Shown in pieces: positions 1-64,000 of a DNA stretch of 64,000 bases. Where the stretch lies: the NCBI GenBank assembly GCA_026004095.1, contig BPIL01000007.1, forward strand, positions 1 to 64,000, given 5' to 3'. The notes under the pieces were generated by a model. The model was given only the letters and a program-made list of their open reading frames with translations, was not told the DNA's origin and searched no databases. Positions within the stretch are counted from its first letter, which is position 1. Every line of letters starts with the position of its first letter. The DNA comes from Meiothermus sp. (GTDB taxonomy: Bacteria; Deinococcota; Deinococci; Deinococcales; Thermaceae). Position numbers and translations under genes: made by a program.

Positions 1-6
1 GGGCTA

Positions 7-35
7 TTGCATTTCAAACCCAAATGTGCTAAAAA
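7..35 (+). promoter_or_regulatory. Candidate promoter of the lacI-sugar transport operon
   Basis: TTGCAT (7-12) and TAAAAA (30-35) are separated by 17 bases. Transcription would start near base 42, putting the operator at 51-64 just downstream of the start site. This is read by eye and not confirmed. Confidence 0.4.
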
Positions 36-50
36 TATGGGCACAATAAT

Positions 51-64
51 TGCAAACGATTGCA
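51..64. promoter_or_regulatory. LacI-type operator O1
   Basis: TGCAAACGATTGCA has TGCAA/TTGCA arms around a central CG, the usual architecture of LacI/GalR-family operators. An identical 14-mer lies at 137-150. Both sit just upstream of the LacI-family gene, so autoregulation and control of the downstream transporter operon are likely. Confidence 0.75.
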
Positions 65-136
65 ATAAAATGCGCCCGTGTCCAAATTCATAAAGGATTT
101 ACCTAATCCCCGGGCGTATTTTTTGCAAATCTTTGC

Positions 137-150
137 TGCAAACGATTGCA
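137..150. promoter_or_regulatory. LacI-type operator O2, abutting the start codon
   Basis: This is an exact second copy of TGCAAACGATTGCA, 86 bases downstream of the first. It ends one base before the ATG at 152 and occupies the place where a ribosome binding site would be; no Shine-Dalgarno sequence is visible there. Two identical sites 86 bp apart could allow looping. Confidence 0.75.
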
Positions 151-151
151 T

Positions 152-1192
152 ATGGTCAGCCTTGATGATGTTGCGAAACTTGCCCAGGTCTCCCCCGCGA
201 CCGTTTCACGGGCGCTATCCCGTCCGGAGATGGTGGCCGAGACCACCCGCAAGCGCATTCTGCAGGCAGCTCAGGAGCTAGGCTACCAGCCCAATCAGCT
301 GGCCCGTAGCCTGCGCCAGCGCAGCAGCCAGACCCTGGGGCTGATCATCACCGATATCCTCAACCCCTTTCACGCCACACTGGCCAAAGGTGTGCAGGAC
401 GCGGCCGAGAAACATAACTACACTGTATTTCTCTTCAATACTGACGAAGACCCAGAGAAAGAGTTACGAGCCCTCAACGTGCTGCGCGGTCATCAGCCTC
501 GAGGTCTTCTAATCGTGCCCAGTCCCAGGGCCAGAGAAAATCTGAAGCTAGTATCCAAGTTACCTACGGTAGAGCTAGACCGCACCAGTGGAACCCCCGG
601 CGTGCGAACGGTCATGGTGGACAACGTTGGCGGCGCTCGCAAAGCCGTTCAACACCTGATTGATTTGGGCCACCGGCGCATCGGCATGATTGTAGGGCGC
701 CTGGACATCTCCACCGCTGTTGAACGCCTACAAGGCTACCGCGAAGCTTTGCAGGCCGCAGGTATTCCCTATGTCAAGGAGCTGGTACTGCCGGGCAACC
801 ATCGCGAGGCCGATGGCCGCGCAGCAGCCAAAGCCTTGCTGTCCATGCCCCCCGAAAAGCGGCCCACGGCTTTATTTGTAGGCAACAACGAGATGACTGT
901 GGGAGCCGTACTGGCCGTACGGGAGATGGGCCTCCGTATTCCCCAGGAACTGTCCATCGTAGGGTTTGACGATTCCCGCTGGGCCGCGACCATCGAGCCC
1001 GCTCTCACCGTGGTAGCCCAGCCCACCTATGAACTGGGTTTTTTGGCTTGCGAAACCCTGCTGAGCTCGCTCAGTCGCGGCCAGGATACCTTGCCAACCA
1101 GTATCCGGCTGGACACCAGCTTCATTCTTCGGGAGTCCACTGCCCCCCCGGGCGGTCGCAAAAAAGGGCTCAAAAAAAGGAGGCAAAGCTAG
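152..1192 (+). CDS. LacI/GalR-family transcriptional regulator
   Basis: This is a DNA-binding repressor whose effector is probably the sugar imported by the downstream ABC system. The N-terminal helix-turn-helix (residues 2-25, SLDDVAKLAQVSPATVSRAL) and the hinge (LARSLRQRSSQTLGLI) are classical, followed by a periplasmic-binding-protein-like sugar domain to about residue 330. Length (346 aa) is normal for the family. A TTG at 146 would add two residues, but the ATG at 152 is the better start because the conserved HTH begins right after it. Two identical operators precede the gene. It is the first gene of an operon with an SBP, permease, ATPase and kinase on the same strand. Family assignment is certain; the effector is inferred. 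Confidence 0.9.
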   Translation: MVSLDDVAKLAQVSPATVSRALSRPEMVAETTRKRILQAAQELGYQPNQLARSLRQRSSQTLGLIITDILNPFHATLAKGVQDAAEKHNYTVFLFNTDEDPEKELRALNVLRGHQPRGLLIVPSPRARENLKLVSKLPTVELDRTSGTPGVRTVMVDNVGGARKAVQHLIDLGHRRIGMIVGRLDISTAVERLQGYREALQAAGIPYVKELVLPGNHREADGRAAAKALLSMPPEKRPTALFVGNNEMTVGAVLAVREMGLRIPQELSIVGFDDSRWAATIEPALTVVAQPTYELGFLACETLLSSLSRGQDTLPTSIRLDTSFILRESTAPPGGRKKGLKKRRQS

Positions 1193-1242
1193 AAAAAAAC
1201 AGGTTGGGTTTGAGGTCGCTTTTAGGTCAAGGAGGAGAAGCT

Positions 1243-2247
1243 ATGCATAAAGGATTCGCTATTACAGGCTTGTTGGCAGCAGGCATCGCAGTGCTCGGGC
1301 TGGTTACCGCGCAGGATAAGACCCCGTACATTGGGCTCATTACCAAAACCGAGTCCAACCCTTTCTTCGTCAAGATGAAAGAAGGGGCTCAGAAAGAGGC
1401 CCAGGCGCTGGGTGCTAAGTTCATCAGCGCGGCAGGGAAAACCGATGGTGACAACGCTGGACAGGTGGCCGCCATCGAAAACATGGTAGCCGCCGGGGTC
1501 AATACCATCCTGATTACCCCTAGCGACGCCAGGGCTATTGTTCCTGCAATTCAGAAGGCTCGAGCCGCCGGGGTGCAGGTCATCGCCCTGGATAGCCCCA
1601 CCGATCCCGAAGATGCTGTGGACGCTCTCTTCGCCACCAACAACTACCAGGCTGGGGTGTTGATCGGTGAGTACGCCGCCGCAGTCATGAAGGGCAAAAA
1701 GCCAGTCATCGCCACCCTCGATCTCTTTCCCGGACACCCCGTAGGTGCCCAGCGCCACAACGGCTTTCTAGCTGGCTTCGGCCTGAAGAGCCTGCCCGCA
1801 GAAAGCAACGAGCTGGCCAAGCCCGCCGAGGTAGTCTGCATGGCCGACACCTATGGCGACCGGGCCAAAGGCCAGACCGCCATGGAAAACTGCCTGCAGA
1901 AGAACCCCAACATCAACCTGGTCTACACCATCAACGAACCTGCCGCTGCCGGGGCCTATCAAGCACTCAAGGCCGCTGGTAAAGAGAAAAACGTCATCAT
2001 CGTCTCGGTGGACGGTGGGTGCGAGGGTGTACGCAACGTCGAACGGGGCATTATTGCGGCCACCTCGCAGCAGTACCCCTTGAAGATGGCTGCGCTGGGC
2101 GTGGCTGCCGGCGTTAAGTACGCCAAAACAGGCCAGAAAGCCCGTGGCTATGTGGACACTGGCGTAACCCTGATCGCCAAGAACCCCGTGCCGGGCGTTG
2201 GTAGCAAGGATGTGAAGTTCGGTCTGGCCAACTGCTGGGGCCAGTAA
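1243..2247 (+). CDS. Sugar ABC transporter substrate-binding protein (FrcB-like)
   Basis: This is an extracytoplasmic receptor of a CUT2-type sugar importer. Residues 1-23 form a signal peptide (MHKGFAITGLLAAGIAVLG, ending near VTA-QD) and the mature part is a periplasmic-binding-protein type 1 fold (IGLITKTESNPFFVKMKEGA, then the repeated Rossmann-like lobes). The start ATG follows a strong GGAGGAG. At 334 aa it matches the Frc (fructose) receptors, and its neighbours are Frc-type permease and single-domain ATPase genes. The downstream kinase is xylulokinase-like, so xylose, xylitol or a ketose are possible ligands; sequence alone does not decide. Confident on family, uncertain on substrate. 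Confidence 0.85.
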   Translation: MHKGFAITGLLAAGIAVLGLVTAQDKTPYIGLITKTESNPFFVKMKEGAQKEAQALGAKFISAAGKTDGDNAGQVAAIENMVAAGVNTILITPSDARAIVPAIQKARAAGVQVIALDSPTDPEDAVDALFATNNYQAGVLIGEYAAAVMKGKKPVIATLDLFPGHPVGAQRHNGFLAGFGLKSLPAESNELAKPAEVVCMADTYGDRAKGQTAMENCLQKNPNINLVYTINEPAAAGAYQALKAAGKEKNVIIVSVDGGCEGVRNVERGIIAATSQQYPLKMAALGVAAGVKYAKTGQKARGYVDTGVTLIAKNPVPGVGSKDVKFGLANCWGQ

Positions 2248-2255
2248 GCTGGACT

Positions 2256-2281
2256 GGGGAGGGGGTGCTGACCCCCTCCCC
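2256..2281 (+). terminator. Perfect 11-bp hairpin between SBP and permease genes
   Basis: GGGGAGGGGGT and ACCCCCTCCCC form a perfect 11-bp stem around a 4-base loop, 8 bases after the SBP stop. No U-run follows, so it probably acts as a partial terminator or an mRNA 3' stabiliser, giving more binding protein than permease. Confidence 0.65.
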
Positions 2282-2411
2282 AACCCCCCATAAGAATGAG
2301 CAAGTTGTATAAATACCCATGAAACAACATAAGAATAAAACCGCGCATACGGCAGGACTTTAGGCCAGGTTCTTATTACAATCAAAAAATCAAACACGAA
2401 GCGAGGGGAGC

Positions 2412-3398
2412 ATGTCGGAGCAGTCGGATACCACCCAAAAGCCTCGCAGCCTTTTAGAGAGGCTGCCCAGCCTGACCATCATGGGGCCGCTGGTAGCGCT
2501 TTTGCTGGCGGTGGTGTTTTTCAGCTTTCAGTCCGAGCGTTTCTTAACGGGTCAGAACTTTTCGCTAATTTTGCAGCAAATTTCAGTGGTTGCTGTGCTG
2601 GCCATCGGCCAGACCCTGATTATCCTCACCGCGGGCATTGACCTGTCGGTCGGGTTTGTAATGGCCCTGGGAACCATGGTCATGGCCAAGTTTGCGGTTG
2701 AGCTGGGCATGCCCCCCCTTCTAGCCATTCTGTGTGGTATGGCCGTAACCACTGCTTTTGGCTTTTTGAACGGCTTTTTGATCACCCGTTTTAGGCTACC
2801 TCCCTTTATCGTCACCCTGGGCACCATGAATATCGCCTTCGCCCTGACCCAGATCTACTCCAGGGCCCAGACCGTGAGCGGGCTCCCGGAGGCCCACCTC
2901 TTCTGGGGCAATACCTTCAGAATCGGCGAGACAGTCTTTACCTATGGCGTTATGCTGATGGTTGCGTTGTATTTACTGGTCTGGTTTTTCCTGAGCGAGA
3001 CCGCCCCTGGCCGCCATCTGTACGCGGTAGGCAACAACCCTGAGGCGGCTCGCCTGATGGGGATTCCCACCCAGCGGGTACTGCTCCTTACCTATACCGT
3101 TGCAGGCTTCTTCTATGGCATCGCTGGATGGCTGCTAATCTCCCGCACCAGCGTGGCCGACCCCAACGCTGGGCAGACCGAGAACCTCGAGACCATCACC
3201 GCAGTGGTGCTGGGCGGCACCAGCCTTTTTGGCGGGCGGGGGGTGATTCTGGGCACGCTCCTGGGAGCCATCATCGTGGGGGTCTTCCGCAACGGCCTGA
3301 CCCTGACCGGGGTCTCCTCGGTTTACCAGGTATTAATCACGGGCATCCTGGTCATTCTGGCTGTGACCGCCGATCAGCTTTCCAAGCGCAGGAGCTAA
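2412..3398 (+). CDS. Sugar ABC transporter permease (FrcC/RbsC family)
   Basis: This is the membrane component of a CUT2 sugar importer in the cytoplasmic membrane. The 328-aa protein has an N-terminal cytoplasmic stretch, about eight to ten hydrophobic segments, and the family signature region around LTAGIDLSVGFVMALG (about residues 74-89) and VLGGTSLFGGRG (about residues 267-278). The start ATG at 2412 is preceded by GAGGGGAG. It lies 164 bases after the SBP gene, separated by the hairpin, and 3 bases before the ATPase gene. The homodimer would partner with the single-domain ATPase downstream. Confidence 0.85.
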   Translation: MSEQSDTTQKPRSLLERLPSLTIMGPLVALLLAVVFFSFQSERFLTGQNFSLILQQISVVAVLAIGQTLIILTAGIDLSVGFVMALGTMVMAKFAVELGMPPLLAILCGMAVTTAFGFLNGFLITRFRLPPFIVTLGTMNIAFALTQIYSRAQTVSGLPEAHLFWGNTFRIGETVFTYGVMLMVALYLLVWFFLSETAPGRHLYAVGNNPEAARLMGIPTQRVLLLTYTVAGFFYGIAGWLLISRTSVADPNAGQTENLETITAVVLGGTSLFGGRGVILGTLLGAIIVGVFRNGLTLTGVSSVYQVLITGILVILAVTADQLSKRRS

Positions 3399-3401
3399 GG
3401 T

Positions 3402-4256
3402 ATGGAACACTCATCAATTCAATCCCCAATCGTTCATGGGGCGCAACCCGACCAAGTCGCTCCAGTAACGCAACCCCGCATCGTTCTAGAAGCCCGTAAC
3501 CTCGTCAAGCGCTACGGCCATGTAACCGCCCTGGATGGAACCGACTTCGAGTTGCGCGCAGGTGAGATTCTGGCTGTAATCGGCGACAACGGCGCAGGCA
3601 AATCTACCCTGATCAAAGCCCTTTCCGGCGCAATTATCCCCGACTCAGGCGAAATTTATCTGGACGGCCAGCGCGTGCATTTCCGCAGTCCCATTGACGC
3701 CCGCAGGAACGGTATCGAGACCGTATACCAAGACCTGGCCGTAGCTCCGGCCATGACCATCGCCGAGAACCTTTTCCTGGGGCGGGAGATTCTGCGGCCC
3801 GGCTGGTTTGCCCGGCTGATTCGCTGGATAGATAAGAAAAAGATGCTCGAGGAGGCCATCGCCGACATGAAAGACCTCAAAATCGGCATCCGCTCCATGA
3901 CCCAGGCCGTAGAGACGCTCTCCGGCGGACAGCGCCAGGGGGTTGCCGTGGCCCGCAGCGCAGCTTTTGCCCGGCACGTGGTAATCATGGACGAACCCAC
4001 CGCCGCTCTGGGAGTAAAGGAAGGCAACATGGTGCTCGAGCTCATCCGTAGGGTGCGCGACAGTGGCCTGCCAGTAATCATCATCAGTCACAACATGCCC
4101 CACGTTTTTGAAATCGCCGACCGCATCCACATTCAGCGGCTGGGTAAGCGCGCTGCCGTAGTTAACCCCAAAACCATCAGCATGTCTGATGCCGTGGCCG
4201 TGATGACCGGGGCCAAAAGCGCAGCCGAACTGAGCCCCGAGGCTCTGGCTCTGTAG
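3402..4256 (+). CDS. Sugar ABC transporter ATPase, single domain (FrcA-like)
   Basis: This ATP-binding subunit energises the upstream permease. It carries Walker A (GDNGAGKST, about residues 66-74), the Q-loop (YQDLAV), the ABC signature (LSGGQRQGVAVAR, about 172-184), Walker B (VVIMDEPTAAL) and the switch His (IIISHNMPHV). Unlike RbsA or XylG it has only one nucleotide-binding domain (284 aa), as in Frc-type ATPases, so it probably acts as a homodimer. It starts 3 bases after the permease stop with an AGGAGC ribosome site. About 25 residues precede the ABC domain, which is longer than needed. Confidence 0.87.
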   Translation: MEHSSIQSPIVHGAQPDQVAPVTQPRIVLEARNLVKRYGHVTALDGTDFELRAGEILAVIGDNGAGKSTLIKALSGAIIPDSGEIYLDGQRVHFRSPIDARRNGIETVYQDLAVAPAMTIAENLFLGREILRPGWFARLIRWIDKKKMLEEAIADMKDLKIGIRSMTQAVETLSGGQRQGVAVARSAAFARHVVIMDEPTAALGVKEGNMVLELIRRVRDSGLPVIIISHNMPHVFEIADRIHIQRLGKRAAVVNPKTISMSDAVAVMTGAKSAAELSPEALAL

Positions 4257-4284
4257 GGGTTGGTATCTTTTGGGAAAGGTCGGT

Positions 4285-5703
4285 ATGCTGCTGGGCCTCG
4301 ACCTAGGTACCGGATCGCTTAAAGCACTGTTACTGGATTCTGACGGACAGGTACGCGGAGAGGCTAGCCAGCCCTATCCAGTAAAAGCCCCTTACCCTGG
4401 CTGGGCTGAGTCCGACCCCGAGGATTGGTGGCGGGCTGCCGCCGAGGCCACCCGGGCCGCTGTCGGGTCGTTGGCCACGCAGGTGGTAGCTGTAGGCCTT
4501 TCCGGCCAGATGCACGGGGTGGTGCTGTCGGACTCAGCAGGCCGACCCCTGCGCCCGGCCATCCTCTGGGCTGATGGCCGCTCGGTGCAGGAACTTGACA
4601 CCCTCAAAACACTCCCAGAATCACTCCAGCATAGGCTGGCCAACCCGCTGGTGGTGGGCATGGCGGCTCCCAGCCTGCTCTGGCTCAAACACCACCAACC
4701 CCAGCTCTACGCCGAGGCCCGCTGGGCTTTGCAGCCCAAGGACTGGCTACGTCTTCGTCTTACCGGCCAGGTTGCAAGCGAGCCCTCGGATGCTTCTGGC
4801 ACTCTTCTGTACGACCTACTGGCCGATACCTGGGCCTGGGAGGTACTCGAACATCTGGGCCTGCGTACAGAGCTCCTTCCCCCGCTCCTGCCCTCGCATG
4901 CCGTTGCCGGACACCTCACTGCTGCTGCTGCCCGCTGGTTGGGCCTGCCGGAAGGCCTGCCGGTGGCTACCGGAGCCGCCGACACCGCCGCAGCGCTCCT
5001 CGGCAGTGGTCTTGAAGTCGGTGAGGTTCAGCTCACGGTGGGTTCCGGCGCACAAATTGCAGTTTTATTGAAAGAGCCTCGAGTAGATTCCACGTTCCGC
5101 ACCCACCTTTACCGGGCTGTCCAGCCCCAACAGTGGTACGCCTTGGCGGCCCTGCAGAACGCTGGGCTGGCGCTGGAATGGGTACGCAGAACTTTGGGTC
5201 TGGACTGGGAAGCGGCTTACCAGGAGGCTCAAAAGGCACCCGCAGGGTGTGAAGGACTCCATTTTCTACCCTATCTGACCGGTGAGCGCACCCCCCACCT
5301 TGACCCTCGAGCCCGGGGGGTCTGGGCCGGACTTGGTCTAAACCACCAGCGGGGCCACCTGATGCGAGCGGCCTTGGAAGGCGTAGCCTACAGCATTCGC
5401 GAGGGGCTCGAGGCCCTGGGCACGGCTGTCCCTCCTCAAGTCCCGCTACGTCTGTCAGGTGGTGGCAGCCAAGCACCCTTCTGGCAACAAATGCTCTCCG
5501 ATGTGCTGGGGCGTTCCCTGGTCAGCACCTCCACTCCCTCGGCCTCGGCCAGAGGAGCGGCCCTGTTGGCCGGTATGGCAGTGGGCATGCCCATCGAAGT
5601 CACAAAAAAAGAAACCCTCGTCATTGAGCCGCAAAACCCCGTCTATGAGGAGGGTTATCGGCGGTTTAGGGATCTTTACCACGGGCTCTCGAGCTGGTTC
5701 TAA
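4285..5703 (+). CDS. xylB: FGGY-family carbohydrate kinase, xylulokinase-like
   Basis: This protein is predicted to phosphorylate D-xylulose (or a related ketose or polyol) with ATP, trapping the sugar imported by the upstream transporter. The N-terminal LGLDLGTGSLKALLLD phosphate-binding motif, VGLSGQMHGVV and the C-terminal LRLSGGGSQAPFWQQM are FGGY/XylB signatures, and the length (472 aa) is typical. I use the ATG at 4285, preceded by GGGAAAGG; an in-frame TTG at 4270 would extend it by five residues. It is the last gene of the lacI operon. Kinase family is certain; xylulose as substrate is likely but not proven. Confidence 0.82.
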   Translation: MLLGLDLGTGSLKALLLDSDGQVRGEASQPYPVKAPYPGWAESDPEDWWRAAAEATRAAVGSLATQVVAVGLSGQMHGVVLSDSAGRPLRPAILWADGRSVQELDTLKTLPESLQHRLANPLVVGMAAPSLLWLKHHQPQLYAEARWALQPKDWLRLRLTGQVASEPSDASGTLLYDLLADTWAWEVLEHLGLRTELLPPLLPSHAVAGHLTAAAARWLGLPEGLPVATGAADTAAALLGSGLEVGEVQLTVGSGAQIAVLLKEPRVDSTFRTHLYRAVQPQQWYALAALQNAGLALEWVRRTLGLDWEAAYQEAQKAPAGCEGLHFLPYLTGERTPHLDPRARGVWAGLGLNHQRGHLMRAALEGVAYSIREGLEALGTAVPPQVPLRLSGGGSQAPFWQQMLSDVLGRSLVSTSTPSASARGAALLAGMAVGMPIEVTKKETLVIEPQNPVYEEGYRRFRDLYHGLSSWF

Positions 5704-5710
5704 CCTGGGA

Positions 5711-5716
5711 TACAAT
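5711..5716 (+). promoter_or_regulatory. -10 element close to the yceH start
   Basis: TACAAT ends 8 bases before the ATG at 5725, and no Shine-Dalgarno sequence lies between. The spacing suggests a leaderless or near-leaderless transcript. Confidence 0.45.
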
Positions 5717-5724
5717 CTTCACCG

Positions 5725-6342
5725 ATGGAGCTACTAAGCGAGGCCGAGGTTCGGATATTGGGCACCCTGATCGAGAAGCAGTACGCCACCCCCGACCACT
5801 ACCCCCTGACCGAGAACGCCGTCCGGCTGGGAGCCAACCAGAAAAGCAACCGCCAGCCCGTTACCAACCTGAGCGAAGCCGAAGTGCGCGAGGCTCTAGA
5901 CGCACTCCAACGCAAACGGCTGTGCGGGATGTTCCGCGAGCACAACGCCAGGGCTCCCAAGTACCGGCAGTTTCTGGATAGGGAGTTCAAGTTAGACGCT
6001 CCCGCCACCATCCTGATGGCCTTGCTGATGCTGCGTGGCCCCCAAACCCTGGGCGAGCTCCGGGCTCGGGCCGAGAGCATGAACTATAGGTTCGCCTCGC
6101 TACAGGAGGTCGAAACGGTTATTCAAACGCTCATCAACCTAGCTCCCCAAGCCCTGGTGACCCCGCTCGAGCGCCAGCCTGGGGAACGTGAGGTGCGCTA
6201 TGCCCATCTGCTGGCCGGAAAGCCAGCTCCCTTTGTTCGCACAGAGGCCAAAAGTGAGCTCGAGCAACGTCTAGAGGCTCTGGAAGCCGAAGTGCGCGAC
6301 CTGCGAACCCAGCTGGAAGAGCTCAAAAAGGTGCGGGTATAA
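5725..6342 (+). CDS. DUF480/YceH-family protein
   Basis: A cytoplasmic protein of the UPF0502/YceH family, made of two tandem winged-helix-like domains. The diagnostic N-terminal stretch LSEAEVRILGTLIEKQ followed by YPLTENAV and NQKSNR is present, and the C-terminus (about residues 175-205) is a short coiled coil (LEQRLEALEAEVRDLRTQLE). Length (205 aa) is normal. The biochemical function of the family is not established. It starts 21 bases after xylB but seems to have its own promoter, and it ends facing mobA. Confidence 0.85.
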   Translation: MELLSEAEVRILGTLIEKQYATPDHYPLTENAVRLGANQKSNRQPVTNLSEAEVREALDALQRKRLCGMFREHNARAPKYRQFLDREFKLDAPATILMALLMLRGPQTLGELRARAESMNYRFASLQEVETVIQTLINLAPQALVTPLERQPGEREVRYAHLLAGKPAPFVRTEAKSELEQRLEALEAEVRDLRTQLEELKKVRV

Positions 6343-6343
6343 T

Positions 6344-6358
6344 TGCCCTATCAGGGCA
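6344..6358. terminator. Small bidirectional hairpin between convergent yceH and mobA
   Basis: TGCCCT and AGGGCA form a 6-bp stem with a 3-base loop across the 8-base gap between the two converging genes, overlapping the mobA stop. It is short and lacks a clear U-run. Confidence 0.3.
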
Positions 6359-6902
6359 GGTCTTGGGGGCGGTTGGCGTTTAGAAATAGGTAAGGGCCAA
6401 AGCGGGCCTCGAGCATTTCTTTATCCAGGGCCACCAGGGGAATGCTGTGCAGGAGCGACTGTACCCTGAGCTCACCTGTTAAAAGCCTGCGTAAGACTTC
6501 GGGCTCGAGGGCCTTATGGTACAGCGCCCCCAGAGGTTCCAGGAAATTATCCGAAGAAGCCACCACCGCCCGGGTATCTGACCGGGCGTGCTCGAGCATA
6601 AACGACCAAAAATCCCGGTTCAGGAAAGGCTGGTCGCAGGCCGCCACCGCGACCCAGTCTTCCCGTGCGTGCGCGAGCGCCGAATGCAGCCCCGACAGGG
6701 TATCCCCCCCGCGCCAGAGGTCGGGATAGACCTCGAGCCCTGGGTAGGGGCGGTTGGCAATAACCAAACGCTCGGAGGCCCCGGCCATCGAGTCCAGCAC
6801 CCAGGCGATGAGGGGTTTGCCTTTGTATACGTAGAGCGCCTTGTCCCGACCAAACCGGCTCGACCTGCCTCCTGCTAAAACGGCTCCACTCCAGCGCATC
6901 AA
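6351..6902 (-). CDS. mobA: Molybdenum cofactor guanylyltransferase
   Basis: MobA attaches GMP to molybdopterin to form the MGD cofactor. The N-terminal GAVLAGGRSSRFGRDKA is the nucleotide-binding loop of the MobA/GlmU-type nucleotidyltransferases, followed by a Gly-rich loop (GDTLSGLHSAL) and VAACDQPFL carrying the metal-binding Asp. The protein is 183 aa, close to the family norm of 190-200. It stands alone on the minus strand between yceH and the pst operon. A related GTP:CMP-type nucleotidyltransferase is a less likely alternative. Confidence 0.82.
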   Translation of the reverse strand: MMRWSGAVLAGGRSSRFGRDKALYVYKGKPLIAWVLDSMAGASERLVIANRPYPGLEVYPDLWRGGDTLSGLHSALAHAREDWVAVAACDQPFLNRDFWSFMLEHARSDTRAVVASSDNFLEPLGALYHKALEPEVLRRLLTGELRVQSLLHSIPLVALDKEMLEARFGPYLFLNANRPQDLP

Positions 6903-6960
6903 AAATAGCTTAGTACGCAGGGGTATAAATTTCGAAATTCATGGGTTTTTTGCCCTCCTC

Positions 6961-6988
6961 CTGACAATCTCCTGACATCTGAACGACA
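6961..6988 (+). promoter_or_regulatory. Candidate Pho box upstream of pstS
   Basis: CTGACA occurs at 6961-6966 and again at 6972-6977, exactly 11 bases apart, and a weaker ACGACA follows at 6983-6988 with the same spacing. PhoB-type sites consist of 7-bp direct repeats with 11-bp periodicity (CTGTCAT in E. coli), so position and geometry fit phosphate-starvation control. No phoB or phoR gene is in the window. Confidence 0.6.
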
Positions 6989-7047
6989 AGCTATGGGTGG
7001 CTGGTAGTGAGCATACCTGCCGCTACAAAAGCAACCGGAGGTTAAAG

Positions 7048-8028
7048 ATGAAAAGGTTATTTATCACAGCCGCTGCACTTTTGGGACTTGCTGGCCTAGC
7101 CCTGGCCCAGCCCATCCGCGGCGACGGCTCCTCAACGGTATATCCCATTACCCAGGCAGTGGCCGAGGAGTTCAACATCGCTCGGCCCGACGTTAGGGTC
7201 ACTGTGGCCTTCTCCGGCACCGGTGGGGGCTTTAAGAAGTTCTGCGTCGGTGAGACCGACCTGCAGAACGCCAGCCGCCCCATCACCAAAGCCGAGATGG
7301 ACGAGTGCCGTAAAAACGGGGTGGAGTTCATCGAGATTCCGGTGGCCTTCGACGGCCTCACGGTGGTGGTCAATCCCCAGAACACCTGGGCCCAGTGCCT
7401 GACCGTGGCCGAACTCAAGCGGATCTGGGAGCCCGACTCCAAGGTCACCAACTGGAACCAGGTACGCCCCAGCTTCCCCAACCGTCCGCTGGTGCTGTAC
7501 GGCGCAGGTACCGACTCGGGCACCTTCGACTACTTCACCGAGGCCATCAACGGCAAGGCCAAAGCCATCCGCAAGGACTACTTCCCCTCGGAAGACGACA
7601 ACGTGCTGGTGCGCGGGGTCGAGGGCAATGTTAACGCCATGGGCTTCTTCGGCTATGCCTACTACGTCGAGGAAAGGGGCAAGCTCAAGGCTGTTTCGGT
7701 GGACAACGGCAAAGGCTGCGTAGCCCCCACCGAGGCCACCATCAACAACGGCACCTACGCGCCCCTTTCGCGGCCCCTGTTCATTTACGTTAGCGTCAAG
7801 AGCCTCAACGAGAAGCGCTCGTTGCAGGACTTCGTCAACTTCCTCCTGACCAACAGCCGTGCCCGCACCGCCATCCGCAAAACCGGCTACGTGCTGCTCC
7901 CCGACGAGGCCTACCGCATCGGTAAGGTGCTGGTGGACAAGCGGGTCAAGGGCTCGGTTTTCAGCGGTATTGAGCCCGGCACCCCCCTGGTCGAGATCAT
8001 GAAGAAGCTCGAGGCCGAGGCCAAGTAA
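7048..8028 (+). CDS. pstS: Phosphate ABC transporter substrate-binding protein
   Basis: PstS is the extracytoplasmic phosphate receptor. Residues 1-20 are a signal peptide ([20 protein letters not shown]) and the mature protein starts with the PstS motif [21 protein letters not shown] and [15 protein letters not shown] are further phosphate-binding loops. The ATG at 7048 follows GGAGG; an upstream in-frame extension is rejected because it would precede the signal peptide. It is followed by a terminator-like hairpin and then pstC, pstA and pstB. Expression is probably raised under phosphate limitation through the repeats at 6961-6988. Confidence 0.93.
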
Positions 8029-8037
8029 CCCCCTACC

Positions 8038-8073
8038 CCCTGCCCTCTTCCTTAGAGGGCAGGGTATTATTTT
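8038..8073 (+). terminator. Hairpin with T-rich tail between pstS and pstC
   Basis: CCCTGCCCTC (8038-8047) and GAGGGCAGGG (8055-8064) form a perfect 10-bp stem with a 7-base loop, followed by TATTATTTT. It has the form of an intrinsic terminator inside an operon, expected to allow readthrough and to boost pstS over pstCAB. Confidence 0.75.
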
Positions 8074-8082
8074 CTCGTAGCG

Positions 8083-9009
8083 ATGAGCACTTCCTCCCAA
8101 AACGCCAATTCCTGGGCCAACAAACATCCCGGAAAGAGCCTGTCTGAACGCCTCATCGGGACAGGTTTGTTTATCCTGGCCACTATCTCCGTGCTAACCA
8201 CCGCCGCGGTGATTGTGGTACTTTTCAGCGAGACTTTTCAGTTTTTCCGCCAGGTTCCCCTCACCGAGTTTCTCTTCGCCCCCGAGTGGACACCCCTTTT
8301 TGCCGACCCCCGCTATGGGATTGGGGCGCTGCTGGCCGGAACCTTTTTGTTTACCGGTATCGGCCTCGTTGTGGCCATTCCCCTGGGCCTGATGACCGCG
8401 GCCTACCTCTCGGAGTATGCCCCTTTCGAGCAAAGCGTGCGGGTTAAGGGCATTATGGAGCTGCTCGAGGGGGTGCCTACGGTGGTGTTTGGCTACTTTG
8501 CTTTGCTTTTCGTGACCCCCATCCTACAAAGCCTGATTCCAGGTCTTAACCTTTTTAACCCCATATCGGCTGGCCTGGTACTGGGGTTTGCCATCCTGCC
8601 CTACATCTCCAACGTGGCCTCAGACGCCATGATGGCGGTTCCCCGCAGCCTGCGCGAGGCTGCCTATGCGCTGGGGGCCACCAAGTTTGAGGTTGTTACG
8701 CGGGTGGTTTTTCCAGCAGCCATCTCGGGTATTGTGGCGGCCATCCTGCTGGCTACTAGCCGGGCCGTGGGCGAGACTATGATTGCCGCCATCGCCGCGG
8801 GACAGCGTCCGCTCCTGACCCTTGACCCGCGCGAGACCATCGCCACCATGACCTCCTACATCGTGCAGGCGGCCACCGGCGACCAGCCTGCCGGTTCGCT
8901 GGCCTCGAGGGCCCTCTTCTCGGTGGGGGCTACGCTGTTTATGTTTACCCTGACGTTCAACATCCTGGCCCAACGGGTGGTCGAGCGCTACCGCGAGAGG
9001 TACGAATAA
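8083..9009 (+). CDS. pstC: Phosphate ABC transporter permease
   Basis: PstC is one of the two membrane subunits of the high-affinity phosphate importer. The protein (308 aa) has an N-terminal transmembrane helix, a short periplasmic stretch, and a C-terminal BPD_transp_1 domain with the coupling-loop motif [20 protein letters not shown] (about residues 192-211). Six hydrophobic segments are visible. The start ATG at 8083 lies 10 bases after the intergenic hairpin tail. The TAA stop overlaps the pstA ATG (TAATG), indicating translational coupling. Confidence 0.9.
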   Translation: MSTSSQNANSWANKHPGKSLSERLIGTGLFILATISVLTTAAVIVVLFSETFQFFRQVPLTEFLFAPEWTPLFADPRYGIGALLAGTFLFTGIGLVVAIPLGLMTAAYLSEYAPFEQSVRVKGIMELLEGVPTVVFGYFALLFVTPILQSLIPGLNLFNPISAGLVLGFAILPYISNVASDAMMAVPRSLREAAYALGATKFEVVTRVVFPAAISGIVAAILLATSRAVGETMIAAIAAGQRPLLTLDPRETIATMTSYIVQAATGDQPAGSLASRALFSVGATLFMFTLTFNILAQRVVERYRERYE

Positions 9010-10226
9010 TGCAACGGGGTTTATCGCTGGAGTCCTCTAAAAGTCCAGAGAACCTGCGGCGCGAACGGATCAACCGGGTGTTCGCCCGTGCGGTGATTGT
9101 ACCCACCGCGCTGGCGCTGGCCCTGATCGCCGTGCTGATTCTGGACACCCTATACGACACCATCTCGGTGCAGGTGGTCGAGGTCACCGAGACCAGCGGG
9201 AAGAGTTTTCCCCTGGGGCAGGCCTGGAACGCCGAACAGGTGATCCGCCTCGAGCTTCTGGCCCAGGGTCTGCCTGAGGAAGAGGTGAACCGGCTGATGG
9301 CCGATCCGGAGGAGATGCGCATCTTTGGACTCCGCAACCGGGTCGAGCTGATGTGGGCAACCCAGGAGGGGCCGCTGCGCTGGGTGGTCAGCAGCATTGA
9401 CGACGAACGCGTGAGCAACTACTCGCTCCTCGAGGGCCTGCGGCGCTGGAACGAACTCAAAGCGGGCTTGCAGGAAAACCAGCAACTTCGCCTCAATCCC
9501 TGGCTCGACTATTCCTTTCTTAACCGCGACCCCTCGCGCAACCCCATCTCGGCAGGGCTGCGGGTGGCCCTGTTCGGCACCCTGTGGCTCCTGACCATGA
9601 CCCTGCTGCTAAGCGTTCCCATTGGGGTAGGTACGGCTATTTACCTCGAGGAGTACGCCCCCAAAAACGCCCTAACCCGCTTCATCGAGATCAACCTGCG
9701 CAACCTGGCCGGGGTGCCCAGCATCGTCTTTGGGCTGCTGGGGCTGGCGGTCTTCGTGCGCGGGATGAACCTGGGCCCCACCCTGGCCGCCGCCGCCCTG
9801 ACCATGGCCCTTTTGATCATGCCCACCATTACCATCGCGGCCCGCGAGGCTTTGCGGGCCGTGCCCGACTCGGTACGCCTGGCGGCCTATGCGCTGGGAG
9901 CCACCAAGTGGCAGACCATCTCCAGGGTGGTCATTCCGGCTACCATTCCCGGCATCGCTACGGGGGTTATTCTGGCTGCGGCCCGGGCCATTGGCGAGGC
10001 AGCGCCACTCCTGCTGGTAGGGGCAGCGGCCTATGTAGCCTTTGTACCGCAGGGGCCTATGTCGGAGTACACCGTGCTACCGGTGCAGATTTACCTGTGG
10101 ATCTCGGCCAATCTGAGTGAGTTTGCCAACACCGCAGCGGCAGGTATCATCGTGCTGCTCCTGACGCTGGCCGGTTTGTATGCGCTGGCCTTCTGGGTAC
10201 GGCGGCGCTTTAGGGTGGAGTGGTAA
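9009..10226 (+). CDS. pstA: Phosphate ABC transporter permease with enlarged periplasmic segment
   Basis: PstA partners with PstC in the phosphate channel. After the first transmembrane helix (about residues 28-50) comes a predicted periplasmic segment of about 130 residues, rich in Glu and Leu, before the core membrane domain resumes near residue 183. Usual PstA proteins are about 280-300 aa, against 405 here. The core retains [20 protein letters not shown], the coupling-loop motif for PstB. The gene starts inside the pstC stop (TAATG) and ends 2 bases before the pstB ATG. Function is confident; the role of the insert is unknown. Confidence 0.88.
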
Positions 10227-10228
10227 CT

Positions 10229-11035
10229 ATGGTTCAAGAGATTGCAATTGGACACCAGACCGTTCGGCGCGAGCCGGTGCCAGCCGAGGAAGCCGTTGTA
10301 CAGGTACAGAACCTCAGCCTCTTTTACGGCAAGCATCAGGCCCTCTACAACGTAAGCATCAACTTCCCGCGCAACAAGATTACCGCCATCATTGGGCCTT
10401 CGGGGTGCGGCAAGTCTACCCTGCTACGCTCCCTCAACCGCATGAACGACCTGGTGCCGGGGGTACGCCTCGAGGGCAAGGTCATCTACGAGGGAATTGA
10501 TATCTACGACCCCCAGGTTGACCCGGTGGAGGTGCGCCGCCACATCGGCATGGTCTTTCAGAAGCCCAACCCCTTCCCCAAAAGCATCTTCGAGAACGTG
10601 GCCTTTGGGCTACGCTTGCAAGGGCAGAAAGCGGGCCTCGAACAAGCAGTGCAGCGGGCCCTCGAGCGCGCCGCACTCTACGAGGAGGTCAAAGACAAGC
10701 TTGGCGAGGTTGCGCTCAGGCTCTCGGGCGGTCAGCAGCAACGCTTGTGCATTGCCCGGGCCATCGCCACCGAGCCTCCACTGCTGCTCCTGGACGAGCC
10801 CACCAGCGCTCTCGACCCCATCGCAACCGAACGCATCGAGGAGCTTTTGCTGGAACTCAAGAAGCGCTTCTCACTGGTGATTGTGACCCACAACATGCAG
10901 CAGGCTGCACGCATCGCCGACCGCACCGCCTTCATGCACCTGGGTGTGCTCATCGAGGAAGGCCCCACCAACGAAATCTTTACGGTGCCGCGCGACCCCC
11001 GCACCGAGGCTTATGTAACGGGCCGGTTCGGTTAG
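10229..11035 (+). CDS. pstB: Phosphate ABC transporter ATP-binding protein
   Basis: PstB hydrolyses ATP to drive phosphate import. It shows Walker A (GPSGCGKST), the Q-loop ([13 protein letters not shown], typical of PstB), the signature [14 protein letters not shown], Walker B ([12 protein letters not shown]) and the switch His (VTHNMQQA). Length (268 aa) is normal. A GTG at 10220 would add three residues and overlap pstA; the ATG at 10229 follows GGTGGAG and is preferred. The operon ends here: no phoU follows, and the stop codon overlaps that of the converging pth gene. Confidence 0.92.
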
Positions 11036-11610
11036 GCCACATCGAGCTTGAGGCCGTTGTATTTTTTCTGGGCGGCCTCGAGGCCCTCGGTCGCCCAGAG
11101 TTTGGCTGCTTCGGCTGCGGCAGCAATCACCCTGTCCATTACTGGCACCAAATCGGGATGAAAACCCGAGAGCACCCAGCCCGCCCCTGCCTCGGGTGAG
11201 GGGGGCTTGCCGATACCAATGCGCAAGCGGTGGAAATCCCGTGTACCCAGGTGAGCAGTAATGGATTCCAGGCCGTAGTTGCCCGCGTTGCTCCCACCGG
11301 CTTTGAAGCGCAGTCGGCCAGGGGGCAGATCCAGCTCGTCGTGAATCACCAGGATGCGCTCGGGAGGCACCTTGTAGTAGCGGGCCAGCGGGGCTACGGC
11401 CTCGCCAGTGGCGTTGTAAAAGGTGGTGGGCTTGACCAGCAGGCCTGAAACCCACTCACCTGATGGCCTCTGAAGCTTTATTTCAGCTATCAGTGCATTG
11501 CCCTTGGGACGAAATTCCGAGCTAAGCCGATCCAGCACCCAGAACCCCACGTTGTGTTTGGTATGGGCATATTGCAGGCCGGGATTTCCCTGTCCTACGA
11601 TCAGGAACAT
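11032..11610 (-). CDS. pth: Peptidyl-tRNA hydrolase
   Basis: Pth recycles tRNA by cleaving peptidyl-tRNAs released from stalled ribosomes. The N-terminus carries the family signature [20 protein letters not shown] with the catalytic His in KHN, and later [25 protein letters not shown] with the conserved Asp and Asn. Length (192 aa) is normal. Its stop codon overlaps that of pstB on the other strand. It lies downstream of rplY on the same strand, a common bacterial arrangement, but a terminator separates the two. Confidence 0.93.
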
Positions 11611-11655
11611 AATTCAGCGTTTGGTTTTTATTTGGGCCTAAGGCGCCAAAAGGAA

Positions 11656-11685
11656 GGGTCGAGAGACCACTCTGGCTCTCGACCC
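11656..11685 (-). terminator. Intrinsic terminator after rplY
   Basis: GGGTCGAGAG and CTCTCGACCC form a 10-bp stem with a 10-base loop. On the minus strand it is followed by TTCCTTTTGG. It lies between rplY and pth, so some pth transcription may depend on readthrough. Confidence 0.6.
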
Positions 11686-11705
11686 CTGGGCCGCCCGAGG
11701 GATGG

Positions 11706-12326
11706 CTACTTCTCTTCCTCGGTCTTGCCCTTCTTGATGACTTCCACTTCGGCAGGAGCCGCCGCAGCCTGGGCTTCCAGCTTCTCAGCATCCTCAGGTG
11801 GCACGATGGCGACAATGGTGTCGCGGGGGTTCATGGCCAGCTTTACACCCGGCGGCAGGCTCAGCTCGTCGGCATGGATGCTATCGCCAATCCGCAGGTG
11901 GCTTACGTTGACCTCGATATGGGGCGGAATGGCCTTGGGCGAAACCTTGACCTGCACATCGTTGTTGACGAGTTGCAGCACCCCGCCTTCACGTACACCC
12001 TGCGCCGTACCCACAATCTTGACCGGAATCCACATCTGCACCGGCTCATCCGAGAGGGCGTAGAAGTCGACATGCTCGGGGCGACGGCGGCGCTTATCCA
12101 GGTTGACCTGGCGCACCAGGGTATCCACGGTTTTCCCGTTCTCGAGCTCGAGGGTGATCACGTGGTGGATCCCAGCGGCCATAAAGACCTTGTTGAACTC
12201 CTTGAGGTCTACCGTAACCTTATAGTTTTCGCTGCGGTTGTAGACCACCCCCGGCAGCTTGCCGGCGTCGCGCAGGGCCATGGGTTTTTCGTTCCCACGG
12301 ATTTGGGCTTTGATGCGGTATTCCAT
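11706..12326 (-). CDS. rplY: 50S ribosomal protein L25/TL5 (Ctc family)
   Basis: This protein binds 5S rRNA in the large ribosomal subunit. It has the N-terminal L25 domain (KLPGVVYN, near residue 23) and the C-terminal Ctc/TL5 beta domain, ending with an acidic-basic tail after about residue 185. At 206 aa it matches the length of the Thermus TL5 protein. I chose the ATG at 12326, preceded by GGAGGAAGGG, over an upstream in-frame ATG at 12359 that has no ribosome site and adds residues unlike the family. Confidence 0.92.
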   Translation of the reverse strand: MEYRIKAQIRGNEKPMALRDAGKLPGVVYNRSENYKVTVDLKEFNKVFMAAGIHHVITLELENGKTVDTLVRQVNLDKRRRRPEHVDFYALSDEPVQMWIPVKIVGTAQGVREGGVLQLVNNDVQVKVSPKAIPPHIEVNVSHLRIGDSIHADELSLPPGVKLAMNPRDTIVAIVPPEDAEKLEAQAAAAPAEVEVIKKGKTEEEK

Positions 12327-12429
12327 TCCCTTCCTCCAAAACTTTTCCGTTGCCAGCATTGGCCAGCTCTGGATTTTTTATCTGCTCACACCACCCCAGC
12401 CAAGCAGGGTTCAAAACACAAGCCTTCAA

Positions 12430-12438
12430 AGTCTACCA
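12430..12438 (-). promoter_or_regulatory. Extended -10 of the rplY promoter
   Basis: On the minus strand the sequence reads TGGTAGACT, an extended -10 (TGn plus TAGACT). It would give a leader of about 100 bases for rplY. The same 9-mer precedes the ABC permease gene at 20524. Between here and 12619 I see no gene and no other clear signal. Confidence 0.45.
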
Positions 12439-12619
12439 TAACCCCCGGCCACTCGAAAAGCCTATCTATGGGGCTGCTTGCTCGGCACCTACATTAGAAC
12501 CCTCCTATACGTTTTTGACGTAATCCAGGCGTCATTACAGCAGTAAACCGGTGTCGGACAGGGCTTGGTTTTGTAAAAATTCCGTTTCGATTGGGTTTTG
12601 TTTTATTGTTCATAGACCC

Positions 12620-12646
12620 TAGACAAAACCGGCATTATGTTATACT
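12620..12646 (+). promoter_or_regulatory. Promoter of the SSB-like gene
   Basis: TGTTATACT (12638-12646) is an extended -10, and TAGACA (12620-12625) is a -35-like element 15 bases upstream. Transcription would start near 12653, leaving a 5' leader of about 290 bases. Confidence 0.6.
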
Positions 12647-12652
12647 CTAAGT

Positions 12653-12942
12653 TCATCCGATTTGGTACAACCAAACGGGGGAAGGAACGAAACGTAGAAG
12701 AGCTGAAGAACTGACCGCAACGCACCCAAGACGAGCCGACCGAAACCCCAAACCTCATACTCAGTGTGCCCCTTGTGGCGCAGACCGCAACGGACGTGAA
12801 CGATGAAAACGCTCGAGAATCCCCCATCCCCCTGCCAGGCCTAGCCGCTTGCACCGGCCATAGCGTAGGTTCTTATGGCCCAACAAACAATCCACCCGCC
12901 AAACCCACAGCATCTGACCGTAACGTACAAGGAGAGCCAAAC
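12653..12942 (+). promoter_or_regulatory. Long 5' leader with three GACCGYAACG repeats
   Basis: The stretch between the promoter and the SSB-like start contains a small hairpin (TTTGGT/ACCAAA, 12661-12675) and three copies of a motif: CTGACCGCAACG at 12711-12722, CAGACCGCAACG at 12781-12792 and CTGACCGTAACG at 12914-12925, the last just before the AAGGAG ribosome site. An in-frame extension is open from 12766, but its composition is unlike protein and the clear ribosome site supports translation from 12943. I recognise no known riboswitch or ncRNA. Confidence 0.5.
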
Positions 12943-13683
12943 ATGTCCACCAACCTAGTCTTCATCAGCGGTGTTCTGAGCAAACACGACCTTCGCTATA
13001 CCCCTAAAGGTACCCCGGTGCTCGAGGTCACCCTGATCGGCAAACGGGCCGTTGGCAACGAGCATATTTTCTCCCGCGCCGACCTGACCTTCTATGGCAG
13101 GATGGCCGAGCACTGGGCCAACCATCTGGTAGCTGGAGAAGCCTATCAGGCGATGGGCCACCTGGTCTATGAGTCCTGGGAGGCCGATGGACAAAAAGGT
13201 TCGCGCCTGCGCATCGTGGGCGAGGATCTCTTCAGGCTGGAAAACGCCGATGTGCGGCAGGAAGAACAGGGCCCGGTGCTCTACGGGGCCGAGAACCGGG
13301 TGATCCTGTCCGGTGGCCTGACCGCCGACCCCGAGATCCGCCAGACCCCGCGCAAGACCCCGGTAGCCAGGGCCAGCCTGGGCTTCTCGAGCTGGGACGC
13401 TTCAGCCAAGCAAGCCAGGAGCCATTACATTGAGCTGGAAGCCTGGCGCGAGCTGGCCGCACCGTTCGCAAGCCTCAAGAAGGGCTCGCCGGTGCTGCTG
13501 GAAGGTGCGCTCAAGACCGAGGTCTGGGAAGACCAAGAAACCAAAACCAGGCGCTACAAGCGGGTTTTGGAAGTCCAGCGCGTGACCCCGCTGGCCCGCA
13601 TCCGCCCTACCGAACGAGTCCAGGATGCACCTGCACAGGTCAAGCCTCGCACCAAGTCAAAGCAGAAGACTAAAGCCGCCTAG
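12943..13683 (+). CDS. Single-stranded DNA-binding-like protein, two OB folds, no acidic tail
   Basis: This is an SSB-family protein with two OB folds, as in Thermus and Deinococcus SSB. Domain 1 (about residues 5-100) begins VFISGVLSKHDLRYTPKGTP and domain 2 (about 118-215) begins NRVILSGGLTADPEIRQTP. The C-terminus is basic (KPRTKSKQKTKAA) and lacks the acidic DDLPF-type tip that recruits repair and replication partners in canonical SSB. The gene also lies outside the usual rpsF-ssb-rpsR-rplI setting. It may be a paralogue rather than the main replicative SSB. Start ATG at 12943 follows AAGGAG. Fold is confident, role inferred. Confidence 0.75.
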   Translation: MSTNLVFISGVLSKHDLRYTPKGTPVLEVTLIGKRAVGNEHIFSRADLTFYGRMAEHWANHLVAGEAYQAMGHLVYESWEADGQKGSRLRIVGEDLFRLENADVRQEEQGPVLYGAENRVILSGGLTADPEIRQTPRKTPVARASLGFSSWDASAKQARSHYIELEAWRELAAPFASLKKGSPVLLEGALKTEVWEDQETKTRRYKRVLEVQRVTPLARIRPTERVQDAPAQVKPRTKSKQKTKAA

Positions 13684-13703
13684 AGCAGCAACAATTACCG
13701 GGT

Positions 13704-13734
13704 TTTGGGTGGACATTCGGGCCGTCCACCCAAA
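13704..13734. terminator. Hairpin after the SSB-like gene
   Basis: TTTGGGTGGAC and GTCCACCCAAA form a perfect 11-bp stem with a 9-base loop 20 bases after the stop. No U-run follows. A second, weaker hairpin (TGGGAAGC/GCTTCCCA, 13765-13797) lies between it and the end of the converging malate synthase. Confidence 0.55.
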
Positions 13735-13827
13735 GTCCCGTGGAGATACCCACCAGCACCCCCATGGGAAGCTTCGCCCTTTTGCTTGCGCTTCCCAGAT
13801 GAAGGAGAACCAGCGGTAGGGCACTTT

Positions 13828-15403
13828 TCAACCCAGCCGCTCGTAGGCCGGCAGGGTCAGGAATTCTTTGAACTCTGGCTGCAGCACCAGTTCATCCAGG
13901 AGTTGGGCGGCCTCTTCCAGGTTCTTCAGACCCGCCAGTTTAGCCATCTCTTCCTGCTTGAGCTTTGCGTATAGCTCCTGGGTAAAGGTGCGCCCATCGT
14001 CCAACCTAGCCCCCTTGCGGAGCCACTGCCACAGTTGTGAGCGGGAAATTTCGGCGGTAGCAGCGTCTTCCATTAGGTTGAAGATGGCTACCGCGCCGCT
14101 TCCGCCCAGCCAGGCCGCCATGTACTGCAACTCCACGCTGATGTTGTTGCGAATCCCCGCCTCGGTAATCTTGCCACCCGGCACCTCGAAGTTAATCAGA
14201 TCTTCGGCCTTAATCTTGCCGTCCACATCCTCGCGCAGGCGGTCTTTCTGGTTGGGTTTATCACCCAGCACCTTATCGAATACCGCCATGGCTACCGGCA
14301 CCAGGTCGGGGTGGGCCACCCAGGTGCCGTCGAAGCCGTCCCCCGACTCCCGCTCCTTATCTTTGGTGACCTGCTCGATGGCCTTGGCGTTCACCTCGGG
14401 GTCTTTGCGGCTGGGGATGAAGGCCGACATCCCCCCAATGGCGTGGGCCCCGCGCTTGTGGCAGGTGCGCACCAGCAGCTCGGTGTAGGCCCGCATGAAG
14501 GGTACGGTCATGGTGACCTGGGCCCGGTCGGGGAAGAGCACCTCGTGGGTGGCGAACTTTTTGATGCAGCTAAAGATGTAGTCCCAGCGCCCGGCGTTGA
14601 GGCCGGCGGCGTGTTCGCGCAATTCGTAGAGGATTTCCTCCATCTCGAAAGCGGCCAGGATGGTCTCGATGAGCACCGTGGCCCGGATGGTGCCCTGGGG
14701 AATGCCCATATAGCTCTGGGCAAACTTGAAGACGTCGTTCCAGAGGCGGGCCTCGAGGTGGTTCTCCAGCTTGGGCAGGTAGAAGTAGGGGCCGCTACCG
14801 CGCTTTAGTAGCTCGTGGGCGTTGTGGAAAAAATAAAGCCCGAAGTCGAAGAGGCTTCCGGACATGGGTTCGCCATCCACCAGCACGTGCCGCTCATTCA
14901 GGTGCCAGCCCCTGGGGCGCACCACCAGACGTGGCAATTTTCTCGTTCAGCCGGTACTCCTTCTCGGGGGTGCTCAGGTGAATGGTACGGCGTACCGCAT
15001 CCATCAGGTTTTGCTGACCCTGCACCACGTTTTCCCAGGTGGGTGAGAGCGCGTCCTCGCAGTCAGCCATGAAAACCTTGGCCCCGGAGTTGAGGGCATT
15101 GATCATCATTTTGCGTTCGGTGGGGCCGGTAATCTCGACCCGGCGGTCGTTGAGGTCGGGGGGGGCGGGGGCCACCTTCCAGTCCCCTTCCCGGATAAAC
15201 CGGGTGTGCTCGAGGAAGCCGGGCTTCTCACCAGCCTGAATGCGCTGGGCCACCTCGGCGCGACGCTGCAACAAACCCTTACGCACCGCGTTGAACTCAC
15301 GCTGGAGCCCAGCCAGAAAAGCCAGGGCCTCGGGGGTTAGCACCGTATCGGAGGCGGGGAGTCTGGGGCCTATAATCTGCACGCCTTTGGGCATCTCGCT
15401 CAT
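13828..15403 (-). pseudogene. aceB: Malate synthase A, interrupted by a frameshift
   Basis: Malate synthase condenses glyoxylate with acetyl-CoA in the glyoxylate bypass. The N-terminal part (start ATG 15403 after AGGAG) reads to [15 protein letters not shown], and the C-terminal part resumes in another frame as [25 protein letters not shown], the normal continuation in this family. Joining the frames needs removal of one base near 14929-14931. All downstream family features ([30 protein letters not shown]) are intact, so the lesion is recent, programmed, or a sequencing error. A TTG at 14937 could in principle restart translation, but the fragment would lack a large part of the TIM barrel. 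The gene is divergent from an IclR regulator. Confidence 0.85.
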
Positions 15404-15479
15404 AGCTGTCTCCTGTAAAACCACCGGGTGCACGGCTTGCTCAAAGCCTAGCCGCAGCCGAATCATTTTGTCAATCTAC

Positions 15480-15512
15480 GGGATTATTTTCTATCTGTTG
15501 AAAAAATAACCC
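15480..15512. promoter_or_regulatory. Imperfect inverted repeat between aceB and iclR
   Basis: GGGATTATTTTC (15480-15491) and GAAAAAATAACCC (15500-15512) are imperfectly inverted around a 8-base centre. The repeat covers the -35 of the iclR promoter, a fitting place for an IclR-type operator controlling both divergent genes. Confidence 0.4.
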
Positions 15513-15526
15513 AACTCCCCTATGCT
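15498..15526 (+). promoter_or_regulatory. Promoter of the IclR gene, leaderless
   Basis: TTGAAA (15498-15503) and TATGCT (15521-15526) have 17-base spacing. The -10 ends 6 bases before the ATG at 15533 and no Shine-Dalgarno is present, so the mRNA is probably leaderless. Confidence 0.65.
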
Positions 15527-15532
15527 AAAACC

Positions 15533-16330
15533 ATGAACACCAAACGCCGCCCAGGACGCAGCCGCTCCACCGAGGTGGGCGAGGTGCGGACGCTCGAGCG
15601 CGGTCTGCACCTGCTGGAAGTCCTCTCTGAGGCCGAGACCCTCTCCCTTTCAGAACTAGCCCGCAGAACCGACCTCTCACCCAGCACCGCCTACCGACTC
15701 CTGGAGACCCTGCGCCGCCGGGGTTTTGCCGACTGGGATGAGTCCAAGGGCCTCTGGAAGGTGGGGCTGCGGGCTTATCAGGTGGGTTCGGCTTTCCTAA
15801 CACGGGGTGGGTTGATTGATGCCGCCATGCCCGAGATGGAAAAGCTGGTGGACGAGCTGAATGAAACCGTCAATCTAGCTGTACTGGATGGCAACGAGGT
15901 GATCTATATTGCGCAGGTCGAGGGACGGCAGCTCATCCGCATGTTCACCCGCATCGGCGCCAGGGCCCCCATCTACTGCACCGGGGTGGGCAAAGCCCTA
16001 CTCATGGAACACAGTGAGCCCGAGATCCGCCGGATTGTAGGCGCAGGGCCCTTCAAACCCTACACCGCCAAGACCATCACCACCCTGGAAGGCTTCTTGC
16101 AAACCCTACAGGAAGCCCGCCAACAACGCTATGTGCTGGATGACGAAGAGCGCGAGGATGGGGTGCGCTGCATTGCAGCCCCCATCCACGACAACCGAGG
16201 TAAGGTGGTCGCCTCCATGTCGCTATCGGCCCCCACCACCCGCGTTCCCAACGAACGCCTGCCTGAACTTGGCGCGCGGGTGCGCCAGGCCGCCGATGCC
16301 GTCTCAGCCCGGCTGGGCTGGTCGGGCTAA
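15533..16330 (+). CDS. IclR-family transcriptional regulator
   Basis: A repressor or activator with an N-terminal winged helix (about residues 18-75, LERGLHLLEVLSEAETLSLS and LSPSTAYRLLETLRRRGF) and a C-terminal IclR effector domain (RIGARAPIYCTGVGKALLME, then GVRCIAAPIHDNRGKVVASMSLS). Length (265 aa) is normal. It is divergent from aceB, so it probably controls the glyoxylate bypass, as IclR does in E. coli. The first 15 residues are basic, as often seen in this family. Its own promoter overlaps an inverted repeat, consistent with autoregulation. Confidence 0.88.
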   Translation: MNTKRRPGRSRSTEVGEVRTLERGLHLLEVLSEAETLSLSELARRTDLSPSTAYRLLETLRRRGFADWDESKGLWKVGLRAYQVGSAFLTRGGLIDAAMPEMEKLVDELNETVNLAVLDGNEVIYIAQVEGRQLIRMFTRIGARAPIYCTGVGKALLMEHSEPEIRRIVGAGPFKPYTAKTITTLEGFLQTLQEARQQRYVLDDEEREDGVRCIAAPIHDNRGKVVASMSLSAPTTRVPNERLPELGARVRQAADAVSARLGWSG

Positions 16331-16340
16331 TTCCGCACAG

Positions 16341-16796
16341 CTAGCCGATGCGGGCCTCTATATACTCCCGCTCCCCGGCCGCAATCTGCCGGGCCAGCTC
16401 GAGGTCCTTGGGATACTCCTTGCCCCGGTTAATCAGGTAGGTCTCGTAGCGTCCAATCTCGAAGTGCTCCACCACCCGCCTGAGAGCTTTGCCCAGATCG
16501 AATTCCTTACAGGAAAAAATGTCCACGCTAATAAAACGCTCACTGGGGAAGGTGTGGATGGCAATGTGGCTCTCGGCGATGATCACCACCCCCGTAATCC
16601 CCTCCGCATGACCGGGAAGCGCCGGGTAGCGCTGTACCACCGGCGGCAACACCTTGGTCATCTCCATCTCTTCAGGAAGCTGATCCAGAACCTGCCGAAC
16701 AAGTTCAAAATCAGCCAGTTTTTCAGGGTTTGCATGGTAGCCGTCAATCATCAGGTGCGGGCCAAAACCAAACAGTTCCAACCTCGTATCCTCCAT
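16341..16796 (-). CDS. speD: S-adenosylmethionine decarboxylase proenzyme (SpeD)
   Basis: SpeD makes decarboxylated SAM, the aminopropyl donor for spermidine and the long polyamines typical of thermophiles. The key motif is ESHIAIHTFP (about residues 86-95): self-cleavage at the Glu-Ser bond gives the pyruvoyl cofactor. The catalytic Cys is probably that in DIFSCKEFD. I list the ATG at 16796, which has no ribosome site; a TTG at 16781 (giving MELFGFGPHLMID) lies 8 bases after GGAGG and may be the true start. Length is about 146-151 aa. SpeD homologues with altered decarboxylase specificity exist, so activity is likely rather than certain. Confidence 0.85.
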   Translation of the reverse strand: MEDTRLELFGFGPHLMIDGYHANPEKLADFELVRQVLDQLPEEMEMTKVLPPVVQRYPALPGHAEGITGVVIIAESHIAIHTFPSERFISVDIFSCKEFDLGKALRRVVEHFEIGRYETYLINRGKEYPKDLELARQIAAGEREYIEARIG

Positions 16797-16868
16797 AAGC
16801 TTGCGGCTTTCAAGCACACCGCAGCGCTTTGTCAGACGGCCACCCAAGGGGCGTCTTAACAGCCCACA

Positions 16869-16897
16869 ATTATGGGCTCGAGCATCCTGAATGTCAA
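16869..16897 (-). promoter_or_regulatory. Promoter of speD
   Basis: On the minus strand TTGACA (16897-16892) and CATAAT (16874-16869) are 17 bases apart, close to the sigma-A consensus. The start site would be near 16862, leaving a leader of about 65-80 bases. Confidence 0.7.
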
Positions 16898-17025
16898 TCA
16901 GCGCCCAACAACCCAGCCTGGTACAGCCCAGCCCCCATAACTTGGAATGAATGTTATTAATTACACCAGTGCTGTTCCACAACCAATGTAGCCTACCGAG
17001 GTTTCCATACCTGCTCGTGAACCGT

Positions 17026-17031
17026 TATAGT
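17026..17031 (+). promoter_or_regulatory. -10 element of the sdh operon
   Basis: TATAGT ends 9 bases before the ATG at 17041, and no Shine-Dalgarno is visible. The -35 region (17003-17008, TTCCAT) is weak. A leaderless or very short-leader transcript is likely. Confidence 0.5.
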
Positions 17032-17040
17032 TTAGTAGAA

Positions 17041-17793
17041 ATGAGTACGAAACCTGTTACAGGTACAGAATCTCGGAAAACAGATCGACAGGACGCCTGG
17101 TGGATCGAGCCCCTCTTCACCGTATTGAGCCTGGGCTTGTTCGGGCTCTACGCCTTTTGGGTCGCTCTGAACCGACAACACTATGAGTATGGGCCCTACC
17201 TATCACCCTTCTACTCCATACCCCTTCCTGGCGTTCACGCTAAAGACCTCGACTGGCTGGCCATCTCACCGGCCTTCTTAGTCCTCTGGATTCCGCTGGG
17301 CTTCCGCGCAACCTGCTACTACTACCGCAAAGCCTACTACCGGGCCTTCTTCTGGGATCCCCCTGCTTGCGCCGTACCGGAGCTGCGCAAAGCCTATACC
17401 GGTGAGCGGGCCTTCCCCTTTGTGCTCAACAACCTGCACCGCTACTTCTGGTATCTCTCGGTGCCGGTGGTGGCCTTCCTTTGGTACGACGCCATCAAGG
17501 CCTTTTTCTTCGAGGACGGCTTTGGGATTGGCGTCGGGAGCCTGATCATGCTGGGCAACGTGATCCTGCTCTCATACTACACTTTCTCCTGCCACGCCTG
17601 GCGGCACCTGGCGGGCGGCTGCCTCAACTGCATGTCCAAGCACAAGACCCGCTACACCCTCTGGCAGCGCATCAGCCGCATCAACGAGAGCCACGGTTTC
17701 TGGGGCGTGGTCAGCATGCTCTCGGTGTGGTTCACCGATGTCTACATCCGCCTGTGCTCTATGGGCACCATCACCGATATTCGCCTGTTCTAA
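17041..17793 (+). CDS. sdhC: Succinate dehydrogenase membrane anchor, actinobacterial Sdh1 (type F)-like
   Basis: This is a polytopic 250-residue protein with about five hydrophobic segments (roughly residues 24-43, 72-92, 135-153, 163-182 and 219-238), directly upstream of sdhA and sdhB. It does not look like the usual small three-helix SdhC or SdhD or the heme-b SdhC. The N-terminal pattern ending in GPYLSPFYS and the helix FRATCYYYRKAYYR resemble the long anchors of actinobacterial Sdh1. Cys and His residues cluster near both membrane faces: Cys at about 92 and 110, and SCHAWRHLAGGCLNC at about 183-197. Mycobacterial Sdh1 was reported to carry a membrane-embedded Rieske-type cluster, so these are candidate ligands. 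Assignment rests on context and motif resemblance. Confidence 0.7.
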   Translation: MSTKPVTGTESRKTDRQDAWWIEPLFTVLSLGLFGLYAFWVALNRQHYEYGPYLSPFYSIPLPGVHAKDLDWLAISPAFLVLWIPLGFRATCYYYRKAYYRAFFWDPPACAVPELRKAYTGERAFPFVLNNLHRYFWYLSVPVVAFLWYDAIKAFFFEDGFGIGVGSLIMLGNVILLSYYTFSCHAWRHLAGGCLNCMSKHKTRYTLWQRISRINESHGFWGVVSMLSVWFTDVYIRLCSMGTITDIRLF

Positions 17794-17805
17794 AGGGAGC
17801 CGAGT

Positions 17806-19635
17806 ATGGAATCCTATACCATCCACGACTATGACGTACTGGTAATCGGCGCTGGCGGGGCCGGTTTGCGGGCCGCCATCGCGGCCATCGAGCAAGGGGC
17901 CAAGGTGGGGGTGGTTACCAAGAGCCTGCTGGGCAAGGCCCACACCGTGATGGCCGAGGGGGGCATGGCGGCTGCCATGGGCAACGTGCGCCCAGAAGAC
18001 AACTGGAAGGTGCATTTCCGCGACACCCTCAAGGGCGGGGGCATGCTCAACAACTGGAAGATGGTGATGAACTACACCAAAGAAGCCCCCGACCGGGTGC
18101 GGGAGCTAGAGCGGTGGGGCGCTGTCTTCGACCGCACCCCCGATGGTCGGATCAACCAGCGCAACTTCGGGGGGCACTCCTACCCCCGGCTGGCCCACGT
18201 GGGCGACCGCACCGGCCTCGAGCTCATCCGCACCCTGCAAGACCACGCGGTAAAGATGGGCATCCACGCCCACATGGAAACCACCATCTACCGCCTCCTG
18301 ACCGATGCCGGCCGGGTGGTGGGGGCCCTGGGCTTTAACCGCCAGACCGGGGATTTCCTGGTCTTCCGGGCCAAGGCGGTGGTGCTGGCTACAGGCGGGC
18401 TGGGCCGCATCTACCAGATCACCTCCAACTCCTGGGAGTGCACCGGCGATGGCTTCTCGCTGGCTAGCATGGTGGGCGCCGATCTGATCGATATGGAGTT
18501 CATTCAGTTCCACCCCACCGGAATGGTCTGGCCGCCCAGCGTGATGGGCATCCTGGTCACCGAAGGCGTGCGGGGTGAGGGGGGTGTCCTTAAGAACAGC
18601 GAGGGCCGGCGCTTCATGTTCGACAACGTGCCCGAGCGCTACAAAGGCGAGTTTGCCGAAACCGAGGAGGAGGCCGAGCGCTGGCTCCAGGGTGATCGCA
18701 ACGCCCGCCGTCCGCCGGAGCTGCTGACCCGCGACGTGGTGGCCAGGGCCATCCGCAAGGAGGTCAACGAAGGCCGGGGTAGCCCCCACGGCGGCGTTTT
18801 CCTGGATATCGCCAGCCGGCGCCCCGCCGACTACATCAAAAAGAAACTCCCCAGCATGTACCACCAGTTCATGAAGCTGGGCAACCTGGATATCACCAAA
18901 GAACCCATGGAGGTGGGCCCCACCTGCCACTACGTGATGGGTGGGGTGCGGGTCGACCCGGACACCCAGGCCACCAACGTACCAGGGCTGTACGCTGCGG
19001 GCGAGGTGGCGGGGGGACTCCATGGGGCCAACCGCCTGGGCGGCAACTCCCTGTCCGACCTGGTGGTGTTTGGGCGGCGGGCCGGTATGGCTGCCGCTGA
19101 GTATGCGGCCAAGCAGACCGGCTCCTACCAGGTGGACGAGGCCCAGGTACGGGCCTACATCGCCGAGGCCCTGCAACCCTTCAACAACCCCCAGGGCGAG
19201 AACCCCTTTGCACTCATGAAAGAGCTTCGCGCCACCATGCAGAAAAACGCTGGCATTATGCGCGAAGAAAGCGAACTCAAAGCCCAGCTCGAGATTCTGG
19301 CTAACCTCAAAAAGCGGGCCTGGAACACCTCGGTCTCGGGCAGTCGGGCCTACAACCCCGGCTGGCACACGGCTTTAGACATGCGTCTGATGGTGGAGAT
19401 CTCCGAGGCCGTGGTGCTGGCCGCCCTGGCCCGCAAGGAAAGCCGGGGGGGCCATGCGCGCCTCGACTACCCCGACCCCGACCCCACCTTTGCCAAAATC
19501 AACCACATCATCCGGCGCAGCAGCGATGGAACCCTCACGGTGGTGGCTGAGCCACTGCCCGAAATGCCCGAGGAGCTGCGCAAGATAGCCGAGGCCAAAG
19601 ACCTCAAAGAACTCAGTGACAAGGTAGGTGCCTGA
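17806..19635 (+). CDS. sdhA: Succinate dehydrogenase / fumarate reductase flavoprotein subunit
   Basis: SdhA oxidises succinate to fumarate using covalently bound FAD. It has the N-terminal dinucleotide motif VLVIGAGGAGLRAAIAA (residues 12-28), the covalent-FAD region KAHTVMAEGGMAAA with the His, the substrate motif QFHPTGMVWPP, and the active-site region HYVMGGVRVDPDTQ. The C-terminal helical domain contains SGSRAYNPGWHTALDMR. Length (609 aa) is slightly above average. It starts 12 bases after sdhC with GGGAG and ends one base before sdhB. Direction of catalysis (succinate oxidation) is inferred from the aerobic setting. Confidence 0.93.
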   Translation: MESYTIHDYDVLVIGAGGAGLRAAIAAIEQGAKVGVVTKSLLGKAHTVMAEGGMAAAMGNVRPEDNWKVHFRDTLKGGGMLNNWKMVMNYTKEAPDRVRELERWGAVFDRTPDGRINQRNFGGHSYPRLAHVGDRTGLELIRTLQDHAVKMGIHAHMETTIYRLLTDAGRVVGALGFNRQTGDFLVFRAKAVVLATGGLGRIYQITSNSWECTGDGFSLASMVGADLIDMEFIQFHPTGMVWPPSVMGILVTEGVRGEGGVLKNSEGRRFMFDNVPERYKGEFAETEEEAERWLQGDRNARRPPELLTRDVVARAIRKEVNEGRGSPHGGVFLDIASRRPADYIKKKLPSMYHQFMKLGNLDITKEPMEVGPTCHYVMGGVRVDPDTQATNVPGLYAAGEVAGGLHGANRLGGNSLSDLVVFGRRAGMAAAEYAAKQTGSYQVDEAQVRAYIAEALQPFNNPQGENPFALMKELRATMQKNAGIMREESELKAQLEILANLKKRAWNTSVSGSRAYNPGWHTALDMRLMVEISEAVVLAALARKESRGGHARLDYPDPDPTFAKINHIIRRSSDGTLTVVAEPLPEMPEELRKIAEAKDLKELSDKVGA

Positions 19636-19636
19636 G

Positions 19637-20413
19637 ATGTCGACCGTTACCTTTAGAGTTTTCCGTGGGGATCGCAACGGTGGTGAGCTGAAGGACTACA
19701 CCATCGAGGTGCAAGAAGGCATGGTGGTGCTGGATGCCATCCACCAGATCCAGGCTGAGCAGGCCCCCGACCTGGCCTGCCGCTGGAACTGCAAGGCCGG
19801 CAAGTGCGGCTCCTGCGGGGCCGAGGTCAACGGCAAGCCCACCCTGATGTGCATGACCCGGCTGGACACCATCGACACCAGCAAGCCGGTCACGGTGCGG
19901 CCCATGAAAACCTTCCCGGTGATCCGCGACCTGGCCACCGATGTGAAGTGGAACTACGAGGCCAACAAAAAAATCAAGCCCTTCACCCCGGCCCCCAACA
20001 CCGACTGGATCATGTTCCAGGAGGACGTGGATCGGGTGCAGGAATTCAGGAAGTGCATCGAGTGCTTCCTGTGCCAGAACGTTTGCCACGTGCTGCGCGA
20101 GCACGACGAAAAAACCGGCTTTATTGGGCCGCGCTTGCTGGTACGCACCGCCAGCCTCGAGATGCACCCCCTGGACGTGGAAAACCGCCTGGATATGCTC
20201 AAAAACGAAGGGGGCATCGGCTACTGCAACATCACCAAGTGCTGCACCGAGGTCTGCCCCGAGCACATCCACATCACTGACAACGCCATCATCCCGCTCA
20301 AAGAGCGGGTGGTGGACGAGTACTACGATCCAATCCTGGGCTTCTTCCGACGGTTGTTCGGTAGCAAAAAGCAGGCACAGGCCCCTTCCTCCGGCCAGGC
20401 AGCCGACGACTAA
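19637..20413 (+). CDS. sdhB: Succinate dehydrogenase iron-sulfur subunit
   Basis: SdhB relays electrons from FAD to the membrane anchor. It has three Cys sets: CRWNCKAGKCGSC plus a later Cys at LMC for the [2Fe-2S] cluster (about residues 52-77), CIECFLCQNVC (about 140-150) for [4Fe-4S], and CNITKCCTEVC (about 200-210) for [3Fe-4S]. The first set differs from the usual SCRxGVCGSC in having CRWNCKAGKC. Start ATG 19637 is used; an in-frame GTG at 19628 overlaps the sdhA end. The C-terminal 25 residues are low-complexity. It ends the operon before a long palindrome. Confidence 0.92.
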   Translation: MSTVTFRVFRGDRNGGELKDYTIEVQEGMVVLDAIHQIQAEQAPDLACRWNCKAGKCGSCGAEVNGKPTLMCMTRLDTIDTSKPVTVRPMKTFPVIRDLATDVKWNYEANKKIKPFTPAPNTDWIMFQEDVDRVQEFRKCIECFLCQNVCHVLREHDEKTGFIGPRLLVRTASLEMHPLDVENRLDMLKNEGGIGYCNITKCCTEVCPEHIHITDNAIIPLKERVVDEYYDPILGFFRRLFGSKKQAQAPSSGQAADD

Positions 20414-20428
20414 ATTCATACCAGGCCA

Positions 20429-20468
20429 CACCAGAAACACCAGCCGCCGGCGGCTGGTGTTTCTGGTG
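20429..20468. terminator. Long perfect palindrome after sdhB
   Basis: Bases 20431-20466 are a perfect 36-bp palindrome with no loop bases (arms CCAGAAACACCAGCCGCC and its complement), extendable by two pairs on each side. It closes the sdh operon and precedes the next promoter. No U-run follows, so it may also serve as an RNA end stabiliser. Confidence 0.65.
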
Positions 20469-20523
20469 GTCAGCCGATGAACCTCTCCAGGCAGGCCGCC
20501 CGCTCCCCTCACAAATCCTGTCC

Positions 20524-20532
20524 TGGTAGACT
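20524..20532 (+). promoter_or_regulatory. Extended -10 of the CUT1 ABC operon
   Basis: TGGTAGACT ends 6 bases before the GTG at 20539 with no Shine-Dalgarno between. The same 9-mer serves rplY on the other strand (12430-12438). A leaderless transcript is likely. Confidence 0.45.
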
Positions 20533-20538
20533 TACGCC

Positions 20539-21798
20539 GTGCAAATGCTTCGTGGGTTCACGCTCAAAAACTCACTCGGCCATCGCCCCACCCTGGTGCT
20601 CGGCCTGGCGGTGCTGCTGGCCCTGGTTCGGCTGGCGGTGGCGCTCGAGCTGCTCCCCCCCGGGGCCTATGGGGTGGGAGCCATCCTGCTCCTTGGGGTG
20701 ACCCTCGAGGCCATGCTTAGAAGCTTCCGACCGGCCCTACTGCCAGGTCTGGGCCTCCTGCTGGTTGGTATCGGGTGGGGATACAGCCACACCCCCGCTG
20801 TGCTAGTGGCCCTGCTTGGGGTGGGCGCTCTTTACTGGGCCTGGGCGCCCCGGATGTCCGAGCGCGAACAGGCCAGCTTCTGGGGCTGGGTGCTGGTCTG
20901 GCCTGCGGTGGGGCTGCTCCTGGTCTGGCAGATCTTCCCCAGCCTGTATGCCCTGTGGCTTTCTTTCTTAGATCGCTTCAACTTCATCGGCCAGAGCAGG
21001 TTCGCGGGGCTCCTTAACTACGAGATCCTGCTCACGCGCGATCCTCTGTTCTGGAAAGCCATGGGCAACACCTTCTGGTTCGTGATTTTTACAGTTCCCC
21101 TGGGGATTCTGCTGGCGACGCTGGTAGCCATTCTGCTCAACGAAAGGGTGCGCCTGCTGGGCTTCTTCCGCACGCTTTACTTTCTGCCCTACATTACGGC
21201 GCTCACCGCGGCGGCCGCGGTGTGGGACTGGATCTATCACCCCGAGTTTGGCTTCCTCAACTGGGTGCTAGGCACGCCGGGGCTGGACTGGCTTTCTACC
21301 CCGCAGGGCATCTTTGCCCTGGCCCTGGCACCCCTGGGCCTCGAGCTCAAGGGCTTCTGGGCCGGGCCCAGCGTGGCCTTTGTGGCGATTATGGTGATGA
21401 GCCTGTGGCACCTGCTGGGCTACCAGGTGGTGGTCATTCTGGCCGGGCTGCAAAACATCCCCAAGGAGTATTACGAGGCCGCCCAGCTCGACGGCGCAAG
21501 CTGGTGGCAGCAGCAGCGCCACATCACCTGGCCCCTGCTCTCCCCCACCACCTTTTTTCTCTCCACGCTGGGCCTGATCGGGGCTTTTCAGGTGTTTACC
21601 CAGGTGCTGATCATGACCCCCACCGGCGGGGTCTTGCAGGACACCCTGACCATCACCCTGTACCTGTACAACAAAGGCTTCCGCGACTCCGACTTCTCCT
21701 ACGCCAGCGCCATCGCGGTGGTGGTGTTTGCGGTTATTTTGGTGCTCACGCTGGTGCAGCAGCGGGTGCTCGAGCGCAGGGTAACCTATGAGACCTGA
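20539..21798 (+). CDS. Sugar/glycerol-phosphate-type ABC transporter permease (UgpA/MalF family)
   Basis: First membrane subunit of a CUT1-type importer. An unusual N-terminal region of about 115 residues with three to four extra hydrophobic segments precedes the core, where LVWPAVGLLLVWQIFPSLYA begins the standard six-helix domain; the coupling loop EYYEAAQLDGASWWQQQRHI is typical. At 419 aa it is longer than UgpA (about 295). The start is GTG 20539, or ATG 20545 two codons later. The order permease-permease-SBP follows. No ATPase is encoded here, so it would use a shared MsmK-type ATPase from elsewhere. Substrate unknown. Confidence 0.82.
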   Translation: MQMLRGFTLKNSLGHRPTLVLGLAVLLALVRLAVALELLPPGAYGVGAILLLGVTLEAMLRSFRPALLPGLGLLLVGIGWGYSHTPAVLVALLGVGALYWAWAPRMSEREQASFWGWVLVWPAVGLLLVWQIFPSLYALWLSFLDRFNFIGQSRFAGLLNYEILLTRDPLFWKAMGNTFWFVIFTVPLGILLATLVAILLNERVRLLGFFRTLYFLPYITALTAAAAVWDWIYHPEFGFLNWVLGTPGLDWLSTPQGIFALALAPLGLELKGFWAGPSVAFVAIMVMSLWHLLGYQVVVILAGLQNIPKEYYEAAQLDGASWWQQQRHITWPLLSPTTFFLSTLGLIGAFQVFTQVLIMTPTGGVLQDTLTITLYLYNKGFRDSDFSYASAIAVVVFAVILVLTLVQQRVLERRVTYET

Positions 21799-21825
21799 TT
21801 TCGACAGTGCAAAGGAAGGAACCTC

Positions 21826-23040
21826 ATGACCCTCCCGTATGCCCTGAGCCGCCTGCTGATCTACCTGGTTTTGAGCCTAGGGGCCATTGCGATGGCCTTT
21901 CCCTTTTACTGGATGCTGGCTACCAGCCTGAAAAGCCCCCAGGAGGCCCAGCAGGCCCGGCCCATCTGGGTTCCCGAGCGGCTCAAGCCCGCCAACTGGA
22001 GGGTTGCAGCCCAGCTCGGTGCCGCAGGTGGCAGCCCCCTCTGGGGCGGCTACCAGGACGGCCGAAGCGTCACCTTGCGCATCTACACCGACCGGATGGG
22101 GCCCGAGCCCCAGGTCTTTATTCCCACGGCTGTGGGCGCTTTCAGCGACCCCCGGGCCGAGGGCACCCAGATTCGCACCCGCTACCAGGGGGATCACTGG
22201 GAGATCACTTTCACCAACGCCTCGGGCGAGTCTTTCCGGCTGCTCCCGGCGGTGGTGCTGCTCTCCAAAAGCTACTCGAGCTACCGGCCCGAGCTACCCC
22301 CCGATGCGGTGCGCTCGAGCGGCGACGACTGGCGGCTGGAATGGGTCAATCTGGCCCCCGGCGCGCTGGGCTATGTGTTCCACAACTACCGCGAAGCCTG
22401 GCTGGCCGCTCCTTTCGGGCGGTACTTCTTCAACAGCTTCATAACCGCGGGAACCCAGGTGCTGGTGGGGCTGCTGCTGGCCGCCATGGCCGCTTTCGCC
22501 CTGGCCCGCATCGAGTTCCCCGGTAAGAACCTGGTCTGGCTCGTGATCCTGGCGACTCTGATGATTCCCGGCGAGGTGCTGCTGATTCCCAGCTACATCC
22601 TGCTCTCGAGGCTCGAGTGGATCAACACCTACTACGCCCTAGTGGTGCCCTGGCTGGCCTCGGTATTCGGGATTTTCCTGCTGCGGCAGTTTTACCTCTC
22701 GCTGCCCAGGGATCTGTTCGATGCGGCCCGGATTGACGGGGCCGGCTACTGGACGCAGCTCGTGCGCATCGCCCTGCCGCTTTCGATACCGGGGCTGGTC
22801 ACCTATGGCATCTTTACTTTTCTGGGTGCCTACAACGCCCTGCTGTGGCCCTTGATTGTGACCGACCGGCCCGAGATGTACACCATCCAGCGGGGCCTGC
22901 AGGTTTTCATCGGCGAGGCCGGCAGCGACTACGGGGCCCTGATGGCCGCCTCAACGCTGGCTATTTTGCCCATTGTGCTGGGGTATTTTCTGGCACAGCG
23001 GCAGTTTATCCAGGGGGTGGCCCGCAGTGGGATCAAGTAG
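21826..23040 (+). CDS. ABC transporter permease with large extracytoplasmic insert (UgpE/MalG family)
   Basis: Second membrane subunit of the same importer. After the first transmembrane helix (about residues 10-30) there is a predicted extracytoplasmic insert of about 165 residues, where the usual MalG/UgpE protein has only a short loop; the core then resumes near residue 200 (FFNSFITAGTQVLVGLLLAA). The coupling loop reads LFDAARIDGAGYWTQLVRIALP. Total length 404 aa compares with about 275-300 for typical members. Start ATG follows AAAGGAAGG. The insert may help dock the binding protein. Confidence 0.82.
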   Translation: MTLPYALSRLLIYLVLSLGAIAMAFPFYWMLATSLKSPQEAQQARPIWVPERLKPANWRVAAQLGAAGGSPLWGGYQDGRSVTLRIYTDRMGPEPQVFIPTAVGAFSDPRAEGTQIRTRYQGDHWEITFTNASGESFRLLPAVVLLSKSYSSYRPELPPDAVRSSGDDWRLEWVNLAPGALGYVFHNYREAWLAAPFGRYFFNSFITAGTQVLVGLLLAAMAAFALARIEFPGKNLVWLVILATLMIPGEVLLIPSYILLSRLEWINTYYALVVPWLASVFGIFLLRQFYLSLPRDLFDAARIDGAGYWTQLVRIALPLSIPGLVTYGIFTFLGAYNALLWPLIVTDRPEMYTIQRGLQVFIGEAGSDYGALMAASTLAILPIVLGYFLAQRQFIQGVARSGIK

Positions 23041-23123
23041 GCCCGCCATAGGGTAATGTAGTAGACGACCTGACCCTTAGCTGACCTTGTTGTGGGTATA
23101 AACAAACGAGAAGGAGACGTGAG

Positions 23124-24380
23124 ATGAGATATCTAACCATCGCTTTTTTCGCTTTCCTGAGTCTGTCCCTAGCACAGCAGCGGCCCGAGGACATCATCAA
23201 GGGCCAGTGTGAGAAGGCCAGCGTGGTGGCCGAGCTGTGGCACGGCTTTACCGGTGGTGCCCCCAAGACCGCCCTGGAGAACCTGGTGGTGGAGTTCAAC
23301 CGAACCCAAAACGGCCAGGTGTGCGTGCGCCCCATCGCGCAGGGTAATTACCGCGACCTCTCCACCAAGATTAAGGCCGCCTTTGCCAGTGGAAAAGTGC
23401 CGGTGATGGCCCAGGCCTTCGAGAACAACATGGCGCTGTACCTCGAGTCCGACGCCCTGACGCCCCTGTCGGCGCTGGGTGTGGATCTGAAAGGGGTCAA
23501 CCCTCTTTTTGTCAACGCGGTGACCTTCAATAAGCAAGCTTACGGGGTTCCCTTCAACAAGAGCATCCAGATTCTGTATTTCAACCGCGACCTGCTCAAA
23601 AAGTACAACGCCAAGGTGCCCACCACCATCAACGCATTCATAACCACCGCCAAGCAAATTTCCCAGGGCGAAAAGGCCCCGGTCTACTTCTTCCAGCCCG
23701 ACACCTCGACCTTCTCGTACTGGTTCTTCACCCTGGGCGGGAGCTACCTGCAAAACGGCAAGCTGGTGCTCAACTCGCCCAAGGCCGTCGAGACGCTCGA
23801 GCTTCTGGTGCAGGGGGTTAAGGAGGGCTGGGCCCGGCCCATTACCAGCGGGTTCATTAACGCCAACTTTGGTGTGGGGCCCTACGCCTTCTCCACCGAT
23901 ACCTCGGCGGGCTATAGCTTTTATCTCCAGGCTGCCAAGTTCGACCTGGGCGTGGCCACCCTGCCGGGCCGCACCGACAAGCAGCCTGGTTTCGGACTGG
24001 TGCAGGGCACCAACCTGGTGGTCTTTAAACGGGCCGACGAAAGAGAGAAAAAAGTCGCCGCCGACTTCCTGAAGTTTGTGATCTCGCCCAGGGTGCAGGC
24101 GGTTTTCGGGGTCGCCACCAACTACGTGCCCGTCAACCTGGGCTCGGGCGCCGATCCTGTGGTAACCCGCTACATCAAGCAGAACCCAGGCTTCGGCGTG
24201 GCTATCACCCAGGCCCGCTACGCCAAGTTTGAGCCGGCCCTTTCCGACTGGGAGCAGATCCGCTTCGATATCCTGGGGCAGGCCATCAAGGAGGCTGTGC
24301 TGGGTCAGGCCACCCCCAAAGCTGCGCTGGACAAGGCCCAGAAAGCCGCTGAGGACTTGCTGTCGGGCCGTACCCGCTAA
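23124..24380 (+). CDS. Extracellular solute-binding protein family 1 (UgpB-like)
   Basis: Receptor for the CUT1 importer upstream. Residues 1-18 are a signal peptide (MRYLTIAFFAFLSLSLAQ) and the mature protein has the family-1 SBP fold: LWHGFTGGAPKTALENLVVEFN at the start, VPFNKSIQILYFNRDLLKK in the middle, and a C-terminal helical lobe. WHGFTGG is reminiscent of the sn-glycerol-3-phosphate binding protein UgpB, so a glycerophosphodiester or oligosaccharide is possible. Start ATG follows GAAGGAGACGTGAG. It is followed by a good terminator. Confidence 0.82.
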   Translation: MRYLTIAFFAFLSLSLAQQRPEDIIKGQCEKASVVAELWHGFTGGAPKTALENLVVEFNRTQNGQVCVRPIAQGNYRDLSTKIKAAFASGKVPVMAQAFENNMALYLESDALTPLSALGVDLKGVNPLFVNAVTFNKQAYGVPFNKSIQILYFNRDLLKKYNAKVPTTINAFITTAKQISQGEKAPVYFFQPDTSTFSYWFFTLGGSYLQNGKLVLNSPKAVETLELLVQGVKEGWARPITSGFINANFGVGPYAFSTDTSAGYSFYLQAAKFDLGVATLPGRTDKQPGFGLVQGTNLVVFKRADEREKKVAADFLKFVISPRVQAVFGVATNYVPVNLGSGADPVVTRYIKQNPGFGVAITQARYAKFEPALSDWEQIRFDILGQAIKEAVLGQATPKAALDKAQKAAEDLLSGRTR

Positions 24381-24397
24381 GCCTCCCACGCTTGTGC

Positions 24398-24430
24398 TGC
24401 GCCTCACTACCGTGAGGCGCACGTTTTGTT
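24398..24430 (+). terminator. Intrinsic terminator after the UgpB-like gene
   Basis: TGCGCCTCAC and GTGAGGCGCA form a perfect 10-bp stem with a 4-base loop, followed by CGTTTTGTT. Confidence 0.8.
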
Positions 24431-24466
24431 GCATTTCGCAAGAAGTGTCCATCCAGCCTCACAGCC

Positions 24467-24478
24467 ATATACCTCTAT
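24467..24478. repeat. 12-bp exact repeat, copy 1 (downstream of gntR)
   Basis: ATATACCTCTAT here is identical to 25245-25256 in the promoter region on the other side of the GntR gene. It may be a second regulator binding site. Confidence 0.4.
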
Positions 24479-24492
24479 GAAATCGGATCGCG

Positions 24493-25224
24493 CTAAAAAC
24501 TAAGCTTAGCCAAAACACCCGGTGCTACAACCTCGAGGATCGCGTTTAGTCTGGTTGAGGTATAACCAGGCTGAAGCTGCGAAAAGACCACCAGCGCGGT
24601 GTGAGCGTAATGCTGGGCCATGCATGCAATGGTTCGCTCTACATCGCGGCCTACAGCAGCATCCAGCATCGCTCGGTGTTCAGCTTGGCGCAGATAGCCT
24701 CGCTCAGGACGTGCGCGGAAAAAAGCAACCCGGTAGCGTTCAGCATGATCGAAGAGCTGCCCGATCTCCTCGAGCCAGCGGGGCCCTGCGGCGCGAACCA
24801 GACCCAGGTGGAAGGCCCGGTGCGGCACATCCATGCGCTCAAAGTCCTGGGTGCGCATGTAATGCTCCATCTGGGCGTAGAGGCCCTCGAGTTCGGCCAG
24901 GTCTTCTGGGGTCAGGGTAGGTACGGTCATGCGGATGGCGGCAGCCTCGAGGGCAATACGCATGGTATAGATCTGCTCGGCATCCGATATTGATAGTTCG
25001 GCAATCCGCACCCGCCGGTTGGGTTCCTGTACCACCAAGCCCTCCCGCTGCAGCAGCCGCAGCGCCTCGCGCAAGGGGGTGCGGCCCACCCCAAGGTCGC
25101 GGGCCAGCTCGAGCTGGCTGGTGACCTGCCCCGGAGCCAGGCTCCCCCGCAGAATCGAGTGCCGCAGCAGGTCGTGAATCAGCAGCACGTTCTGTCCATC
25201 ACGACTGGCTTCTCCCTTCATCAT
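24493..25224 (-). CDS. GntR-family regulator, FadR/FCD type
   Basis: Probable ligand-responsive regulator of the divergent catabolic operon. The N-terminal winged helix (about residues 12-75) contains LELARDLGVGRTPLREALRLLQREGLVV, and the C-terminal FCD domain (about 85-225) has MRIALEAAAIRM and the metal-binding Asp/His residues (DVPHRAFHLGLV, EHRAMLDAAVGRD). Length (243 aa) is normal. ATG codons at 25224 and 25221 are both possible. It is divergent from an 18-gene operon with 136 bases between the two coding regions, so it most likely represses that operon until a pathway metabolite binds. Confidence 0.88.
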   Translation of the reverse strand: MMKGEASRDGQNVLLIHDLLRHSILRGSLAPGQVTSQLELARDLGVGRTPLREALRLLQREGLVVQEPNRRVRIAELSISDAEQIYTMRIALEAAAIRMTVPTLTPEDLAELEGLYAQMEHYMRTQDFERMDVPHRAFHLGLVRAAGPRWLEEIGQLFDHAERYRVAFFRARPERGYLRQAEHRAMLDAAVGRDVERTIACMAQHYAHTALVVFSQLQPGYTSTRLNAILEVVAPGVLAKLSF

Positions 25225-25235
25225 ATCGCCTCAAA

Positions 25236-25305
25236 CTGTGGACAATATACCTCTATTGACATAAAAAGACAAAAGTGTATATAGTTTGCTCATCTGTAGA
25301 CATAA
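25236..25305. promoter_or_regulatory. Promoter and candidate operators of the catabolic operon
   Basis: TTGACA (25256-25261) and TATAGT (25280-25285) form a forward promoter with an 18-base spacer. ATATAC (25245-25250) and GTATAT (25277-25282) are inverted around the -35, and CTGTGGACAATA (25236-25247) and CTGTAGACATAA (25294-25305) are similar direct copies. One copy of the 12-bp repeat ATATACCTCTAT is at 25245-25256. These are plausible GntR sites. Confidence 0.5.
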
Positions 25306-25360
25306 GTGCGGCTGGGCTCGAGGCTCAAGAGTCGAGTTGGGTCGCCCGCAAGGAGGAGGT

Positions 25361-26518
25361 ATGAGGAGAATCGGCTTGTTCGGCACTTTTGTTCTGGGGA
25401 TTGTGGTGCTGGGATCAGCCCTGGCCCAGAGTCCCATCAAGGTGGGGTTCATCGGGGGGATGAGTGGGGGGTTCATCCAGCCCGAGCCAGCCAAAATACT
25501 CAAGGCCTACTTTGATAGGCTGAATGCCCAAGGAGGCATCGGGGGCCGGAAAGTCGAGTTCTATGCCGAGGACGATAGAACCAACCCGGCTGCTGCCAGC
25601 CAGGCCGCCCGTCGGCTGGTAGACGACATTGGTGTGGTGGCCCTTGTGGGCAGTGCCAGCGCTCTGGAGTGCAGCGTTAATGCCGCTTATTACGCGCAAA
25701 AGGGCGTGGTCTCGATCCAGGGAACCGGGGTGGATCCGGTCTGCTTTAACAGCCCCAACATCTCACCAGTAAACACCGGACCGTTTACCGCCAGCACCCT
25801 GATGTTGCAGTACGCAGCTGTAAATCTTAAAAAGGAGAAAATCTGTGCCTTTTTCACTCAGCTGCCCGGCCTCGAGCCCGCCTACCGTCAAGCCGTGGCC
25901 GACTTTGAGCAGATCACCGGGAAAAAAATACTGATACAAGACTACAGCTACAAGCCCGGCGACGACCCCACACCGTTGGTTTTGCGGGCCCGTCAGGCTG
26001 GTTGCGAAGCCACGTTGTTTGCTGGCAGCGATGCTTTTGCCATTACCTGGATGAACGCGGTCAAGACCCAGGGGCTTCTGAAGGCTAGCCAGTGGCTGTT
26101 CCTTCCTTCAACCTACACTGAAGCCTTTGCCAAAGCCATGGGCTCGAGCGCCAATGGGGTGCTGGTATCCTCTGAACTAGAACCTTACCTGGGCAACAAC
26201 CCCATCCTCAACGATTGGCGCGAACTTTCTCGCCAGAACAACATCCCCCTCACCGCCTTCAGCCTGGCCAGCTACCTGGCTGCTCAGATCTTTGTGGATA
26301 CCGTCAAAACCATCAGGGGTGAGATCACCCGTGAAAGCGTGACCGCAGCGTTCAAAAGCATGCGTCCCTACCGCACCCCGCTGATGGGCAATGCCTATAC
26401 CTTTGGCAACGCCCAGGCCCACCGCTCCAACCAGAGCATCAAGGTGCTCGAGCTGCGGGACGGGCAGTACTTCCTGGCCTATCCGGGCTGGATCCGACTG
26501 CAAGCACCCCAGCGCTAA
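25361..26518 (+). CDS. Branched-chain-amino-acid-type ABC transporter substrate-binding protein
   Basis: Receptor of a LIV-type importer and first gene of the catabolic operon. Residues 1-22 form a signal peptide (MRRIGLFGTFVLGIVVLGSA) and the mature part is a type-1 periplasmic binding fold (IKVGFIGGMSGGFIQPEPAK, LNAQGGIGGRKVEFYAEDDR). Length is 385 aa. The ATG at 25361 follows GGAGGAGG; an upstream extension to 25286 lies within the promoter and is rejected. LIV-type receptors next to catabolic genes often bind aromatic acids or other carboxylates rather than amino acids, which fits this context. The ligand is unknown. Confidence 0.87.
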   Translation: MRRIGLFGTFVLGIVVLGSALAQSPIKVGFIGGMSGGFIQPEPAKILKAYFDRLNAQGGIGGRKVEFYAEDDRTNPAAASQAARRLVDDIGVVALVGSASALECSVNAAYYAQKGVVSIQGTGVDPVCFNSPNISPVNTGPFTASTLMLQYAAVNLKKEKICAFFTQLPGLEPAYRQAVADFEQITGKKILIQDYSYKPGDDPTPLVLRARQAGCEATLFAGSDAFAITWMNAVKTQGLLKASQWLFLPSTYTEAFAKAMGSSANGVLVSSELEPYLGNNPILNDWRELSRQNNIPLTAFSLASYLAAQIFVDTVKTIRGEITRESVTAAFKSMRPYRTPLMGNAYTFGNAQAHRSNQSIKVLELRDGQYFLAYPGWIRLQAPQR

Positions 26519-26536
26519 CCCGCCCAGGAGCCCGCG

Positions 26537-27394
26537 ATGATCCAAGCCGCGATCGCCGGTCTGGTCTCTGGTGGTGTGTACGCGCTGCTAGGGGTCTGCG
26601 TGGTGCTGCTATACCGCATGGTGGGGGTGCTCAACCTGGCCCAGGCGGCCATTGGGGTGTTCGGAATGTTTGTGGTGCTGGTCTGCTACGAAAACCACTG
26701 GCCGCTGGGGCTTGCGGTGGCTATCGGACTGCTAACCTCAGCAGTCTTGGGAGGTTTGTTGGGCGGGGTGATGGCCCACTGGTTCTCCGAGGCCTCTTTA
26801 CAGGTGCGTTCGTCGGTGACCATTGCTTTCCTGATCAGCATCCTTACGGTGGGCATGTGGATTTTTGGCAGTGATCCTAGGCCGGTGCCAAATCTGGTGG
26901 GCACCGGCAGCCTGTGGGTGGGCGGTCTGGTAATTCCTCACCTGGCGCTGGTCATCCTTGGCACAGCACTGCTGCTGGCTGGGAGTATCTCACTGCTCTT
27001 GCAGCACACCTTGCTGGGGGTCTGGCTGCGGGCCCTGGCCGAGCGGCCCACTGCTGCCGAGCTGCTGGGGGTTCCTGCTCAAGCCCTTACCGTGGGGGTC
27101 TGGGCGGTAGCCGGGGCGATCTCCTGCCTGGCAATTCTGCTCATCGCCCCCAGCCGTTCACCGGAGTTTCCAGTGCTATCGCTGCTGGTGCTTCCGGGAA
27201 TGGCCGCGGCTTTGCTAGGGCTTTTCAAAAGCTTCTCCCTTACCATTCTGGGCGGCTTGGGCATCGGGCTCATCGAGGGACTGGCCTCGAGCCTCCCCGC
27301 CGTGGCCCCTTACCGACAGGCCCTTTGGTTCCTGGTAATGCTGGCCGCTTTACTGTGGATACAGCGCAAGGAGGTCTGGGATGCTGCGCGCTAG
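26537..27394 (+). CDS. LIV-type ABC transporter permease (LivH family)
   Basis: Membrane subunit of the importer, about eight hydrophobic segments over 285 aa. The N-terminal signature IAGLVSGGVYALLGVCVVLLY and VLNLAQAAIGVFGMF match the LivH family. It starts 18 bases after the receptor gene with CAGGAG and overlaps the next gene by 14 bases. It pairs with the LivM part of the following fusion protein. Confidence 0.87.
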   Translation: MIQAAIAGLVSGGVYALLGVCVVLLYRMVGVLNLAQAAIGVFGMFVVLVCYENHWPLGLAVAIGLLTSAVLGGLLGGVMAHWFSEASLQVRSSVTIAFLISILTVGMWIFGSDPRPVPNLVGTGSLWVGGLVIPHLALVILGTALLLAGSISLLLQHTLLGVWLRALAERPTAAELLGVPAQALTVGVWAVAGAISCLAILLIAPSRSPEFPVLSLLVLPGMAAALLGLFKSFSLTILGGLGIGLIEGLASSLPAVAPYRQALWFLVMLAALLWIQRKEVWDAAR

Positions 27395-29060
27395 CCCCTG
27401 GTTCCTTCTGGCGTTGATCGCGTTGGCCCTTCTACCTCTGCTGCTACCCAGCTATTGGCTTTTTTTGCTGACCAGCATGCTGATCTCAAGCATGGTGACC
27501 CTGAGTGTGGGGCTGGTAAGCGGTATGGCCGGGATGATCTCGCTGGGGCAGCTTTCTTTTGCCGGGGTGGGGGGGTGGATGGTGGCCTACTTTAACGCCA
27601 ACAATCTACCCATTCCCTTTGTCCTACAGGTTTTGATTGGTGCGCTGGTAGCCGTGCCGCTGGGCATCGTCATCGGCTTACCGGCTCTGCGGGTGCGGGG
27701 GATGCATCTGGCAGTTGTCACTTTTGGCTTTGCAGCGGTGGCCGATCTGTTCTTTACCATCCTGAACTTTCCCGGTGGGGTGATGGGCAAGCCGGTGCTG
27801 CGGCCTGATTTTTTGTCCCACGACCGCAGTTATTACTGGTTTTGCCTGTTCCTCTTTGCGCTTCTGGTGCTGGGGGTAAACGCCCTGTACCGCAGCCGCC
27901 TCGGCAGCGCCTGGCTGGCGGTCAAGCACAGTGAGCGCGCCGCAGCAGCTATGGGTCTGAACGTGGCCGCTACCAAGCTGTGGGCCTTCGCCATGAGTGC
28001 TTTTATAGCCGGTCTGAGCGGAGGACTTCTGGCCGGGCAGGTGGGCTTGTTGAGCGCCACCAACTTTTCACCCACCGCTTCACTGATTCTGTTCGCCAGC
28101 GCGATTATGGTGGGGGCGCGCTACCCCGCCGGGGCCGTTCTGGCCGGGATGATGGCCTGGTTGGTTCCCGAGGTGCTGGGCCGCTTGCACCTTTCGCAGA
28201 ACCTGGGCAACCTCATTTTCGCCCTGGGCACGATCGCTGCTCTAAAAGCCGGAGGGGGCGTTTTCGAGGTGGCAGCCCGGCAAAAAAAGCCTACTGCCAC
28301 ACCACTGTTTTCATCACCAGCAACCCTGGCACCCACCACCCACACCCCCACCGACCGGGTGGTGCTCGAGGTTCAAAACCTTTGCGTGGCCTACGGGCAG
28401 GTACAAGCCCTCAACAAGGTGAGCTTCAGCCTTAAGGAAGGCCAGGTGCTGGGGCTAGTAGGGCCCAATGGCGCGGGCAAGTCGAGTCTGGTAGATGCCC
28501 TTAGCGGCTTCACGCCCTACCAGGGACGCGTGCAGCTCGAGGGGCGAAGCCTGGAAGGGTTGAACGCTGCACAGCGGGCCCGCGCCGGGCTACGCCGTAG
28601 CTTCCAGCAGGATCGCACCATCACCGAGCTGAGCGTGCAGGCCTACCTGGAGTTCTCTGCTGGGCGTGCTCTGCCGAAGGAAGAGCTGGCCTGGGCCCTG
28701 GAATTTGCCGGGCTGACCGCGTTGGGCCTGGGGCTGCACAGTCTGAACATGGGCACCCGGCGCAGGCTCGAGGTAGCCGGCATCCTACTGTCCCGACCCA
28801 AGGTGGTACTGCTGGATGAACCAGCCGCAGGGCTCTCGAGCGAAGAAAGTCTGCAACTGGCCCGGCAGATTGCCAGTATACCGGCCCGCTATGGCTGTGC
28901 AGTGATTCTCATCGAACACGATATGGAGGTGGTACGGGCCGCTTGCAGCGAGGTGGTGGTGCTGGATTTCGGTTCCTTGATTGAAGCAGGCCCCACCACC
29001 AGGGTGCTATCGAGCCCACGGGTAGCCGCGGCCTATCTGGGCGAGGAGGTACTGGCATGA
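27381..29060 (+). CDS. LivM-LivG fusion: permease plus ATPase in one chain
   Basis: This 559-aa protein joins a LivM-type permease (about residues 1-300, with VSGMAGMISLGQLSFAGVGG and the loop RLGSAWLAVKHSERAAAAMG) to a LivG-type ATPase (about residues 325-559). The ATPase has Walker A (GPNGAGKSS), the signature at LHSLNMGTRRRLEVAGIL (a divergent form of LSGGQ), Walker B (VVLLDEPAAGL) and the switch His (LIEHDMEVV). A Pro/Thr-rich linker (TATPLFSSPATLAPTTHTPT) connects the parts. LivM-LivG fusions are known in some catabolic transporters. Overlaps livH by 14 and livF by 4 bases. Confidence 0.88.
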   Translation: MLRASPWFLLALIALALLPLLLPSYWLFLLTSMLISSMVTLSVGLVSGMAGMISLGQLSFAGVGGWMVAYFNANNLPIPFVLQVLIGALVAVPLGIVIGLPALRVRGMHLAVVTFGFAAVADLFFTILNFPGGVMGKPVLRPDFLSHDRSYYWFCLFLFALLVLGVNALYRSRLGSAWLAVKHSERAAAAMGLNVAATKLWAFAMSAFIAGLSGGLLAGQVGLLSATNFSPTASLILFASAIMVGARYPAGAVLAGMMAWLVPEVLGRLHLSQNLGNLIFALGTIAALKAGGGVFEVAARQKKPTATPLFSSPATLAPTTHTPTDRVVLEVQNLCVAYGQVQALNKVSFSLKEGQVLGLVGPNGAGKSSLVDALSGFTPYQGRVQLEGRSLEGLNAAQRARAGLRRSFQQDRTITELSVQAYLEFSAGRALPKEELAWALEFAGLTALGLGLHSLNMGTRRRLEVAGILLSRPKVVLLDEPAAGLSSEESLQLARQIASIPARYGCAVILIEHDMEVVRAACSEVVVLDFGSLIEAGPTTRVLSSPRVAAAYLGEEVLA

Positions 29061-29746
29061 GCTTGCGGGTTGAGGGGCTCTGTGTGGCCCGTGGGGAGGC
29101 GGTGGTGGTGCGAGAGGTGAGTTTCAGCGTGCCGCTGGGTGAAGTAACCGTGCTGCTGGGCCCCAACGGAGCCGGCAAGACCAGCCTGCTCGAAGCCCTT
29201 TCTGGCATTCTTCCCATCCAAGCGGGCCTCATAAAGCTCTGTGGCCGGGAGATGAGCCGGGCCTCCAGGGTGGTTCGCGCACGGGCCGGGCTATCCCATG
29301 TGCAGCAAGGTCGGGTGGTCTTCCCCACCTTAAGCGTGGAGGAGAACCTGCGGGTGGGCGCGCGGGATGGCCTCGAGGAGGCCTTTCACCTCTTCCCTGA
29401 GCTAGAAAAACGCCGCCATACCCCCGCCGGTCAGCTTTCTGGAGGTGAACAACAGATGGTGGTGCTGGCCCGGGCCATTCTGAGAAGGCCGCAAGTGCTC
29501 TTGGTAGACGAGATGTCGCTGGGACTGGCACCGCTGGTGGTAAAGCGGCTGCTACCGGTGCTCAAGGGTCTGGCCGAAGGAGGGGTGGGGGTCTTGCTGG
29601 TGGAACAGTTTGCCAGGCTGGCCCTCTCCCTGGGCCACCAGGCCCTGGTGATGAACCAGGGGCGGTTGGTGTACAGCGGCCCGGCCTCAGCCTTGTTGCA
29701 CCAGCCGGAGCTGCTGCAGTGGGCCTATCTAGGAAGGAGTGCTTGA
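29057..29746 (+). CDS. LIV-type ABC transporter ATPase (LivF family)
   Basis: Second ATPase of the importer, forming a heterodimer with the LivG half of the fusion. It carries Walker A (GPNGAGKTS), HVQQGRVVFPTLSVEENL (LivF-type Q-loop), the signature LSGGEQQMVVLARA, Walker B (VLLVDEMSLGL, with Met in place of Pro as common in LivF) and VEQFA in the switch region. Length 229 aa is typical. It overlaps the fusion gene by 4 bases (ATGA) and the next gene by 1 base (TGATG). Confidence 0.88.
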   Translation: MSLRVEGLCVARGEAVVVREVSFSVPLGEVTVLLGPNGAGKTSLLEALSGILPIQAGLIKLCGREMSRASRVVRARAGLSHVQQGRVVFPTLSVEENLRVGARDGLEEAFHLFPELEKRRHTPAGQLSGGEQQMVVLARAILRRPQVLLVDEMSLGLAPLVVKRLLPVLKGLAEGGVGVLLVEQFARLALSLGHQALVMNQGRLVYSGPASALLHQPELLQWAYLGRSA

Positions 29747-30168
29747 TGACCCGCGATTGCTACAACGAGTACATCCGCCGTTTCAACATGCAAGACCCGA
29801 CGGTTTTCGAGGAATTTCTAACCCCAAACGTCTACGTGCTCAACGGCACCCTCGAGCTCCGCGGCATCGAGGACATGCAGAAACACTACACCCGCATCTG
29901 GCACACCTTTCGCGAGACGCTGCACATCGAGCGCTTTGTGGCCGACCCGACCGGGCTGGCTGTGCAGATGTGGGCCCAGTTCACGGCCCTGCAGGAGGAT
30001 CCTGTCTCACCCTTCGGTGCGGTGCGCGCTGGCGAGCGCTTCGATTTCCACGGCCTGGTTTTATACACCCTGGAACAAGGTCGCTTTCGCGAGATTCGCG
30101 TGGCCTACAACCGCTTCGTGCACACTGACCTGGAAGGCCGGCAGACCGAGCTGGGCATCCCCCACTAA
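29746..30168 (+). CDS. NTF2/SnoaL-like small protein
   Basis: A 140-aa protein with the look of the NTF2/SnoaL fold: an N-terminal helix (YNEYIRRFNMQDPTVFEEFL), then the strand-rich region typical of ester/ketone isomerases, dehydratases and hydroxylase small subunits (LNGTLELRGIEDMQKHY, DFHGLVLYTLEQGRFREIRVAY). It could be an isomerase or dehydratase acting on a pathway intermediate. It starts in the livF stop (TGATG) and is the first enzyme-like gene after the transporter. No catalytic residues can be assigned with confidence. Confidence 0.65.
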   Translation: MTRDCYNEYIRRFNMQDPTVFEEFLTPNVYVLNGTLELRGIEDMQKHYTRIWHTFRETLHIERFVADPTGLAVQMWAQFTALQEDPVSPFGAVRAGERFDFHGLVLYTLEQGRFREIRVAYNRFVHTDLEGRQTELGIPH

Positions 30169-30182
30169 AAGGAGGTTAGAGA

Positions 30183-30968
30183 TTGGACGAAGCCCTGCAC
30201 AAAAGTCGTTCTCAACGCCTGGCCGGTAAAGTGGCTCTGGTCAGCGGGATTGGCAGCGGCATTGGCCAGGCTTGCGCCTTGATGTTTGCCCGGCATGGGG
30301 CCTGGGTGGTGGGCTGCGATCTAGACGCCTCCGCAGCCCAGGCCACCCTCGAAGCAGCCCGCTCCGAAGGCCTCGAGCTGGCCAGCCTCCACCCCTGCGA
30401 CCTAACCCGCCCGGCTGAGGTACAGCGCTGGGTGACGTATGCCCTGGGTCTGCACCAGCGCCTCGATGTGCTGGTAAACGCCGCCGCTGCTGCTGTTTTC
30501 AAGCCCATCGAGACGCTGAGCTTTGCCGAGTGGAAGCGCACCCTGGAGGCCGAGCTGGACACGGTCTTCCTGGTCTGCCAGGCAGCCTGGCCCTATCTCA
30601 AGCAAAACGGTGGCTCCATCATCAATTTTGCTTCAGCCAACGCTTACGGCGTACTCGAGCGGAGTCCGGCCCTGGCCCACTGCGCGGGCAAAGGAGGGGT
30701 GCTGGCCATGACCCGGCAGCTAGCCCTCGAGGGGGCACCCTATGGCATCCGGGCCAACACCATCTCGCCGGGTCTGGTGGTAACAGGGGCTACCGCCCCA
30801 GTCATCGCTGACCCAGAGATCCGTGCACTGTGGCTCAAGAAGCACATGCTGGGCCGCTTCGGCCAGCCGGAGGATGTGGCCTGGATAGCGGTGTTTTTGG
30901 CGTCGGACGAGTCGAGCTGGATCACCGCCTCCGATTTTGCGGTGGATGGAGGTACCCGAGCCTTATGA
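30183..30968 (+). CDS. Short-chain dehydrogenase/reductase with His in place of the catalytic Tyr
   Basis: An NAD(P)-dependent oxidoreductase of the classical SDR type, 261 aa. The cofactor motif is GIGSGIGQ (about residues 21-28) and NAAAAAVF replaces NNAG. In the active-site region the usual YxxxK reads HCAGK (LAHCAGKGG), so His occupies the Tyr position; the Lys remains. The TTG at 30183 is the best start since it follows GGAGG at good spacing. It overlaps the next gene by 4 bases. The reaction could be oxidation of a hydroxyl group on the imported compound; substrate unknown. Confidence 0.78.
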   Translation: MDEALHKSRSQRLAGKVALVSGIGSGIGQACALMFARHGAWVVGCDLDASAAQATLEAARSEGLELASLHPCDLTRPAEVQRWVTYALGLHQRLDVLVNAAAAAVFKPIETLSFAEWKRTLEAELDTVFLVCQAAWPYLKQNGGSIINFASANAYGVLERSPALAHCAGKGGVLAMTRQLALEGAPYGIRANTISPGLVVTGATAPVIADPEIRALWLKKHMLGRFGQPEDVAWIAVFLASDESSWITASDFAVDGGTRAL

Positions 30969-32335
30969 AATTCAAAGGCGATATCTTCTGGCAAGGAGAT
31001 GCAGGCTACGAAGAAGCCCGCGTGGGGCGCATCTTCAACGGGCGCAGACCCGCGCGCTACCCAAAAGCAGTCCTCTTTGCCGAGGACGAACAGGATGTGG
31101 TGGCCGCGGTGCGGCTGGCCAAGGAACAAGGGCTTAAGGTGGCGGTGCGCTCCGGAGGACATAGCTGGGCAGCCTGGGGCCTGCGTGATCAGGCGATCTT
31201 GCTTGATTTATCGCGGATGCAGACGATGGCCTACGACGAGGCCACTGGTATCGTGCAAGTGAGTCCAGCAGTTAAGGGGGGCCAGACCCTAGCCCCTTAC
31301 CTCGAGGCCCGGGGCCGCATGTTCCACGGGGGGCACTGTCCAACAGTAGGCCTGGGCGGCTTTCTCTTACAGGGCGGGATGGGTTGGAACTGCCGGGGCT
31401 GGGGCTGGGCCGCTGAAGCCATTGTGGCGATGGACGTCGTGACCGCTCAGGGCGAGCTGGTGCGGGCCGATACCCAGCATAACCCCGACCTCTTCTGGGC
31501 CGCTCGCGGGGCAGGGCCGGGGTTTTTTGGGGTGGTAACCCGGTTTTACCTGCAAACCCGGCCCCTACCCAAAGCCCCCACCCAGAGCACCCATATCTAC
31601 CCGCTGGACTGCTGGCAGGAGGTGCTCACCTGGCTTCAGGAGACCCACGCAACAGTGGACACCCGGGTGGAGCTGGTGGCGCTCAGCCTGGTACCCCCTG
31701 GTATGGATCGCCATGCCCTGGTGGTGCACGGCCTGGCCATGGTGGACACTCCGGAGGAAGGGCGCGAAGCCCTGGCCCTGCTCGAAACCTGTCCGGTGCT
31801 GGAGCGGGCCCTGGTGCACCAGGTGGCCCAACCCACCAGCTTTGCCCAGGAGCGCCAGGAGCAGCTACGACAAAACCCCGAGGGTTGCCGTTATGCGGTG
31901 GACAACGCCTGGCTGCAAGGAAGCCCAGCGGAGGTGGTGCCCCGCTTACACGAGGCTTTCACCCAACCACCGACCACCAAAACCTTCACCCTCTGGTATA
32001 GCATGGCCCCCTTGCGACCCCTGCCCGATATGGCCCTTTCGCTCCAGAGCGAGATTTATCTGGCTATCTACACCATCTGGGATGATGAGGCCGATGACGC
32101 GCGCTGCCGTAGCTGGCTGGCTCGGCAGATGACCACCCTCGAGCCCGTCACGTTGGGGCAGTACCTGGGCGACTCCGACTTCACCACCCGCTCGCTCAAA
32201 TTTATGAGCAATGCGAACTGGGCCCGTTTACAGGCCATCCGAGCTCAGCGCGACCCCGAAGGGCTGTTCGTCTCCTACCTGACAAGCAACCCCCTCACCC
32301 TCAACCAAAACCCCTGGGAGATGCGTCATGTTTGA
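30965..32335 (+). CDS. BBE-type FAD-linked oxidase with bicovalent-FAD motifs
   Basis: A flavin oxidase of the PCMH/berberine-bridge-enzyme family. The FAD domain (about residues 35-205) contains VRSGGHSWA, where the His would form the 8-alpha bond, and GGHCPTVGLGGFLLQGGMGW, whose Cys sits where BBE enzymes form the second (6-S-cysteinyl) bond. The C-terminal BBE segment (NANWARLQAIRAQRDPEGLF) is present. Such enzymes oxidise alcohols, sugars or benzylic positions with O2. The protein has 456 residues and no signal peptide, so it is cytoplasmic. Start ATG overlaps the previous TGA (ATGA). Confidence 0.82.
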   Translation: MKFKGDIFWQGDAGYEEARVGRIFNGRRPARYPKAVLFAEDEQDVVAAVRLAKEQGLKVAVRSGGHSWAAWGLRDQAILLDLSRMQTMAYDEATGIVQVSPAVKGGQTLAPYLEARGRMFHGGHCPTVGLGGFLLQGGMGWNCRGWGWAAEAIVAMDVVTAQGELVRADTQHNPDLFWAARGAGPGFFGVVTRFYLQTRPLPKAPTQSTHIYPLDCWQEVLTWLQETHATVDTRVELVALSLVPPGMDRHALVVHGLAMVDTPEEGREALALLETCPVLERALVHQVAQPTSFAQERQEQLRQNPEGCRYAVDNAWLQGSPAEVVPRLHEAFTQPPTTKTFTLWYSMAPLRPLPDMALSLQSEIYLAIYTIWDDEADDARCRSWLARQMTTLEPVTLGQYLGDSDFTTRSLKFMSNANWARLQAIRAQRDPEGLFVSYLTSNPLTLNQNPWEMRHV

Positions 32336-32741
32336 TCTGCACCCACACCATGTGGGCCTAAGCGTGCCCGACCTCGAGGCCAGTCGCCGCTGGTACAGCG
32401 AGATGCTGGGCTTCGAGTCAGAAAAAGAGCTGTTCATTGAACAGATTCCAGCCCGGGTGGCCTTTTTGCGGCGGGGGGCCTTCCGCCTCGAGCTTTTCGA
32501 GGTCGTAGGGGCCCAGGCCCTGCCTGAGGAGCGGCGGCAACCCCATACCGACTTGCGCACCCACGGTACCAAGCACCTGGCCTTTGTCGTGCCCGATGTG
32601 GATCAGGCCGTGGAGGCCCTGCGCGCACGGGGGGTGCGGGTGCTGCTGCACCAGCGCATCGGAGGTGAGCCCATGGCCTTTATCTGCGACAACGCAGGCA
32701 TCCTGCTCGAGCTCGTACAGGCTGCATCCTTTGGGGAATAG
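32328..32741 (+). CDS. VOC-superfamily protein (glyoxalase/epimerase-like)
   Basis: A 137-aa single-module vicinal-oxygen-chelate protein. [20 protein letters not shown] gives the first metal-ligand His, [14 protein letters not shown] the third strand His and GILLELVQ the Glu, the pattern of glyoxalase I and methylmalonyl-CoA epimerase-like enzymes. It may be an isomerase, epimerase or lyase acting after the oxidases. It overlaps the preceding oxidase gene by 8 bases and is followed 8 bases later by the HisD-like gene. Confidence 0.8.
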
Positions 32742-32749
32742 GAGGTTGT

Positions 32750-34039
32750 ATGGCAAAGATCATCAAATCGGGTTTATCCCAGCAGGCTCGCTTCCAGGCC
32801 GATCTGGAGATACAGCGCACCGTCGAGCAGATACTGCGTGAGGTGGAAGCCCAAGGCGATGCCGCGGTGCGGGCCTACTCCGAGCAGTTCGACCACTGGT
32901 CACCCCCTTCCTTCCGGCTCTCTGCTGAGGAAATTGAAAGGGTCATGGCCAGCCTGCCCCCGCAGGTGCTGGAGGATATCGCCTTTGCCCAGGAGCAGAT
33001 TCGCAATTTCGCCCATCACCAGCGCCAAACCTTGCAAGACCTCGAGGTTGAGACCCTGCCGGGGGTGGTGCTGGGGCATAAGCACATACCGGTAGATAGC
33101 GTGGGCTGCTATGTGCCCGGCGGGCGCTACGCCATGGTGGCCTCGGCCCATATGAGCATCGTGACCGCCCGAGAGGCTGGAGTGCGGCGCATCGTGGCCT
33201 GCACACCCCCTCTCAAAGGTCAGCTTCCCGCGGCCACCATCGCGGCCATGGCCATGGCCGGGGCCGACGAGATTTACTTGCTGGGCGGGGTGCAGGCCGT
33301 AGCTGCCATGGCCCTGGGCACGCAGAGCATGGCCCCGGTGGACATGCTCTGTGGCCCTGGCAACGCTTATATCGCCGAGGCCAAACGCCAGCTTTTTGGC
33401 CGGGTGGGCATTGACCTCCTGGCCGGCCCCACCGAGGTACTGGTCATAGCCGACGACAGCACCGATGCCGAGATGGTGGCCACCGACCTGCTGGGCCAGG
33501 CCGAGCACGGCCCCACCTCCCCGGCGGTGCTCATCACCACCAGCAAAGCCTTGGCCCAGGAAACCCTCCAGGAGATCGAGCGTCAGCTACAAACCCTCCC
33601 CACCGCTGACGTTGCCGGAGCAGCCTGGCGCGACTACGGCGAAATTATCCTGGTCGAAAATGAAGAAGAGGCGGTGCTCGAAGCCGACCGCATCGCCAGC
33701 GAGCACGTGGAGGTGCTGACGCGTAACCCCGAATACTTTTTGCAGCACTTGCGCAACTACGGGGCTTTGTTCTTGGGGCCGCAGACCAACGTGGCCTATG
33801 GCGATAAGGTAATCGGCACCAATCATACTCTACCCACACGCAAAGCTGCGCGCTACAGTGGTGGCCTCTGGGTGGGTAAGTTCCTCAAAACCGTAACCTA
33901 CCAGAAAGTAAGCCCCGAGGCCAGCGCCCTTATTGGAGCCTATGGCTCCCGCCTGTGCGCACTGGAGGGCTTCTGGGGGCACAAGGCCCAGTGCGACCTG
34001 CGGGTACGCCGCTATGGAAAGGAGGTGACCATCCACTAA
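32750..34039 (+). CDS. HisD-family zinc dehydrogenase, HpsN-like
   Basis: A homologue of histidinol dehydrogenase, 429 aa, predicted to oxidise an alcohol to a carboxylate in two NAD-dependent steps. The zinc ligands and catalytic residues of HisD are conserved: Q and H in [12 protein letters not shown] and H in ASEHVEVL, D in [13 protein letters not shown] and the late His in [13 protein letters not shown]. The segment [19 protein letters not shown] resembles sulfopropanediol 3-dehydrogenase (HpsN) and related catabolic paralogues more than biosynthetic HisD. Placement in a catabolic operon without other his genes argues against a role in histidine synthesis. Substrate unknown. Confidence 0.82.
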
Positions 34040-34776
34040 TGCAGGGGCAGGTGGTGGTGATTACCGGGGGCGCTGGCGGCATTGGCAGCGCCATCTGTCA
34101 CCGTCTGGCCCAAGCCGGGGCCCAGGTGGTGGTGCTCTATCGCAGCGACCCCCAAAAAGCAGCCCGCTTGCTCGAAAGCCTGCCCGGCGGGAAACACCTC
34201 AGCCTGCAGGCCGATGTGACCCAGAGCTCGACCCTTGAGCAGGCGGCCCGGCGCGTGGCCGAGCAGTACGGCCGCCTCGACCTGCTGGTCAACAACGCCG
34301 GTATCACCCGGCCTGTCCCCCACGACGACCTCGAAGCCCTGGACGACGAGCTGATCGACCAAATTTTTCGCACCAACTGGCGGGGGGCCTTTGCCACAGT
34401 ACGGGCCTTCCGAGGCCTACTCGAGCAAAGCCCCGCACCACTGATCGTCAACATCTCCTCGGTAGCGGCCCAGACCGGTCTGGGCAGCAACATCGCCTAC
34501 TGCGCCAGCAAGGCTGCCCTCGACTCCCTAACCCGCTCGCTGGCCCGTGCCCTGGCCCCCCACATCCGGGTGGTATCGGTTTCACCGGGCTGGGTGCTGG
34601 GGGAGTACGCCAGCCGGATGGATCTGGCCTTGCTCGAGGCCCAGCGTACCCGCACCCCCCTGGGCCGTCTGGCCACCGCCGAGGACGTAGCCCAGGCGGT
34701 GTACGCCGCTGCGGTCTACCTGCCCCACACCACCGGGGCTGTTCTACCGGTGGACGGAGGCCGACCCTTAGGATAG
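34039..34776 (+). CDS. Short-chain dehydrogenase/reductase
   Basis: A classical SDR of 245 aa: cofactor motif TGGAGGIG (residues 9-16), NNAG, Ser in ISSVA and the catalytic YCASK (IAYCASKAAL). The C-terminus VLPVDGG is typical. It starts inside the previous stop (TAATG). The lack of an Arg in the cofactor loop and the YRSD after strand 2 (VVLYRSDPQKA) suggest NADP preference, but this is weak evidence. Probably oxidises or reduces a pathway intermediate. Confidence 0.82.
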   Translation: MQGQVVVITGGAGGIGSAICHRLAQAGAQVVVLYRSDPQKAARLLESLPGGKHLSLQADVTQSSTLEQAARRVAEQYGRLDLLVNNAGITRPVPHDDLEALDDELIDQIFRTNWRGAFATVRAFRGLLEQSPAPLIVNISSVAAQTGLGSNIAYCASKAALDSLTRSLARALAPHIRVVSVSPGWVLGEYASRMDLALLEAQRTRTPLGRLATAEDVAQAVYAAAVYLPHTTGAVLPVDGGRPLG

Positions 34777-34801
34777 CGCACCTGCGCGGAAAGGAAGCAC
34801 C

Positions 34802-35830
34802 ATGCCCAAGTGTTTGTTAGCCCAACTCATCCACGTGGAACTTATCACCCCCAGACTCGAGGAGTCCCTGCGCTTTTTCACCGGCATCGGTGGACTGTAC
34901 CTGGTGCATCGAGAAGAGAAGCGTGCGTACCTGCGCTGCTGGGGTGACCACTACACCTACAGCGTCATTCTGAGCGAGGGCCCCCACGCCGCCCTGGGCC
35001 ATGCGGCCTGGCGTACCTGGAGCGCTGAAGACCTCGAGCAGGCTGTACAAAACATCGAGCGAAGCGGTATCCAGGGCGAGTGGATCCCGCACAGCTTCGG
35101 CCATGGGCCGGCCTACCGCTTCCGCTCGCCCGGCGGGCACCTCATCGAGCTGGTCTGGGAGGTTGAGCGCTACAAAGCCCCGCCCCACCTGGCCTCCACC
35201 TTTCCCGAACGGCCCCAGCGCTTTACTGGAGGGGGGTTGGAGCCGCGCCAACTTGACCATGTGACCGTAGCCACCGCCGACGTGATGCGCGATGCCCAGT
35301 GGTTCCGTGAGGTGTTGGGCTTCCGCTTTATGTGCTACAACGGCCTGGAGGAAAACCCCGACTTCGTAGTCTTCGCCATGGTCACCACCAACGAGAAAAA
35401 CCATGACCTGGCCTTCGCCAAGGATATGTCCCCCATCCCGGGCCGGCTCCACCACCTGGCCTTCTGGGTAGACACCCGCGAGGCACACCAGCGGGCCGCT
35501 GACCTGCTTCTAGAGGCCGGGATTCCCCTCGAGTATGGCCCAGGTATTCACGGCATGGGCGAGCAAACCTACCTCTACTTCCGCGAACCTGGCAGCGGTC
35601 TGCGCCTCGAGGTCAATACCGGCGGGGTGCGCAACTACGTGCCCGACTGGGAACCGGTGCGCTGGCGGCCTTCCCAGGGCTCCAACACCTTCTTCCGCAA
35701 CACTGCCATGCCCGACTCGATGCTGGAGTCCTTCCCCCTCATCGGGCCGGAGCTGGCCGCGGCCGCCGACATCGACCTGGTGCCCGACATCCAGCAGCAT
35801 AACCCCTGGGGCAAGCGGGGGCAGGGTTAG
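34802..35830 (+). CDS. Type I extradiol ring-cleavage dioxygenase (catechol 2,3-dioxygenase-like)
   Basis: A two-module VOC protein of 342 aa. The N-terminal module covers about residues 6-125 and the catalytic C-terminal module about 152-285. Fe ligands are predicted as His in QLDHVTVATAD (about 154), His in RLHHLAFWVDT (about 218) and Glu in SGLRLEVNTGG (about 267). This is the pattern of enzymes that cleave catechols next to the diol (meta cleavage). It is the strongest sign that the pathway involves an aromatic or enediol ring. The start ATG follows GGAAAGGAAG. The terminal 55 residues are a lineage-specific tail. Confidence 0.83.
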   Translation: MPKCLLAQLIHVELITPRLEESLRFFTGIGGLYLVHREEKRAYLRCWGDHYTYSVILSEGPHAALGHAAWRTWSAEDLEQAVQNIERSGIQGEWIPHSFGHGPAYRFRSPGGHLIELVWEVERYKAPPHLASTFPERPQRFTGGGLEPRQLDHVTVATADVMRDAQWFREVLGFRFMCYNGLEENPDFVVFAMVTTNEKNHDLAFAKDMSPIPGRLHHLAFWVDTREAHQRAADLLLEAGIPLEYGPGIHGMGEQTYLYFREPGSGLRLEVNTGGVRNYVPDWEPVRWRPSQGSNTFFRNTAMPDSMLESFPLIGPELAAAADIDLVPDIQQHNPWGKRGQG

Positions 35831-35839
35831 GAGGCACGG

Positions 35840-36601
35840 GTGGCACGCTTCATTGACCTATCAGCCCCGATCCAAAACAGCCACCCCGAGGTTCCGGAGT
35901 TTCAGCGCATCCGTATCGAGTTCTCCGATCATACCCAGGGGTTAGAGGAGGTGAAGCGGCTTTTTGGAATTGGCCCCGAGCTGCTTCGCAACGGCGAAGC
36001 CTGGGCGGTGGAAACCATCACCCAGCTCGGCACCCACAGTTCCACCCACCTCGACGCCCCCTACCACTACAACTCCCAGATTGGCGGGCGGCCCGCCCAG
36101 CGGATCGACGAGCTTCCCCTGGAGTGGTGCTTCGCGCCAGGGGTGGTGCTGGAGTTCCGCCACAAGGCCGACGGCGACGCGGTGCGGCTTGAAGAGGTAC
36201 AGTCCGAACTGGCGCGCATCGGCCACTCTCTGAAACCGCTGGACATCGTACTTATCCGCACCGGACGGGATGCCTTCTACGGCCAGCCCGACTACTGGAA
36301 ACGGGGGCCGGGGGTGACGGTGGAGACCACCCGCTGGCTCTTTGAGCAGGGGGTGCGGGTGATGGGAATTGACGCCTGGGGCTGGGATCGCCCGCTGTAC
36401 CTGCAGGCCCAGGAAGCCCTGGAGCAGCAGCGTCCCGGCATTTTCTGGGCCGCTCATCAGGCCGATCTGCCCTACGCGCAGATCGAACGGCTGTGCAACC
36501 TGGGAGCCCTGCCCCAGACCGGCTTCAAACTTTGCTGCTTTCCCTTGCGCATCGTGGGGGCCAGCGCCGCCCCGGCCCGGGTGGTGGCCATTTTGGAGTG
36601 A
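35840..36601 (+). CDS. Cyclase-family metal-dependent hydrolase
   Basis: A 253-aa protein of the kynurenine-formamidase-like/cyclase family (PF04199 type). The signature is LGTHSSTHLDAPYHY (about residues 62-76) with three His/Asp ligands, followed by LIRTGRDAFY and GIDAWGWDRP. Members hydrolyse amides or lactones, such as N-formylkynurenine or isatin. In this cluster it might open a lactone or cleave a ring-fission product. It starts with GTG 35840 after GGAGG, 9 bases after the dioxygenase stop. Confidence 0.82.
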   Translation: MARFIDLSAPIQNSHPEVPEFQRIRIEFSDHTQGLEEVKRLFGIGPELLRNGEAWAVETITQLGTHSSTHLDAPYHYNSQIGGRPAQRIDELPLEWCFAPGVVLEFRHKADGDAVRLEEVQSELARIGHSLKPLDIVLIRTGRDAFYGQPDYWKRGPGVTVETTRWLFEQGVRVMGIDAWGWDRPLYLQAQEALEQQRPGIFWAAHQADLPYAQIERLCNLGALPQTGFKLCCFPLRIVGASAAPARVVAILE

Positions 36602-36603
36602 GC

Positions 36604-37542
36604 ATGCCTCGACTGGATCTTCACGGACACCTCGAGCCGCCTACCTACAGCACCCAGGTAGCCCAGGCCCTTGGCCCGGCCCCCGTGCCCCCCTGGACGG
36701 TGGAGGCGCAGCTCGAGATGATGGCGCAGTACCAAATTGCAGCCACGGTGATCTCGCTGCCCCCGCCGGGGGTGTTTCTGGGTGATCAGGCCCAGGCCAA
36801 CGAGCTAGCCCGCCAGGTCAACGAGTTCTACGCTGCCTTGGTGCAGAAGCACCCAAAGCGGTATGCCGCGCTGGCTGCCCTACCACTGCCCGATGTGGAG
36901 GCTGCCCTTGCCGAGCTGGCCTATGCCCTGGATGTGCTCCGGCTGGACGGGGTGGCGCTTTTCACCCAGACCGCTGGCCTTTACCTGGGCGACCCCCAAT
37001 GGGAACCCCTGATGGCTGAACTCGACCAGCGGGGAGCTTACGTTTTTGTGCACCCCACCCTTCCCCCTTATACCAACCCATTAGCGAAAGCCCCCGTCTG
37101 GGTACTGGAGTTTCCCTTCGAGACCACCCGGGCCATCACCCACATGCTCTACTCGGGTATCTTCCATCGCTACCCTCGGATCCGCTTCCAGTTTGCCCAT
37201 CTGGGGGGGGCTGTTCCCTTTTTAGCCCACCGGCTGGCCTCCTTGGTCGAGCGGGAGCCCAGGTTCAAGCTCACGGAGCAGGTGCCCGAAGGGCCGCTGG
37301 CCTATCTGCGCCGGCTATACTACGACACCGGCCTTTCTAACCACACCCCGGCCCTGGCTGCCACCCTCGAGGTAACCGACCCCGGACAGGTGGTTTTTGG
37401 CACCGACTGGCCCTACGCCCTGCTGCCCCCCGGCCACGACCCGGCCCCTGGTCTGGCCTATCTGGGCGACCGGCGCCACCAGGTGGAGTTTGAGAACGCT
37501 CGAGCCCTTGTCCCACGTTTGTTTGAAAAGGAGATCGCATGA
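36604..37542 (+). CDS. Amidohydrolase-2 family protein (ACMSD-like)
   Basis: A 312-aa TIM-barrel metalloenzyme. The metal-binding residues are visible: LDLHGHLEP (HxH), FVHPTLPPY, FAHLGGAVPF and FGTDWPYA (Asp). These are characteristic of the family containing 2-amino-3-carboxymuconate-semialdehyde decarboxylase and gamma-resorcylate decarboxylase, so a decarboxylation of a ring-fission product or aromatic acid, or a hydrolysis, is plausible. Start ATG 36604 lies 2 bases after the cyclase stop; it overlaps the following gene by 4 bases. Confidence 0.82.
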   Translation: MPRLDLHGHLEPPTYSTQVAQALGPAPVPPWTVEAQLEMMAQYQIAATVISLPPPGVFLGDQAQANELARQVNEFYAALVQKHPKRYAALAALPLPDVEAALAELAYALDVLRLDGVALFTQTAGLYLGDPQWEPLMAELDQRGAYVFVHPTLPPYTNPLAKAPVWVLEFPFETTRAITHMLYSGIFHRYPRIRFQFAHLGGAVPFLAHRLASLVEREPRFKLTEQVPEGPLAYLRRLYYDTGLSNHTPALAATLEVTDPGQVVFGTDWPYALLPPGHDPAPGLAYLGDRRHQVEFENARALVPRLFEKEIA

Positions 37543-38543
37543 AAATTGCCCGACTTCGCTACCCCAGTCCAGATGGCCCTGAGATTCGCATTGTGGTTGA
37601 GGCCCTGGGCCATCCGGGCCGTTGGGTGGACGTACGCAACACAGCCCGTCGGGCCTTCGAACGACGGGGGGCTACTGTCGGCGCTGCCCTGCAGCTGGCA
37701 CGCACCCTGGTTCCCAGCAGCCTGAGCCAGGCCCTCGAGAACGGCGAGGCCTTCCTGGATGCCCTGGCCCAGGCTGCTGCCGATACCAGCGGGGAAACCC
37801 TGGCAGCGGAAGGGGGCCAGTTCGTCGCTCCCATTGACCCCAGCCTCTACCGCGACTTTCTTTCCTTTGAGGTGCACTTCACCAACGCCGCCCGCTTGAA
37901 CAACCACGGGGTGAGCCCGGTGCTCTACGAGATTCCCATCGGCTATATGGGCAACGCACTGTCGTTTATCGGCCCCGACGAGGAGGTGCCCTGGCCCTTT
38001 TATGCCCAGGAGCGCATGGACTACGAGCTCGAGCTGGGTATCGTCATTGCCCGTGGAGGACGAGACATCCAGCCCGAACGAGCCCGGAAGCACATCCTGG
38101 GCCTGACCATCCTCAATGACTTCAGTGCCCGTGACATCCAGCTCCGCGAGATGCAGGGTCGGCTGGGCCCCTCCAAAGGCAAGCACTTCTGCAATGCGGT
38201 AGGGCCGGTGATCGTAACCCTGGACGAACTGCCCGCCGGAGGATTACAGATGAGCGCACGGGTCAACGGCGAGGTCTGGTCGAGCGGCAACAGCGGCAGC
38301 ATGCTGTGGTCACTGGAAGAGTTGGTAGCCTGGGCCTCGGCCGGTGAACCCCTGCCGGCGGGCGCCCTTCTGGGCTCGGGCACGGTGGGTTTCGGCTGCG
38401 GGATGGAGTTGCAAAAATACCCTCAGCCCGGTGACTTGATCGAACTCGAGGTCGAGGGCATCGGGGTGCTGCGCAACCGCCTGGGTCAGCGACCCGCCCA
38501 GGGTTGGCTACCCAGCCCCAAGACCCCCACCATTCAGGTTTGA
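37539..38543 (+). CDS. Fumarylacetoacetate hydrolase-family enzyme 1
   Basis: A 334-aa member of the FAH family, which hydrolyses acylpyruvates or hydrates/decarboxylates products of meta cleavage. The N-terminal 105 residues form a variable domain; the FAH core includes LNNHG, YELELGIVIARGGRDI (ExE metal ligands), LNDFSARDIQLREMQG and KGKHFCNAVGP (KGKxF motif of fumarylacetoacetase-like enzymes), and SSGNSGSMLWSLEELV. The closest classical match is fumarylacetoacetase. The start overlaps the amidohydrolase by 4 bases. Confidence 0.84.
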   Translation: MKIARLRYPSPDGPEIRIVVEALGHPGRWVDVRNTARRAFERRGATVGAALQLARTLVPSSLSQALENGEAFLDALAQAAADTSGETLAAEGGQFVAPIDPSLYRDFLSFEVHFTNAARLNNHGVSPVLYEIPIGYMGNALSFIGPDEEVPWPFYAQERMDYELELGIVIARGGRDIQPERARKHILGLTILNDFSARDIQLREMQGRLGPSKGKHFCNAVGPVIVTLDELPAGGLQMSARVNGEVWSSGNSGSMLWSLEELVAWASAGEPLPAGALLGSGTVGFGCGMELQKYPQPGDLIELEVEGIGVLRNRLGQRPAQGWLPSPKTPTIQV

Positions 38544-38555
38544 AGGAGGCAGTGC

Positions 38556-39596
38556 ATGAAGCCTTTTCATCTAGGAACCTTTAGTGCCGGGGGCGGCCCT
38601 GCCTTTGCAGGGGTGGTGATCGAAGGGCAGGTGATCGCTGCTGCGGCCCTGGCCCCGCTGTGCGCCCGGCTGGGTTATGAGCTGCGTCAGCCCGAGCAGG
38701 TGCTGGGCTTGCTGGAAGACTGGCCGCGCAACTTTACCGCCTTGGCTGCAGCGGTGGAGGCCATCCGCAACGGACAGGCAACTGGCCTGCCCTTCATCGC
38801 AGAGTCGCAGCTCCAGGTGTTACCCCCGGTGCTACCCCGACAGATCTTCTGCTCCGGCGCTAACTATAAAAAGCATGTGGTGGACTTAATTGTGGCCCAG
38901 GGGGGGCCCCACCTCGATGGTAAAACCTCAGAGGAGCGGCGGATTTGGGGCATACAGCGCATGGACGAGCGAGCCCAGCGGGGCAAACCCTTCGTCTTCA
39001 CCAAACTGCCCTCCAGCATCATTGGCCCCTTCGACCCCATCACGTTGCCCCCGGAGATCCAGCAGGCCGACTGGGAGCTGGAACTGGGGGTCGTAATCGG
39101 CCGGCCAGCCCGCCGCGTACCGCGCGCCGCCGCCCTTGAGTACGTAGCCGGCTATGTGGTGGTCAACGACATTACCGCCCGCGAACTAGTCTACCGGCCC
39201 GATATCCCCGAGATGGGCATGGACTGGCTCATCTCAAAAAGCGCCCCCGGGTTTTTGCCAGTGGGTCCCTACCTGACCCCAGCCGCTTTCATCCCCGATC
39301 CGCAAAACCTCACCGTCACCCTCAAGCTTAATGGCCAGGTAATGCAGCATGAGTCCACCGCCGACATGATCTTTGGGGTGGCTCACCTGATCGAGTACAT
39401 CTCGGCGTATGTGCAGCTTTGGCCCGGCGACCTGATCTGCACCGGCTCTCCTGCTGGCAATGGAATGCACTACAACCGCTTCCTGCGGGAGGGGGATGTG
39501 CTCGAGGGCAGCATCGACGGGCTGGGCACCCAACGCAACCGCTGCCAGTTAGAGGCCCTGAGCCCTGCGGCTTTCGGAAGGGGGGTCAGGGTCTAG
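38556..39596 (+). CDS. Fumarylacetoacetate hydrolase-family enzyme 2
   Basis: A second FAH-family protein, 346 aa, only distantly similar to its neighbour. Signature: SGANYKKHV, WELELGVVIGRPARRV (ExE ligands), GYVVVNDITARELVYR and GDLICTGSPAGNGM. This is the 2-hydroxyhepta-2,4-diene-1,7-dioate isomerase / acylpyruvase type. Having two different FAH enzymes suggests one acts as isomerase or decarboxylase and the other as C-C hydrolase, as in homoprotocatechuate or gentisate degradation. Start ATG follows GGAGG, 12 bases after gene 1. Confidence 0.84.
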   Translation: MKPFHLGTFSAGGGPAFAGVVIEGQVIAAAALAPLCARLGYELRQPEQVLGLLEDWPRNFTALAAAVEAIRNGQATGLPFIAESQLQVLPPVLPRQIFCSGANYKKHVVDLIVAQGGPHLDGKTSEERRIWGIQRMDERAQRGKPFVFTKLPSSIIGPFDPITLPPEIQQADWELELGVVIGRPARRVPRAAALEYVAGYVVVNDITARELVYRPDIPEMGMDWLISKSAPGFLPVGPYLTPAAFIPDPQNLTVTLKLNGQVMQHESTADMIFGVAHLIEYISAYVQLWPGDLICTGSPAGNGMHYNRFLREGDVLEGSIDGLGTQRNRCQLEALSPAAFGRGVRV

Positions 39597-39609
39597 ATTG
39601 GGAGGAACC

Positions 39610-40740
39610 ATGCCAAGCGTAGAAAAAATACTGATTGTAGGTGGCGGTATCGCAGGCTTATGCACCGCTGTGGGTCTCAAGAATAGCGGCATCGAGACTG
39701 AGATCGTCGAGCTCAACCCCAAGTGGGATGTCTACGGGGTGGGCATCATTCAGTTGGCCAATGCGCTGCGGGCCCTGGCTGCTTTGGGCTTAGCCAAAGA
39801 AGCCATCGCGGAGGGGTTCCCCATGTCCTCGCTGGTGATGTGGCGGCCGGATGGCGAGCCAATCGCCACCCTTCCCCAGCCGCAGATTGCGGGGCCGGAT
39901 TTCCCTCCTCAGAATGGCATTGCTCGGCCCAAGCTGCACAGCATCCTACAAAAAGCGGCGCAGGCCGCCGGGGCCAGGGTACGCCTGGGGCTTACGGTAG
40001 CGCACCTCGAGCCCACCCCTCATTCGGTCAAGGTTAGCTTCACCGACGGCAGCCATGGCGAGTACGACCTGGTGGTAGGGGCCGACGGCCTGCGCTCCAA
40101 AGTGCGCCGATTGGCCTTCCCCGGCACGCCCGAGCCCCAGTACGAGGGTCAGGTGGTCTGGCGCTACAACCTGCCCCGCCCGGCGGAGGTGGACAACATC
40201 TGGATGTGGATGGGGGATCCCAAAGTGGGCATCGTGCCGCTGGGCCCCAACCTGATGTACATGTTCATCACCGACGCCGCGCCCGGCTCCCCTCCGCGCT
40301 TCCCGGAAGCAGCCCTGGCCCAGGAAATGCAAAAGCGCCTGGACGGCTACCGCCATATCCCTTTGCTAGCCCAGCTACGCGCACAAATTACCGACCCCAG
40401 CAAGGTGGTTCTGCGCCCCTTCGAGACGATTTTGGTTCCTACTCCCTGGAACCGGGGCCGGGTGGTGCTGATAGGCGATGCCGCCCACGCCATGACCGCC
40501 CACATCGCCCAGGGCGCCGCCATGGCCATCGAAGATGCAGTGGTGCTCACCGAAGAGCTGCGCCGCCAGACCAGCCTGGAAGCGGCCTTGCAGGCGTACA
40601 ACCACCGGCGTTTTGACCGGGTGCGCCAGATGGTCGAGATGTCACGTCAACTTTGCATCTGGGAACGCACCCACGACCCCAAAGCCGACCCCGTGGGGTT
40701 GACCATGGCCTCCGTGCAGCTAGCTGCCCAACCAATATGA
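39610..40740 (+). CDS. FAD-dependent aromatic hydroxylase-like monooxygenase
   Basis: A class A flavoprotein monooxygenase of 376 aa. The dinucleotide motif is VGGGIAGLCTAVGLKNSG (about residues 10-27), the DG motif is VVGADGLRSKVRR, and the GD motif is VLIGDAAHAMTAHIAQGAAM. These are the marks of p-hydroxybenzoate and salicylate hydroxylases, which insert one oxygen into an activated ring using NAD(P)H. It likely supplies the diol for the extradiol dioxygenase. Start ATG 39610 follows GGGAGG; it overlaps the next gene by 4 bases. Confidence 0.84.
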   Translation: MPSVEKILIVGGGIAGLCTAVGLKNSGIETEIVELNPKWDVYGVGIIQLANALRALAALGLAKEAIAEGFPMSSLVMWRPDGEPIATLPQPQIAGPDFPPQNGIARPKLHSILQKAAQAAGARVRLGLTVAHLEPTPHSVKVSFTDGSHGEYDLVVGADGLRSKVRRLAFPGTPEPQYEGQVVWRYNLPRPAEVDNIWMWMGDPKVGIVPLGPNLMYMFITDAAPGSPPRFPEAALAQEMQKRLDGYRHIPLLAQLRAQITDPSKVVLRPFETILVPTPWNRGRVVLIGDAAHAMTAHIAQGAAMAIEDAVVLTEELRRQTSLEAALQAYNHRRFDRVRQMVEMSRQLCIWERTHDPKADPVGLTMASVQLAAQPI

Positions 40741-41753
40741 GCAGGAATCCCCTTCATGGCTTTCGGGTCGAACGCACCCAGATTGGTTTTATCGGCCACG
40801 ACCTGCAGCGCCCCGAGTGCATCCTGGCCGAACCCGACGGCACCCTGTGGGTGGCCGATGCCCGGGGGGGTGTGGTGCGGATTGCCTCCGACGGAAGCCA
40901 GCAGGTCATCACCCCGCTGATCCAGGGAAAGGCCCTGAACGCCTCCTTCGAAGCGCGCTATGTGGAGGCCCAAGGTTCGCTGCCCAACGGGCTGTGCTTT
41001 GACGAGAACGGCAACTTTATCATCGCCAACTGGGGTACCAACGCCCTGGAGCACATGACCCGTGTAGGCCACCTGCGTACCCTTTATACCGAAATCGAGG
41101 GCCAGCCGCTGGGCAAAGTCAACTTCCCTTTGCGCGACTCTAAGGGGCGTATATGGTTTAGCGTGACAACCCGTGAGGAGCCCTGGACCAAACAGGTCAA
41201 CAGCAAGGTTAGCGACGGCTACATTGGGTTAATAGACCAGAAAGGAATTCGCATCGTAGCTGAGGGTTTTTGTGGCACCAACGAGATTCGCTTCGATGCG
41301 CGTGAGGAGTGGCTTTATGTGGTGGAGAGCACTGCCCGCCGCATCACTCGCCTGCGCCATCGCAACGGCGAGCTGTACGAGCGCGAGGTCTACGGGCCCA
41401 GCGAACTCGAGGGCCACCCCGACGGCTTCGCCTTCGATGCGTTTGGCAACCTCTGGATCACGCTGATCTTCCTGGATAAGCTGATCGCCATCACCCCCGA
41501 GGGAGAGGTGCTCGAGCTGCTCGACGACAGCAACCCTGTTGCCAATGCCGTCTACGAGCAACACTTCCGGGCCGGAACCCTCACCCCAGAGATCATGGCC
41601 GCTAACCACGGCACCCTCTGCCCCTGGATGGCCAGCCTGACCTTCGGGGGGCCGGATTTGTGCACGGTCTATCTGGGCAGTCTGCGCGGCAACCGTATTC
41701 CCTACTTCCGCAGCCCGGTGCCGGGCCAGCCCATGATCCACTGGAGGTGTTGA
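40737..41753 (+). CDS. SMP-30/gluconolactonase-family hydrolase
   Basis: A 338-aa six-bladed beta-propeller lactonase. Likely divalent-metal ligands are Glu in RPECILAEPDG, Asn in LPNGLCFDENG and Asp in GHPDGFAFDAFG; WVAD, FIIANWG and LWIT are propeller blade strands. The family hydrolyses sugar lactones and other cyclic esters. No signal peptide is seen, so it is cytoplasmic. It may open a lactone formed by the oxidase or dehydrogenases of the cluster. It overlaps both neighbours by a few bases (ATGA and TGATG). Confidence 0.83.
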   Translation: MSRNPLHGFRVERTQIGFIGHDLQRPECILAEPDGTLWVADARGGVVRIASDGSQQVITPLIQGKALNASFEARYVEAQGSLPNGLCFDENGNFIIANWGTNALEHMTRVGHLRTLYTEIEGQPLGKVNFPLRDSKGRIWFSVTTREEPWTKQVNSKVSDGYIGLIDQKGIRIVAEGFCGTNEIRFDAREEWLYVVESTARRITRLRHRNGELYEREVYGPSELEGHPDGFAFDAFGNLWITLIFLDKLIAITPEGEVLELLDDSNPVANAVYEQHFRAGTLTPEIMAANHGTLCPWMASLTFGGPDLCTVYLGSLRGNRIPYFRSPVPGQPMIHWRC

Positions 41754-42523
41754 TGCACCCACTGTTCGACCTGAGCGGCACGGTGGCGCTGGTGACCGGC
41801 GGCAGCCGGGGCATCGGGCTGGCCAGTGCCCGACTGTTGGCCGAATTGGGGGCTCAGGTGGTACTCTCGAGCGAAGACCCCAGAGCCTGCGCCACTGCCG
41901 AGGCCGAGTTGCGCACGCACGGGCTGGCAGCCTGGGGTCTTCCTTGTGACGTAGGGGAAAAACCACAGATTGAGCGACTGGTAGAGCAAACCCTGGAACG
42001 CTTCGGACGGATTGATGCCCTGGTGGCCGCCGCCGGGGTGGCTCCGCATTTCGGCCCCATGCTGAGCGCTTCCGAGGCCGACTGGGCAACCACCATGCGG
42101 ATTAACTTGCAAAGCAACCTCTGGTTAGCTGGTCTGGTGATCCCCCAGATGCTGGGCCGCGGGGGTAGCCTGGTGTTTATCGCCAGCTTATCGGCCTTGC
42201 GGGGCAACCAGGCGATAGGCTTGTACGCTGTTTCCAAGGCTGGACTGGCCCAACTGGCCCGCGACCTGGCTGTGCAGTATGGCCCTCAGGGGGTGCGGGT
42301 CAACGCAGTGGCGCCGGGGCTAATTCGCACCGTATTTGCCCAACGCTTGCTGGAAAACCCGGCCTTCATGGAACGCCGGATCTCCCATACCCCTCTACGC
42401 CGGGTGGGCGAGCCCGAGGATGTTGCCGGGGCTGTGGCTTTTCTGGTGAGCCGAGCCGGGGCCTTTGTAACCGGCCAGACCCTGGTGGTGGACGGGGGCA
42501 CCCTGATCTCCGATGGGAGCTGA
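41753..42523 (+). CDS. Short-chain dehydrogenase/reductase
   Basis: A classical SDR of 256 aa with TGGSRGIG (residues 16-23), VAAAGVA replacing NNAG, Ser in IASLSAL and the catalytic YAVSK (GLYAVSKAGL). The segment IRTVFAQRLLENPAFMERRI and the end GGTLISDG resemble the DHRS4-like or 3-ketoacyl reductase groups. It starts in the SMP-30 stop (TGATG) and ends 2 bases before the epimerase. Third SDR of the cluster; substrate unknown. Confidence 0.82.
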   Translation: MHPLFDLSGTVALVTGGSRGIGLASARLLAELGAQVVLSSEDPRACATAEAELRTHGLAAWGLPCDVGEKPQIERLVEQTLERFGRIDALVAAAGVAPHFGPMLSASEADWATTMRINLQSNLWLAGLVIPQMLGRGGSLVFIASLSALRGNQAIGLYAVSKAGLAQLARDLAVQYGPQGVRVNAVAPGLIRTVFAQRLLENPAFMERRISHTPLRRVGEPEDVAGAVAFLVSRAGAFVTGQTLVVDGGTLISDGS

Positions 42524-42525
42524 GC

Positions 42526-43461
42526 ATGAGAGTTCTAGTTACCGGAGCCAACGGCTTTGTGGGGCGCTGGCTGGTACGCCTGCTGCTGACCAACAATTCC
42601 CTCGAGCCCACCCAGCTCCTCCTGCTCGACCGAAAGTTCGACGTCGCCCACACAGATCCTCGGATCCAAACCCTAGAGGGCAACTTTTTCCAGCCGCACG
42701 TGCTCGAGGAAGCCTTAGCCAAACCAGTGGGGGTGGTGTTTCACCTAGCCAGCATCCCTGGCGGCCTGGCCGAGCAGGCCCTTGAGCTGGGCCTGGAGGT
42801 TAACCTAAAGGGCACCCTGGCCCTCTTCGAAGCCCTGCGCAAGCAACCCAGAGCACCGGTAGTGGTCTTTGCCAGCAGCATCGCAGTGTATGGCTCGCCC
42901 CTGCCGGGCCGGGTGGATACCCATACCCCTCCCAACCCCAGCAGCAGCTACGGCACCCAGAAGCTCCTCGGAGAGTATCTCCTGCTGGACTATTCGCGGC
43001 GGGGCGAGCTCGATGGCCGGGCCCTGCGCCTGCCGGGCATCGTGGCCCGCCCACCCGAGCCTTCAGGGCTGGTCTCAGCCTTTATGGGCGAGGTCATGCA
43101 CCGCCTCAAAGCAGGCCAGCCCTACACCGCACCGGTTTCCCCTCAGGCCACCATGTGGTGGATGTCGGCCCACTGCTGCGCAATAAACCTGATTCACGCC
43201 GCCACTTTGCCCAGCCAAGCAGTCTATCCGCGGGTCATCCTGCTACCTGCATTGCGGGCTAGCATGCAAGAGGTGGTAGATGGGCTGGCAGCCCGCTATG
43301 GCCCCAACCGGCGCCACCTAATCCGCTATCAGCCCGATGAGGCCATTGAGAGTCGGTTTGGCTGCTTTCCCAGCCTTGATGCCAGCGTGGCCGAAGCAAT
43401 GGGGTTCCGCCACGATAGCGATATAAACTCACTCATATTCAATGCCTTGGAGAGAGCATAA
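42526..43461 (+). CDS. NAD-dependent epimerase/dehydratase family, DenD-like
   Basis: An extended SDR of 311 aa: cofactor motif VTGANGFVG (residues 5-13), FHLASIPGG, SSIAVYGSPLPG and the catalytic YGTQK. The HLASIPGG and SSIAVYG stretches are typical of D-erythronate dehydrogenase (DenD) and its relatives, which act on four-carbon sugar acids. In this cluster it may handle a polyhydroxylated side chain or cleavage product. It is the last gene of the operon; 20 bases later the antiporter gene converges. Confidence 0.8.
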   Translation: MRVLVTGANGFVGRWLVRLLLTNNSLEPTQLLLLDRKFDVAHTDPRIQTLEGNFFQPHVLEEALAKPVGVVFHLASIPGGLAEQALELGLEVNLKGTLALFEALRKQPRAPVVVFASSIAVYGSPLPGRVDTHTPPNPSSSYGTQKLLGEYLLLDYSRRGELDGRALRLPGIVARPPEPSGLVSAFMGEVMHRLKAGQPYTAPVSPQATMWWMSAHCCAINLIHAATLPSQAVYPRVILLPALRASMQEVVDGLAARYGPNRRHLIRYQPDEAIESRFGCFPSLDASVAEAMGFRHDSDINSLIFNALERA

Positions 43462-43481
43462 AGGCTCCTACTGCTCACGCC

Positions 43482-44411
43482 TCAAACCAGGCCGCTGACC
43501 TCGAGCACAAACAACCCATACATCACCAGGAACAGCATCCCCTCCCAGCTCGAGATGCGCCGATCCTGCACCAGCAGGTAGAACAAAAGCGAAGCCCCCA
43601 CCACAAAGGGCAGGGCGAAGCCGGTCAGCTCGGGGGGTGCCTGGACGGTGCCATACACCGCACCAGCCCCCACTACCACCAGCGCATTGAAAATGCAGGA
43701 ACCCAGGATGTTGCCCACCGCCATGGAAGCCTTCCCCTGGCGCGCGGCAGCAAGGCTCACCACCAGCTCGGGCAGGGTTGTACCCAAAGCCAGCAATGTA
43801 ACCGCCACAACAGCGTTTGGAACACCCAGGCCGGCCGCCAGTCCTTTCAGGCTGCGCACCGTCCAGTCGGCCCCGAAGTAGACGCCCACCGCACTCAACG
43901 CCACAATCAGGAGGTCGCGCAGGGCCAGGGGGACTCGAGCCTGCCCGGTCGCTTTGCGGCTGCCCTCCCTAAGAAGATAGGCCACATACACCCCATACAC
44001 CGCCAGCAGGCACAGGCCCTCCACCCGGCCTACCTGCCCGTCGAACATCACCACCCCCAGTACAAACGCCGAGCCCACCAGAAAGTGCAGGTCAATGGCG
44101 ATATAGGCCTCGTCCAAATACACCGGGCGCAGCACCGAAAACACCGCGCTCACACCCAAAGTGAGCAGCAGGTTGGATACGTTGGCCCCCAGCACATTGC
44201 CGCTCACAATCTCCGAAACCCCCTGGTGCACCGAAAAAAGCCCGGTCACCAGCTCGGGCAGTGAGGTTCCCACCCCCACGATGACCACGCCCACCATAAA
44301 GCTGGATAGCCCCACAGCAAGGCCAATGCGTTCCGATGACTGGGTGAGTAAGCGGGCTGCCCCCAGCAGCACGGCCAAACTAGCAAGCAGGGTCAGAAAC
44401 AGGATCGTCAT
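43482..44411 (-). CDS. Calcium/sodium antiporter (CaCA family, YrbG-like)
   Basis: An integral membrane cation exchanger of 309 aa with about ten hydrophobic segments. The two inverted alpha repeats are clear: VGVVIVGVGTSLPELVTGLF followed by SGNVLGANVSNLLL (about residues 38-78), and VTLLALGTTLPELVVSLAA followed by VGNILGSCIFNALV (about 200-240). Start ATG 44411 begins the first helix (MTILFLTLLASLAVLLGAA); the upstream extension is rejected as non-hydrophobic and poorly placed. It converges on the catabolic operon and has no visible link to it. Confidence 0.88.
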   Translation of the reverse strand: MTILFLTLLASLAVLLGAARLLTQSSERIGLAVGLSSFMVGVVIVGVGTSLPELVTGLFSVHQGVSEIVSGNVLGANVSNLLLTLGVSAVFSVLRPVYLDEAYIAIDLHFLVGSAFVLGVVMFDGQVGRVEGLCLLAVYGVYVAYLLREGSRKATGQARVPLALRDLLIVALSAVGVYFGADWTVRSLKGLAAGLGVPNAVVAVTLLALGTTLPELVVSLAAARQGKASMAVGNILGSCIFNALVVVGAGAVYGTVQAPPELTGFALPFVVGASLLFYLLVQDRRISSWEGMLFLVMYGLFVLEVSGLV

Positions 44412-44523
44412 TCTAGACGGATACCCGGCGCAGCAGTTGGGTGGGCTGAAATATTGTGGGAAGCACGACCCCACAATTCCCGGACTTTACCCATTCACGC
44501 TCGCTGCCACAAGCATACCAGAC

Positions 44524-45549
44524 TCAAGGTAGAGGGGTTTTGGGGGGGGCGGTCGATCCCCGCACCACCAGCCGGCTGGGAAATTCCAGCAGTTGGTCTC
44601 GCACCGGGTTGCCCTCGATGGCCTCGAGCAGCAAACGCACCGAGGCCTCGGCAATATCTGCAATGGGATGAGCCACTGTCGTAAGCCCCGGTGGGATCAG
44701 GCCGGCCAGCGGGCTATCGTCGAAACCGGCAATGGAAAGATCCGCCGGTACCTGCAACCCGCGCTCCTGTGCAGCTTCCATCACCCCAAAGGCCATCAGG
44801 TCGCTACCGGCAAAAATGGCCGTGGGCGGTGAGGGCAGCCCAAGCAGCGCTCGAGCCCCCTCCAGGCCCTTTCTTCGGGTAAAGTCGCCCGGCTGTACCA
44901 GGGTCTCATCCCAAAGCCCCGCCGCCCGCATCACCTCCCGGTAGGCTCGGTAGCGCTCCTTCGCCTGCCCTGAGTGCTCCGCCCCGCCAATAAAGCCAAT
45001 CCGCCGGTGGCCCAGCGCAAGCAGGTGGTGCAGGAGCGCCACGGTGCCCTCGTAGTTCTCACCCCGCACCACCGGAAGGTGGGTGGCTCCGCCAAAGTAA
45101 TTGATGAGCACGATGGGAACCTGGCTTTGCTCGAGCGTACTTAGAAATTCACCAGCGCCAACCGGCACCACCAACAGCAGCCCGTCGGCCATACCACCCA
45201 GCAAGCTCTGGATGCGCTCGCGTTCGCGCTGAGGGTCTCGAGAAGTGGTGAACAGGCCCAGATCGTAGCCGCACCGACCCGCTGCATCGGCGGCGGCACG
45301 AGCCAGCTCTGCAAAGTAGGGGCTGACCAGCTCCGGCACCACCATTCCCAAAATGCGGGTGGCCCCCCCGCGGAGGCGGCGCGCCGCGGTGTTGGCCACA
45401 TACCCCAGCAAGGCCGCCGCCCGCTGCACCTTCTCCTGGGTCTCCTGGGAAATGTGCCCCTTGCCGTTCAAGACCTTCGAGACTGTAACGGCAGAAACCC
45501 CTGCCAGTCGGGCAACATCCACAAGGGTGGTTCGGGCACGACGCCTCAT
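44524..45549 (-). CDS. LacI/GalR-family transcriptional regulator of the TRAP operon
   Basis: A 341-aa repressor. The N-terminal HTH (LVDVARLAGVSAVTVSKVLN, residues 9-28) and hinge (TAARRLRGGATRILGMVVP) are classical; the sugar-binding domain follows. It is divergent from dctP with 155 bases between them, and a LacI-type operator overlaps the dctP -10. It therefore probably represses the TRAP operon and itself until the transported acid or a metabolite binds. Family certain; effector unknown. Confidence 0.9.
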   Translation of the reverse strand: MRRRARTTLVDVARLAGVSAVTVSKVLNGKGHISQETQEKVQRAAALLGYVANTAARRLRGGATRILGMVVPELVSPYFAELARAAADAAGRCGYDLGLFTTSRDPQRERERIQSLLGGMADGLLLVVPVGAGEFLSTLEQSQVPIVLINYFGGATHLPVVRGENYEGTVALLHHLLALGHRRIGFIGGAEHSGQAKERYRAYREVMRAAGLWDETLVQPGDFTRRKGLEGARALLGLPSPPTAIFAGSDLMAFGVMEAAQERGLQVPADLSIAGFDDSPLAGLIPPGLTTVAHPIADIAEASVRLLLEAIEGNPVRDQLLEFPSRLVVRGSTAPPKTPLP

Positions 45550-45561
45550 AAACGCTAACTC

Positions 45562-45590
45562 AATATATTTTCATTTTTCTGTATTGACAA
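45562..45590 (-). promoter_or_regulatory. Promoter of the LacI-family gene
   Basis: On the minus strand TTGTCA (45590-45585) and TATATT (45567-45562) are 17 bases apart. Its -35 overlaps the -35 of the divergent TRAP promoter. Confidence 0.6.
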
Positions 45591-45613
45591 GGTTTTTGTG
45601 TTTAGGTTATCGT
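45584..45613 (+). promoter_or_regulatory. Promoter of the TRAP operon
   Basis: TTGACA (45584-45589) and TATCGT (45608-45613) have an 18-base spacer. The -10 lies inside the operator at 45605-45618, an arrangement in which bound repressor excludes RNA polymerase. Confidence 0.6.
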
Positions 45614-45618
45614 TTACC
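45605..45618. promoter_or_regulatory. LacI-type operator in the TRAP promoter
   Basis: GGTTATCGTTTACC has a central CG and arms matching at five of seven positions, the usual form of a LacI/GalR-family operator. Confidence 0.6.
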
Positions 45619-45643
45619 CAACTAAATCAAACAGGAGGCAGGC

Positions 45644-45652
45644 ATGGCTTGA
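45644..45652 (+). other. Minimal two-codon ORF in the dctP leader
   Basis: ATG GCT TGA follows a strong AGGAGG (45632-45637, 6-base spacing), 52 bases before the dctP start, which has its own AGGAGG. It may be a regulatory mini-ORF or the remnant of a lost gene start. Confidence 0.4.
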
Positions 45653-45704
45653 CCACACAGTCACCATACGGCTCGAGCTGGTTCTTGCAAGCAAAGGAGG
45701 CACC

Positions 45705-46682
45705 ATGAACAAGCTGGTTTGGTTTTTCCTCGTGTTACTAATCACAGGCGGTCTGGCCCAGGGAAGCAACCCCACCTACACCCTTCGCTACAACCACGTG
45801 CTGGCCCCCACCCACCCGTTCCATGCCGCGTTTCAAAAGTGGGCCCAGCGGGTGGCGGCCCGCACCAAGGGCGACCTGCAGATTCTGGTTTTCCACAGCG
45901 CCCAGCTAGGGGTTGAAGAAGACATCATCGAGCAGCTCCGGCGGGGCATTCCGGTTGGGCAGAACACCGACGCAGCACGGATGGGCAACTACATCCGCGA
46001 AATGGCGGTGATCAACGCCCCCTACTTTTTACAGGATCCCGCCCAGGTAGAGCGCCTTAGCAAAACCCCATCGGTTCAGCGCTGGATCGATCAGCTCGCC
46101 TCGCAGTACGGCATCCGGGTGCTCTGCATGAACTGGGTGCAGGGGGCCCGGCATTTCATGACCAACCGGCCCATCCGAACCCCACAGGATCTAAGGGGCC
46201 TGCGCATCCGCACCCCTCCCGCCCCCATCTGGCAGGAATCGGTGCGGGCCCTGGGGGCCACCCCGGTTGCCCTGGCCTTTGGTGAGATTTACAGTGGGCT
46301 GCAACAGCGGGCCATCGACGGTGTGGAGCTGGTCTACCAGAACATCTTGGACATGAGCCTGAACGAGGTGCTGCGTTATGTGAACGAGACGCAACACATC
46401 CTGCTGGTCAACTTCCAGGTGGTGGGGGAGGCCTGGTTCCAGCGCCTACCCAGAAACTACCAGCAAATTCTGGTAGAAGAATGCGAAAGCGCCGGCCGGG
46501 GCGTCACCCTGGACATCCAGGTGCAGACCGCTAAAGCCCAGCGGGAGGTGCAGCGCAGGGGTATGACCATCGTGACCAACACCAACCTCGAGGCCTTCCG
46601 GCAGGCCGGCCAGGCCGCCTACGAGCGCCTGGGCTTGCTGGATGCCCGTCGCAGACTCTACGAGGAGATGGGCTTGCGGTAA
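45705..46682 (+). CDS. dctP: TRAP transporter substrate-binding protein (DctP family)
   Basis: Extracytoplasmic receptor for a carboxylate. Residues 1-19 are a signal peptide (MNKLVWFFLVLLITGGLAQ) and the mature protein has the DctP fold; the conserved Arg that salt-bridges the substrate carboxylate is in IRTPQDLRGLRIRTP (about residues 152-166), followed by ATPVALAFGEIYSGLQQRAIDGVE. Length (325 aa) is normal. The start follows AAGGAGG. Genes for the small and large membrane subunits follow, then three dehydrogenases, suggesting a sugar acid or hydroxy acid as substrate. Confidence 0.9.
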   Translation: MNKLVWFFLVLLITGGLAQGSNPTYTLRYNHVLAPTHPFHAAFQKWAQRVAARTKGDLQILVFHSAQLGVEEDIIEQLRRGIPVGQNTDAARMGNYIREMAVINAPYFLQDPAQVERLSKTPSVQRWIDQLASQYGIRVLCMNWVQGARHFMTNRPIRTPQDLRGLRIRTPPAPIWQESVRALGATPVALAFGEIYSGLQQRAIDGVELVYQNILDMSLNEVLRYVNETQHILLVNFQVVGEAWFQRLPRNYQQILVEECESAGRGVTLDIQVQTAKAQREVQRRGMTIVTNTNLEAFRQAGQAAYERLGLLDARRRLYEEMGLR

Positions 46683-46691
46683 AGCCAATCG

Positions 46692-46713
46692 CCCGGGCCG
46701 GTAGCGGCCCGGG
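46692..46713 (+). terminator. Hairpin between dctP and dctQ
   Basis: CCCGGGCC and GGCCCGGG form an 8-bp GC stem with a 6-base loop, 9 bases after the dctP stop. No U-run follows. Likely partial terminator or stabiliser raising receptor levels. Confidence 0.6.
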
Positions 46714-46731
46714 TAAGCTTTGGGGGCTGTT

Positions 46732-47190
46732 GTGAGCACAGTGCATCGACTCGAAGAATCGCTGGCCCTGGTCTTCCTGGCCATCGCCACCTCGATGGTC
46801 TTCCTCAGCGGTATCAGCCGTTTTCTGGGCCAGCCCCTTGGATGGAGCATCGACCTGGCGACCTTTTGTTTCGCCTGGGCGGTTTTTCTCGGGGCCGATG
46901 TGGCCTTCCGCCAGGATCGGCATGTGAGCGTAGAAATTTTTGTGCAGCGGCTCTCCAAACCCTGGCAGCGGGCCATCAAACTACTCAACCTATGCCTGAT
47001 CGCTTTGTTCTTGCTGGCGCTGTTGGTCTATGGCAGCGAGATGACCTATGCCACCCGCTTTCGCACCTTCCAGGGCATCCCAGAACTCAGCTACGCCTGG
47101 GTCACCCTGAGCGTACCGGTTGGCAGCCTGCTTTTACTGACGACAACCGTGGGCAAAATTAGGCAGCTTCTCAAGGAGAACCCAGCGTGA
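46732..47190 (+). CDS. dctQ: TRAP transporter small permease (DctQ family)
   Basis: The small membrane subunit, 152 aa, with four hydrophobic helices (about residues 10-30, 40-58, 82-104 and 120-140). FAWAVFLGADVAFRQDRHVSVEIF (about 45-68) matches the DctQ signature region. The GTG at 46732 is preferred, spaced 5 bases from GGGGG; an in-frame TTG at 46720 would add four residues. It overlaps dctM by 4 bases (GTGA). Confidence 0.85.
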   Translation: MSTVHRLEESLALVFLAIATSMVFLSGISRFLGQPLGWSIDLATFCFAWAVFLGADVAFRQDRHVSVEIFVQRLSKPWQRAIKLLNLCLIALFLLALLVYGSEMTYATRFRTFQGIPELSYAWVTLSVPVGSLLLLTTTVGKIRQLLKENPA

Positions 47191-48470
47191 TCATATCGCT
47201 TCTTATTTTCCTTGGGTTGTTGCTGCTCGGCATGCCGGTGGTGTTTGCTATTGGCATTGCGGGCTTCGTTTTTTTCCTGCTCACGCCCGGCCTCCAGCCG
47301 GTCATGCCGGTTCAACTCGCGCTCTCGGAAACCCAGAATTTCGCCCTCCTGGCCATTCCCACCTTCATCCTGGCCGGCAACCTGATGAACGAAGCCGGGG
47401 TTACCCGACGGCTGGTGCAGTTCGCCACCCTGCTCACCGGCCACCTGGCCGGCGGCCTGGGGCAGGTCAGCGTGCTGGCCAGCACCTTGATGGGGGGGGT
47501 CTCGGGGTCGGCCATCGCCGACGCCAGCATGCAGGCCCGGGTGCTGGGGCCCGAGATGCAAAAAAGAGGCTACACACCTGGCTTTATTGCTGCTCTGCAG
47601 GGGTTTACCGGCCTTTTAGCCGTAATGATTCCCCCCAGCATAGCCCTTATCTTGTACGGCAGCATCGGACAGGTTTCCATTGGCCGCCTGTTTGCCGGCG
47701 GGATCGGCGTAGGGCTGTTGCTGGCCCTAGTGTTTATGCTGGTGGTGGCTTTCCTGGCGAAAAAACGCCAGTACCCCCGCGAGCGGGCCAGCCGAGCCCC
47801 CACGCGCGAGATCGCTTCTGCTTTCCTGGCCAGCTTTTGGGCCCTAATCTTCCCCCTGATTCTGCTCGTCACACTGCGCGGCGGGGTTTTCGTACCGTCG
47901 GAGGTGGGCGCGGCTGCCTGCGTTTATGCGCTCATACTGGGCAGCGTGGTCTACAGGGAACTGGGGAAAGCCAGCCTGGTGCGTGCCCTGAAGCAATCGG
48001 TGGCCGACATCGGTATGGTCTCCTTCCTGATCGCCTGCTCGGCCCTGATCGGCTACGCCATGAAGTGGGAGATGTGGCCCCAGAAGCTGGGGCAGTTCCT
48101 GGTGGGGCTGCAGCTCGAGACCACCCTGGTCGTTCTGGCGGTATTACTGGCCCTGCTGGTGCTGGGAACCGTGCTGGACTCCACCGTGATGATTATTTTG
48201 ACAACCCCCATACTGGTGCCGGCCATGAAGGCCCTGGGGGTCGATCTGGTGCACTTTGGGGTGCTGATGGCCCTTACCTGCGCCATTGGCTTGCTAACCC
48301 CGCCCGTGGGTCTTTCGATGTACGCCGTCTGCTCGATTATGCGCTGTTCGGTTGCAGAGTATCTGCGCGAAGGCTGGCCGTTGCTGGTTGCAGTACTGGC
48401 AACCATTCTTGCGGCCCTCCTGTTTCCACCTTTAGTTACCACGTTGCCCGATCTACTTTTTCACAGGTGA
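47187..48470 (+). CDS. dctM: TRAP transporter large permease (DctM family)
   Basis: The ion-coupled transport subunit, 427 aa, with about 12-13 hydrophobic segments. Family motifs: GMPVVFAIGIAGFVFFL at the N-terminus, FALLAIPTFILAGNLMNEAG, GGVSGSAIADASM, MIPPSIALILYGSIGQ and AIGLLTPPVGLSMYAVCSI. Transport is driven by a Na+ or H+ gradient rather than ATP. Starts with GTG after AAGGAG. Confidence 0.92.
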   Translation: MIISLLIFLGLLLLGMPVVFAIGIAGFVFFLLTPGLQPVMPVQLALSETQNFALLAIPTFILAGNLMNEAGVTRRLVQFATLLTGHLAGGLGQVSVLASTLMGGVSGSAIADASMQARVLGPEMQKRGYTPGFIAALQGFTGLLAVMIPPSIALILYGSIGQVSIGRLFAGGIGVGLLLALVFMLVVAFLAKKRQYPRERASRAPTREIASAFLASFWALIFPLILLVTLRGGVFVPSEVGAAACVYALILGSVVYRELGKASLVRALKQSVADIGMVSFLIACSALIGYAMKWEMWPQKLGQFLVGLQLETTLVVLAVLLALLVLGTVLDSTVMIILTTPILVPAMKALGVDLVHFGVLMALTCAIGLLTPPVGLSMYAVCSIMRCSVAEYLREGWPLLVAVLATILAALLFPPLVTTLPDLLFHR

Positions 48471-48473
48471 GGT

Positions 48474-49199
48474 ATGTCGCGTAGAATCGCCCTTGTCACC
48501 GGAGCCGCTAGAGGCATCGGGAAGGCCATCGCTGAAAGGCTCGCAGCCATGGGCCACCACGTAATTGTGGCCGACCTGAACCTCGAGGCCGCCCAGCAAA
48601 CCGCCCAGGCCATTGGCGGCAGCGCGGGCTGCCTGGATGTTTCCAGCTACCTCGAGACAGAAGCCTTCATGGCCCAGGCCTATGCCCAGCACGGGCGGCT
48701 GGATATCCTGGTCAACAACGCCGGCATCATCCGCCGCGGCAATCTGCTCAGCGTTAGTGAGGACGACTGGGATCGGGTTATTGCCGTCAATCTCAAGGGC
48801 GCTTTCAACTGCGCCAAACACGCCGCGCCGTACATGATAAAAGGGGGCTGGGGCCGCATCGTCAACATCGTTTCGATCGCGGCCAAAACGGGGGACATCA
48901 CCTCCGCACCGGGCTATGGTTCCTCCAAGGCGGGGGTGGTCAACCTTACCAAAACCCTGGCCCGGGAGCTGGCCCCCTACGGCATTACCGCCAATGCCGT
49001 GGCCCCCCACGCCATCGAGACCGAGATGAGCGCCCAGTGGAGCGAAGAAACCCGCCAGCGGGTGCTATCCGGGATTCCGCTGGGAAGGCTGGGCAAGCCC
49101 CAGGAGGTCGCGGCGGCCGTGGCCTTTTTGGTCTCTGAAGAAGCAGGTTTTATCACCGGAGCCACACTGGACATCAACGGTGGGGCGCTTATGGACTGA
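48474..49199 (+). CDS. Short-chain dehydrogenase/reductase
   Basis: A classical SDR of 241 aa with TGAARGIG (residues 9-16), NNAGI, IVSIAAK and YGSSK (the catalytic Tyr and Lys). It resembles 3-oxoacyl-[ACP] reductase-like sugar dehydrogenases. Located directly after dctM (3-base gap), it probably oxidises the imported acid or its product at a hydroxyl group. Confidence 0.83.
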   Translation: MSRRIALVTGAARGIGKAIAERLAAMGHHVIVADLNLEAAQQTAQAIGGSAGCLDVSSYLETEAFMAQAYAQHGRLDILVNNAGIIRRGNLLSVSEDDWDRVIAVNLKGAFNCAKHAAPYMIKGGWGRIVNIVSIAAKTGDITSAPGYGSSKAGVVNLTKTLARELAPYGITANAVAPHAIETEMSAQWSEETRQRVLSGIPLGRLGKPQEVAAAVAFLVSEEAGFITGATLDINGGALMD

Positions 49200-49208
49200 G
49201 GAAGCAGC

Positions 49209-49964
49209 ATGAAAGAACTGTTTGAACTCAACGAACGGGTGGCTCTGGTGACCGGCGGTACCGGGGGGTTGGGCCTGGAGATGGCTCGAGCCCTAAGGGA
49301 AGCCGGCGCCCAGGTCGCCCTTTTAGGCCGCAACCAAGAGAGCCTGCGCTGCTGCGCCCGCGAGCTCGGGGCGCTGCCCGTGGTGGCCGATGTCGCCTCT
49401 GCCCAGGAGGCTCAGGGTGCGGTGAAGCAGGTTTTACACGAGCTCGGGCGGGTGGACATCCTGGTTAATGCCGCGGGCACCCATGTGATTAAGCCCTCCC
49501 TCGAGCTAAGCCCTGCCGAATGGCAGCGGGTGCTCGAGGTCAACCTGAGCGGCAGTTTTTTCATGGCCCAGGCAGTGGCCGGGCCCATGCGCGCCCAGGG
49601 GTATGGCCGGATTATCAACATCGGCTCGGTAATGAGCGGACGTGGGCTACCCCGCAGGGCCGCCTATGCTGCCAGCAAGGGCGGGCTGGTCACCCTCACC
49701 TACACCCTGGCCCAGGAATGGGGGGCCTGGGGCATCCGGGTCAACGCAATTGCCCCCGGCTTTTTCCATACCCATATGACCGACGCACTTTTTCAAGATG
49801 CCCTCTGGGTCGAGCGCCTGGAGCAGCGCGTGGCCGTAAGGCGGGCCGGACGGCCTCGAGACCTGGCCGGTGCGGTTGTGTTCCTGGCCTCTCCGGCCTC
49901 CGAATACGTCAACGGGCACGTGCTGTACGTGGACGGTGGCTTCACCACAGGAGAACCCTGGTGA
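49209..49964 (+). CDS. Short-chain dehydrogenase, gluconate 5-dehydrogenase-like
   Basis: An SDR of 251 aa with TGGTGGLG (residues 15-22), NAAGTH, NIGSVMSGRG and the catalytic YAASK. The start MKELFELNERVALVTGG and the ending VLYVDGGFTTGEPW are typical of gluconate 5-dehydrogenase/2-deoxy-D-gluconate 3-dehydrogenase-like enzymes. It overlaps the next gene by one base (TGATG). Together with its neighbours it supports sugar-acid catabolism. Confidence 0.83.
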   Translation: MKELFELNERVALVTGGTGGLGLEMARALREAGAQVALLGRNQESLRCCARELGALPVVADVASAQEAQGAVKQVLHELGRVDILVNAAGTHVIKPSLELSPAEWQRVLEVNLSGSFFMAQAVAGPMRAQGYGRIINIGSVMSGRGLPRRAAYAASKGGLVTLTYTLAQEWGAWGIRVNAIAPGFFHTHMTDALFQDALWVERLEQRVAVRRAGRPRDLAGAVVFLASPASEYVNGHVLYVDGGFTTGEPW

Positions 49965-50974
49965 TGCAAGGCATCCCTGTGCAACAACTACGCGAGCGGG
50001 TGGAGCAGATTCTAATAAGCCGGGGCTTTACACCGGAGAACGCTCTACCCATCGCAGAATCCCTGGTACTGGCCGAGATGCGGGGGGTTGCCTCGCACGG
50101 CCTGATCCGACTGCCCATCTACCTCGAGCGCGCCCGGCTGGGTTCGGTAAAACCCCAGGCCCGGCCCGTGCTGCTGGCGGATTATCCAGCCCTGGCCCTG
50201 CTGGATGCCCAGGATGGTCACGGCATCCCTTCCGGCTTGCAGGCGATGGAGCTGGCTATTGCAAAAGCCCAGAAGGTGGGCCTGGCCGCCGTGGGGGTGC
50301 GGCGCTCGAGCCACTTTGGCCTGGCCTGGTACTTCGTGCGCAGCGCAGTGGAAAAGGGGCTGATCGGTGTGGCGCTCTCCAACGCCGATGCCCTGGTGGC
50401 CCCCTGGGGCGCCCGCAGCCGCTTTCTGGGCACCAACCCCCTGGCCGTGGGCATCCCGGCCAAGGAAGAGCCTCCCATCGCCCTGGATATGGCTACCAGC
50501 GAAGCTGCCCATGGGAAAATTTTGCTGGCCAAGTCCAGTGGAAAAACCATTCCCCTCAACTGGGCCCTCGATGCGGAGGGGCGGCCCACCGACGACCCCG
50601 ACCGGGCCCTGGCCGGCGCCCTGCTTCCCTTTGGGGGGCCCAAGGGATCGGCCATCAGCCTGCTCATTGACCTGCTGTGCGGCCCACTCGTGGGCGCCCT
50701 GATCGGCCCCGAGATTGCCCCGCTCTACACCGAGCCCGAGCGGCCCCAGGGCCTGGGGCATTTTTTTGTGGCCCTGAACCCGGCTGTTTTTGGCGACGCG
50801 GAGCAGTTTAGAAAGCAGGTCGATGCATACATTCGCAGGGTTCGTGCGCTGCCCCCTGCCGAAAACGTAGATCGGGTCATGCTGCCAGGCGAACGCGAGT
50901 GGCACCTCGAGCAAAAGGCCCTGCAGGAGGGGGTATCGCTGAGTCCAGAGGCCGCCCAAGCGGTGGGCCTCTAA
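49964..50974 (+). CDS. LDH2/malate dehydrogenase-family NAD(P)-dependent oxidoreductase
   Basis: A 336-aa member of the LDH2/MDG oxidoreductase family (type-2 malate/L-lactate dehydrogenases, YiaK-like diketogulonate reductase, ureidoglycolate dehydrogenase). Motifs: ASHGLIRLP, VRRSSHFGLAWYF with the catalytic His, GTNPLAVGIP and ALDMATSEAAHGK. The substrate is expected to be a 2-hydroxy or 2-keto acid. A longer in-frame ORF reaching back to 49520 reads through the previous gene and is rejected. The ATG at 49964 overlaps the upstream TGA. Last gene of the TRAP operon. Confidence 0.87.
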   Translation: MQGIPVQQLRERVEQILISRGFTPENALPIAESLVLAEMRGVASHGLIRLPIYLERARLGSVKPQARPVLLADYPALALLDAQDGHGIPSGLQAMELAIAKAQKVGLAAVGVRRSSHFGLAWYFVRSAVEKGLIGVALSNADALVAPWGARSRFLGTNPLAVGIPAKEEPPIALDMATSEAAHGKILLAKSSGKTIPLNWALDAEGRPTDDPDRALAGALLPFGGPKGSAISLLIDLLCGPLVGALIGPEIAPLYTEPERPQGLGHFFVALNPAVFGDAEQFRKQVDAYIRRVRALPPAENVDRVMLPGEREWHLEQKALQEGVSLSPEAAQAVGL

Positions 50975-51020
50975 GGCAGGCTTCGGAAATCCAGGTGAGC
51001 TCGAAGCCGCCCTGGGTGTG

Positions 51021-52112
<1,092 letters not shown>

Positions 52113-52140
52113 ACCAAGAGAGCCTCGAGGCTCCTACACC

Positions 52141-52168
52141 AGTGTACCCGACGACTTTAGGAGTTAAA
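52141..52168 (-). promoter_or_regulatory. Candidate promoter of mnmA
   Basis: On the minus strand TTTAAC (52168-52163) and TACACT (52146-52141) are 16 bases apart, 28 bases upstream of the start codon. The leader contains the 14-bp palindrome GAGCCTCGAGGCTC (52120-52133). Confidence 0.45.
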
Positions 52169-52190
52169 GCACACTTCCCCTCCGCCCTTG

Positions 52191-52219
52191 TTGACAGCTT
52201 GCACCGCCTGTGTTAACCT
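52191..52219 (+). promoter_or_regulatory. Promoter of tRNA-Arg
   Basis: TTGACA (52191-52196) and an extended -10 TGTTAACCT (52211-52219) have a 17-base spacer. Transcription would start near 52226. Confidence 0.65.
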
Positions 52220-52254
52220 ACAGGACGCATTTGGTGGTACTCACCGGTGCATAA

Positions 52255-52331
52255 GGGCGCGTAGCTCAGTTGGATAGAGCGACTGACTACGGATCAGTAG
52301 GTCGTGGGTTCGAATCCTGCCGCGCCCGCCA
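52255..52331 (+). tRNA. tRNA-Arg (anticodon ACG)
   Basis: The cloverleaf folds completely: acceptor GGGCGCG/CGCGCCC, D stem GCTC/GAGC, anticodon stem ACTGA/TCAGT with loop CTACGGA (anticodon ACG at 52289-52291), and T stem GTGGG/CCTGC with loop TTCGAAT (two wobble pairs). The discriminator is G and CCA is encoded. ACG, read as ICG after deamination by TadA, decodes CGU, CGC and CGA. Confidence 0.96.
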
Positions 52332-52338
52332 TACAAAA

Positions 52339-52369
52339 AGCACGGAGTTTATCTGCTCCGTGCTCTTTT
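52339..52369. terminator. Bidirectional terminator between tRNA-Arg and a small membrane protein gene
   Basis: AGCACGGAG and CTCCGTGCT form a 9-bp stem with an 8-base loop. CTTTTATTTT follows on the plus strand and CTTTTTGTAT on the minus strand, so it can serve both converging genes. Confidence 0.8.
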
Positions 52370-52637
52370 ATTTTCGCCACTCTTCCAGGCGCTCGCGCAG
52401 CTCGCGGGCATGGCGGGGGTTGCGCCCGCCCCCCAGGGCCGCCAGCCCACCGATCAGCAAAAAAGCCAGGCTCACCGGGATGGGCTTGATCAGGAAGGCT
52501 GCCAGCACAGCACCCACCAGCAACCCCAGGCCCACGCGGATGCGCCCGGTCAGCAAGCCACGAACCGAGAGAAAGGCCAGCACACCAGGGAAAAGCCACA
52601 ACAGCAGCCGCAGCAGCAACACCGCGCCTTCGGTCAT
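52368..52637 (-). CDS. Small hydrophobic protein, unknown function
   Basis: An 89-aa protein with two or three hydrophobic segments (about residues 5-27 and 33-69) and a charged C-terminal tail (RNPRHARELRERLEEWRK) that should lie in the cytoplasm. I do not recognise a family. Start ATG 52637. It sits between the tRNA terminator and the start of a minus-strand GGDEF-EAL gene that ends 20 bases upstream, so the two may be co-transcribed. Confidence 0.6.
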   Translation of the reverse strand: MTEGAVLLLRLLLWLFPGVLAFLSVRGLLTGRIRVGLGLLVGAVLAAFLIKPIPVSLAFLLIGGLAALGGGRNPRHARELRERLEEWRK

Positions 52638-52657
52638 GGACTTATGGTAGCAGAGCC

Positions 52658-54661
52658 TTACGAGCCAATCCCCCAGACCAGCAAAGCCCCCAGATCCTCG
52701 GCAGGAACCGGCCAGCCCAGAATGTGTCCCTGACCGTGGTCGGCCCCCAGCTCTTTCATGCGGGTAAGCTGAGACTGCTCTTCCAAGCCTTTGGCTACCG
52801 CTTTAGCACCCACAGCGTGCACCATATCGATGGCCGCCTTCGCCAGCATGGCGTTTTCCGAAACCGATAGGGCCGGGTTAAGCTTGATCCAGTCGAGGGG
52901 CAGCCGCTTGAGCTGGGTGAGCGGAATGGGGTTGGAGCCAAAGTTGTCGAGGGCCACCAGAACGCCCAGGTGTTTGAGGATCTCCAGGCTGCGGCTGGTG
53001 GTCTCGAGGTCGCTCAGGATGGCCTCCTCGCGCAGCTCCACAATAAGCGTATCGGCGGGGAGGCGCTTAGCCGAGAGCATCTCTTGTAGCACACTGGGGA
53101 AGTTTGGGTCGATGAGGGTTTCGGTGGAGACGTTAATACTGAAGCGGGCGTTAACCCCAGAAGGCCTCCAGAGTGCGGCTTGCTCGAGCACTTTTTCCAG
53201 GGCCCAGCGGTCTTGGGCACTCATCAAGCCCACCTGCTCGGCCAGGGGCAAGAACTCCCCGGCCTGGTGCAGGCCTTTGGGCCGGGGCCAGCGGGCCAGG
53301 GCCTCCACCGCCACCAGCTCGAGGTCGCTCAGGTTAAACACCGGCTGGAAGTGCAAGGTCAGGCCGTCCTGCGAAATGGCCTCCTGCAACTCAGCAGCCC
53401 CAGGGGTCAGCAAGCGGATACCTCCACCCGCCTCGAGGGAGGCCTGGCAAGCCTGCTCGGCCTGATTCCAGAGGCCCTCCACAGTCGTGGCGTCCTGGGG
53501 ATACATCGCGATCCCAATGCCCACCTTTAGGCCCGCTAGGGCAGCCCGTAGACGGCCCAGCAGGCGGTGCGCCACCCGGCTGGCCCCGGCCGTCCAGCGC
53601 ACCTCGGATAGCAGCAGGGCAAAGCCCTGTTCACCCAGGTAAGCCAGCGAGTCGCTCTGGCGCAGGGTGTAGGCAATCTCCCGGGCGGCCCGTTCGGTCT
53701 GGGCCTTGTTCATCCCATCAATCTGAATGCGCATCAGGGCCAGCGAGCGCTCATACCGCTGGGCCATCGAGAGGGCCTGGGCCAGATTGAGTTCAAACTC
53801 GCTGCGCCGAACCGCCAGCGACTTGCGCTCGGGGGTCTGGATTTTAATCTCGTCTTTGAGCGGGCGCAGAATACGCTCAATCACCTGGGCCACAGCCAGG
53901 GCCAGGGTCTCGTCGGCGTTGCTCCACTTACGGGGCTGCAGGCTTTCAATCCATACCACACCCCGCAACCCCCCTTCCCCGTGCAAGACCGCCTGCAATA
54001 CCGCCCCCAGGCCACGGCCGATCAGGATGTCGCGCAACTCGTTCATACGGGCGTCCTGCCGAGCATCATCGGCGGCAATCAGCAGGTTGCGCTCGAGCAC
54101 CTGAAAATAAACCGGGTGGCGCTCGGGTTGTAGCTCGTCGGGTAGGGCGGCTTCGGGGTACTGCCCAATTGGTTTGAGGTTGCGCCCACTGCCATCCCGC
54201 AACCACAAACAGAGACCTTTGAGGCCCAGGGAGATCAGCATCTCCCCCAGCCTGGGCAGGGCCTCCTCAACGCTGGCGAAGCGCTGCTGGGTGATCTCGA
54301 GCAGCGAGCGCTGCCAGGTTTCCCTGGGCATGGGGTTGACGGCCACGCCCTGAGACTCCACCAACAAGGACTGCAGGGCTTCAATCAGAGCCAGCTTGGC
54401 GCGTTCGTTCAGGTTGTAGCCTTTCTGTCCAATATGCAGGCGGGGCGCAGCCCAGACCAGACGACTGCTCACCCAGGACTCACCGGTGAGTAGGTTGAGC
54501 AAAAGCTCCTGGGCCTCCTGGGGTTTGAGCACCACGCCCCCCGCCCCTCCAAGGCGAATCGCCATACCAGAGGGTAAATCCTGGTGCTCAATCAGGAGTG
54601 TGGCCCCTTCGATGGAGAGCGGTGCGAATAGTTTCCAGCTAACTTCGTTCACCAATTCCAA
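52658..54661 (-). CDS. GAF-like/GGDEF-EAL protein with degenerate catalytic motifs
   Basis: A 667-aa protein of the cyclic-di-GMP family. The N-terminal part (residues 1-280) includes a GAF-like region (VFEEALPRLGEML-type helix, then AADDARQDARMNELRD). A GGDEF-type domain follows (about 290-420), but its signature reads LGEQGF instead of GG(D/E)EF. The EAL domain (about 425-665) begins VEALARWPRP, retains RFSINVS, but has ALDNFGSNP for DDFGTG and DWIKLN for K-I-D. Both catalytic activities are therefore probably lost and it may be a sensor. The exact start is uncertain: TTG 54661, TTG 54655 and GTG 54652 are all in frame after AAGGA. Confidence 0.78.
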   Translation of the reverse strand: MELVNEVSWKLFAPLSIEGATLLIEHQDLPSGMAIRLGGAGGVVLKPQEAQELLLNLLTGESWVSSRLVWAAPRLHIGQKGYNLNERAKLALIEALQSLLVESQGVAVNPMPRETWQRSLLEITQQRFASVEEALPRLGEMLISLGLKGLCLWLRDGSGRNLKPIGQYPEAALPDELQPERHPVYFQVLERNLLIAADDARQDARMNELRDILIGRGLGAVLQAVLHGEGGLRGVVWIESLQPRKWSNADETLALAVAQVIERILRPLKDEIKIQTPERKSLAVRRSEFELNLAQALSMAQRYERSLALMRIQIDGMNKAQTERAAREIAYTLRQSDSLAYLGEQGFALLLSEVRWTAGASRVAHRLLGRLRAALAGLKVGIGIAMYPQDATTVEGLWNQAEQACQASLEAGGGIRLLTPGAAELQEAISQDGLTLHFQPVFNLSDLELVAVEALARWPRPKGLHQAGEFLPLAEQVGLMSAQDRWALEKVLEQAALWRPSGVNARFSINVSTETLIDPNFPSVLQEMLSAKRLPADTLIVELREEAILSDLETTSRSLEILKHLGVLVALDNFGSNPIPLTQLKRLPLDWIKLNPALSVSENAMLAKAAIDMVHAVGAKAVAKGLEEQSQLTRMKELGADHGQGHILGWPVPAEDLGALLVWGIGS

Positions 54662-54767
54662 TCCTTTCTTTGGGGGCTCTGAGAAGCCGCAATTCTAATG
54701 TACCAAGAGGTGCGCAGGGGCAGATGGTTATTCATCACCAAACCAGCCGCTATCAAGCCCATGCAGA

Positions 54768-55661
54768 TTACGCCCCAGACTGAACCACCCGGAGTCCGCC
54801 CGGAATCATCCGCACCCGGTACTCGTGGCTGGGCTCGAGCAGTTCCCCATCGGAGTGGGCCGGAACCGGACGATCGAAGCGCACAACAAACTCGGCGCCG
54901 CGAAAGAAGTGCAGCCGGGGGTGGTGCACGTGCTTGCCCATGATTAACTGGGGCAGAATCCCCACCACCCCCAGGCGGCTGAAGGGGCCGGCCACTGCCA
55001 CCGAGATCAGCCCATCGGTGGGCACCGCATCCGGTACGATGGGAATACCCCCGCCGTAGGTCGCGCCGTTCATAAGGGCCACCAGCAGGCTGGGGCCCTG
55101 ATAGAGAACCTGGTTATCCTGGATGAGCTCGAGGTTGGGTAGCTCCAGCTCTTTGAGCACGGCAAAAATCGAGTACAGGTAGCGGGGCATTCCCCGTAAA
55201 AAGGTGGGGGCGGAAAGCGCTTTGCGGGCCACCGCGGCGTCGAAGCCGATGCCCAGGCTGGCCCCGAAAGGCCGGTGGTTGACCACGCCCAGATCCACAC
55301 TGCGCACGGTTCCATGCAGGGCGGTGTGCAAGGCGGCCTCGAGGGGCAGTTTGTGCAGGCCCACCATGCGGGCAAAGTCATTGCCACTGCCGATGGGCAC
55401 CACCCCAATGGCCTTGTCCGATCCGGCGATGCCGCGCAGCACCTCGTGCACAGTACCATCCCCTCCCACCGCAACCACCCGGCTACCGGGCGCGGCCCTC
55501 TGGGCGATCTGGGTTGCATGGCCCGGGGCCTGGGTAACCACGATTTCCGCATCGGAGGGCTGGGCCTGCCGGACAATAGCGGCCTCGAGCTGCCGCAACA
55601 TCTGCCCCACCCGCCCCCGCCCCGCCGCTGGATTAATGACAAAGGTCGTATGGCTCTTCAT
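54768..55661 (-). CDS. Diacylglycerol/lipid kinase family protein (YegS/DgkB-like)
   Basis: A 297-aa soluble lipid kinase. The family motifs are at the N-terminus: FVINPAAGRGRVGQ, VVAVGGDGTVHEVLRGI and VVPIGSGNDFARM (nucleotide-binding GGDGT and GSGND). These enzymes phosphorylate diacylglycerol or similar lipids, recycling them in phospholipid metabolism. Start ATG 55661 lies at the beginning of the conserved fold; a 39-residue upstream extension crosses the divergent promoter region and is rejected. Divergent from a GNAT gene. Confidence 0.85.
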   Translation of the reverse strand: MKSHTTFVINPAAGRGRVGQMLRQLEAAIVRQAQPSDAEIVVTQAPGHATQIAQRAAPGSRVVAVGGDGTVHEVLRGIAGSDKAIGVVPIGSGNDFARMVGLHKLPLEAALHTALHGTVRSVDLGVVNHRPFGASLGIGFDAAVARKALSAPTFLRGMPRYLYSIFAVLKELELPNLELIQDNQVLYQGPSLLVALMNGATYGGGIPIVPDAVPTDGLISVAVAGPFSRLGVVGILPQLIMGKHVHHPRLHFFRGAEFVVRFDRPVPAHSDGELLEPSHEYRVRMIPGGLRVVQSGA

Positions 55662-55751
55662 TGTGTTTCCCCTGATTCTAGCAAAGGCCGACGGTGTACA
55701 ATACGAGTATTCGAAGGAGGTTTCCACTCGCTGCTTGCAAAGGAAGGTTCT

Positions 55752-56621
55752 ATGAACCGGCCCGTGGCACAATCCCACCTATCACAGCTCGCCGAGTTGC
55801 TCTGCTGGATGGACGAGGCGCCCGAGCGTCGCGCGCTGGCCCCCGAGGCCCGCACCCCCGAAGGCTTGTGGTGGGAGGTACTGGCTGGCGAAAGCGACAA
55901 AGCCTGGGTCTGGCTTGAGGCCGGCCGGGTGCAGGGGTACGGTGCCCTGGTACCCTTCTGGGAAGGGGCGGCCCTGGAAGGCCCCATCATCCGCGGGGGC
56001 GACGGCAGGGCGCTGCTGGAGCATCTGGTCAAAAAAGCCCGGCAGGAAGGTTTCTCGACCCTCTACGCCTTTCCCGAAGCCTGCAACCGCCAGGCTCGAG
56101 GCCTGCTGGAGCAGATAGGCTTCTCCGCCGAGCACACCACCTACTTCTACTGCATCCAGCGCACCGATCTGACCTATCCCGTTCCAGTCGGCTACAAGAT
56201 CGAGCGGGCCGAGCCCTGCGATCCCCAGGTCTACCGCAGCCTGTACAGCCGCGCCGAGGATGGTTGGAGCCTGCGGTTGCACTGGACCGACGAAGAGCTG
56301 CGCCAGCACTTTATCGGTTCAGAGGTCGAGCTCTTCATGGCCTATACCGATGCCACCGGGGAACCTGTGGGTATGGCCGAGCTCGAGCTCGACGATACCC
56401 AGGCCGAGATCGCCTACATCGGGGTGGTGCCGGAAGCCCGGGGCAAGGGCCTGGGGCGAGCGCTGTTGGGGGCTGCTGCCGAATGGGCCTTTGCCAATCC
56501 GCAGATCGAGACCCTGCAGGTGCGCGCCCACGACCACGAAAAAGCTGCCCAGGCCCTTTACGAGCGCCTGGGCTTCAAACAGACCAGCGCCGTTGTAACC
56601 TACGCGCTCGAGCTTTACTGA
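55752..56621 (+). CDS. Tandem GNAT-family acetyltransferase
   Basis: A 289-aa protein with two GNAT modules: an N-terminal one (about residues 1-135, degenerate acetyl-CoA loop) and a C-terminal one (about 145-289) with IGVVPEARGKGLGRALLGAA, the canonical Q/R-x-x-G-x-G/A acetyl-CoA loop. This two-module layout is shared with mycothiol synthase MshD and related enzymes, but nothing here proves that substrate. Start ATG 55752 follows AAGGAAGG. A TACAAT at 55697-55702 may serve as its -10. Confidence 0.78.
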   Translation: MNRPVAQSHLSQLAELLCWMDEAPERRALAPEARTPEGLWWEVLAGESDKAWVWLEAGRVQGYGALVPFWEGAALEGPIIRGGDGRALLEHLVKKARQEGFSTLYAFPEACNRQARGLLEQIGFSAEHTTYFYCIQRTDLTYPVPVGYKIERAEPCDPQVYRSLYSRAEDGWSLRLHWTDEELRQHFIGSEVELFMAYTDATGEPVGMAELELDDTQAEIAYIGVVPEARGKGLGRALLGAAAEWAFANPQIETLQVRAHDHEKAAQALYERLGFKQTSAVVTYALELY

Positions 56622-56622
56622 C

Positions 56623-57123
56623 TCAACCCCCACCCAGGGCTTCCAGACGGGCTTTGATCAGGGCTGCCCGGCCCGGGCGCTGGAGCTGGGTGTACAGCGC
56701 AAACAGAAACTCCAGCGAAACCACCGGGATGCTGAGGCCCAGGTAATCGATTACAGTGCGCCTGTGCCGGAAATCGGGGGCGGGGTTCCAGCGACCATCC
56801 GGGCTCTGGAATTCCAGGTTGCCCATGACCTCGACCTCGAGGTCTCGAATCTTGAGCTGAACCGTGTATGCACGTATCAAGCGCACCCCCAGGTGCAGGC
56901 CTGGCGGATGGGCGAGGTACTCGGAGAGCAGCAGGGCTATCTGTTCAGCCCCCAAGCGGTCGGTCTGCAGGTCTACATCCTTGGGCACCACCGGCAGGCT
57001 GTGCAGGGCCAGGGCCAGACTGCCACTCACCGCCCATTCCACCCGGGCATCGTTCAGGATGGGGCAGATAACCCGTAGCACCTGGACGATTCGTTCGGGC
57101 AGCAAAATGGTCGTCATCGCCAT
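56623..57123 (-). CDS. Nucleotidyltransferase-fold protein
   Basis: A 166-aa protein with a nucleotidyltransferase-like core: VSGSLALALHSLPVVPKDVDLQTD (G-S followed by the D-x-D metal pair) and a third acidic position in LEVEVMGNL. The arrangement recalls AbiEii/MNT-type domains and the hypothetical nucleotidyltransferases of thermophiles. No antitoxin-like partner is next to it. It overlaps the enolase gene (TGATG at 57125-57121), pointing to co-transcription. Function unknown. Confidence 0.65.
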   Translation of the reverse strand: MAMTTILLPERIVQVLRVICPILNDARVEWAVSGSLALALHSLPVVPKDVDLQTDRLGAEQIALLLSEYLAHPPGLHLGVRLIRAYTVQLKIRDLEVEVMGNLEFQSPDGRWNPAPDFRHRRTVIDYLGLSIPVVSLEFLFALYTQLQRPGRAALIKARLEALGGG

Positions 57124-58205
57124 CACGTGTGCAGGGCGTAGCGCTCAAAGGCCTGGGGGTCGAAGCGGCACTGGGCCAGATCTTCCCAGTATAACCAGCC
57201 CTCCCTGAGCGGGGGGAAGCTGCAAAAACCCCCTTCGGCCTTGAGGTGGAAGGCCAGCTCACAAGGCTCGCTCACCCCTTCCTGAAAAGCCATCAGCGCG
57301 GTCTGGTAGGCCCCAAAGCTGGAAAGGGCCTGTGAGCCCACCATGGCTTTTTTACCCTCGGCGCGGTTCAGGGCCAGCATCTCTAGGGTCTGGGTGTAGC
57401 CGGTGCGGGCGGGTTTGAGGTTCAGGATATCGAAGGTATCAAGCTGAAGCTCGCGCCACAGATCGCGCGGCGTGAAGGCCGAGTCGTCGGCGATCAGGGG
57501 CAGGATGGCAGCCCGGCGCAGGCGCTGGCGGGCCAGCACCTCACCCACCGGCAGGGGTTCTTCCACGTACACCAGCCCAACTTCAGACCACCTTTGCAAA
57601 TAGACTGCGGCCTCCTCGGGGGAAAGGGTTTCGTTGGCATCAGCGTACAGAGCCACATCGGGGAAGCGTTCCTTGAGGGCCGCTATACGCGATAAGTCGC
57701 CTTGCAAATCGCGCCCCACCTTGACCTTAAGCACCCGAACCCCGGCCGCGTAGGCGGCGTGGGCATCGGCCAGCATCTCAGCTTCGTCGGCAATGCCCAG
57801 GATGTAGCTGACCCGCACCCTGGGGTGGTGCGGCTCAAAGACCTGCCACAGGGTCTGCCCTTCGCTATGAACCCAGGCCTCCCACAGCGCGATGTCCAGC
57901 CCCGCTTTGACGGTGGGGTTGTTGGGGAAATTGCCCAACACCTTCTGGATGGCCTCGGTGTCCTCGACCTCGAGGCCCACTAGCTGCGGCGACAGGTAGT
58001 CCAGCGCCGCCAGTACGGTGCCCAAGGTTTCGCCGTAAATGGTGGGCCGGGGTGGAATCTCCGCACGGCCTATCGAGCCGTCGGAAAGCTCGACCTCGAG
58101 CAAAACGTGCTCCAAGGCCGACAGCTCCGAGGCCCGGCCCCAGCGCAAAGCCCCCCTCAAAGGCAGGCGAAACGGGCGGGGAAGTATTCGCCGGATGCTA
58201 GGCAT
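57123..58205 (-). CDS. Enolase-superfamily enzyme (muconate-lactonising/dipeptide epimerase type)
   Basis: A 360-aa protein of the mandelate racemase/muconate lactonising group. The catalytic set is complete: KVKVG (KxK, about residues 158-162), DANE (first metal ligand Asp), EEPL (Glu), DDSA (Asp) and LNLKPA (Lys on the opposite face), the pattern of MLE-subgroup enzymes such as dipeptide epimerase, N-succinylamino-acid racemase and MenC. I cannot decide which reaction it catalyses. It overlaps the P-loop gene by 8 bases and the NTase-fold gene by 3. An in-frame start at 58220 would add five residues. Confidence 0.8.
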   Translation of the reverse strand: MPSIRRILPRPFRLPLRGALRWGRASELSALEHVLLEVELSDGSIGRAEIPPRPTIYGETLGTVLAALDYLSPQLVGLEVEDTEAIQKVLGNFPNNPTVKAGLDIALWEAWVHSEGQTLWQVFEPHHPRVRVSYILGIADEAEMLADAHAAYAAGVRVLKVKVGRDLQGDLSRIAALKERFPDVALYADANETLSPEEAAVYLQRWSEVGLVYVEEPLPVGEVLARQRLRRAAILPLIADDSAFTPRDLWRELQLDTFDILNLKPARTGYTQTLEMLALNRAEGKKAMVGSQALSSFGAYQTALMAFQEGVSEPCELAFHLKAEGGFCSFPPLREGWLYWEDLAQCRFDPQAFERYALHT

Positions 58206-58941
58206 GGATCTGCTCCACAAAAGCCCGGATGGCCGCTGCTTCTTCGGCCAGGCTAAGGGTTTCGGTGTTCAGGAACAGGGCCCTTGGCGAGCCCTGGAGC
58301 GCCCGGCGGACGCCGTCTGGGTTGTAGTTTTTGCGCTCCTCGGCCACAATCTTGAGCTTGGCGGTCAATTCTGGCACAGACACGTTCCAGCTCAAAGCCT
58401 CTTCCAGCTCATCCTCGTTCAGCACCCCCCGGGCCAGCTCACGCAGGTTGGTCAGGTCATCCTGCTCAACCCGCACCCGGTCGAAGGCATCCCCCCGGGT
58501 CAGGAGGCGGGAAAGGCGGGTCAGGTCGCGGGCCTCCAGCACCACAAAGCGGCTTTGGGGCAGATGGCTCAACGCAAAGCCGACCTCCGCTTCACCACGC
58601 AAGCCATCGAACACCAGGGGCCAGGCTGGCAGGGCCCGGCTGTTCAGCAGAATCTCTGCCACCCCACCAGGGTGCTCCTGGCGAAAGCGCCGGGTCAGGG
58701 CGAAGCGTTCGCTGCGGTCAAGCTGCTTTTCCGCATAGCCATAGAGGGGAAACACGTAGCGGTCGACCAGCTCCCTTCGGTCGGGCAGGGTGGGGTAACC
58801 CAGGTGCTCGAGCAGGCTGGTTTTACCCACACCGGTCAGGCCCACCAGAATCAGCAGGGGCATTTCAGCCAGTCGGCGGCTGTGTTCGGGCGCGTCCTGG
58901 CCCGGCAGGTATAGATTGGCTCTGGGGATACGCTCGCTCAT
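58198..58941 (-). CDS. P-loop NTPase of unknown function
   Basis: A 247-aa protein with a clear Walker A (LVGLTGVGKTSLL, about residues 32-44) and a probable Walker B in LVFDGLRGE (about 109-117); later segments are rich in charged helices (ERKNYNPDGVRRALQGSPRA). It looks like a small ATP- or GTP-dependent kinase or regulatory NTPase, but I do not recognise the family. It is the first gene of a three-gene minus-strand operon with the enolase-like enzyme and the NTase-fold protein, which suggests a joint role. Confidence 0.7.
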   Translation of the reverse strand: MSERIPRANLYLPGQDAPEHSRRLAEMPLLILVGLTGVGKTSLLEHLGYPTLPDRRELVDRYVFPLYGYAEKQLDRSERFALTRRFRQEHPGGVAEILLNSRALPAWPLVFDGLRGEAEVGFALSHLPQSRFVVLEARDLTRLSRLLTRGDAFDRVRVEQDDLTNLRELARGVLNEDELEEALSWNVSVPELTAKLKIVAEERKNYNPDGVRRALQGSPRALFLNTETLSLAEEAAAIRAFVEQIHA

Positions 58942-58967
58942 GCTGTTCTAGTCTACGCCGGGTCGGG

Positions 58968-58973
58968 TAGCAT
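58968..58973 (+). promoter_or_regulatory. -10 element close to the pyrE start
   Basis: TAGCAT ends 6 bases before the GTG at 58980. With no good Shine-Dalgarno at the right spacing, a leaderless transcript is likely. Confidence 0.4.
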
Positions 58974-58979
58974 GGAGCG

Positions 58980-59531
58980 GTGGATGTTCTTAACCTTTAC
59001 AAAGAAACCGGGGCTTTATTGGAGGGCCACTTTTTGCTGCGTTCAGGCCGGCACTCTCCCAAATTTCTGCAATCCACCACCCTGCTCCAGCACCCCCTAT
59101 ACGCCGAGGCGGTGGGGCAGGCCATGGGCGAGCTTTTCGACTCGCTCGAGCTCGATTTTGTGATAGGCCCTGCCATGGGGGGCGTCGTCCTGGCCTTTGT
59201 AACTGCCAAAGCCCTGGGCGTGCGGGCCCTTTTCGCCGAGAAGGACGGCCAAGGGGGTATGCGGGTGCGCGAAGGGCTGACCATCCACCCCGGTGAGCGC
59301 TTCCTGGCTGTAGAAGACGTGGTCACCACCGGGGGCTCGGTGCAGCAGGCCATCCGGGCCGCTGAGGCCAAAGGCGCGCGCTGTGTGGCAGTAGGGGCAA
59401 TCGTGGATCGCAGCGCGGGCCGGGCCGAGTTTAGCGTGCCCTACCGCTCTTTAGTACAACTCGACTTTCCCACCTATGCCCCCGAAACCTGCCCGCTGTG
59501 CCAGCGGGGTGAGCCCTTACAGGAAGTCTAG
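58980..59531 (+). CDS. pyrE: Orotate phosphoribosyltransferase
   Basis: PyrE joins orotate to PRPP in pyrimidine synthesis. The PRPP-binding motif VEDVVTTGGSV (about residues 104-114) and the N-terminal GHFLLRSGRHSPKFLQ are diagnostic, and the length (183 aa) is normal for the PyrE of this group. The C-terminus has CPLCQRG. Start GTG 58980 is preferred: it begins MDVLNLYKETGALLEG. Stands alone, divergent from the P-loop gene. Confidence 0.9.
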   Translation: MDVLNLYKETGALLEGHFLLRSGRHSPKFLQSTTLLQHPLYAEAVGQAMGELFDSLELDFVIGPAMGGVVLAFVTAKALGVRALFAEKDGQGGMRVREGLTIHPGERFLAVEDVVTTGGSVQQAIRAAEAKGARCVAVGAIVDRSAGRAEFSVPYRSLVQLDFPTYAPETCPLCQRGEPLQEV

Positions 59532-59541
59532 ACAGACTTGG

Positions 59542-59547
59542 TAGGCT
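59542..59547 (+). promoter_or_regulatory. -10 element close to the SpoIIM-like gene start
   Basis: TAGGCT ends 7 bases before the ATG at 59555, again without a Shine-Dalgarno sequence. Confidence 0.4.
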
Positions 59548-59554
59548 AAGGCAT

Positions 59555-60619
59555 ATGCTGCGACGCGTTGCTTTTCGTGTAGCACCCCCAATTGGCAGAT
59601 GGCTGCTGGCAGTCGGGCTGTTGTTGGGGCTGGCGATGGCCCAGTCCAACCTGGAGCTGGCCCGTCAGGCCGTGCAGGACTGGCAGGCCGGCAAATACCA
59701 GATAGACCCCTCGCAAGCCCTGGGCAAGCCCACCGAGGAGGCCATCCGGCTGCTCGAGCAGAGCCTGGCCTTCCCCCCCGCACCCCGCGAGCTATCGGTG
59801 AATCTGGATGAGCCGTTAGAAGAGCCCATACCCAGCGGCAGCATCGTTAAGTTCCCCGCCACCGTGGCTGGGCGCGGCGGCGAGGTGCGGGTCACCATCC
59901 GCGAAGGGGTGGTAACCCGAATTGGGTTTGCCCCCGAGGGCGGGCTGCTGCCGGGCTGGCTCAAAAGCCCTGTAGCCTGGGTGCTGTTTGTGGCCCTCTC
60001 GCTGGGTTGGCTGGTGGCCCTGCGCGGCAACAGCGCCCTGGCCCGCTGGTGGGCCGAGGGCTGGGCCCTGGTGCGCCAGTACCGGGGGCTGTACCTGGGC
60101 ACCAACATCGGCCTGTATGGCTTGTTCGCCTTGGGCGGGCTGGTGGCCTATACCAACCCCCAGATGGTGCGGCTGATGCAGGAACTGGTGGGCGGGGCGC
60201 TCGAGCAGATCGGCCTTGGCAGCGCCCTGGCTGGGGGTGTTTTGGGTCTTGCCATTGTGATCTTTTACTGGAACTTTACCAACGGCCTGCTGCTGACCAC
60301 GGCTGTACCGGGCTTGTTCCTGGGTATTCCGGCACTGTTATTCAACGCGTTGCGCTATTTTGTACTGGGCTTTGCCCTGAGCCCAGTGGCCCTGCCCACG
60401 GTCAACTACCTGCTGCACCTACCTACCATTGTGGTGGAGCTACAGGCCTATATTCTGGTCACTTTTGGTGGGCTGGTGCTGATGCTCAAAACCCTGCGGG
60501 GCGAGGGCTACCGGGCCGGGTTGCAGGCCCTGGGCTTCACGGTTTACCTGGGGGCCTTCTTCCTGCTGGTAGGGGCCTGGTACGAGGCCTTCTCGATCCT
60601 GGTTCTAATGCGTCCATAG
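59555..60619 (+). CDS. Multi-pass membrane protein, SpoIIM/DUF95-like
   Basis: A 354-aa protein with an N-terminal signal-like helix (residues 14-29), a soluble extracytoplasmic domain of about 100 residues (ELARQAVQDWQAGKYQID and following), and six or so transmembrane segments from about residue 135. The C-terminal segment with LPTIVVELQAYILVTFGGLVL resembles the SpoIIM/DUF95 domain found in many non-sporulating bacteria, so sporulation is not implied. Function unknown. It lies between pyrE and gpsA on the same strand. Confidence 0.6.
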   Translation: MLRRVAFRVAPPIGRWLLAVGLLLGLAMAQSNLELARQAVQDWQAGKYQIDPSQALGKPTEEAIRLLEQSLAFPPAPRELSVNLDEPLEEPIPSGSIVKFPATVAGRGGEVRVTIREGVVTRIGFAPEGGLLPGWLKSPVAWVLFVALSLGWLVALRGNSALARWWAEGWALVRQYRGLYLGTNIGLYGLFALGGLVAYTNPQMVRLMQELVGGALEQIGLGSALAGGVLGLAIVIFYWNFTNGLLLTTAVPGLFLGIPALLFNALRYFVLGFALSPVALPTVNYLLHLPTIVVELQAYILVTFGGLVLMLKTLRGEGYRAGLQALGFTVYLGAFFLLVGAWYEAFSILVLMRP

Positions 60620-60689
60620 AGCAATCACGGGCCCCACCCCCCTACCTGACCTAAAAGCAATTGGACAGGTACAGAATTGGCGCAGTGTT

Positions 60690-61712
60690 ATGTCCATCTC
60701 GTCTGGTGTATCACACCCGCAAAACCACCACACCCACCCAATCGCCGTACTGGGTGCCGGGTCTTGGGGCACGGCCCTGGCTTTGCTGGCCTCGTCGAAA
60801 GGGGTTCCGGTTTATCTCTGGGCCCGCCGACCCGAGCACGCCCAGGCGATGCAGCTCGAGCGGCAAAACCGCGAGTACCTACCCGGTGTGGTCTTCCCTG
60901 AACGGCTTTACCCAACCTCCGACCCCGAGGAAGCCCTGCACAAAGCCCAATTCGCAGTCGTGGCCCTTCCTTCCAGGGCCCTGCGAGCAACCCTGGCCCA
61001 GTTGCCCAAGGCCAGGGCTTACGTCTCGGTTATCAAAGGGTTGCAGTTTACCGACCAGCACCTCCTGCGCATGAGCCAGGTTATCGAAGAGGTAACCGGG
61101 GTTTCGCAGGTGGCTGTGCTGTCGGGGCCCAACCTGGCTGAGGAGATAGCTCGTTTTTTGCCTGCCGCGGCGGTGGTGGCCGCCCAGGAACCGGGGCTGG
61201 CCCAGCAGGTACAGCGGGTATTCTCAGGAAAAAGCTTCCGGGTCTACACCTCAACCGACCGGGTGGGGGTGGAGCTGGGTGGGGCGCTCAAAAACGTGAT
61301 TGCACTGGCAGCGGGCATGGTGGACGGTTTGAAGCTAGGCGACAATGCCAAGGCTGCCCTGATTACCAGGGGGCTGCGCGAAATCATCCGGTTTGGGGTA
61401 GCCCAGGGGGCTCGAGAAGCCACTTTCATGGGCCTCTCGGGCCTGGGTGACCTGATTGCCACCGCCAGCAGCCCCCATTCGCGCAACCGCACCGCCGGTG
61501 AGCAGATCGTCAAAGGCCTGACCCTGGCCCAGCTCGAGGCCCAGAAAACCGTGGTAGAGGGCATCTACACGGTCAAAGCCCTGCATGCCTGGGATCAGGC
61601 CACCGGGGCCGACCTACCGATTACCGAAGCCGTGTACCGGGTCGTCTACCAGGGAGCCGATCCCATGCAGGAGCTTATCCGACTGATGAGCCGCGAGGCC
61701 AAACCGGAGTAG
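60690..61712 (+). CDS. gpsA: Glycerol-3-phosphate dehydrogenase [NAD(P)+]
   Basis: GpsA reduces dihydroxyacetone phosphate to sn-glycerol-3-phosphate for phospholipid synthesis. The cofactor motif is IAVLGAGSWGTALA (about residues 18-31), followed by the substrate-binding core GGALKNVIALAAGMVDGLKLGDNAKAALITRGL and GLSGLGDLIATASSPHSRNR. Length (340 aa) is normal; the first 15 residues (MSISSGVSHPQNHHT) are an unusual His-rich extension. Converges on ppsA. Confidence 0.93.
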   Translation: MSISSGVSHPQNHHTHPIAVLGAGSWGTALALLASSKGVPVYLWARRPEHAQAMQLERQNREYLPGVVFPERLYPTSDPEEALHKAQFAVVALPSRALRATLAQLPKARAYVSVIKGLQFTDQHLLRMSQVIEEVTGVSQVAVLSGPNLAEEIARFLPAAAVVAAQEPGLAQQVQRVFSGKSFRVYTSTDRVGVELGGALKNVIALAAGMVDGLKLGDNAKAALITRGLREIIRFGVAQGAREATFMGLSGLGDLIATASSPHSRNRTAGEQIVKGLTLAQLEAQKTVVEGIYTVKALHAWDQATGADLPITEAVYRVVYQGADPMQELIRLMSREAKPE

Positions 61713-61730
61713 ACCCCCACCACTGCGCCA

Positions 61731-64000
61731 TTATTTGACACCCGCCAGCGTGCCCTGCTCGGCCAGATACAACCAGGTTTCCAGCACGCTGTCGGGGTTA
61801 AGCGAGATGCTCTCAATGCCCTGCTGCACAAGCCACAGGGCAAACTCGGGGTGGTCGGAGGGGCCCTGGCCGCAGATGCCGATGTATTTGCCCATGCGCC
61901 TGGCGGCGCCAATGGCCCGCTCGAGCAGGAACTTCACCGCCTCGTCCTGTTCGCTGAACAGATCGGCCACCAGCCCCGAGTCGCGATCCAGCGCGAGGGT
62001 GAGCTGGGTCAGGTCGTTGGAGCCAATCGAAAAGCCGTCGAACAACTCCAAGAACTGCTCGGCCAGAATCGCGTTGGAAGGCACCTCGCACATCATGATC
62101 AGTTTGAGGCCGTCCCGACCGCGCTCGAGGCCGTGGGTCTTCAAGATTTCGATTACCGCCCTGGCCTCCCCCACCGTGCGCACGAAAGGTATCATCACCC
62201 AGACGTTGGTGAGGCCTTTCTCTTCGCGCACCTCCCGGATAGCCTGGCACTCCAGCGCAAAGGCCTCGGCAAACTCCGGGCTGCGGTAGCGCGCGGCCCC
62301 CCGGAAGCCAATCATGGGGTTTTCTTCCTTGGGCTCGTAGCGGCTGCCCCCCAGCAGATGGGCATACTCGTTGGATTTGAAGTCCGACATCCGCACGATG
62401 ACCGGATTGGGCGCAAAAGCTGCTGCAATCATGCTGATGCCCTCAGCCAGCTTTTCGCGGTAGAAGTCCACCGGGCTTGGGTAGCCCGCGGTACGCCGGA
62501 CAATTTCGGCTTTGAGCTCTTCAGGCTGCTGATCGAATTGCAAAAGCGCTTTGGGGTGGATGCCAATGGTGTTGTTGATAATGAACTCGAGCCGCGCCAG
62601 GCCCACCCCGGCATTGGGCAAGCTGGCAAAGCTGAAGGCCCGCTCGGGCGAGGCCACGTTCATCATGATCTTGGTGGGGATGGGCGGCATGTTGTCCAGC
62701 TCAATCCGCTTCACCTCGAAACGCGGGGTGCCGGCGTACACCCGGCCGGTATCGCCCTCGGCGCAGGAAACCGTAACCATATCCCCATCGCGCAATACCT
62801 CGGTGGCGTTGCCAGTCCCCACCACCGCCGGGATGTTCAGTTCCCGCGCTACGATGGCCGCGTGGCAGGTGCGTCCACCCCGGTTGGTCACGATGGCCGC
62901 GGCTTTTTTCATTACCGGCTCCCAGTCGGGGTCGGTCATGTCGGCCACCAGCACGTCACCGGGCTGTACGCGGTTCATCTCACGGGGGTGGTTGATGATG
63001 CGCACCGGGCCCACCCCAATGCGCTGTCCCACCGCCCGGCCCGTCACCAGCACCGGTGCACGCTCGAGCATCTCGAAGCGTTCCAGCACCCGGCCCGAAC
63101 GGCTCTGCACGGTCTCGGGGCGGGCCTGCAGGATGTAGATCTGTCCGTCCAACCCGTCCTTGGCCCACTCGATGTCCATGGGCCGGCCATAGTGCTGCTC
63201 GATCAGGAGGGCTTGTTTGGCCAGTTCTAGCACCTCGGCATCAGACAGCGAGAAGCTGCGGCGCTCCTCTGCGGAAGTCTCCACAGCCTGCACCCCCCGG
63301 CCCTCCGGGGCGTACACCATCTTCTGTAGCTTGGTGCCCAGGGTGCGCTGCAGGATGGTGTTACGCCCCTCGGCCAGGCCTTTCTTATACACATAGAACT
63401 CGTCGGGATTGACCGCACCCTGCACCAGCAGCTCCCCCAGGCCATAGGTCGAGGTGATGAAGATAGCGTCGCGAAAACCCGACTCGGTATCGAGGGTGAA
63501 GGCCACCCCCGAGGCCCCCAGGTCGCTGCGCACCATGCGTTGCACGCCCGCCGAGAGGGCCACCTCCTCGTGGGCGAACCCGTGGTGGACGCGGTAGGCG
63601 ATGGCCCGGTCGTTGTACAGCGAGGCAAAGACTTTCTTGATGTGCTGCAGCACGCTATCTATCCCACGCACATTCAAAAAGGTCTCCTGTTGACCGGCGA
63701 AGCTGGCCTCGGGCAGATCTTCGGCGGTGGCGCTCGAGCGCACCGCAACAGAAAGCCCGCCCTTGGAGGCGGACTCGAGGCGGATATAGGCATCTACAAT
63801 GGCAACCTCCAGGGCCTTGGGTAGCTCGGCGCTCTCTACCCAGCCGCGAATCTCGGCCCCTACCCGCGCCAGCTCATCCACATTGTCAACGTCCAGGCCT
63901 TGCAGGGCCCCGGCAATGCGTTGATCTAGGTGATTATGATGCAAAAACTCACGGAAAGCCGCTGCAGTGGTGGCAAACCCACCCGGCACCCGCACCCCGG
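61731..64000 (-). CDS. ppsA: Phosphoenolpyruvate synthase, 5' end beyond the window
   Basis: PpsA converts pyruvate and ATP to PEP, AMP and phosphate in gluconeogenesis. The part in the window starts with [12 protein letters not shown] near the N-terminus and runs to the end: ATP-grasp domain ([20 protein letters not shown]), the phosphohistidine domain ([22 protein letters not shown] with the active His) and the PEP-binding barrel ([37 protein letters not shown]). About 755 of an expected 790 residues are present, so only some 30-40 N-terminal residues lie to the right. The stop is 18 bases from that of gpsA. Confidence 0.93.

Follow-up and report, generated by a model that had tools for sequence, protein, structure and literature searches.

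The window, a 64,000-nucleotide stretch of Meiothermus sp. contig BPIL01000007.1, carries one block of genes on the plus strand between positions 25361 and 43461 (Table 1). It comprises 19 genes, four for transport and 15 others, and not 18 as counted in the original prediction; the gene families named there were all found on this strand using Pfam and NCBIfam. No gap exceeds 25 bases and, with the gene starts chosen in the analysis, gaps range from -14 to 25 bases with overlaps at 10 of the 18 junctions, so that the predicted arrangement of a single-strand block with many start-stop overlaps, headed by a divergent GntR/FCD regulator, is borne out. The only larger gap (136 bases) separates the first operon gene from the regulator gene, and a palindrome scan of it found nothing. 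A predicted promoter-like site precedes the first operon gene and is retained in the intergenic alignment with two related genomes (G031 and G024, see below). The number of such sites in the region is no evidence in itself, since shuffled sequences average 3.5 compared to the 4 found.

Table 1. Genes and features of the operon region, with positions in the window.
Feature	Position	Strand	Matches and remarks
GntR/FCD regulator, divergent	24493..25224	-	Pfam FCD and GntR above cut-off; identity 100% G031, 79% G024, 36% D. aetherius plasmid (L004)
Promoter-like site TTGACA-18-TATAGT, predicted	25256..25285	+	11/12, top score in region
LIV-type solute-binding protein	25361..26518	+	Peripla_BP_6 5.7e-52
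LivH-type permease	26537..27394	+	BPD_transp_2
LivM permease-LivG ATPase fusion	27381..29060	+	BPD_transp_2 and ABC_tran in one frame
LivF ATPase	29057..29746	+	ABC_tran
NTF2/SnoaL-like protein	29743..30168	+	SnoaL_2 4e-9; ATG at 29746; 52% to Anaerolineae (L009) counterpart
SDR1	30183..30968	+	adh_short_C2; 57% in K84 plasmid (L006)
FAD-linked oxidase, BBE/EncM type	30965..32335	+	FAD_binding_4; closest solved relative EncM (4.1e-39); 61% in Anaerolineae (L009)
Small VOC protein	32328..32741	+	Glyoxalase_4; 63% in Anaerolineae (L009)
HpsN-like HisD-family member	32750..34039	+	Nearer sulfopropanediol 3-dehydrogenase than HisD
SDR2	34036..34776	+	ATG at 34039 overlaps HisD stop
Type I two-domain extradiol dioxygenase	34802..35830	+	TIGR03211 1.2e-70, under cut-off
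Cyclase-family (isatin-hydrolase-like) hydrolase	35840..36601	+	Cyclase 3.4e-36; HxxTHxDxPxH motif at 66; 71% in D. aetherius
ACMSD/5-carboxyvanillate-decarboxylase-like amidohydrolase	36598..37542	+	Amidohydro_2; PDB matches; HxH at 9
FAH-family hydrolase 1	37539..38543	+	FAA_hydrolase; 61% in D. aetherius
FAH-family hydrolase 2	38556..39596	+	FAA_hydrolase; HpaG and acylpyruvase relatives
Group A flavin monooxygenase, PRK06847 subfamily	39598..40740	+	498 bits, cut-off 372
SMP-30/gluconolactonase-like protein	40737..41753	+	SGL 4e-20; 60-73% in L004, L009, L094, L095
SDR3	41750..42523	+	SDR family; 54% in D. aetherius
DenD-like NAD-dependent epimerase/dehydratase-family protein	42526..43461	+	NF043036 (D-erythronate dehydrogenase) 256.9 bits, under cut-off of 325; 50-54% in L004, L094-L096

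His153, His218 and Glu270 of the dioxygenase are invariant in an alignment of four sequences. The protein matches the models for catechol 2,3-dioxygenase (TIGR03211) and HpaD, as would be expected of an ordinary catechol or homoprotocatechuate meta pathway accompanied by unrelated passenger genes, but its scores of 238.2 and 155.2 bits lie below the curated cut-offs of 320.2 and 321.4 bits, respectively. The Pfam matches of the operon include no family of semialdehyde dehydrogenases, tautomerases or aldolases, and relatives retain the same gene set; together with the scores, this makes such a pathway highly improbable.

The HisD-family protein passes the general hisD model TIGR00069 (463.5 bits, cut-off 243.8) and, judged by its matches to sulfopropanediol 3-dehydrogenase (1.4e-116) versus the best HisD (1.6e-87), appears nearer to HpsN than to HisD. 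The reaction of HpsN is the oxidation of a terminal diol, and the presence of both an HpsN-like enzyme and a BBE-type oxidase in the operon, along with an amidohydrolase resembling 5-carboxyvanillate decarboxylase, would suit a different plant aromatic (a lignan, arylglycerol or lignin-derived dimer) whose polyol or propanoid side chain the BBE oxidase, the HpsN-like enzyme and the SDRs would oxidise before ring cleavage. A comparison of four Thermaceae genomes, namely the source genome (G000, 84% complete), a second Meiothermus genome (G031), a sister-genus genome (G024) and G030, argues against this. In the synteny check, G031 showed the complete gene order, its operon and the fetched flanking DNA being 93-95% identical at the nucleotide level, and in G024 the same order occurs without HisD, SDR2 and SDR3 (72-77% DNA identity in the aligned parts), so the block is more than a chance assembly. 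An otherwise identical operon thus does without HisD and SDR2, and HisD-family matches elsewhere in the genomes of G024 and G030 reach just 37-39%. Relatives of the SMP-30 and DenD-like proteins occur in flavonoid-type clusters, which also weakens the role in polyhydroxylated side-chain oxidation originally suggested for these two, and a side-chain substrate of this kind is considered unlikely.

Seven core genes, encoding the extradiol dioxygenase, the cyclase-family hydrolase, an FAH hydrolase, the group A monooxygenase, the SMP-30 protein, an SDR and the DenD-like protein, are found in the same order on a plasmid of Deinococcus aetherius, where the block adjoins the Pfam C-glycoside deglycosidase beta subunit (CGDB), a TIM-barrel partner and a GMC oxidase. 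Extradiol dioxygenase, flavin monooxygenase, cyclase, amidohydrolase and two FAH hydrolases, six classes that are all present in the window, co-occur in 50 of 80 related loci, the majority from actinobacteria. CGDB (PF19906) was detected in 50 of the 79 genomes with the dioxygenase and in none of 14 control genomes, a count that covers the dioxygenase-bearing genomes and these controls. In 38 of these 50 genomes, coordinates put it no more than 42 kb from the dioxygenase, with copies on a different contig of the genome concerned left out (e.g. L028, L040, L049, L062, L083); linkage was not seen in 12, where some assemblies are fragmented and some copies are clearly distant. Since 29 of the 79 dioxygenase genomes are without CGDB, the cassette is not exclusively linked to C-glycosides. 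The genomes with both genes include Arthrobacter globiformis NBRC 12137, whose AgCGD1 and AgCGD2 cleave C-glycosyl flavones (PMC8563793).

Among the Thermaceae, CGDB was found in none of the four genomes, the source genome being 84% complete. The original idea of an aromatic glycoside or C-glycoside therefore holds in so far as the dioxygenase family adjoins C-glycoside deglycosidases elsewhere, but not with regard to a deglycosidase in the source genome and its three relatives. If an intact aromatic C- or O-glycoside were the substrate, deglycosylation would have to rely on enzymes encoded away from the operon or on a novel mechanism, such as sugar oxidation by the BBE or HpsN-like enzymes; the linkage in other genomes speaks for this, the missing CGDB and the lack of a glycosidase family among the operon's Pfam matches speak against it, and we regard it as quite improbable. 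Several relatives of the locus also contain an alpha/beta hydrolase, likely a C-C hydrolase. Searching the four Thermaceae genomes with that of D. aetherius yielded nothing beyond partial matches (23-28%), and the lack of a close match counts against a flavonoid substrate.

Naringenin degradation by the fde pathway and isoflavone degradation by the ifc pathway begin with two steps of the kind predicted for the operon (PMC11069340; PMC11303751; PMC8552027); FdeE and IfcA hydroxylate the flavonoid at position 8 before the A-ring is opened (PMC11303751; PMC11069340). Massilia, Azospirillum and Burkholderia plasmid clusters (L094-L096) served as stand-ins for fde, being fde-like by make-up (FAD monooxygenase, Rieske protein, VOC dioxygenase) and not by identity to fde. 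All three contain relatives of the flavin monooxygenase (42-44%), the DenD-like protein (50-54%) and FAH hydrolase 1; SMP-30 (60-67%) and cyclase (43-44%) relatives are each present in two, and HisD (63%) with an adjoining SDR2 (57%) in that of Massilia. The monooxygenase is closer to its Anaerolineae counterpart (69%), and the deep branches of its tree are not fixed, which was counted against a flavonoid substrate. The dioxygenase shares 24-26% identity with the FdeC-like proteins over about 115-120 residues and, judged on these stand-ins, would fall outside their subfamily. This likewise counts against a flavonoid, as do the absence of Rieske and cupin families from the operon proteins' Pfam matches, of a LysR gene from the operon, and of CGDB.

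The locus is best read as a variant form, found in Thermaceae, of flavonoid-type A-ring meta-cleavage, and we consider it probable that the block is a single regulated operon that serves to import a flavonoid-type polyphenol aglycone and to degrade it aerobically. This is suggested by the neighbours of the seven-gene block in D. aetherius, by the co-occurrence of the six classes and the distribution of CGDB, by A. globiformis, which has the dioxygenase as well as enzymes acting on C-glycosyl flavones (PMC8563793), by the flavin monooxygenase, DenD-like, SMP-30, cyclase and HisD-SDR2 relatives in the fde-like proteobacterial clusters, and by the 8-hydroxylation that precedes ring opening in fde and ifc. 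The compound would be imported by the ABC transporter and hydroxylated by the group A monooxygenase beside an existing ring hydroxyl, at position 8 if the enzyme acts like FdeE and IfcA, to give a catechol whose ring the extradiol dioxygenase would open. Cutting and decarboxylation of the ketoacid chain may then fall to the cyclase-family hydrolase, the two FAH hydrolases, the SMP-30 lactonase and the amidohydrolase, which is probably a decarboxylase, with SDR3 and the DenD-like enzyme adjusting the chain's oxidation state. Two add-on modules, the EncM-like BBE oxidase with NTF2-like protein, SDR1 and VOC protein, and the HpsN-like HisD with SDR2, could extend the range of substrates accepted or process side groups beforehand.

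The predicted sequence of import, ring hydroxylation, extradiol cleavage and chain breakdown thus gains backing from the relatives, at the level of gene content. The statement that no described pathway has this set does not stand, as fde and ifc share the same kind of first two steps and the lower enzymes are widespread. More tentatively, the six-enzyme cassette could be the unrecognised aglycone half of an aerobic C-glycosyl-flavonoid pathway in soil bacteria, of which the Thermaceae would have a thermophilic form with two extra oxidation modules whose chemistry is undescribed for flavonoids. A search of the papers available for extradiol ring cleavage of C-glycoside aglycones returned none, the word “dioxygenase” does not occur in the main text of two C-glycoside papers (PMC10646112; PMC8563793), and none of the Meiothermus matches listed (titles and abstract starts, mostly outside subscription journals) dealt with the operon. 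The cassette provides candidate genes for the fate of the aglycone after C-glycoside cleavage in soil bacteria and, if the reading is true, would place flavonoid breakdown in hot-spring Deinococcota and offer a source of heat-stable flavonoid hydroxylases and ring-opening enzymes.

Among known systems, the fde pathway of Herbaspirillum seropedicae uses a flavin monooxygenase to hydroxylate C8 of the A-ring, followed by ring opening, and the clusters of fde-like make-up share with the window the relatives listed above. The fde regulator FdeR is of the LysR type. Unlike fde, the window operon has a GntR/FCD regulator, a LIV transporter and a dioxygenase of another subfamily, and no Rieske protein. 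In the ifc pathway of Variovorax, a glyoxalase-fold dioxygenase follows a group A monooxygenase in the first two steps (PMC11069340), as proposed here, whereas the cupins IfcD1 and IfcD2 have no counterpart in the operon. The likeness to FdeE, FdeC, IfcA and IfcB is drawn from the pathway descriptions and stand-in clusters; the PRK06847 score and the identity to the stand-ins place the window enzyme among the group A flavin monooxygenases, and flavonoid hydroxylation is its predicted activity. Unlike the C-glycoside loci of Arthrobacter, Microbacterium and D. aetherius (CarA/CGD), the operon lacks CGDB, the TIM-barrel partner and the GMC oxidase and has a LIV-type transporter, and the actinobacterial monooxygenases of these loci are mostly 33-39% identical to that of the window. 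With them it shares the dioxygenase family (48-55% identity in actinobacteria, 53% in D. aetherius) and, in the 50 loci mentioned, the six neighbouring classes of lower-pathway enzyme.

The original prediction had described an operon of 18 same-strand genes; this gene block was confirmed overall, including its strand, tight spacing and families, although 19 genes were found. The source genome has a size of 2.77 Mb and is 84% complete, and the window forms part of its contig 7. Gaps between the genes range from -14 to 25 bases, with overlaps at 10 of 18 junctions (starts as used here), and 136 bases separate the GntR/FCD gene from the first operon gene. The 559 aa permease-ATPase fusion joins a LivM-type permease and a LivG-type ATPase in a single frame, and frames of about the same length occur in a second Meiothermus genome (G031) and in a sister genus (G024). 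Adjoining the operon is a separate small cluster, in which a LacI-type regulator is divergent from a TRAP transporter.

Positions and gene content of the features in the window
Feature	Genes	Positions	Strand	Assigned with
Regulator	GntR/FCD gene, divergent	from 25224		
Operon	19 genes	25361-43461	+	
Transport genes	LIV binding protein, permease, permease-ATPase fusion, ATPase		+	Pfam, NCBIfam
Permease-ATPase fusion		27381-29060	+	
First group	SnoaL/NTF2-like, SDR1, BBE-type oxidase, small VOC, HisD family, SDR2		+	Pfam, NCBIfam
Second group	extradiol dioxygenase, cyclase family, amidohydrolase, two FAH		+	Pfam, NCBIfam
Extradiol dioxygenase		34802-35830	+	
Last group	group A monooxygenase, SMP-30, SDR3, DenD-like		+	Pfam, NCBIfam
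Group A monooxygenase		39598-40740	+	
Adjoining cluster	LacI-type regulator, TRAP transporter, Ldh_2	44524-50974		
TRAP transporter	DctP	45705-46682		
TRAP transporter	DctM	47187-48470		
Malate/L-lactate dehydrogenase-type gene (Ldh_2)	after TRAP transporter	49520-50974		

In an alignment of four dioxygenases, the operon enzyme keeps His153, His218 and Glu270, positions typical of the iron ligands of such enzymes; its scores are under the catechol 2,3-dioxygenase and HpaD cut-offs. Two extra extradiol-dioxygenase-like genes of the same genome (contig 7, 155026-155892; contig 5, 82881-83669) share 41% and 30% identity with it. The cyclase-family hydrolase contains the HxxTHxDxPxH motif, and at 1e-6 isatin hydrolases are its sole relatives of known structure. 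For the amidohydrolase, the matches were decarboxylases acting on 5-carboxyvanillate and ACMS. EncM is nearest to the BBE-type oxidase, and sulfopropanediol dehydrogenase (HpsN) to the HisD-family protein, which also passed the general hisD model.

Within the class, 111 genomes including the own one were surveyed, and the dioxygenase (E 1e-80 or better) was found in four: the own genome, G031, G024 and a further Thermaceae relative, G030. The SMP-30 protein (1e-60 or better) occurs in the identical four genomes, and with 4 of 111 genomes carrying it, the operon counts as accessory. G031 contains the complete operon, with a DNA identity of 95% over 24423-49783 and 93-94% over two preceding stretches. 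In G024 the gene order is kept without HisD, SDR2 and SDR3, and on a short contig of G030 the dioxygenase directly follows VOC, so that HisD and SDR2 are jointly missing from the operon site in both relatives; HisD-family matches elsewhere reach only 39% (G024) and 37% (G030).

A genome scan with the four-dioxygenase alignment gave 239 confirmed loci, of which the best 80 were retained, mostly from Actinobacteria and many closely related, so that the cases are not independent. Flanks of up to 10 kb were fetched, often shorter, and were full for 62 loci. Among these best 80 of 239, the monooxygenase was present in 67, the cyclase in 69, the amidohydrolase in 62 and at least one FAH in 73, and all six classes (these with the dioxygenase and two FAH) co-occurred in 50, counted inside the fetched flanks and not as a single operon; 42 of the 50 had full flanks. 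Closer in make-up to the window is a plasmid of Deinococcus aetherius, from the same phylum (L004; dioxygenase 53%, cyclase 71%, FAH1 61%, monooxygenase 44%, SMP-30 71%, SDR3 54%, DenD-like 51%), with the shared genes in the same order and two additional genes in between. An Anaerolineae locus combines SMP-30 (73%), NTF2 (52%), SDR1 (41%), BBE (61%), VOC (63%), dioxygenase (55%), monooxygenase (69%) and cyclase (68%) in a differing order, with DenD-like and FAH1 weakly matched (30%). The two side modules, NTF2-SDR1-BBE-VOC and HisD-SDR2, are the least understood portion of the operon. Dispersed relatives of them are found on the Rhizobium rhizogenes K84 plasmid pAtK84c (L006, 9733-23263; HisD 66%, SDR1 57%, VOC 41%), together with a dioxygenase (46%), monooxygenase (47%) and DenD-like gene (41%).

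In L004, the three genes preceding the dioxygenase encode an AP_endonuc_2 TIM barrel, a protein with PF19906, the "C-glycoside deglycosidase beta subunit" (CGDB), and a GMC oxidase. Pfam confirmed CGDB in L005 and L064 as well, and home-made profiles placed it inside the flanking sequence at 23 loci among the best 80 of 239. L064 (3474-14886) belongs to the Gaiellaceae bacterium KatS3mg012, one of the KatS3mg MAGs, presumably of hot-spring origin, and shows four CGDB and three TIM-barrel genes, then dioxygenase, monooxygenase, FAH and cyclase genes. PF19906 was searched in all 79 genomes behind the 80 loci and matched 50 of these dioxygenase-bearing genomes (11/13, 31/49 and 8/17 in three sets, the first comprising nine genomes chosen for CGDB in the flank and four for none), as opposed to 0 of 14 control genomes. 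Judged from coordinates, 38 of the 50 have one or more copies no further than 42 kb from the dioxygenase; in the remaining 12 CGDB is far off, on another contig or not placed. For 11 genomes a shared contig was confirmed by its length, and the distance to the dioxygenase is 2.9-34.7 kb for all 50 copies found there, of which 5 score below the Pfam cut-off. Among these is Arthrobacter globiformis NBRC 12137 with five copies. The AgCGD1 and AgCGD2 enzymes of this strain have been shown to cleave oxidised C-glycosyl flavones (PMC8563793); since no further copies were found in this genome, both are presumably among the five. CGDB was not found in 29 of the 79 genomes, nor did PF19906 match in the own genome (84% complete), G031, G030 or G024, which argues against the association as a rule that carries over to the window.

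In the proposed pathway, uptake would be followed by hydroxylation to a catechol and extradiol ring opening, and the ketoacid chain would then be trimmed by hydrolysis and decarboxylation, in an order of lower steps that we infer. An alpha/beta hydrolase occurs in 9 of the best 80 of 239 loci, and also in L004, L006 and plasmid clusters of Massilia, Azospirillum and Burkholderia; the Thermaceae genomes contain nothing closely similar to it, which suggests that the C-C cut in the window pathway is made by the cyclase or an FAH enzyme. The original prediction had interpreted the set as import, side-chain oxidation, ring hydroxylation and extradiol cleavage in a new pathway, which is supported in part: the operon is a variant form of an already known pathway type, with a polyphenol as its presumed substrate.

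In Herbaspirillum seropedicae, naringenin is described as hydroxylated at C8 by FdeE with the Rieske protein FdeD before A-ring opening (PMC8552027, PMC11303751), and IfcA of Variovorax carries out the C8 hydroxylation of isoflavones, with IfcB acting next (PMC11069340). The fde-like Massilia, Azospirillum and Burkholderia clusters, in which monooxygenase, Rieske protein and VOC dioxygenase are adjacent, resemble the window in all three cases in the monooxygenase (42-44%), DenD-like (50-54%) and FAH1 (30-31%), and in two of three in SMP-30 (67% and 60%; in Massilia some 16 kb from the monooxygenase) and the cyclase (43-44%). Massilia additionally shares HisD (63%) and SDR2 (57%), adjacent in both. 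Their dioxygenase, however, is of another subfamily, with 24-26% identity to that of the window over about 115-120 residues. In a monooxygenase tree of 13 rows, the window's enzyme clustered with Anaerolineae (100/99) and then with Gaiellaceae L064 (97/94), and the deeper branches to the fde-like and actinobacterial rows were without resolution. By its dioxygenase subfamily and with regard to Rieske or cupin partners, the operon falls outside a strict definition of fde or ifc, yet its mode of action probably resembles that of these two pathways.
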